From Anaerolineales bacterium (GTDB lineage: Bacteria; Chloroflexota; Anaerolineae; Promineifilales; Promineifilaceae): 21,460 nt of DNA. The stretch lies in the NCBI GenBank assembly GCA_020432595.1, contig JAGQGA010000022.1, positions 1-21,460 on the forward strand. The letters are read 5' to 3'. Positions 1 to 21,460 of this stretch are shown here, piece by piece (the first letter of the stretch is position 1; each line of letters starts with the position of its first letter). The position numbers were made by a program, and so were the translations under genes. Below the pieces are notes generated by a model. That model saw nothing but the letters and a program-made list of their open reading frames with translations. It had not been told where the DNA came from and made no database searches.

Positions 1-480
1 CGCCAACATACTCTGAATTTCCACTGGCAGCGTCCGGGCATCTACAATAAACCCGTTTGGCAGCTGCACCATCCAGGCCAGCGAATTCTGCTCCATCATG
101 CTCGGCAGCGTCCAGTTCGGGTCAAACTGGTACATATCAAACAGATCGCGGATCTGTTTTGATTTGGCTAAACCTGATGACTGGCTCACGCCAAACGCCG
201 CATACAGCTCCGTCGCCGACATATATGGCTCAAAGCTCTGATCATACAGGAAATTAACCAACCCCAGCGCGTGGACTACCCCGCACGCCCACCCCTTCGC
301 CTGCCCTCGCATAATCGGCGACGGCCGTTTTCGCGCCAACGCCGCTGTCAGAAATTGCGCCATCTCCTTGTATTCCCGATTCAAATATTGGTCACAAAAA
401 GCATCGGTGACAGCAACAATCGCCTCATATTTCTCTTTCGCCTGCTTTGGTACCCGCAGTGATTTTTGACTCTGACTCAT
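1..480 (-). CDS. DUF6398-type protein, partial (C-terminus beyond window edge)
   Basis: The minus strand is open from an ATG at 480 to the window edge, giving 160 codons without a stop, so the 3' end is missing. The N-terminus reads MSQSQKSLRVPKQAKEKYEA and is followed by FCDQYLNREYKEMAQFL, then KGWACGVVHALGLVNFLYD and a putative helix-turn-helix-like stretch, ELYAAFGVSQSSGLAKSKQI. This pattern matches my memory of the DUF6398 family, which has no established function. A good ribosome-binding site (AGGAAAGG) lies 8 nt before the ATG. The gene diverges from the acetyltransferase at 625 and the two share a 144-bp intergenic region. Plus-strand open frames here are shadows. The coding assignment is firm; the family name is moderately sure. 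Confidence 0.8.
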   Translation of the reverse strand, partial: MSQSQKSLRVPKQAKEKYEAIVAVTDAFCDQYLNREYKEMAQFLTAALARKRPSPIMRGQAKGWACGVVHALGLVNFLYDQSFEPYMSATELYAAFGVSQSSGLAKSKQIRDLFDMYQFDPNWTLPSMMEQNSLAWMVQLPNGFIVDARTLPVEIQSMLA

Positions 481-577
481 CTCGACACCTTTCCTTATTT
501 CTTCCGCCAGGAAACAATACATTTCAACTTGTTGCCATAGTACTTTGATTGTCGCAAGAATCCAAATGTTTAGCCAA

Positions 578-606
578 TTGCCCTGCCTCCAGCTTCCGAT
601 TAAAAT
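578..606 (+). promoter_or_regulatory. candidate sigma-70-type promoter for the acetyltransferase
   Basis: TTGCCC (578-583) and TAAAAT (601-606) are separated by 17 bp in the divergent intergenic region. The -10 box ends 18 nt before the ATG at 625. This is a consensus match by eye only. No operator or terminator was seen in the rest of the 481-624 gap. Confidence 0.3.
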
Positions 607-624
607 GTAGCTCAGGTGAAAAAC

Positions 625-1533
625 ATGAGAAAACGACCCTATACAAATGAAGCTGAACTGACGCTGCTCCAAGATTTTAATGCAGCAGCCATTGCCGCCA
701 CCAATCATTGCGGCTATGTCCACCCTGGCGACATCCCCCATCGCCTTTTTAATGGCAACAAATATTATGATCCCGCCGAAGTGATGACCATTTGGGAAGA
801 TGAGCAGGGAATAGCGGCCTGGCTGCTGGTTGCCCCACGCCACAAAAGTTATGATGCCCAACTGCGCCCCGATTTGCGCGGCGGCCAACTTGAGCGTGAC
901 GTGCTGGAATATGCCGCTCCCCGCCTCATTGAGCTAATGCAGCAGCACGGCATTGAGGGCGACTGCATCTATACCGATGCCTTTCGCCGCGACACGACTC
1001 GCAGTGAACTACTGCTCGACCTGGGCTGGCAAGCGGCCGACAATGAGTCGCCCTACGTCTTGAACCACATGGAAATCAAGACTGTGGAGGTGCCACTATT
1101 GCCGAAAGGGTATTCGTTCCAGACAGCCAGAGGTGTTGAAGATGCGGCGGCTCTGGCCGAGGTGCATGGCGGCTCGTTTGGCTCAAGCTGGACTCCGGAA
1201 CTGTATCGGCAGGTGATGGAATCGCCTGGCTATGCGCCGGAACGGGAGCTGGTTATCCAAACGCCGGAGGGCAATTATGCAGCCTTCACCGTGATCTGGT
1301 ATGACCACCTCAACCGCACCGGGCTGTTTGAGCCAGTTGGCACGCATAAGGATTATCATCGCCAGGGATTTGGGCGGGCAATCGTTTTGTATGGGCTGCA
1401 ACAAATGGCGGCGGCGGGGATGAAATTCGCTACGGTGGCTCATTTTGGGCAAAATGAGGCGGCTCGTAGGCTTTATCAAGGCTGCGGTTTCCAACCGTGG
1501 TATCTGTTGGATGACTACGTGAAGCATTTTTAG
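625..1533 (+). CDS. tandem-domain GNAT family N-acetyltransferase
   Basis: A 302-aa soluble protein. The C-terminal half is a recognisable GNAT fold: the acetyl-CoA pyrophosphate-binding motif A is seen as HKDYHRQGFGRAIVLYGLQQ (about residues 240-260), and a late motif B region as NEAARRLYQGCGFQPWY. The N-terminal ~150 residues look like a second, degenerate GNAT domain, and the length fits two-domain GNATs. It probably transfers an acetyl group from acetyl-CoA to an amine; the substrate cannot be read from the sequence. I chose the ATG at 625 because AGGTGA (614-619) is placed properly for it. An in-frame GTG at 616 would add three residues but lies inside that ribosome-binding site. It stands alone, divergent from the DUF6398-type gene and followed by a double hairpin. 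Confidence 0.85.
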   Translation: MRKRPYTNEAELTLLQDFNAAAIAATNHCGYVHPGDIPHRLFNGNKYYDPAEVMTIWEDEQGIAAWLLVAPRHKSYDAQLRPDLRGGQLERDVLEYAAPRLIELMQQHGIEGDCIYTDAFRRDTTRSELLLDLGWQAADNESPYVLNHMEIKTVEVPLLPKGYSFQTARGVEDAAALAEVHGGSFGSSWTPELYRQVMESPGYAPERELVIQTPEGNYAAFTVIWYDHLNRTGLFEPVGTHKDYHRQGFGRAIVLYGLQQMAAAGMKFATVAHFGQNEAARRLYQGCGFQPWYLLDDYVKHF

Positions 1534-1561
1534 GGGATGATCTTTACTTCGGCCACACGGC

Positions 1562-1621
1562 TGTCATTCCTGCGAAAGCAGGAATCCATACGCTTGGATT
1601 CCCGCTTTCGCGGGAATGACA
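1562..1621. repeat. 60-bp double-hairpin inverted repeat (dispersed-repeat type)
   Basis: Left arm 1562-1588 and right arm 1595-1621 (27 bp each, two mismatches) flank a 6-nt spacer (TACGCT). Each arm is itself a hairpin: TTCCTGC-GAAA-GCAGGAA on the left and TTCCCGC-TTTC-GCGGGAA on the right. The sequence type (TCATTCC-GCGAAAGC-GGAATCC) is one I know as a common intergenic repeat in many bacterial genomes. It lies 28 bp after the acetyltransferase stop and 42 bp before the ABC-F start, so it could also terminate or attenuate transcription, although no T-run follows. Confidence 0.75.
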
Positions 1622-1663
1622 ATTTACCTCTGGTCAAAACCAGGGCTACTTCCATTTTTTATT

Positions 1664-3712
1664 ATGTCAATTCTAACCGCAAGCAACATTAGCCAAGCGT
1701 TTGGCGCGGATGATTTGTTTGATAATGTCAACGTGCAGATGGCTGACAAAGACCGGATTGGGCTGGTGGGGCCGAACGGCAGCGGCAAGACGACGCTGCT
1801 GCTGATTTTGGCGGGGCTGCTGGAGGCCACCACAGGCGAAGTGGCGCGGGCGCGGGGGCTGACGCTGGGGTATTTGCGGCAGGAGGCGGTGCTGACCTTT
1901 GCCGGGCAGGATAACACCATTTATGAAGAGATGCTGACGGTGTTTGCCGAGCTGCGAGCCATGGAAACGCGGCTGCGCGAGCTAGAAGCGGCGATGGCGG
2001 CGGGAGAGATGGGGGAGGCGGTGCTAGATGAATACGGCCGTTTACAAGAAGCCTATGATCACGGCGGCGGCTATGATTACCCGGTGGACATTAAACGGGT
2101 GCTGCTGGGGCTAGGGTTTGGCGAAACGCAATGGCAAACGCCGCTGGCACACCTAAGCGGGGGGCAGAAGACGCGGGTGCTGCTGGGGCGGCTGCTGTTG
2201 GAGAAGCCGGATCTGCTGATTTTGGATGAGCCGACGAACCATTTGGATTTAACGGCCGTTGAATGGCTGGAAAAAACCCTGCGCCAATGGCACGGAGCGC
2301 TGCTCATCGTCAGCCACGACCGCTATTTTTTGGACAAAGTGGTTGACCAAGTGTGGGAGCTAACCGCCGACGGCATCCGCAGCTTTCGCGGCAACTACAG
2401 CAGCTTTGTGCAGCAGCGGCGCGAGGCATGGGAACGGGAGCAGCAGCTTTTTGCTGCCGAGAAAGCGCGGATGGAGCGCGAGGTGGAGTTTATCCGCAAG
2501 CACATTGCTGGGGGGCAGAGCGACATGGCAAAAGGGAAACTGCGGCGGCTGACCCGCGACATTGTGCTGGTGGAGCAGGCGGGGGTGCTGGCGACGCTGG
2601 ATGAGATGCAAAACCGAAGCTGGCTGGAAATTGGGGGGCGGGTACGCACCTTGAGCATTAATGAGGCCGATAAACGCATACGAGAATTGCAGCCACCGAG
2701 CGGCCGGCCGCCCAAGCTCAACATTCGGCTGGAGGTGGAAGAGCGCAGTGGGCGGATGGTGTTGCGAAGCAAAAAGCTGACGGTGGGGTATCCCGACAAA
2801 CCGCTGTTCCAAACCGACAAGTTTGAGCTGGAGCGGCTGGATTGCGCCGCGCTTATTGGCCCCAACGGCAGCGGCAAATCCACCCTGCTGCGGACGCTGA
2901 CCCATGAATTGGAGCCGCTTGGCGGCTATTTGCGCTATGGCGACGGGCTAAAGTTGGGGTATTTTGCCCAGGCCCACGACCAGCTTCATTTGGAAAATCG
3001 GGTGCTGGATGAACTGCTGCTGCATCAGCCGCTGCCGGAAACGGAAGCGCGGAACTATTTAGCGCAATATCTGTTTCGCGGCGACGATGTGTTTAAGCGG
3101 ATTGGCGACCTGAGCGGCGGGGAGCGGGGGCGGCTGGCGCTGGCGCTGCTGGCATTGGACGGGGCCAACTTCTTGCTGCTGGATGAACCGACCAACCATC
3201 TGGACATTCCGGCGCAGGAAGTGCTGCAAGAGGTGCTGGAACAGTTTGACGGCACCATTTTGCTGGTGTCGCACGACCGGTATTTGGTGAGCCGCTTGGC
3301 GACGCAAATTTGGGAGATTGTGCCGGCCGAAGGGGATGACGAACTGGCGCGAATGGTGGTGTTTGACGGCACGTATGAGGCGTATCAGCAGGCGAAGGCG
3401 GAAGCGGCCAATGAGCCGCCGGAGATTGCTGACCTGCCGGTGCCAACGGCGGCAGCGTTGGCGGCGTTTGTGGAGGAATTAACGGCCGTTCCCACCCCAC
3501 CTGCCAAAAAGAAAAAGCGCAAATGGCGGCTGCCCGAACTGGAAGTGGCACTGGACGAAGCGGAAATGGAAATGGAGCAGCTGGGTCTGGAATGGGATGA
3601 GGCGCGGCGGCGGGGCAACAACGACAAGGCGACTCAGTTGGAGCAGGCGTATAATGAGAAATATGCAGAAGTGGAGGAATTAACGGCCGTTTGGCAAGAA
3701 CTCAACGGCTAA
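1664..3712 (+). CDS. ABC-F family ATPase (Uup/EttA-like ribosome-associated protein)
   Basis: A 682-aa soluble protein with two ABC ATPase domains and no membrane segments. Domain 1: Walker A GPNGSGKT (36-43), signature LSGGQ (~163), Walker B LLILDEPTNHLD (~185-193). A charged linker follows (~245-330), as in ABC-F proteins that reach into the ribosomal E site. Domain 2: GPNGSGKST (~398), LSGGE (~482), LLLDEPTNHLD (~504-512). The lysine-rich C-terminal tail after ~610 is predicted coiled coil, as in Uup-like members. ABC-F proteins act on stalled ribosomes or give antibiotic protection; which applies here is unknown. The frame is open back to an ATG at 1616, but that start lies inside the hairpin repeat and adds an unrelated 16 residues, so I prefer 1664. 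The ribosome-binding site is weak. Its last codons are duplicated at 20854-20894. Confidence 0.92.
   Translation: MSILTASNISQAFGADDLFDNVNVQMADKDRIGLVGPNGSGKTTLLLILAGLLEATTGEVARARGLTLGYLRQEAVLTFAGQDNTIYEEMLTVFAELRAMETRLRELEAAMAAGEMGEAVLDEYGRLQEAYDHGGGYDYPVDIKRVLLGLGFGETQWQTPLAHLSGGQKTRVLLGRLLLEKPDLLILDEPTNHLDLTAVEWLEKTLRQWHGALLIVSHDRYFLDKVVDQVWELTADGIRSFRGNYSSFVQQRREAWEREQQLFAAEKARMEREVEFIRKHIAGGQSDMAKGKLRRLTRDIVLVEQAGVLATLDEMQNRSWLEIGGRVRTLSINEADKRIRELQPPSGRPPKLNIRLEVEERSGRMVLRSKKLTVGYPDKPLFQTDKFELERLDCAALIGPNGSGKSTLLRTLTHELEPLGGYLRYGDGLKLGYFAQAHDQLHLENRVLDELLLHQPLPETEARNYLAQYLFRGDDVFKRIGDLSGGERGRLALALLALDGANFLLLDEPTNHLDIPAQEVLQEVLEQFDGTILLVSHDRYLVSRLATQIWEIVPAEGDDELARMVVFDGTYEAYQQAKAEAANEPPEIADLPVPTAAALAAFVEELTAVPTPPAKKKKRKWRLPELEVALDEAEMEMEQLGLEWDEARRRGNNDKATQLEQAYNEKYAEVEELTAVWQELNG
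3662..3702 (+). repeat. left copy of 41-bp direct repeat flanking the defence island (attL-like)
   Basis: These bases are the end of the ABC-F reading frame, encoding YAEVEELTAVWQEL just before the stop. They match 20854-20894 at 40 of 41 positions; the single difference (3670 A versus 20862 G) is synonymous, GAA/GAG. The copies lie 17,192 bp apart in the same orientation and bracket the whole operon. Confidence 0.8.
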
Positions 3713-3740
3713 GTGGTTCTCTGGCCAAGATAATCTAAGC

Positions 3741-3826
3741 TATACTCTGTGCGGTCTGAAATCCGTAGTTTTTCGATACTATCCATGCCATTTGAAACCT
3801 ATGGTTTTCAAATGGCACAGAGTATA
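3741..3826. repeat. 86-bp nested inverted repeat upstream of the operon
   Basis: Outer arms TATACTCTGTGC (3741-3752) and GCACAGAGTATA (3815-3826) are perfect 12-bp inverted repeats. The right arm abuts an inner hairpin, GCCATTTGAAACC (3787-3799) / GGTTTTCAAATGGC (3803-3816), with a TAT loop and one bulged base. A TATAAT string (3823-3828) overlaps the right end, but no -35 box sits at proper spacing. This could be a small non-autonomous element, a structured leader, or the ABC-F transcription end; no T-run follows the stem. Confidence 0.6.
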
Positions 3827-3860
3827 ATACGATCAATACCAACAGCAAGTGATCGTCTGC

Positions 3861-3970
3861 TACTACACTGCGGCGTAAATACGTGACATATTCTCTATAG
3901 CTAAATGCCCTCTATCTCATGGTAGAAAGCAAGGCTGAAATATATCCGTTATTTACGCCGCGTTGTACTA
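3861..3970. repeat. 110-bp element with 21-bp imperfect terminal inverted repeats
   Basis: Left arm 3861-3881 and right arm 3950-3970 pair at 18 of 21 positions, with a perfect 12-bp core GCGGCGTAAATA / TATTTACGCCGC. The 68-bp interior has no obvious structure. An open frame 3919-4104 crosses this element but has no recognisable protein. The element could be a miniature inverted-repeat sequence or a pair of operator half-sites controlling the operon. Confidence 0.55.
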
Positions 3971-4048
3971 GGGCGTGCAGTCTCTCGTTGGTTTGTACAG
4001 TACACATTCACGCATTCTTCATCGCCTGTCTACAAACAATATGCTATC

Positions 4049-4080
4049 CTTTGGAGATGATCCTAGTCCTATCTCTAAAG
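4049..4080. promoter_or_regulatory. inverted repeat 28 bp before the first operon gene (operator or hairpin candidate)
   Basis: CTTTGGAGAT (4049-4058) and ATCTCTAAAG (4071-4080) are inverted repeats with one mismatch and a 12-nt spacer. The position, just before the first gene, suits an operator or leader hairpin. This is pattern-based only; no repressor gene with a DNA-binding signature is evident next to it. Confidence 0.3.
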
Positions 4081-4107
4081 TCAATGAAACTCACTAATAA
4101 ATAATCT

Positions 4108-5046
4108 ATGAAAATGCAAAACTTTGGCGAAAAACCCACCTTCGGTGGTCATGAAAAATTCCCCCTGCGATATGGGTGGTTAAAGAAAGGGGTTGATGCC
4201 ACTCTAGAAAACAACGCTATCTTTTCCCATGATCAGGCTCTCGTCAAGTTAGGGGTAGGCAAAAACATGGTTCGCTCTATCCGTCATTGGTGTCTTGCTA
4301 CCAATCTATTAGAAGAAACGGAGGGCGCGAGTGTCGGGCGCGTTAAGCCATTACAGCCAACCACCTTGGCTAAATACTTTGTTTTGGAAAAAGGGTGGGA
4401 TTGCTATTTGGAAGATATTGGCTCCTACTGGCTAATTCATTGGGAGCTTATCTCTAACAAACACCGTGCTCTTGTTTGGCACATCCTCTTCGCTCAATAC
4501 CATCATTCAGAATTCACCAAACAACAGTTTATTGCCTTCTGTGAGAGATACTTGGAAGATGCAGGTATTAAAACAACAGCGAAGATGATCGAACGAGAGG
4601 TTGATTGTTGCTTGCGTACTTACATTACAATAGTCCGATCAAGCAAAACCACTTTTTCTGAAGATAGTTTGGACTGCCCACTTACAGAATTAGAATTGCT
4701 GCGGTTTATGCCAGCCGATAACGTATACAATTTCAATATTGGACCTAAGTTAACCTTACCCGTTCATGTGTTCGGGTACGCGCTGTTCATGTTTTTACGG
4801 CCGTTTGCCAGCACCCGCCGTACCCTTGCAATTGATGATTGTCTGTACCACTCAGCTAGCCCTGGACAGGTTTTCAAGCTCGATGAAAACAGCTTGGTAA
4901 ACTACCTGGAAGAACTTGAAGGTTTAACAAAAGGAAAGCTACGCTTACAAGAAAGTGGCGGTTTGCGCCAAATATACTTGGACGAAGGCCTCATTGAGAA
5001 CGCCGTCAAAGATGGGTATACTCTGTTGGACAGTTATTATGCATAG
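4108..5046 (+). CDS. DUF4007 family protein, first copy
   Basis: A 312-aa soluble protein and first gene of the operon. The N-terminus (GEKPTFGGHEKFPLRYGWLK) and the later LEDIGSYWLIHWEL stretch are the DUF4007 signature as I know it; this family occurs beside PAPS-reductase/DndC-like genes in Dnd- and BREX-type clusters. Its biochemical role is not established. The predicted content is mostly helical, with a winged-helix-like N-terminal part (DQALVKLGVGKNMVRSIRHW), so DNA binding is plausible. No Shine-Dalgarno sequence precedes the ATG; the upstream bases are AT-rich (AATAAATAATCT), which could mean a leaderless or unstructured start. ATG 4114 is an alternative two codons in. The next gene starts inside its last codons (8-nt overlap). 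A divergent relative lies at 9329-10192. Confidence 0.82.
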   Translation: MKMQNFGEKPTFGGHEKFPLRYGWLKKGVDATLENNAIFSHDQALVKLGVGKNMVRSIRHWCLATNLLEETEGASVGRVKPLQPTTLAKYFVLEKGWDCYLEDIGSYWLIHWELISNKHRALVWHILFAQYHHSEFTKQQFIAFCERYLEDAGIKTTAKMIEREVDCCLRTYITIVRSSKTTFSEDSLDCPLTELELLRFMPADNVYNFNIGPKLTLPVHVFGYALFMFLRPFASTRRTLAIDDCLYHSASPGQVFKLDENSLVNYLEELEGLTKGKLRLQESGGLRQIYLDEGLIENAVKDGYTLLDSYYA

Positions 5047-8000
5047 CGTACCATCAAGATCGTTAGCCCAATTTATTCAAGTTCGTCAGAGCGGGTTGAG
5101 GTCAATTAATGTAGAGCAAGATATAGCAAAAACGGCCGTTTCTGAAAGCTATACTCTCACTCCACAAGCCCACAGCATTCTGACCCGAATGCTTGACCGC
5201 CTCAGCGAATCAGAATCTCCGACTCGTGCCTGGACTCTGACTGGCCCCTATGGATCAGGCAAATCTTATTTCAGCTTATTCTTAATGAATTTGCTCTGTG
5301 CGACGTTGCCTGCTCACCAGCACGTAATCAGGGAGCTAAAGAAAAACGACCCACTATTGGTCAAGCAAATCGCTATTTATGGGCAGATGGCCGACACCAA
5401 AGGCTTCTTACCAATACCTATTACCGGCTACCGGGCATCCTTGCAGGAATGTTTGCTGAATGGTTTTAACCGCGCTATAGCAACCTTGCCACCATATGAA
5501 CCCCTTGCCTACTGGCATAAACAAATGCAAGAAACCATTCTAAGTGCTAACAGCCGTCAGATAGTTGCTCATTTAAATGCGCTCAACGACATCATTCGCT
5601 TGCCAGCACTTGGCTATCGCGGACTTTTGCTTGTATTAGATGAAATGGGCAAACCATTAGAATATCTGGCAAATCACCCAGAAAGGGGAGACATTTACCT
5701 TCTGCAAGAGCTTGCCGAGTTTGTTGACCATGCCGAAAATTCTGTGTTGTTTATAGGTATCTTGCATCAAGGGTTCGAGCGATATGCTGGCAACCTTGAT
5801 ATAACCACACAGCGCGAATGGGCAAAAGTGCAAGGGCGCTTCGCCGATATTGCTTTTCAGGAACCCCCCCATCAACAGATGGCACTGCTAGCTCACGCCA
5901 TTGACAGCACACAGCCACTAGGTTTAGTAGACGAATTCATGGTGGATTACACCCGTCAGTCGCTGGAATATGGCTGGAAGCCGCCCCTACTCTCCGTGCT
6001 TGAGTTTAACGATATATGCCGTCAAGCGTATCCATTGCACCCCACAACGCTGGTTGCATTGCCCCATCTCTTTCGGCGGCTGGCCCAAAACGAGCGCTCC
6101 CTCTTTTCTTACTTAGGCTCGTTAGAGCCGTTTGGCTTTCAGGAATTTTTACATACCCATCAGTCACCCGATGTGATTCGGTTGTATCATCTCTTTGACT
6201 ATTTAGTAGCTAATTTCCAAGGTCGTTTATATGCCTCCATGCGTGGTCGGCTCATCACAGAGACCTTGGAACGGCTGCAAAATGCACCTGAACTCACTTC
6301 TATAGCCATCCAAGTGCTCAAAACAATTGGCTTAGTGAACTGGTTAGCTGAGGTCAGTGCCTTGCAGCCAACCAAACAGACACTCTTGGCGGCACTCTAT
6401 TCACCTGCCATAAAAACGGCCGAGATTCAAGCCGCGTTAGACCTGTTATTAAGCCGTTCGCTCATCGTTTTTCGCCAATTCAATGGTAGCTATGTTGTCT
6501 GGCAGGGCAGCGATGTGGATTTGGACGAACGGATGCAAGCGGCGCAGCACAAGCTGAAAGGAGCATTTGAACTGGCTCGTACGGTAGAACAGTACCTGCC
6601 CCCCAGACCGGTAATGGCTCGTGGCCATAGCTACCGCACCGGGTTCATGCGCTCTTGGCAGATGCGTTATATGGATGTGCCAGATAAACAGGTCATCAAC
6701 CAGAAGACTGAGGTTGGCTTTGCAGGCACAATTCTCCTTTGCCTGCCGCTCACTCAAGCAGCGCGTGAGTTTTTTGCGGTTTGGGCTATGGACTCTAGCT
6801 GGCAAAGCCGCCCAGATTGTGTGATAGGCGTGGCCCAAGAGACGGGACGCATGACACAACTGGCACAAGAGCTACGCAATTTACACTGGATAAGTGAGAA
6901 TACACCAGAGCTACGCGACGATCCGGTTGCCCGACGTGAACTACGTGGACGCATAAACGCGGTGGAAATCCTGATCCGCAGTGAGATTGATCAGACATTG
7001 AGTGCACATAGGCTGGCGAAAGGTCATGCCTGCCGTTGGTTTTCCCAGGGCAACGATTTAACTGACCGTTTTGGGCGTGGTTTGTCTCATTTGCTGTCTA
7101 GCCTTTCCGATGATCTATACTCCAAAAGCCCAATCTTGTGGAATGAGTTAATCAATCGGCGCACCTTATCTTCTCAAGGGGCAGCTGCGCGGCGCAACTT
7201 GATTGAAGCAATGTGGCTGCGCGAAACAGAACCACAGCTTGGCATTACGGGTTACCCTCCTGAGCGCAGCATGTATGAAAGTATTCTGGCGCAAAGTGGT
7301 TTGCACAGACAGGAGCAGAATGGAGCTTGGGGGTTTTATTCATCGCCATCCAGTGATCCACTTAAACTTGCCTCGGTTTGGACGGCCGTTTCTCAATGGA
7401 TATTCACTGACCAACCCCAACAACGCTCAGTAGCCGAACTGTTCCACTACCTCAGCCAGCCCCCATACGGCCTGACCGATGGCATCTTGCCGGTACTACT
7501 ATGTGCCTTTATGCGGGCTTACCAACAGGAGACAACCCTCTACCGCGAAGGCACATTGCTGCCAGCACCAGGAGTGGCCGATTGGGAAGTGTTGTTGCGG
7601 CGGCCAGAGCTTTTCTCAGTTGTCGGGGTGCGGGTGAAAGGGCCGCGTGCAGCCGTAGTAGCTCGTTTGGCAAGAAGTCTAAATGTGGAAACGGCCGTTC
7701 TCCCCATCGTCCGCAACCTTATTCGCCGTGTAGGTACATTGCCAGATTTCGCCTCACGCACCCAACAATTGCCACCCACCACCCTAGCCTTACGCCGGGC
7801 ATTTGAGACGGCACATTCGCCAGAAAAACTCTTGTTTCACGACATGCCCGTTGCCCTCAATTTGCCTCCATTTTCAGACGATGAAGATAGTAGTTCGCAG
7901 CAGGTAGAAAGGTTTTTTGATTGTTTGAACAGTGCTTTACAAGACCTAGCTCAGGCGACGCCTAGAGCGATTGCCATTACCCGGGATCAGCTTCTCTCTG

Positions 8001-8491
8001 CCTGTGACTTCCCCACAGGCAAGAAGGGATGGGAAGCTTTTCGGCGTGAAACGGCCGTTTTGCTCCCGTTCACAAACCAGGATCGTCTGATCCCCCTTCT
8101 CAAGCGAGCGTCCGAGTCAGAAAACCCCGATACTGCCCTAGAAAGTGTGCTGGCTTACATCGCCAGCCGCCCTCCGCGTAGCTGGTCTGATATTGATGTC
8201 CAACGTTTTCCTGGCCAAGCAGCCCAGTTTGGAACCCTCTTCAAAGAGGAGCGGAGCGGATATGACCCAATGGCCGGCCTTTCGCCCGTACAGCGCAAAG
8301 AAGGCGAAAAGATTGCCGATAAGTTACAAATTTTCATCAGCGAAGAACAGGGGGTAGATCTGGTAGTAAAGCGGGCAGCCCTGCGGGCAGTGTTAAAGGA
8401 GCTAGATCGTGTGTCTTCGCGCAACGGCCGTTACCCCACCAACCAGCATCCCACCCCCTCGCCAGAAGGAGACCCTAACCATGTCAATTGA
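5039..8491 (+). CDS. large P-loop ATPase of the BREX/Dnd-associated (BrxC/PglY-like) kind
   Basis: A 1150-aa protein. The N-terminal ATPase domain has Walker A GPYGSGKS (69-76) and Walker B LLLVLDEMGK (D201, E202), then FIGILHQGFERYA, a sensor-like strand. The long remainder has no motif I can name and no membrane segment. Organisation and context resemble the large BrxC/PglY/DUF6079-type ATPases of BREX systems, but it is clearly different from the 1776-aa ATPase later in this operon, so the system has two. Probable role: an ATP-driven motor or switch in phage sensing or modification. The frame is open upstream to 4955, but I chose the ATG at 5039 because it overlaps the DUF4007 stop by 8 nt and the sequence before it is antiparallel coding of that gene's end. 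Its 3' end overlaps brxP by 11 nt. Confidence 0.8.
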   Translation: MHSVPSRSLAQFIQVRQSGLRSINVEQDIAKTAVSESYTLTPQAHSILTRMLDRLSESESPTRAWTLTGPYGSGKSYFSLFLMNLLCATLPAHQHVIRELKKNDPLLVKQIAIYGQMADTKGFLPIPITGYRASLQECLLNGFNRAIATLPPYEPLAYWHKQMQETILSANSRQIVAHLNALNDIIRLPALGYRGLLLVLDEMGKPLEYLANHPERGDIYLLQELAEFVDHAENSVLFIGILHQGFERYAGNLDITTQREWAKVQGRFADIAFQEPPHQQMALLAHAIDSTQPLGLVDEFMVDYTRQSLEYGWKPPLLSVLEFNDICRQAYPLHPTTLVALPHLFRRLAQNERSLFSYLGSLEPFGFQEFLHTHQSPDVIRLYHLFDYLVANFQGRLYASMRGRLITETLERLQNAPELTSIAIQVLKTIGLVNWLAEVSALQPTKQTLLAALYSPAIKTAEIQAALDLLLSRSLIVFRQFNGSYVVWQGSDVDLDERMQAAQHKLKGAFELARTVEQYLPPRPVMARGHSYRTGFMRSWQMRYMDVPDKQVINQKTEVGFAGTILLCLPLTQAAREFFAVWAMDSSWQSRPDCVIGVAQETGRMTQLAQELRNLHWISENTPELRDDPVARRELRGRINAVEILIRSEIDQTLSAHRLAKGHACRWFSQGNDLTDRFGRGLSHLLSSLSDDLYSKSPILWNELINRRTLSSQGAAARRNLIEAMWLRETEPQLGITGYPPERSMYESILAQSGLHRQEQNGAWGFYSSPSSDPLKLASVWTAVSQWIFTDQPQQRSVAELFHYLSQPPYGLTDGILPVLLCAFMRAYQQETTLYREGTLLPAPGVADWEVLLRRPELFSVVGVRVKGPRAAVVARLARSLNVETAVLPIVRNLIRRVGTLPDFASRTQQLPPTTLALRRAFETAHSPEKLLFHDMPVALNLPPFSDDEDSSSQQVERFFDCLNSALQDLAQATPRAIAITRDQLLSACDFPTGKKGWEAFRRETAVLLPFTNQDRLIPLLKRASESENPDTALESVLAYIASRPPRSWSDIDVQRFPGQAAQFGTLFKEERSGYDPMAGLSPVQRKEGEKIADKLQIFISEEQGVDLVVKRAALRAVLKELDRVSSRNGRYPTNQHPTPSPEGDPNHVN
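8464..8471 (+). promoter_or_regulatory. Shine-Dalgarno site that sets the brxP start
   Basis: AGAAGGAG ends 9 nt before the ATG at 8481. It lies inside the end of the preceding ATPase gene and decides against the longer frame that begins at 8409. Confidence 0.75.
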
Positions 8492-9299
8492 TAAAGCTGA
8501 ACAACCCATACGTCACATCCTTTCCCTTTCTGGAGGAAAAGACAGCACCGCTCTAGCTATCTATTTGCACCACCAGATACCGGAACTTGAATACGTCTTT
8601 TGTGATACCGATCAAGAACTGCCTGAGACTTATGATTATCTAGGGCGTCTAGAAGCATTTCTTGGAAAAACAATCCATTACCTTAAGCATGATGGCAAGG
8701 GATTCAAGGAACTCTTAACTGCGCGCCGAGGCTTTTTACCTTCTGCACAAGTACGCTGGTGTACTGAGTATCTAAAAATAAAGCCTTTCGAGAAATTTGT
8801 CGGAGATAACATTGTGTATAGTTACATTGGCATCCGGGCTGATGAACCCCATCGTAAAGGATACATCTCAACAAAACCAAACATTGTTGCTCAATATCCA
8901 TTCATAGATGACGGAATCAGAAAGGATGACGTAATCAGAATCCTTGAAGAAAGTGGCTTGGGTGTTCCTGATTACTATAAATGGCGTTCACGTTCAGGCT
9001 GCTATTTTTGCTTTTTTCAACAACGAATTGAATGGGTTGGTTTGCTGGAGAATCATCCGGATCTTTATGAAAAAGCAATCCAATACGAAAAGATTGACCC
9101 CGAAACTGGCGAACGTTATACCTGGTCCTCACGAGAAAGCTTGGAAGAGCTACGTCATCCGAATCGAATAGCACAAATTCGGGAAGAGCACCAAAAACGC
9201 CAACAACGGTCAGGCAAAGCAGCAGCTAATCAAACGCTTGCTCAGGTGTTTACTGACGAATTAAATGGTGGCGACGGATGTTTAATTTGTCACTTATGA
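8481..9299 (+). CDS. brxP: BrxP-like PAPS-reductase/DndC-family sulfurtransferase
   Basis: A 272-aa cytoplasmic protein of the adenine-nucleotide alpha-hydrolase (PAPS reductase/DndC) superfamily. The PP-loop SGGKDS is at residues 17-22, followed by FCDTDQELPETYDYL, RWCTEYLKIKPFE (C94) and YIGIRADEP. Two CxxC pairs, C174-C177 (GCYFC) and C267-C270 at the extreme C-terminus (CLIC), could hold an Fe-S cluster as in DndC. In family terms it activates a substrate with ATP and inserts or transfers sulfur; PAPS reductase itself reduces PAPS to sulfite. In type 4 BREX this gene is called brxP and stands where other types have the PglX methylase. The cysteine desulfurase at the end of the operon is the likely sulfur donor. 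Base composition is more AT-rich than the downstream genes. The family is sure; phosphorothioation of DNA is inferred. Confidence 0.85.
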   Translation: MSIDKAEQPIRHILSLSGGKDSTALAIYLHHQIPELEYVFCDTDQELPETYDYLGRLEAFLGKTIHYLKHDGKGFKELLTARRGFLPSAQVRWCTEYLKIKPFEKFVGDNIVYSYIGIRADEPHRKGYISTKPNIVAQYPFIDDGIRKDDVIRILEESGLGVPDYYKWRSRSGCYFCFFQQRIEWVGLLENHPDLYEKAIQYEKIDPETGERYTWSSRESLEELRHPNRIAQIREEHQKRQQRSGKAAANQTLAQVFTDELNGGDGCLICHL

Positions 9300-9328
9300 G
9301 CATTATTCAAATTGGTAGCTGGTAAAAA

Positions 9329-10192
9329 ATGACAGATTCACCGCAACGAAACAAACTAGGCGCGTCATTTCATAGAACATTTTCTCTCAGGCGGAATCAA
9401 ATGCAAGATGTACTGAGGATTGCTTACAAGGCTGATTTTAAGGATACGGAAGGACATTGGAGCCGTGAAGAACTCAGAAAAACATCCTCCATTGGGACAA
9501 GACAAGCTGAATCTGCTCCACGCTATGCCTACGGAGCAGGAATGCTTGATGAGAAAAACAAGCTGACGGCGTTTGGTAAACAGGCTTATGAAAATGACCC
9601 AATGCTAGAAAAGCTATCTACAATCTGGCTCATTCATTATTTCCTAAGTGCTCCAAACGGCTTTGGCCCATCTTATTGGCACGACATCGTGGTAACTCGT
9701 TTTCGCACAAGTGACATGATAAGCAAAGCGAGTCTTACAGAACAAATTGCCGATCATATCAAGCATACTGAAGAAAGAGAATTAGCTCCTCGATATGCAC
9801 AATCATTTGCCAATGTTTTTTTAAGAACTTATTCTGAACCAGACGGCTTGTCGAGTTTAGGGATTTTGCGAGAGATTGAAAATGACAAGACATACCTTGT
9901 CGAAGAAGCTGATCCCCCACCTATATGGGCATTTGCCGTAGCTCTCCTCGACTTTTGGCAATATCAATTTCCCAATCGCATCACTGTTAATCTGGATGAA
10001 CTTTATGTAGAGGGCGGTCTCACCAGCATCTTCATGATTGGCGAGGGGCGCATTAACCGCTATTTACGTACCCTGCAACAAGAAGGGATTGTAGATGTAT
10101 TCCGCGTCGCTCCACCCTATCAGGTGGTTTTGCTCAACCCCGATCCCACATTTGCCCTGGATAAACTCTACACCAGCAATGACGACGAATGA
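9329..10192 (+). CDS. DUF4007 family protein, second copy
   Basis: A 287-aa soluble protein sharing the DUF4007 outline with the gene at 4108: an N-terminal SFHRTFSLRRNQMQDVL segment, then KLTAFGKQAYENDPMLEKL and TIWLIHYFLS, matching YWLIHWEL in the first copy. Similarity between the two is low outside these blocks, so they are old paralogs rather than a recent duplication, and the family's function is unknown. A C-terminal segment (YVEGGLTSIFMIGEGRINRYLRTLQQEGIVDVFRV) looks like a winged helix and may bind DNA. It starts 29 nt after brxP with only a weak ribosome-binding site. The next gene overlaps its end by 14 nt. Pairing with brxP suggests it assists substrate or DNA recognition; that is inference. 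Confidence 0.8.
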   Translation: MTDSPQRNKLGASFHRTFSLRRNQMQDVLRIAYKADFKDTEGHWSREELRKTSSIGTRQAESAPRYAYGAGMLDEKNKLTAFGKQAYENDPMLEKLSTIWLIHYFLSAPNGFGPSYWHDIVVTRFRTSDMISKASLTEQIADHIKHTEERELAPRYAQSFANVFLRTYSEPDGLSSLGILREIENDKTYLVEEADPPPIWAFAVALLDFWQYQFPNRITVNLDELYVEGGLTSIFMIGEGRINRYLRTLQQEGIVDVFRVAPPYQVVLLNPDPTFALDKLYTSNDDE

Positions 10193-10628
10193 TGTAATCC
10201 ACACCTTACGACATGGTGGGCTGCGCGTACGCACCGCCTTATGGCTGCTGCCTCCAGAACAGTTAGCCAGTCTGCCAGACAGCGCCGCCCGGCTTGGCAT
10301 TCATCTGGCAGACGTGCGGCAACCATTGCTCAACGCTGTAGCCCCAGATCAACGCTTCCTACATCTGACCGTGCGCGAATTCCTCGAGGCACTTGATGCC
10401 CTGTGCCAAAACCCACAGACCAGCGATTGCCTGCTGGTTGTCAACTGCGATCTCATCATCGCTAGACTGAATTTTCAGGAACGCCGCGAAGCCTGGGACA
10501 CGCTCTATCGGGGCTTACCCCATCGCTCTCACGCCTTATTGATAGCAATGCCAGATAACGCCGACTTGCTGCTGCCAAGCGAACAAGAATTAACCTATTG
10601 GAGGAATGAAGGCCGTCTCGTGCCCTGA
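10179..10628 (+). CDS. small operon protein of unknown function (possible BrxF/BrxB-like accessory)
   Basis: A 149-aa soluble protein I cannot assign to a family. The start is the ATG at 10179, which overlaps the DUF4007 stop by 14 nt; the frame is open upstream to 10095, but that part is the out-of-frame end of the DUF4007 gene. A central strand, DCLLVVNCDLIIARLNFQER, followed by AWDTLYRGLPHRSHALLIAM, resembles the Walker B/sensor half of a small P-loop fold, but there is no Walker A motif, so it should not hydrolyse ATP. The position just before the giant ATPase is where small accessory proteins (BrxB, BrxF) sit in other BREX types; homology to either is only suggested. It ends 41 nt before the next gene. 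Confidence 0.7.
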   Translation: MTTNDVIHTLRHGGLRVRTALWLLPPEQLASLPDSAARLGIHLADVRQPLLNAVAPDQRFLHLTVREFLEALDALCQNPQTSDCLLVVNCDLIIARLNFQERREAWDTLYRGLPHRSHALLIAMPDNADLLLPSEQELTYWRNEGRLVP

Positions 10629-10669
10629 AACTCCAACACCAGTGACATAATTTTTGAAAGGGAGGACAC

Positions 10670-13600
10670 ATGACAACATACAAAATAGGCGATTTGGTCA
10701 AAGTAGATGAACGCGCCGCTTTTCGCAACGACGTTCAACTTGACAACTTCAACAACCCACAACTCAACTTCGGTCTAATCAACAGCTACCTCTTCAGCAG
10801 TGCTTTACCTGGGGGGAGGCAACCCACCCATTCACTAAGCATTGCTCCAGCTGGTGTCTTGGAAAACCTTGTCCAGACCTTCCTAAGCGACCGTTTGGAT
10901 AACCGTTTTTATCTAATCGCCACTTATGGGCATGGCAAAAGCCACCTAGCATTGGCCTTAGCCAATTACTTTAGCCGCCCCTCTGCCTCTCCCGAAGTCA
11001 GCACCCTGCTTGAAAAACTCGGCAATGCGCTTGGCGATTCAGCGAAAGCGTCTCGTTATGCCGATTTTAAGCAATCGCGGGGAGAATTCCTTGTTTTACG
11101 CTTGCGCGGCGATGTCCCACGCAGCTTGCACGAGCAAGTATTGCAAGGGCTGGAAAAGGCTCTAAGTGAACACACAGCAACCAAAAACGAAAAACTCCCC
11201 TTCTGGTTCGCCGAGGCCGAACGCATCATTATAAATTTCAGCCCCGCTGACAAAGAAAAAGCCAACCAATTCCTCGAAAGCGCCGGATATGACATTCCAT
11301 CCTTGTTAAAACGACTTGGCAATAGAGAGGATGTTTATGATTTATGCGTCAGGCTCATTCAGCACGTCAGTAGCATCCGGCCAAATTTGGGCGGTGAGGT
11401 CAGCCTAGCCCAGGTGATTCATTGGGCGACAGATAAATTTTGCGGTAAGGGCAAGCCCCTAGGTGGCTTACTTATCTTGTTCGATGAATTCAGCCTTTAT
11501 GTACAAAAATACGCCCAACGAAACGCGACGGGAGAGCTACAGGATTTGCTCAATGGCGTTAGCGACCGGCAAGGTAAGGCTGCTTTCCTCGCCTTCTCCC
11601 AAATTGACCTAATGCAACTGGCTGACAATCTCCAAATCGCCGGTAGCACAAGGGTGGGACTAAAACGTGAATTAACCCGAATCCCCAAAAAATGGGTGCT
11701 GTTTTCCCTGATGGAAAGCGTCATTGACGCTTATTTGATCCAAGACGAGCAACGCTGGCAAACATTTCTGTCCAACCCGCAATCGAGAGGCCCGATCCAT
11801 CACGCTACAGATATTGCCTGGGAACGATTTAAAAAGCGTTATTCCACCACGCTTCAATGGACGCTACAGCATTTCCAAGAAAATGTAACAAAAGGTTGCT
11901 TTCCTCTTCATCCGATCACCACATATTTGCTATGCAATTTACGGCTTCAATCTGACGATGCCGGTACGCCACGAACTGTTTTAGGTTTTGTCTTGGAAGA
12001 ACTACGCACGCGCCAGGACGAGCCAATAGTAATTGAAAACCGACTAAACTGGGTGCAACCTATCAGCCTGGTAGATTACTTTGAGGGCCGTCTCAGCGGC
12101 GATTTATATGCCCAATACAACGCCGCCAGACACACCATAGGCAACGATGCGCCAGAAGAGCAGGCCATATTAAAAGCCCTCCTGTTGCAATACCTAGCCG
12201 AGGTTAGGGCCCGCCCTGACGAACAAATCGAATTTCTCGCCCATACTGCTGGGTTGGAGGAAAGAGTAGCAAAACAGACCTTGCGTAAACTCTCAGACAA
12301 TCATATTATCCGGTATGAACAGAGTTACGGGGGGGGATACACCTTCTGGGCCGCTTCCAACCAGCCAAAGTTGTTACAAGAAACGATCCAGAAAAAGCTG
12401 GAGCAATTTGAGTGGTCTATAGATGAACTAAATGCACTCAATAAGACGTTGCTAAATAGTAACTTCGGATCCTTTGAAATTAAAGTTGACTGGGGGAATT
12501 CTACAGATTGGGCTGCACGTGAATATATTGTTACGGCTGATTTGCTTTCAGAGTGGATGCAACACATGGCCGCTCAATTCACCTACGCTTACAACCATCG
12601 TGATCTGATAGAACCGGATCGCAGTAGTGTCCTTTGGGTAATAGCCAGCCGTGACGATGAGATTGTAGCTGTCCGTGAACAAGTTAGCAGCGAATTCCAA
12701 ACAACCTTTGCTAAACTCAGCGAAAATCCGCCGGTACTCGTAGCCGTAGTGCCGCAACGCGCTCAACCAGAGTTGTTGGAAGCCTATCGTCGTAAGTGGG
12801 CATTAGTGAAATTCACCACAAAAGAGCGGGCTGATGCCGGGCAGGAGATGTACGATGCTGAAACCAAACAGGCTGATATAGCCCTTTTCCGAGCCTTGCG
12901 GTTAATTCGCAGCGTAGATGAGTATCCAGCTGAAATCGAACGGCCGCATACAGCTTATATTGTACCTACCGCTTATATCGGGGAGTCACGCAAGAGTGAG
13001 CGTGTCTCCCTACGCGAGTTGCTGATACGGTTATATCGGGTTGCATATGCCTACACGCCAACTGAGTTTTTTACACAATACCGGGTTGTTTCCAAAGGTG
13101 TCAACAAACTAAAAGATACTACTGTTAAATCCTCAAAGGTGTTAATATCCAATGCCATTGCTGATCTAAAAGCTCTGGCCCGCAGCGACAGCATGGTTCG
13201 TGATCTCTCTGAAAAATTCCTCATAAGGAAATGGGAAGTGCTGACGGCCGATTACCGCATCAAAGAACAGCCTGGCAGTCGGCGCGTGCGTGAAGCATGG
13301 CAGTTTATTGACAACACCATCCGAGCCGATAATGCAGAGACTAAATTGCGCGAAGCGTTGTTCCCATTGCTCAATCCCCCTTATGGCTATGACTACAACA
13401 CAGCCTTGTTGCTCTTCTCTGCCTGGTTTGGCTATCACAAATTAGACTTGGAGGTGAACGTTAACGGCCGTCGGGTACAACAACAGGCACTTATTGATTT
13501 AGTTGGAAAAGGAGGCCCCAGAGATTTCTTCTTGGCTATAGCTACCAGTGATGTCGTCGGCCTGCGTCGTCGTGCTGCACCAGACAAAGTGGCTGTTAAA

Positions 13601-16000
13601 GCAAGAATCCAGGCTATAGGACAAAACCAGTTCGACTTGGAAACAGCCAACAACGAAATTGTCTGGCTTCGAGAAACGGGTAAAGACGAGCGCTTTGATG
13701 TAGACCTACGCAGTAGTGCCGATCAAGCGGCTGAGAATCTCGCCCACGCTGTAGGCCAGGCTACCCAATACAACCGCGATGCAAGGCAGTTAAAAGAGCA
13801 GATCAGCAGGGCCAACAGTGCCAAAGACCTGATCGGCCTGCAAAAGAAAATCGGCCAACTTCCCACCCTCGGCAATATTCAGGTGGAAGCCGACCCCCCG
13901 GAAAGCCTGAGGCAGCAGATAGAAGAACGATTAACGGCCGTTGTCGAAGCATTCTGCCGCGAAAACGAGGCCCCCAAGAAAATCACCGACATCGGCCGCA
14001 ACCGCGACCGCCTGAAAGAGGAAAAGAAGGCCGTCACCAATGTCGGCTTGCCACACCTAATAGAGCTTATCGAGCAAAGCCTCAGCCGTCTGGATCAGCG
14101 GGAAAAAGAGCTAGAAGCCGCGCTCCAGGCCGAACAGCGCGAGAAGAACCTCCTGGCAACCATCAACAACGTAGACCCACAAGGCAGGCTGCAACAACTC
14201 CGCGCTGGCCTGGCCGTACTCAACGAGTTGGACAACTTACCAGAAAAGCTGTCCCTTCAATGCGCTGCTCGCCTGCAACAAGTGCAAAAAGCGATTGATG
14301 CCATTTTATCCCAAATCGCTCAATGCCGTCACGACTCGGAAAGCGTCACCCAACAGGCGCAACTTCAACCAATACGCGACAAATTGCTCACCCTCCAACC
14401 TCGTTGCGCCGACACCGAAGAAGCCGAAGAAATTGCTGTGCTGCTTAAGCAGACTGAGGAAATTCGCAGCCGTCTCATTACTCAAGAACAACATCATGCT
14501 GCGCTAAAACAGGCCATTCTCAGCGTCTCAGAACAGGCATCTCTATTGGAACTTAACGAAGGTATTAGCCAATTACCTGAACTACCCGATCTCCCTGCTG
14601 ATCTGGCACAACTGCGTGATAGACAAGTGCGGGTTCTGAAAAAAGCCATTGCTGCTATCCATAACCAGATAGAGGAGGCTGAAAGCGACTTAGAAAGTGG
14701 GCAAAGTACCCAACAGTTCAAGAAAGTGCAGGAAATGCTCTATGCTCTCAAAACACGCTGCTCGGCTATGCCCGAAGCAGAAAGAGTAGAAACGCTGCTG
14801 GCAAGACTGGAAACCAAACGCGAGCAGTTGGCTCAGAAAGAACAACACGCCGCCAACATCCGCCGCGTTTTAGATGAAGCCGACCCTACAGTGCCGCTAA
14901 AACGTTTGCGTGAAGTACAGCAGCAGATTCACAATTTGCAAGATGTACCCCCTAACCTAAGCAAAACACGTGATCAGCGGTTGAGCGAATTAGAGCAAGC
15001 CATCAACAACATTCGCGCTCAGATAGACCGCGCTGGCGTTGATTTGGCTGCTGCACAAAGCCGCAGTGCTATTAACAAAACACGCGATAACCTACTGAAG
15101 CTACAAACCCGTTGCGCCAACACCCCCGAAGAAGCTGAAGTCAACCAGCTAATCTCCCAAACTGATCAGCTAAAGGCCGAATTGGAGGAGCAAGAACGGC
15201 GCAAGAGCGCGTGGCGGGAAACTATCAACAGCGTTAACAGCAATTACCATCGGCTTCGCCAGTTACTTGACGGGCAAGTCATACTGCAAGCACTGACCGA
15301 TCTGCCCGATGATTTGCGCCGCGAGCGAGATGAGCGTTTACGCAACATAGAAAAGGCCATTCAGCCGATTCAACAGCAAGTTGATCGGGTACAGCAATCG
15401 CTTGATGAAGTCGTTAACCCCGTTCAGTTACAGAAACAGCGTGATGAGTTAATCAAGCTCAGACAGCGCTGCGGAGAGACGCCGCTGGAAGCCGTGGTCA
15501 ACCAGCATATTGACCGCGCCGACGCGCTGCAACGCTTTTTTGAGCAAATCGAAAACGAACGCAAGCCACAGATTGATTCGCCAGGAGCCAGTCACGAACA
15601 GGTCAAGCGGTTAGAGCAATTAGAACAAGGGCTTTCCCTTAGCCCTAGCCAACGAGTGCTTCTGACTGAACAACAGGAAAAGGTAAAAACGGCTGCCAGA
15701 GGCCAACGCGAAAAGTCACAGCGTTGGCTGGCAAAGCAGGCGCAGGCTTTCCAAAACAACGAAGCCATCGCAGGGTTGGTCAAACAGTTGGACGCTCCGC
15801 CCGCTACAATTCTCGCCTTTTTGTCGCAAACGGAAGTCCAACAGCTAACAACGTTGCGGCAACAAGCGCAACAACGTATAGACGCCGACGCTTTAAGTGC
15901 TATTGAGAATCGCTTCCGCCAGATTCAAGATCGTCGTTTGCAAGAACAATGTGTGCAAACATTGCAACGAATCCTCGATGCCACACAGGAGGGAGCGTGA
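10670..16000 (+). CDS. brxC: giant BrxC/PglY-like ATPase with C-terminal coiled-coil repeats
   Basis: A 1776-aa protein with a strong ribosome-binding site (GGGAGG) before the ATG. The N-terminal ATPase has Walker A ATYGHGKS (84-91) and Walker B LLILFDEFSLY (~266-276), as in BrxC/PglY/DUF6079 proteins. The middle (~300-1000) has no motif I can name. From ~1155 to ~1627 the protein holds four tandem 118-residue repeats rich in Glu, Gln, Arg and Leu, predicted to be long coiled coils. Each unit has a DLP..L...RD.RL segment, a QL...RD.LL.L segment and an Arg-Cys step (C1246, C1364, C1482, C1601). A degenerate unit probably precedes them. Typical BrxC is ~1200 aa, so this is longer mainly because of the coil. 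Likely a DNA- or complex-bound motor or scaffold. The stop is embedded in the GTGA that begins pglZ. Confidence 0.85.
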   Translation: MTTYKIGDLVKVDERAAFRNDVQLDNFNNPQLNFGLINSYLFSSALPGGRQPTHSLSIAPAGVLENLVQTFLSDRLDNRFYLIATYGHGKSHLALALANYFSRPSASPEVSTLLEKLGNALGDSAKASRYADFKQSRGEFLVLRLRGDVPRSLHEQVLQGLEKALSEHTATKNEKLPFWFAEAERIIINFSPADKEKANQFLESAGYDIPSLLKRLGNREDVYDLCVRLIQHVSSIRPNLGGEVSLAQVIHWATDKFCGKGKPLGGLLILFDEFSLYVQKYAQRNATGELQDLLNGVSDRQGKAAFLAFSQIDLMQLADNLQIAGSTRVGLKRELTRIPKKWVLFSLMESVIDAYLIQDEQRWQTFLSNPQSRGPIHHATDIAWERFKKRYSTTLQWTLQHFQENVTKGCFPLHPITTYLLCNLRLQSDDAGTPRTVLGFVLEELRTRQDEPIVIENRLNWVQPISLVDYFEGRLSGDLYAQYNAARHTIGNDAPEEQAILKALLLQYLAEVRARPDEQIEFLAHTAGLEERVAKQTLRKLSDNHIIRYEQSYGGGYTFWAASNQPKLLQETIQKKLEQFEWSIDELNALNKTLLNSNFGSFEIKVDWGNSTDWAAREYIVTADLLSEWMQHMAAQFTYAYNHRDLIEPDRSSVLWVIASRDDEIVAVREQVSSEFQTTFAKLSENPPVLVAVVPQRAQPELLEAYRRKWALVKFTTKERADAGQEMYDAETKQADIALFRALRLIRSVDEYPAEIERPHTAYIVPTAYIGESRKSERVSLRELLIRLYRVAYAYTPTEFFTQYRVVSKGVNKLKDTTVKSSKVLISNAIADLKALARSDSMVRDLSEKFLIRKWEVLTADYRIKEQPGSRRVREAWQFIDNTIRADNAETKLREALFPLLNPPYGYDYNTALLLFSAWFGYHKLDLEVNVNGRRVQQQALIDLVGKGGPRDFFLAIATSDVVGLRRRAAPDKVAVKARIQAIGQNQFDLETANNEIVWLRETGKDERFDVDLRSSADQAAENLAHAVGQATQYNRDARQLKEQISRANSAKDLIGLQKKIGQLPTLGNIQVEADPPESLRQQIEERLTAVVEAFCRENEAPKKITDIGRNRDRLKEEKKAVTNVGLPHLIELIEQSLSRLDQREKELEAALQAEQREKNLLATINNVDPQGRLQQLRAGLAVLNELDNLPEKLSLQCAARLQQVQKAIDAILSQIAQCRHDSESVTQQAQLQPIRDKLLTLQPRCADTEEAEEIAVLLKQTEEIRSRLITQEQHHAALKQAILSVSEQASLLELNEGISQLPELPDLPADLAQLRDRQVRVLKKAIAAIHNQIEEAESDLESGQSTQQFKKVQEMLYALKTRCSAMPEAERVETLLARLETKREQLAQKEQHAANIRRVLDEADPTVPLKRLREVQQQIHNLQDVPPNLSKTRDQRLSELEQAINNIRAQIDRAGVDLAAAQSRSAINKTRDNLLKLQTRCANTPEEAEVNQLISQTDQLKAELEEQERRKSAWRETINSVNSNYHRLRQLLDGQVILQALTDLPDDLRRERDERLRNIEKAIQPIQQQVDRVQQSLDEVVNPVQLQKQRDELIKLRQRCGETPLEAVVNQHIDRADALQRFFEQIENERKPQIDSPGASHEQVKRLEQLEQGLSLSPSQRVLLTEQQEKVKTAARGQREKSQRWLAKQAQAFQNNEAIAGLVKQLDAPPATILAFLSQTEVQQLTTLRQQAQQRIDADALSAIENRFRQIQDRRLQEQCVQTLQRILDATQEGA
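14132..15553 (+). repeat. four tandem 118-codon repeats inside brxC
   Basis: The units begin near residues 1155, 1273, 1391 and 1509. They are aligned by their Arg-Cys steps (TLQPRCADT, ALKTRCSAM, KLQTRCANT, KLRQRCGET), whose cysteines are 118, 118 and 119 residues apart. DNA identity between units is low, so the repeat is old and kept at the protein level. Confidence 0.8.
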
Positions 16001-18183
16001 CAGGTGACATGATGAGTGATATGCTGCTAGACCGCGCTAAAGATATGCCAACACCTGACGGGTATAAGGCTATCGAATCTGAAGTTGATTTTCTTCGATT
16101 TGCCATCGGTGGTATGCCTCTGTTAGTGCGTGGGGAAAGTCTATGCCAATGGGCTGAAACGTTTTGTAACGGCCGTCGCATCCCCTACCGTGAACTACTA
16201 TCGCCTACCCAAATGCTGCGAGAGCTTGTACCCAGCCTAAGAGAAGCCGAAGCGCAAGCAATTCGCGCTGTTCTGCCTGACCAACTTGCAACTAGGCTAC
16301 AGCAACTGAACCTGACTGGTCTATTACAAGCCCTGTTCCCTAATGCCTTATGGGAGGAACGGCCGTCCATTACCCATGCTGCTGACTGGTTGCTGTGGTT
16401 GTACGAAAAGACCCCAGACAGTGTATTTGAGCCGCTGTTTGCCGAAAACGGCCGTCGCTGGCAACGCGACATAGACAACGCAACCCACACTCTCTATGAT
16501 GCTACCAACGCTGTCAGCGCTTGCCACCTACTTGAACGCTGGCTTGGCCTCCCCCACGATCCCGTCTTCATAGAATTGGGCGTGTTCCCCCACACATTGC
16601 CAGAACGCCTACGCACCCATGCCACCAACATCCTGAAAGACCAGATCATCACCAAACATGGCACGCTCATCGGTGAACTGGAAACGCAGCCAGTTCCACT
16701 CGATTTACGACGCCTGACCGCCCAGGAAACCGTCAATTACCTAATTCACAACCCACGCGACCTCACCCCCAATTTGCGGGATCAACTTACCCCGTATCTG
16801 ACGCAGGATGAGCAAAATTGCGTCTTGGCGTTGATGCCCCCTGCCATGCCGGAATTGCCCCCTGAGCAGCCAGAAGCCGTGCTAGATTGGTTCCGCCACC
16901 AATACATGCCTGCACGCCAATGGCAATCCACGCATGGCTCAGATGCCGAGAGCGAGAAAATCAGTACTACCGCCGAGCAATTTGCCCAGTGGTATCTGCA
17001 TGAATACCCTCGCGCCTTGAACGGCGGTTGGCTGCAACAGCATCTTAGCTTCAATCGCGCCGCATCGAATCAGCAACAAAAGTCACACATCACGCTTTAC
17101 CTTGTCCTGGATGGACTGCACGTCTTAGATGCCAGGCGGCTGCTTGACTATCTGCATCAGGAAACCAAACGGCTTACCGTCTGGGAAGATGGGCTGGTCT
17201 TCACCCCGCTACCCACCATTACCGAAGTATGCAAGCCGGCTCTGTTCGCCGGTGTGCCCCCAAAACTAGCGCATGACGTCGCTGCATTAGGCATCATCGT
17301 ACCAGAAAAAGAAAATCCGGCCGAAAAATTGAGCGGCGCATCCCCCGGTGAGTTTTATCTTTGGCGCATTTTGGAGCCAGATAGCACTTACCACAAACAA
17401 AATAGTTCGGCCACACTGCACGAGGAAATTAAAGGGCGGTTGTCGAGCATCGCCAGCAAAATCACCGCCATGGTCAATCAGGTTCCGGTAGAATTACCCT
17501 TACGCCTGATTATCACCACGGATCACGGCCGCTTACTAGCTAAGGCTACCCGCGTCCTGAACGTGCCAGCCGAAATGCAAAGCCAGGGGCGTGCCGCGCT
17601 TGGCGTGTCCAGACGGCAGTTTGATGAGCGCGGTTTTCTCATTGAGGATGATATTGTCTACCTCCATGCAGCGCGTTTTGGTCTATCTACCGATGCCGCC
17701 GTTTCCCTCAGAGGCGACACCTTCCGCACCAACGATGGCAAAACAGGTAGCGAGTGGTATCCGCATGGCGGCTTGTACCCTGAAGAAGTCATTGTACCAT
17801 GGATCGAACTGGTGCGGGATGCAACCATGCCAGCCGTTACTGTTACCCTTAGGGGTAGTGGGCAGGCCGGGCAAAGCGGCCAATTTATCCTGCAATTGCG
17901 TAACCCAGGTGATATATCGGTAACGGCCGTTGCGCTCTCCCTCCTGATCGCCGGACAACCCTTCAAACTGCCAATCAACCAAGCTATAACGCCCTACAGC
18001 GAACAAACTTTCACCTTAAGTTGGTCATCCTGGTTAAAGAGAGCTGAAGTCAGTCAAACCACTGTCACCCTCAGCCTGCAACTGCCTAATGGCCTTTCCT
18101 TTACCGTCCCCATCGCTAATCCTGAAATAGAAAGTATCGAGATGTATCGGCGCGACAACAACTTAGGAGACCTGGACCTATGA
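15997..18183 (+). CDS. pglZ: PglZ, alkaline-phosphatase-superfamily BREX protein
   Basis: A 728-aa protein with the PglZ domain in the middle. A metal-binding strand YLVLDGLHVLDARRLL (D372) is followed by the TPLPTIT stretch, where the alkaline-phosphatase-type Thr is expected (T407 or T409), and ITTDHGRLL (D509, H510). PglZ occurs in all BREX types; its enzymatic activity is not settled, but metal-dependent nuclease or phosphatase activity is reported in the family. After ~605 comes a Thr/Ser-rich beta-sandwich-like tail (VTVTLRGSG... to ...SLQLPNGLSFTVPI), perhaps for partner binding. I chose the GTG at 15997 because it overlaps the brxC stop as GTGA and has AGGAGG (15987-15992) at ideal spacing; ATGs at 16009 and 16012 are less well placed. 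It ends in an ATGA overlap with brxL. Confidence 0.9.
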   Translation: MTGDMMSDMLLDRAKDMPTPDGYKAIESEVDFLRFAIGGMPLLVRGESLCQWAETFCNGRRIPYRELLSPTQMLRELVPSLREAEAQAIRAVLPDQLATRLQQLNLTGLLQALFPNALWEERPSITHAADWLLWLYEKTPDSVFEPLFAENGRRWQRDIDNATHTLYDATNAVSACHLLERWLGLPHDPVFIELGVFPHTLPERLRTHATNILKDQIITKHGTLIGELETQPVPLDLRRLTAQETVNYLIHNPRDLTPNLRDQLTPYLTQDEQNCVLALMPPAMPELPPEQPEAVLDWFRHQYMPARQWQSTHGSDAESEKISTTAEQFAQWYLHEYPRALNGGWLQQHLSFNRAASNQQQKSHITLYLVLDGLHVLDARRLLDYLHQETKRLTVWEDGLVFTPLPTITEVCKPALFAGVPPKLAHDVAALGIIVPEKENPAEKLSGASPGEFYLWRILEPDSTYHKQNSSATLHEEIKGRLSSIASKITAMVNQVPVELPLRLIITTDHGRLLAKATRVLNVPAEMQSQGRAALGVSRRQFDERGFLIEDDIVYLHAARFGLSTDAAVSLRGDTFRTNDGKTGSEWYPHGGLYPEEVIVPWIELVRDATMPAVTVTLRGSGQAGQSGQFILQLRNPGDISVTAVALSLLIAGQPFKLPINQAITPYSEQTFTLSWSSWLKRAEVSQTTVTLSLQLPNGLSFTVPIANPEIESIEMYRRDNNLGDLDL

Positions 18184-19643
18184 GCCTATTCGATAGCACG
18201 ACAATGGATGATCCCGCCGAAACCGCAACAAGTAAACGAGACGATAAAGTTCTCTCTGTGTTTGGCAACCTGGCAATTGACAAACGCCGCCTGCCCATGA
18301 GCCAACTGCAAAAACGAGGCGTTCCGGCCTATGTCGCCGAATGGGTGCTAGACAGCATCGTGCCTGGACAAGGCCCGCTGACAGAAGCCGAAGCCGCCAA
18401 AGTCCAAGCATGGGCCAATAAATTTATCCCTGGGCCTGGTGATGCCAATTTGCTTAAAAACCGCCTCATGAGCGGTGAATTGGTCAAGGTGCTGAACCCT
18501 GTACAAGTTGAAATCGAACTGACGCGCAAGCGGCAAGATCGGGTTGCCAAACTCAGTCTCTTAGGCATTCATGATGGGGTTATTGGTGAAGGGATCATTG
18601 ATGCTTACCCTGACTTATTACAACAAGGCATGTGGGGTGTTGTTGAACTCATTCACACCCAAGAAGGGATTACTCTCAGCAACTTCCGCCCAATGCAAGC
18701 GACGGTAAACCTACAATTGTATAAAGAGGCTCGCCGTCGCTTTACCCTAGACGAATGGCGTGAATTGATGCTCATATCCATGGGTTACAATCCGAAGGCT
18801 TTCAACCTTGATGAACAGCTTTTGCTCCTGTGTCGGCTATTGCCTTTGGTGCAAAAAAACATGCACATGATAGAACTCGCGCCGAAGGGGACAGGCAAAA
18901 GCTACATTTATGAAAATGTTAGCCCCTCAGTGCGCCTAGTCAGTGGGGGCAACATCTCCCCTGCTGTACTATTTGTCAACAATCAGTCAGGGCAATGGGG
19001 ATTATTGGCTCGTTTTGCCGTCGTCGTGCTAGATGAAGTACAAACGCTGCGCTTTGAGAAGCCAGAGGAAATTATCGGTGGCCTAAAAGGATTCTTAGCC
19101 AATGGGCGACTCACTCGCGGCGGTTTACACGAAACAGCCAGCGATTGCGGCCTAGTCATGCTGGCAAATATCAAGCTCGACAGCCAGCAAAAACCCCTAC
19201 ACAATCTGTTTATTCAAGAATTGCCATCATTCTTGCAAGAAACAGCCTTTTTGGATCGCATCCGCGCCCTGATTCCTGGTTGGGAAATCCGCAAGTTAAG
19301 CGGAGAATGTTTTGCACGGGGTGTCGGCCTCAAGTCCGACTTCTTTGGCGATGCCTTACTATCGCTGCGCGACGACTTGGAACACGACCAACGGGCAGCA
19401 CGGCGCATTGAGCTACTGGGGGATCGCGTCTACAAGCGTAACGAGGACGCTGTACATGCTATTGCCAGCGGAATGCTCAAGATCCTCTTCCCACATGGAC
19501 AGGTATCGCGGACAGAGTTTGAGCAATATTGTGTAAAACCTGCCCGCCATTTGCGGCAATTAGTGTGGAATCAACTGCAAATCCTAGACGGGGAGTACCG
19601 TCAATACGAAAATTTGATTCGCTACCAAATTTTGGATGAGTAA
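18180..19643 (+). CDS. brxL: BrxL, short form (AAA+ Lon-related BREX protein)
   Basis: A 487-aa protein beginning in an ATGA overlap with pglZ and preceded by TAGGAGA. It has the BrxL layout: an N-terminal DNA-binding-like region, FTLDEWRELMLISMGYNP, then an AAA+ core with Walker A PKGTGKS (235-241), Walker B VVVLDEV (D285, E286) and FLDRIRALIPGWE near the arginine-finger region. BrxL in type 1 systems is ~680 aa and ends in a Lon-like domain; here the protein stops soon after the AAA+ core and a helical segment (EDAVHAIASGMLKILFPHG), so no Lon-type catalytic serine-lysine domain is present. In type 1 BREX, BrxL is needed for phage exclusion but not for modification. It shares TAATG with the next gene. 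The short form is known in this family, so truncation is not implied. Confidence 0.9.
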   Translation: MSLFDSTTMDDPAETATSKRDDKVLSVFGNLAIDKRRLPMSQLQKRGVPAYVAEWVLDSIVPGQGPLTEAEAAKVQAWANKFIPGPGDANLLKNRLMSGELVKVLNPVQVEIELTRKRQDRVAKLSLLGIHDGVIGEGIIDAYPDLLQQGMWGVVELIHTQEGITLSNFRPMQATVNLQLYKEARRRFTLDEWRELMLISMGYNPKAFNLDEQLLLLCRLLPLVQKNMHMIELAPKGTGKSYIYENVSPSVRLVSGGNISPAVLFVNNQSGQWGLLARFAVVVLDEVQTLRFEKPEEIIGGLKGFLANGRLTRGGLHETASDCGLVMLANIKLDSQQKPLHNLFIQELPSFLQETAFLDRIRALIPGWEIRKLSGECFARGVGLKSDFFGDALLSLRDDLEHDQRAARRIELLGDRVYKRNEDAVHAIASGMLKILFPHGQVSRTEFEQYCVKPARHLRQLVWNQLQILDGEYRQYENLIRYQILDE

Positions 19644-20830
19644 TGTTACATCTCGACAACCCAATTTATCTGGACAATAACGCCACCACACGATGCGATC
19701 CGGCCGTTGTTGCAGCAATGCTGCCTTACTTCTCCGAATGGTATGGCAATGCTGCAACTGGATTGCACCCATTAGGGCGCAAAGCAGCCCGCGCCATAGA
19801 GGTTGCCCGCGAACAAACGGCCGTTTTGCTTAACGCCCATCCTACTGAGATTATCTTCACCAGTGGAGCTACCGAAAGCAACAATCTGGCTATTCTAGGG
19901 CTTGGTCGTAGAGCGGTAGGAAGCCAGCGGAAACGGATTGTGACAACATCTGTCGAACACAAGGCCGTCCTCGAACCTTGCTACGCTTTGGCCTCCTTGG
20001 GTTACGAAACCATAGTCCTACCAGTAGATAGTGCAGGACTGGTAGATATTTCAGCAGCACAAGATGCTATTAATGAAAACACACTATTTGTAACAATACA
20101 AGCGGCAAACAACGAAATCGGCACATTGCAGCCTGTGTCACAACTTGCGTCACTGTCCCATGCCGTTGGTGCATTGATCCATTGTGATGCTGCCCAAGCT
20201 GTCGGGAAAATTCCAGTTGACGTTCTTGCGTGGAATGTAGACCTTCTCTCTCTCAGTGCTCATAAGTTTTATGGACCCAAAGGTGTTGGAGCCCTCTATA
20301 TCCGCAACGGCCCCCGAACCATTCCCCTAGAACCTCTCACTTATGGCGGTGGACAAGAACACGCTGTGCGCTCCGGCACCTCTAATGTCTCCGGACTCGT
20401 TGGGTTAGGCGTAGCAGCACAGCTATGTATGACCCTCCTACCTGAGGAAAGCCAACGAATCAGAGCCATGCGTGACAATTTAGAATCGCAACTATTATCC
20501 AATATACCTGCTGTTTGGGTCAACGGAGCAAATGCAGAACGCCTCCCCAATACCCTCAGCCTCACGATCCCGAATGCTGAAGCTGATGCACTTTTACTTA
20601 ACCTGCCAGGAATCATGCTAGGAACGGGGGCAGCTTGCTCAACAGGGACATTGGAACCTTCTCATGTCTTACAAGCCATAGGTCTAAGTCGCTCTGATGC
20701 TGGATCAACAATCCGTTTAAGCCTCGGTAGATTTAACTCAGCAGAAGAACTCGCGCTAATTGTGATCAAAATTGCACAAGCTATAGATATTTACAGGACA
20801 CAAAACCTTCATCTTTTATCTAGTACATAA
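19643..20830 (+). CDS. cysteine desulfurase (NifS/IscS/DndA-type, PLP-dependent)
   Basis: A 395-aa cytosolic enzyme that removes sulfur from L-cysteine as an enzyme persulfide, giving alanine. Visible parts: YLDNNATTRCDP at the N-terminus, FTSGATESNNLAILGL, the cofactor-binding lysine in SLSAHKFYGPKGVGALY (K208), and the persulfide cysteine in GTGAACSTGTLEPSHVLQAI (C332). Length and motifs are those of class I enzymes. The start codon shares one base with the brxL stop (TAATG), so it belongs to the operon; no iscU, iscR or tRNA-thiolation gene is nearby. In Dnd systems DndA, and in Ssp systems SspA, are such desulfurases and feed DndC or SspD. Here BrxP is the natural partner, which is the main reason to infer sulfur chemistry. 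A general Fe-S supply role for BrxP's cluster is an alternative. Confidence 0.92.
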   Translation: MLHLDNPIYLDNNATTRCDPAVVAAMLPYFSEWYGNAATGLHPLGRKAARAIEVAREQTAVLLNAHPTEIIFTSGATESNNLAILGLGRRAVGSQRKRIVTTSVEHKAVLEPCYALASLGYETIVLPVDSAGLVDISAAQDAINENTLFVTIQAANNEIGTLQPVSQLASLSHAVGALIHCDAAQAVGKIPVDVLAWNVDLLSLSAHKFYGPKGVGALYIRNGPRTIPLEPLTYGGGQEHAVRSGTSNVSGLVGLGVAAQLCMTLLPEESQRIRAMRDNLESQLLSNIPAVWVNGANAERLPNTLSLTIPNAEADALLLNLPGIMLGTGAACSTGTLEPSHVLQAIGLSRSDAGSTIRLSLGRFNSAEELALIVIKIAQAIDIYRTQNLHLLSST

Positions 20831-21006
20831 AACCCCGTTTCTGAAAAGCATGCTATGCAGAGGTGGAGGAATTAACGGCCGTTTGGCAAGAACTACAAAA
20901 CTAAAACCCACACCCAACGAGTTTGAACTTTCAGAAATTGGCGACTCGGTTAACCTTCAATCTCCCACCTTATTTTTGTAGGTAGTAGTGCATTAAACCG
21001 TGAACA
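20831..21006. other. short gap holding the right direct repeat; no gene seen
   Basis: Between the desulfurase stop and the transposase stop there is no convincing gene and no clear hairpin terminator with a T-run. The 41-bp repeat and its in-frame stop lie at 20854-20907. The rest (20910-21006) may contain the end of the insertion element to the right, but the terminal inverted repeat cannot be identified without the other end. Confidence 0.6.
20854..20894 (+). repeat. right copy of 41-bp direct repeat (attR-like remnant of ABC-F 3' end)
   Basis: It matches 3662-3702 at 40 of 41 positions. Read in the same frame it gives YAEVEELTAVWQEL followed by QN and a TAA stop, where the intact gene ends NG and TAA. 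Nothing upstream of 20854 resembles the ABC-F gene. It is therefore a detached gene tail, not a gene. Confidence 0.8.
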
Positions 21007-21460
21007 TTAACACCACCTATCAATAAGTGCTTGCACCGCTTTGGACGGCCGCCCACGCTTTTTAGGCGGTTGCCAACGAGGCGGAGGCAATCGATAGGTC
21101 AACAGCTCTTGATAAGACCAAATGTGGTCAGTCAAGCCAGCGGCAAGAGCTGGGGTGCGCTGAATCCAGCGATGTGCAAACGATCCCAATGCTATCTTGA
21201 TACGGAGCGACTTGTGCGGGTCACAGAAATTGTAGAAGCAGCCAACGATGTACATGCCAGCCTCCAGCGTCTCAACTTGATGAATGATCATCCGGCTGCG
21301 ACGCGAAAGCCAGGCGAGGCGCTGTCTGAAAGTGGCGTTGAGACGCTCAATGTAAGCTGTGTTGAGAACGCCGCTGAATCCTTTGTCAAATAACACCCGC
21401 AAATGTACCACCCATTTACGGCAATAGTGTGCCACCCGTTTACGGCCATGATGTACCAGC
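21007..21460 (-). CDS. DDE-type transposase, partial (C-terminal part; start beyond window edge)
   Basis: The minus-strand frame is open from the window edge to a TAA at 21009, about 150 residues. The segment NTAYIERLNATFRQRLAWLS is the YIER-LNATFR block around the catalytic Glu seen in DDE transposases, followed by EAGMYIVGCFYNFCDPHKSL and a basic proline-rich tail (PPPRWQPPKKRGRPSKAVQ). A GTG at 21435 is not the true start because the frame stays open upstream (HHGRKRVAHYC). The IS family is not certain. It points toward the defence operon and lies just outside the right 41-bp repeat. Confidence 0.8.
   Translation of the reverse strand, partial: LVHHGRKRVAHYCRKWVVHLRVLFDKGFSGVLNTAYIERLNATFRQRLAWLSRRSRMIIHQVETLEAGMYIVGCFYNFCDPHKSLRIKIALGSFAHRWIQRTPALAAGLTDHIWSYQELLTYRLPPPRWQPPKKRGRPSKAVQALIDRWC

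Follow-up and report, generated by a model that had tools for sequence, protein, structure and literature searches.

A putative phosphorothioate-based defence operon in an Anaerolineales genome: an SspABCD writer with a BREX restriction half nested inside

We analysed a stretch of 21,460 nucleotides (contig JAGQGA010000022.1, referred to below as the window) from an Anaerolineales bacterium, and found nine genes that probably form a composite phosphorothioate-based defence operon, in which an SspABCD writer carries a BREX restriction half. As far as sequence comparison can tell, the operon is better read as two modules, the Ssp writer with the BREX half inside, than as one enlarged type 4 BREX. 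It should be labeled accordingly as an Ssp writer with a nested BREX half, rather than as type 4 BREX with BrxP or as a BREX-Dnd hybrid, as an earlier note on this DNA had proposed. The evidence for this reading includes the family assignments, the recurrent gene order, the gene overlaps, the nesting before sspA, the split of the two modules in protein distances, the DUF4007b clade, the homology of the second ATPase to SspC/BrxC, the PglZ fold, and the presence of SspD in all sampled Chloroflexota genomes that have the window-type ATPase.

Table 1. Genes of the operon (positions refer to the window)
Product	Position	Strand	Remark
SspB (DUF4007 protein 1), predicted DNA-binding/nicking subunit of the phosphorothioate writer	4108..5046	+	
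SspC, AAA+ ATPase of the writer	5039..8491	+	ORF from 4955; likely start ATG 5039
SspD, PAPS-reductase-like putative sulfur transferase, 272 aa	8481..9299	+	from ATG 8481
DUF4007b (DUF4007 protein 2), predicted BrxA-like DNA-binding subunit of the BREX half	9329..10192	+	
Small protein, 149 aa, putative BrxB-like P-loop-less AAA/STAND fold	10179..10628	+	ORF from 10095; likely start 10179
Second BrxC/SspC-family AAA+ ATPase, 1776 aa	10670..16000	+	
PglZ, alkaline-phosphatase-fold predicted nuclease	16009..18183	+	ORF from 15949; start uncertain
BrxL, short AAA+ form without Lon protease domain	18180..19643	+	
SspA/DndA cysteine desulfurase of the writer, last gene	19643..20830	+	

The nine ORFs, all on the plus strand, span positions 4108-20830 (Table 1), with sspB, sspC and sspD first, then the genes of DUF4007b, the small protein, the second ATPase, PglZ and BrxL, and sspA at the end. 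With sspA on its far side, the BREX half is nested in the ssp operon. With the likely ATG starts, five out of eight junctions (SspB/SspC, SspC/SspD, DUF4007b/small protein, PglZ/BrxL and BrxL/SspA) overlap by 1-14 nt and the other three are gaps of 8, 29 and 41 nt, in agreement with the earlier description of co-directional genes with overlapping starts. Thirteen proteins of the window were scanned, the nine using PADLOC, Pfam and NCBIfam, and four flanking ORFs using Pfam only; among these 13 (the flanking four by Pfam only) no methyltransferase (including PglX), as had been said before, and no HerA/FtsK or TGT was matched. The sulfur-transfer genes occupy the place where a methyltransferase would be expected. 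Upstream, a GNAT gene is found at 616-1533, and an ABC-F-like double-ATPase gene stands between it and the operon; both were left out of the operon count.

The complete Ssp set is present in one operon, with PADLOC scores of 464 and 462 bits for SspA (DndA/SspA models PDLC02657 and PDLC02759), 286 bits for SspB (PDLC02769), 996 bits for SspC (PDLC02779) and 377 bits for SspD (PDLC02782). SspB also has a Pfam match (PF13182, 267 bits) and an E-value of 7e-33 to the solved SspB (6juf/6lb9). SspC contains the Walker A motif GPYGSGKS and the Walker B motif LVLDE. This ORF (4955-8491) had been taken for a BrxC/PglY-like ATPase, and it does score 846 bits on the BrxC model (PDLC02478), so parts of such loci may already carry the tool label type 4 BREX; its best family is SspC. 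The structure matches of SspA (24) include the solved DndA (3vax) and SspA (6m4j), with IscS-type chains scoring higher, and the cysteine desulfurase named previously was recovered.

The sulfur protein, with the motif SGGKD, is SspD and not the DndC/PAPS-reductase protein of the earlier note. It scores 36 bits (over 170 residues) on the BrxP model, where reference true BrxPs reach 258 bits (locus L029) and 958 bits (genome G891), and Pfam finds no ferredoxin match in its 272 aa; we rejected BrxP as its identity. Two further candidates were rejected on model scores: DndC (27 bits), and CysH, since on NF002537, a model of phosphoadenylyl-sulfate reductase, the score is 20 bits at a cut-off of 154, so the protein does not side with the assimilatory enzymes, the outcome named in advance as counting against a sulfur mark. 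The DndC score, together with the lack of any DndD or DndE match in the nine proteins (PADLOC, Pfam, NCBIfam), makes Dnd the wrong partner, and the BREX-Dnd hybrid was dropped. Elsewhere, Ssp sets put sulfur into the DNA backbone (available text of PMC12707154 and PMC8092258), and the SspABCD of the window is expected to do the same. A phosphorothioate mark is the best prediction for this operon; of the earlier proposal, the sulfur mark is supported as a prediction, and BrxP is not supported.

In the BREX half, DUF4007b has weaker scores than SspB (54 bits on the PADLOC DUF4007/SspB model, 55 bits on PF13182), and no PADLOC model matched the small protein or the second ATPase. For the small protein, Foldseek gave no match with an E-value of 0.001 or lower, and the ranking of structures does not tell BrxB from generic AAA+; its putative BrxB role is borrowed from other BREX systems. 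The second ATPase aligns over more than 800 columns with SspC (E 9e-39, hhalign) and with type 4 BrxC (E 3e-43), has the motifs GHGKS and LFDE, and ends in about four coiled-coil repeats of about 118 aa. Its profile found 20 PDB sequences with E-values up to 1, coiled coils for the most part, with no AAA+ match in the ATPase region, and a viral-contig scan found no relative. PF19557 was considered and rejected (it was precomputed on 3 of 120 listed homologues, with 472 found, and the current Pfam scan of one of the three, P0128, is negative).

PglZ (PDLC02549, 381 bits) and the short BrxL were both named correctly in the earlier note. The predicted fold of PglZ matches PorX and BREX PglZ (residues 1-21 have low confidence) and comes with the conserved residues, except that the PglZ of L023 is without the aspartate aligned to D525; by analogy, PglZ would act as a nuclease. 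The canonical type 4 PglZ of L087 falls under a different model, PDLC02550. BrxL is supported by PDLC02507 (725 bits) and TIGR02688 (510 bits, cut-off 329, NCBIfam), matches the solved BrxL 8emc at E 3e-57, and at 487 aa has the N-terminal and ATPase domains alone (Pfam).

We scanned GTDB species genomes with 17 ATPase homologues and obtained 33 loci. Ssp-linked forms make up 21 of them (L001-L021), from Chloroflexota, Armatimonadota, Bacteroidota, plus one unplaced bacterium, and 13 of these 21 contain all nine genes in order (the SspA of L008 is a fragment), including Levilinea saccharolytica KIBI-1 and two Hymenobacter strains. Contig ends cut five Ssp-linked loci (L001, L002, L011, L016, L018), and in three others brxL is not followed by sspA (L017, L021, and L009, where about 0.6 kb remains). 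The recurrence count that had been suggested as a check gives the complete order in 13 of the 33 loci returned by the ATPase scan, far beyond chance. Other loci contain the half without Ssp genes (L022-L024), a half-like set with a type-4-like ATPase (L025, L026), SspBCD together with such a set (L027), BrxP-type systems (L029, L030), or Ssp genes without the half (L028, L031-L033). The nine genes are also found in L053, L058, L060 (SspC split), L061 and L063 (SspC and SspD short); L057, on the same contig as L010, duplicates it and was left out of the count. In the sampled genomes of four phyla the half is rare (7/386, 5/400, 4/395 and 1/84, each including the seed genome that defined the group, and the first three based on at most two candidate places scored per genome, so that misses are possible).

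We compared protein distances in 20 loci including the window (17 for SspA), leaving out L001, L002, L008, L009, L011, L016, L018, L063, L110 and L111 (L008 and L009 although most genes are present). The distance matrices correlate with r of 0.82-0.96 within SspA/B/C/D and 0.86-0.97 within DUF4007b/small protein/ATPase/PglZ, versus 0.62-0.78 between writer and half. This writer/half split ranks first among 35 four-four splits, with perfect separation. BrxL is intermediate between the two (mean 0.81 and 0.87), and SspA tracks SspB/C/D despite its last position in the operon. The module-wise distances suggest that the operon travels together, with a seam between writer and effector.

Both modules also occur with other partners. 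The window-type ATPase is found in 5 of the 400 sampled Chloroflexota genomes and SspD is present in 5/5 (in cis in G710, on different contigs in G603). SspD itself is found in 21 of 281 Chloroflexota genomes, 17 of which have no ATPase match (at most two candidate places scored per genome); as the writer often occurs without the half, their adjacency could be a defence-island effect. In a Chloroflexaceae locus (L025), the half-like set with a type-4-like ATPase has no writer match within 21.5 kb, which is partly against strict dependence on a neighbouring writer. Eight cyanobacterial genomes with the half were examined, one of which (G005) has two copies. Two of the loci (L023; L051 with L066) have the half convergent with DndC and a DndD/PbeC-type ATPase, three have it with Ssp genes (L053, L063; SspD only in L055), and four have no writer adjoining it (L024/L064, L052 with a degraded half, L054 and L056). 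DndC is found somewhere in the genome in 8/8 of the cyanobacteria with the half versus 66/244 in the phylum sample, but this comparison is confounded by lineage and genome size, and the background includes three of the eight (G001, G125, G216), so the DndC link is suggestive only. No SspD or DndC was matched in the Poribacteria genome G008.

Some of these observations would fit two independent neighbours, i.e., Ssp and a BREX-like set with no use for the sulfur mark, linked by defence-island clustering that horizontal transfer maintains: the modules evolve partly apart, SspD often occurs without the half in Chloroflexota, and the half or a half-like set lacks an adjoining writer in L025 and the four cyanobacterial loci. 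We consider this unlikely, given that the half sits inside the ssp order with sspA beyond it across several phyla, that most genes overlap, that every sampled Chloroflexota genome with the window-type ATPase also has SspD, and that, with the confounding noted above, all eight cyanobacterial genomes with the half have DndC. Counting against the composite reading, besides the writers without the half, the unadjoined cyanobacterial halves, L025 and G008, are the three of 21 loci without sspA after brxL, the ambiguous fold of the BrxB-like protein, the absence from the L023 PglZ of the aspartate aligned to D525, and two points from the type 4 comparison below (the type 4 pair being nearer to the writer pair, and the weak forks among DUF4007b proteins).

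The two cyanobacterial loci with DndC suggest that the effector set is usable with more than one sulfur writer. It is possible, though we hold this only tentatively, that DUF4007b/small protein/ATPase/PglZ/BrxL is a BREX restriction module tied to no particular writer, which reads phosphorothioate in cis or in trans, whether made by Ssp (Chloroflexota, Bacteroidota, Armatimonadota and some cyanobacteria) or by Dnd (other cyanobacteria). If so, BREX self-recognition would depend on the sulfur mark itself and not on a dedicated modification subunit. With the same half found with Ssp and with Dnd genes, it becomes testable whether an effector reads the sulfur mark of an unrelated writer.

Canonical type 4 BREX shares with the window PglZ, BrxL, a BrxC-family ATPase, a DUF4007 protein, a PAPS-reductase-like protein and the lack of PglX, and to this extent the earlier call of a type 4 BREX-like operon was sound. 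It differs in using BrxP as the sulfur protein (SspD and the Ssp writer in the window), in having one DUF4007 protein and one BrxC-family ATPase (two of each in the window), and in its BrxB-like domain, which the available text of PMC12839542 describes as fused to PglZ (in 292 taxa) and which is a free gene in the window. The gene order is BrxP - DUF4007 - small - BrxC - PglZ - BrxL in L029, and BrxP - BrxC - PglZ - BrxL in L087 and L088, with the identities of PglZ and BrxC confirmed for L087. The content and order of the window equal SspBCD, followed by type 4 minus BrxP (as in L029), followed by SspA. The ATPase and DUF4007 protein that had been called extra are present, but together with the small protein, PglZ and BrxL they make up this second block.

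In a DUF4007 tree (69 rows, quick method, SH-aLRT support only, midpoint root), the SspBs of composite operons and of Ssp-only loci form one group (28 rows, support 98), and DUF4007b is a clade of 26 rows apart from SspB (support 98); DUF4007b rows from cyanobacteria and Poribacteria do not join the clade of the window, but the forks that place them are weak. The DUF4007 proteins of type 4 and type-4-like loci (L025, L026, L027, L029 and L030) branch on the SspB side (33 rows, support 98), although the DUF4007b model gives every one of them a higher score than the SspB model does. Of the two ATPases, SspC is the closer one to type 4 BrxC (E 5e-61, 989 columns, versus 3e-43 for the second ATPase). 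By these sequence comparisons, the single DUF4007-ATPase pair of type 4 looks more like the pair of the writer than like the second pair, which speaks in part against the half having descended from type 4, and the second pair is the novel element.

The same data bear on whether the second DUF4007-ATPase pair is instead a second sulfur-insertion specificity that shares SspD and SspA, with two motifs written and PglZ and BrxL as the sole effectors. Both pairs consist of a DUF4007 protein and an ATPase, the homology between the two ATPases extends beyond 800 columns, and L029 has the pair of this position immediately beside BrxP, with tree and profile both placing it closer to SspB/SspC. We regard this as rather unlikely, because the correlations among DUF4007b, the small protein, the ATPase and PglZ (0.86-0.97) exceed those that they show with SspD (0.62-0.64), and because a distant DUF4007-ATPase pair also follows restriction genes, namely an SspF/G/H-like set after SspA in L062.

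For the composite operon, we propose the following division of labor, modeled on other Ssp and BREX systems. SspA would take sulfur from cysteine and pass it to SspD, while SspB and the SspC ATPase would pick the DNA sites at which SspD replaces a phosphate oxygen by sulfur, giving the self mark. The second DUF4007-ATPase pair, paralogous to SspB-SspC, would scan DNA and, with the BrxB-like small protein, place the PglZ nuclease and the BrxL motor on unmarked DNA, so that phage replication would be blocked. An ordinary type 4 system would use one DUF4007 protein and one ATPase for both jobs, and the window a separate set for each. The mark could also act in the opposite direction, with phosphorothioate switching on restriction by PglZ/BrxL instead of protecting self, in the way that SspE is described as phosphorothioate-stimulated (available text of PMC8092258); an SspE is found between SspD and DUF4007b in L053. 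We think this very improbable, since site recognition is what the separate DUF4007-ATPase pair suggests, and the same text describes SspFGH, which also partners SspBCD, as damaging DNA without the mark.

Other known systems overlap with the window in part. SspABCD systems share all four writer proteins and have SspE or SspFGH as the partner, both absent among the nine window proteins (PADLOC), where the BREX half takes this position. Dnd shares the predicted chemistry and a similar desulfurase, but the window is without a DndC-grade protein and without a DndD or DndE match. BRC (BREX-related HerA/FtsK capture) shares PglZ, an ORC/Cdc6-type BrxC-like ATPase, a STAND-type protein and DUF4007 (available text of PMC12839542), and has HerA and TGT where the window has the sulfur writer and BrxL instead.

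Yuan et al. 2024 is reportedly the primary report on phosphorothioation by type 4 BREX. In the available text of PMC12839542, type 4 BREX is treated as a phosphorothioate system and a cysteine desulfurase is found beside it in 255 out of 457 taxa (56%), and in that of PMC11931770, brxPCZL is the third family of phosphorothioate synthesis genes. That type 4 BREX makes phosphorothioate DNA, in many cases with a desulfurase, has been reported before; the second DUF4007-ATPase pair is new, and so is the layout, nested and partly swappable. Among the titles and abstract openings that we searched, none is on SspABCD with a nested BREX half or on two DUF4007-ATPase pairs, and supplementary tables may count such loci as type 4.

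The operon touches on an open question of the field, i.e., how BREX discriminates self from non-self and how modification is coupled to restriction. Modification and restriction appear to be genetically separated here, with one predicted DUF4007-ATPase pair each, so each half could be deleted alone. Three plasmid records matched in our searches, and the nine genes are in order in both of the two examined, from Pseudanabaena galeata and from Thermomicrobium roseum DSM 5159 (a complete plasmid record). The literature found for T. roseum and phosphorothioate is RNase P work only. As T. roseum DSM 5159 is in culture and has all nine genes in order, it makes a direct test possible.

The second ATPase of the operon carries coiled-coil repeats of 118 aa, about four in tandem (the table lists the coordinates of this and the other features). 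Among the 120 homologues listed of 472 found, 103 are 1378–1430 aa long; longer members of the family have 1537, 1659 and 1776 aa, and these lengths suggest that the protein changed in length stepwise. In one Chloroflexales-type locus (L027) the BrxC-like ATPase carries a 500-aa protein as a fusion, and in another (L025, Chloroflexaceae) the 500-aa protein is separate and comes after the ATPase; this free protein has no match in Pfam or PADLOC. In the cyanobacterial locus L024 the usual PglZ position after the ATPase is taken by a NERD-kinase protein that resembles PglW and matches the PglZ model weakly (52 bits).

The two imperfect inverted repeats just 5' of the operon (arms of 32–33 nt) may belong to a small mobile element, or they may act as an operator.

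An SspE gene (1088 bits) lies between SspD and DUF4007b in the cyanobacterial locus L053, so that two predicted effector sets may have one writer in common. The Bacteroidota locus L062 contains, in succession, an SspD fragment, SspA, SspF/G/H-like genes and a distant DUF4007-ATPase pair. Genes for DndC and a DndD/PbeC-type ATPase are convergent with the same BREX half as in the window in two cyanobacterial genomes (L023 and L066).

Among the related loci, L110 and L111 are on plasmids. The operon of Thermomicrobium roseum (L110) is followed on the opposite strand by a CRISPR cluster, and that of Pseudanabaena galeata pPg_05 (L111) holds toxin and endonuclease genes in its interior, with a gene annotated as 'phosphorothioation-associated putative methyltransferase' directly upstream.

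Coordinates of features in the window and within related loci
Sequence	Positions	Feature
Window	3741-3826	Inverted repeat
Window	3860-3971	Inverted repeat
Window	14219-15634	Coiled-coil repeats
L027	9881-15109	Fused ATPase
L025	13564-15069	Separate 500-aa protein
L024	14598-17504	NERD-kinase protein
L053	5215-7491	SspE
L062	4238-19900	Gene succession
L023	10627-14267	DndC, DndD/PbeC-type ATPase
L066	1437-6812	DndC, DndD/PbeC-type ATPase
L110	21376-27750	Type III-B CRISPR cluster
L111	6253-8705	PemK/MazF toxin, Uma2 endonuclease
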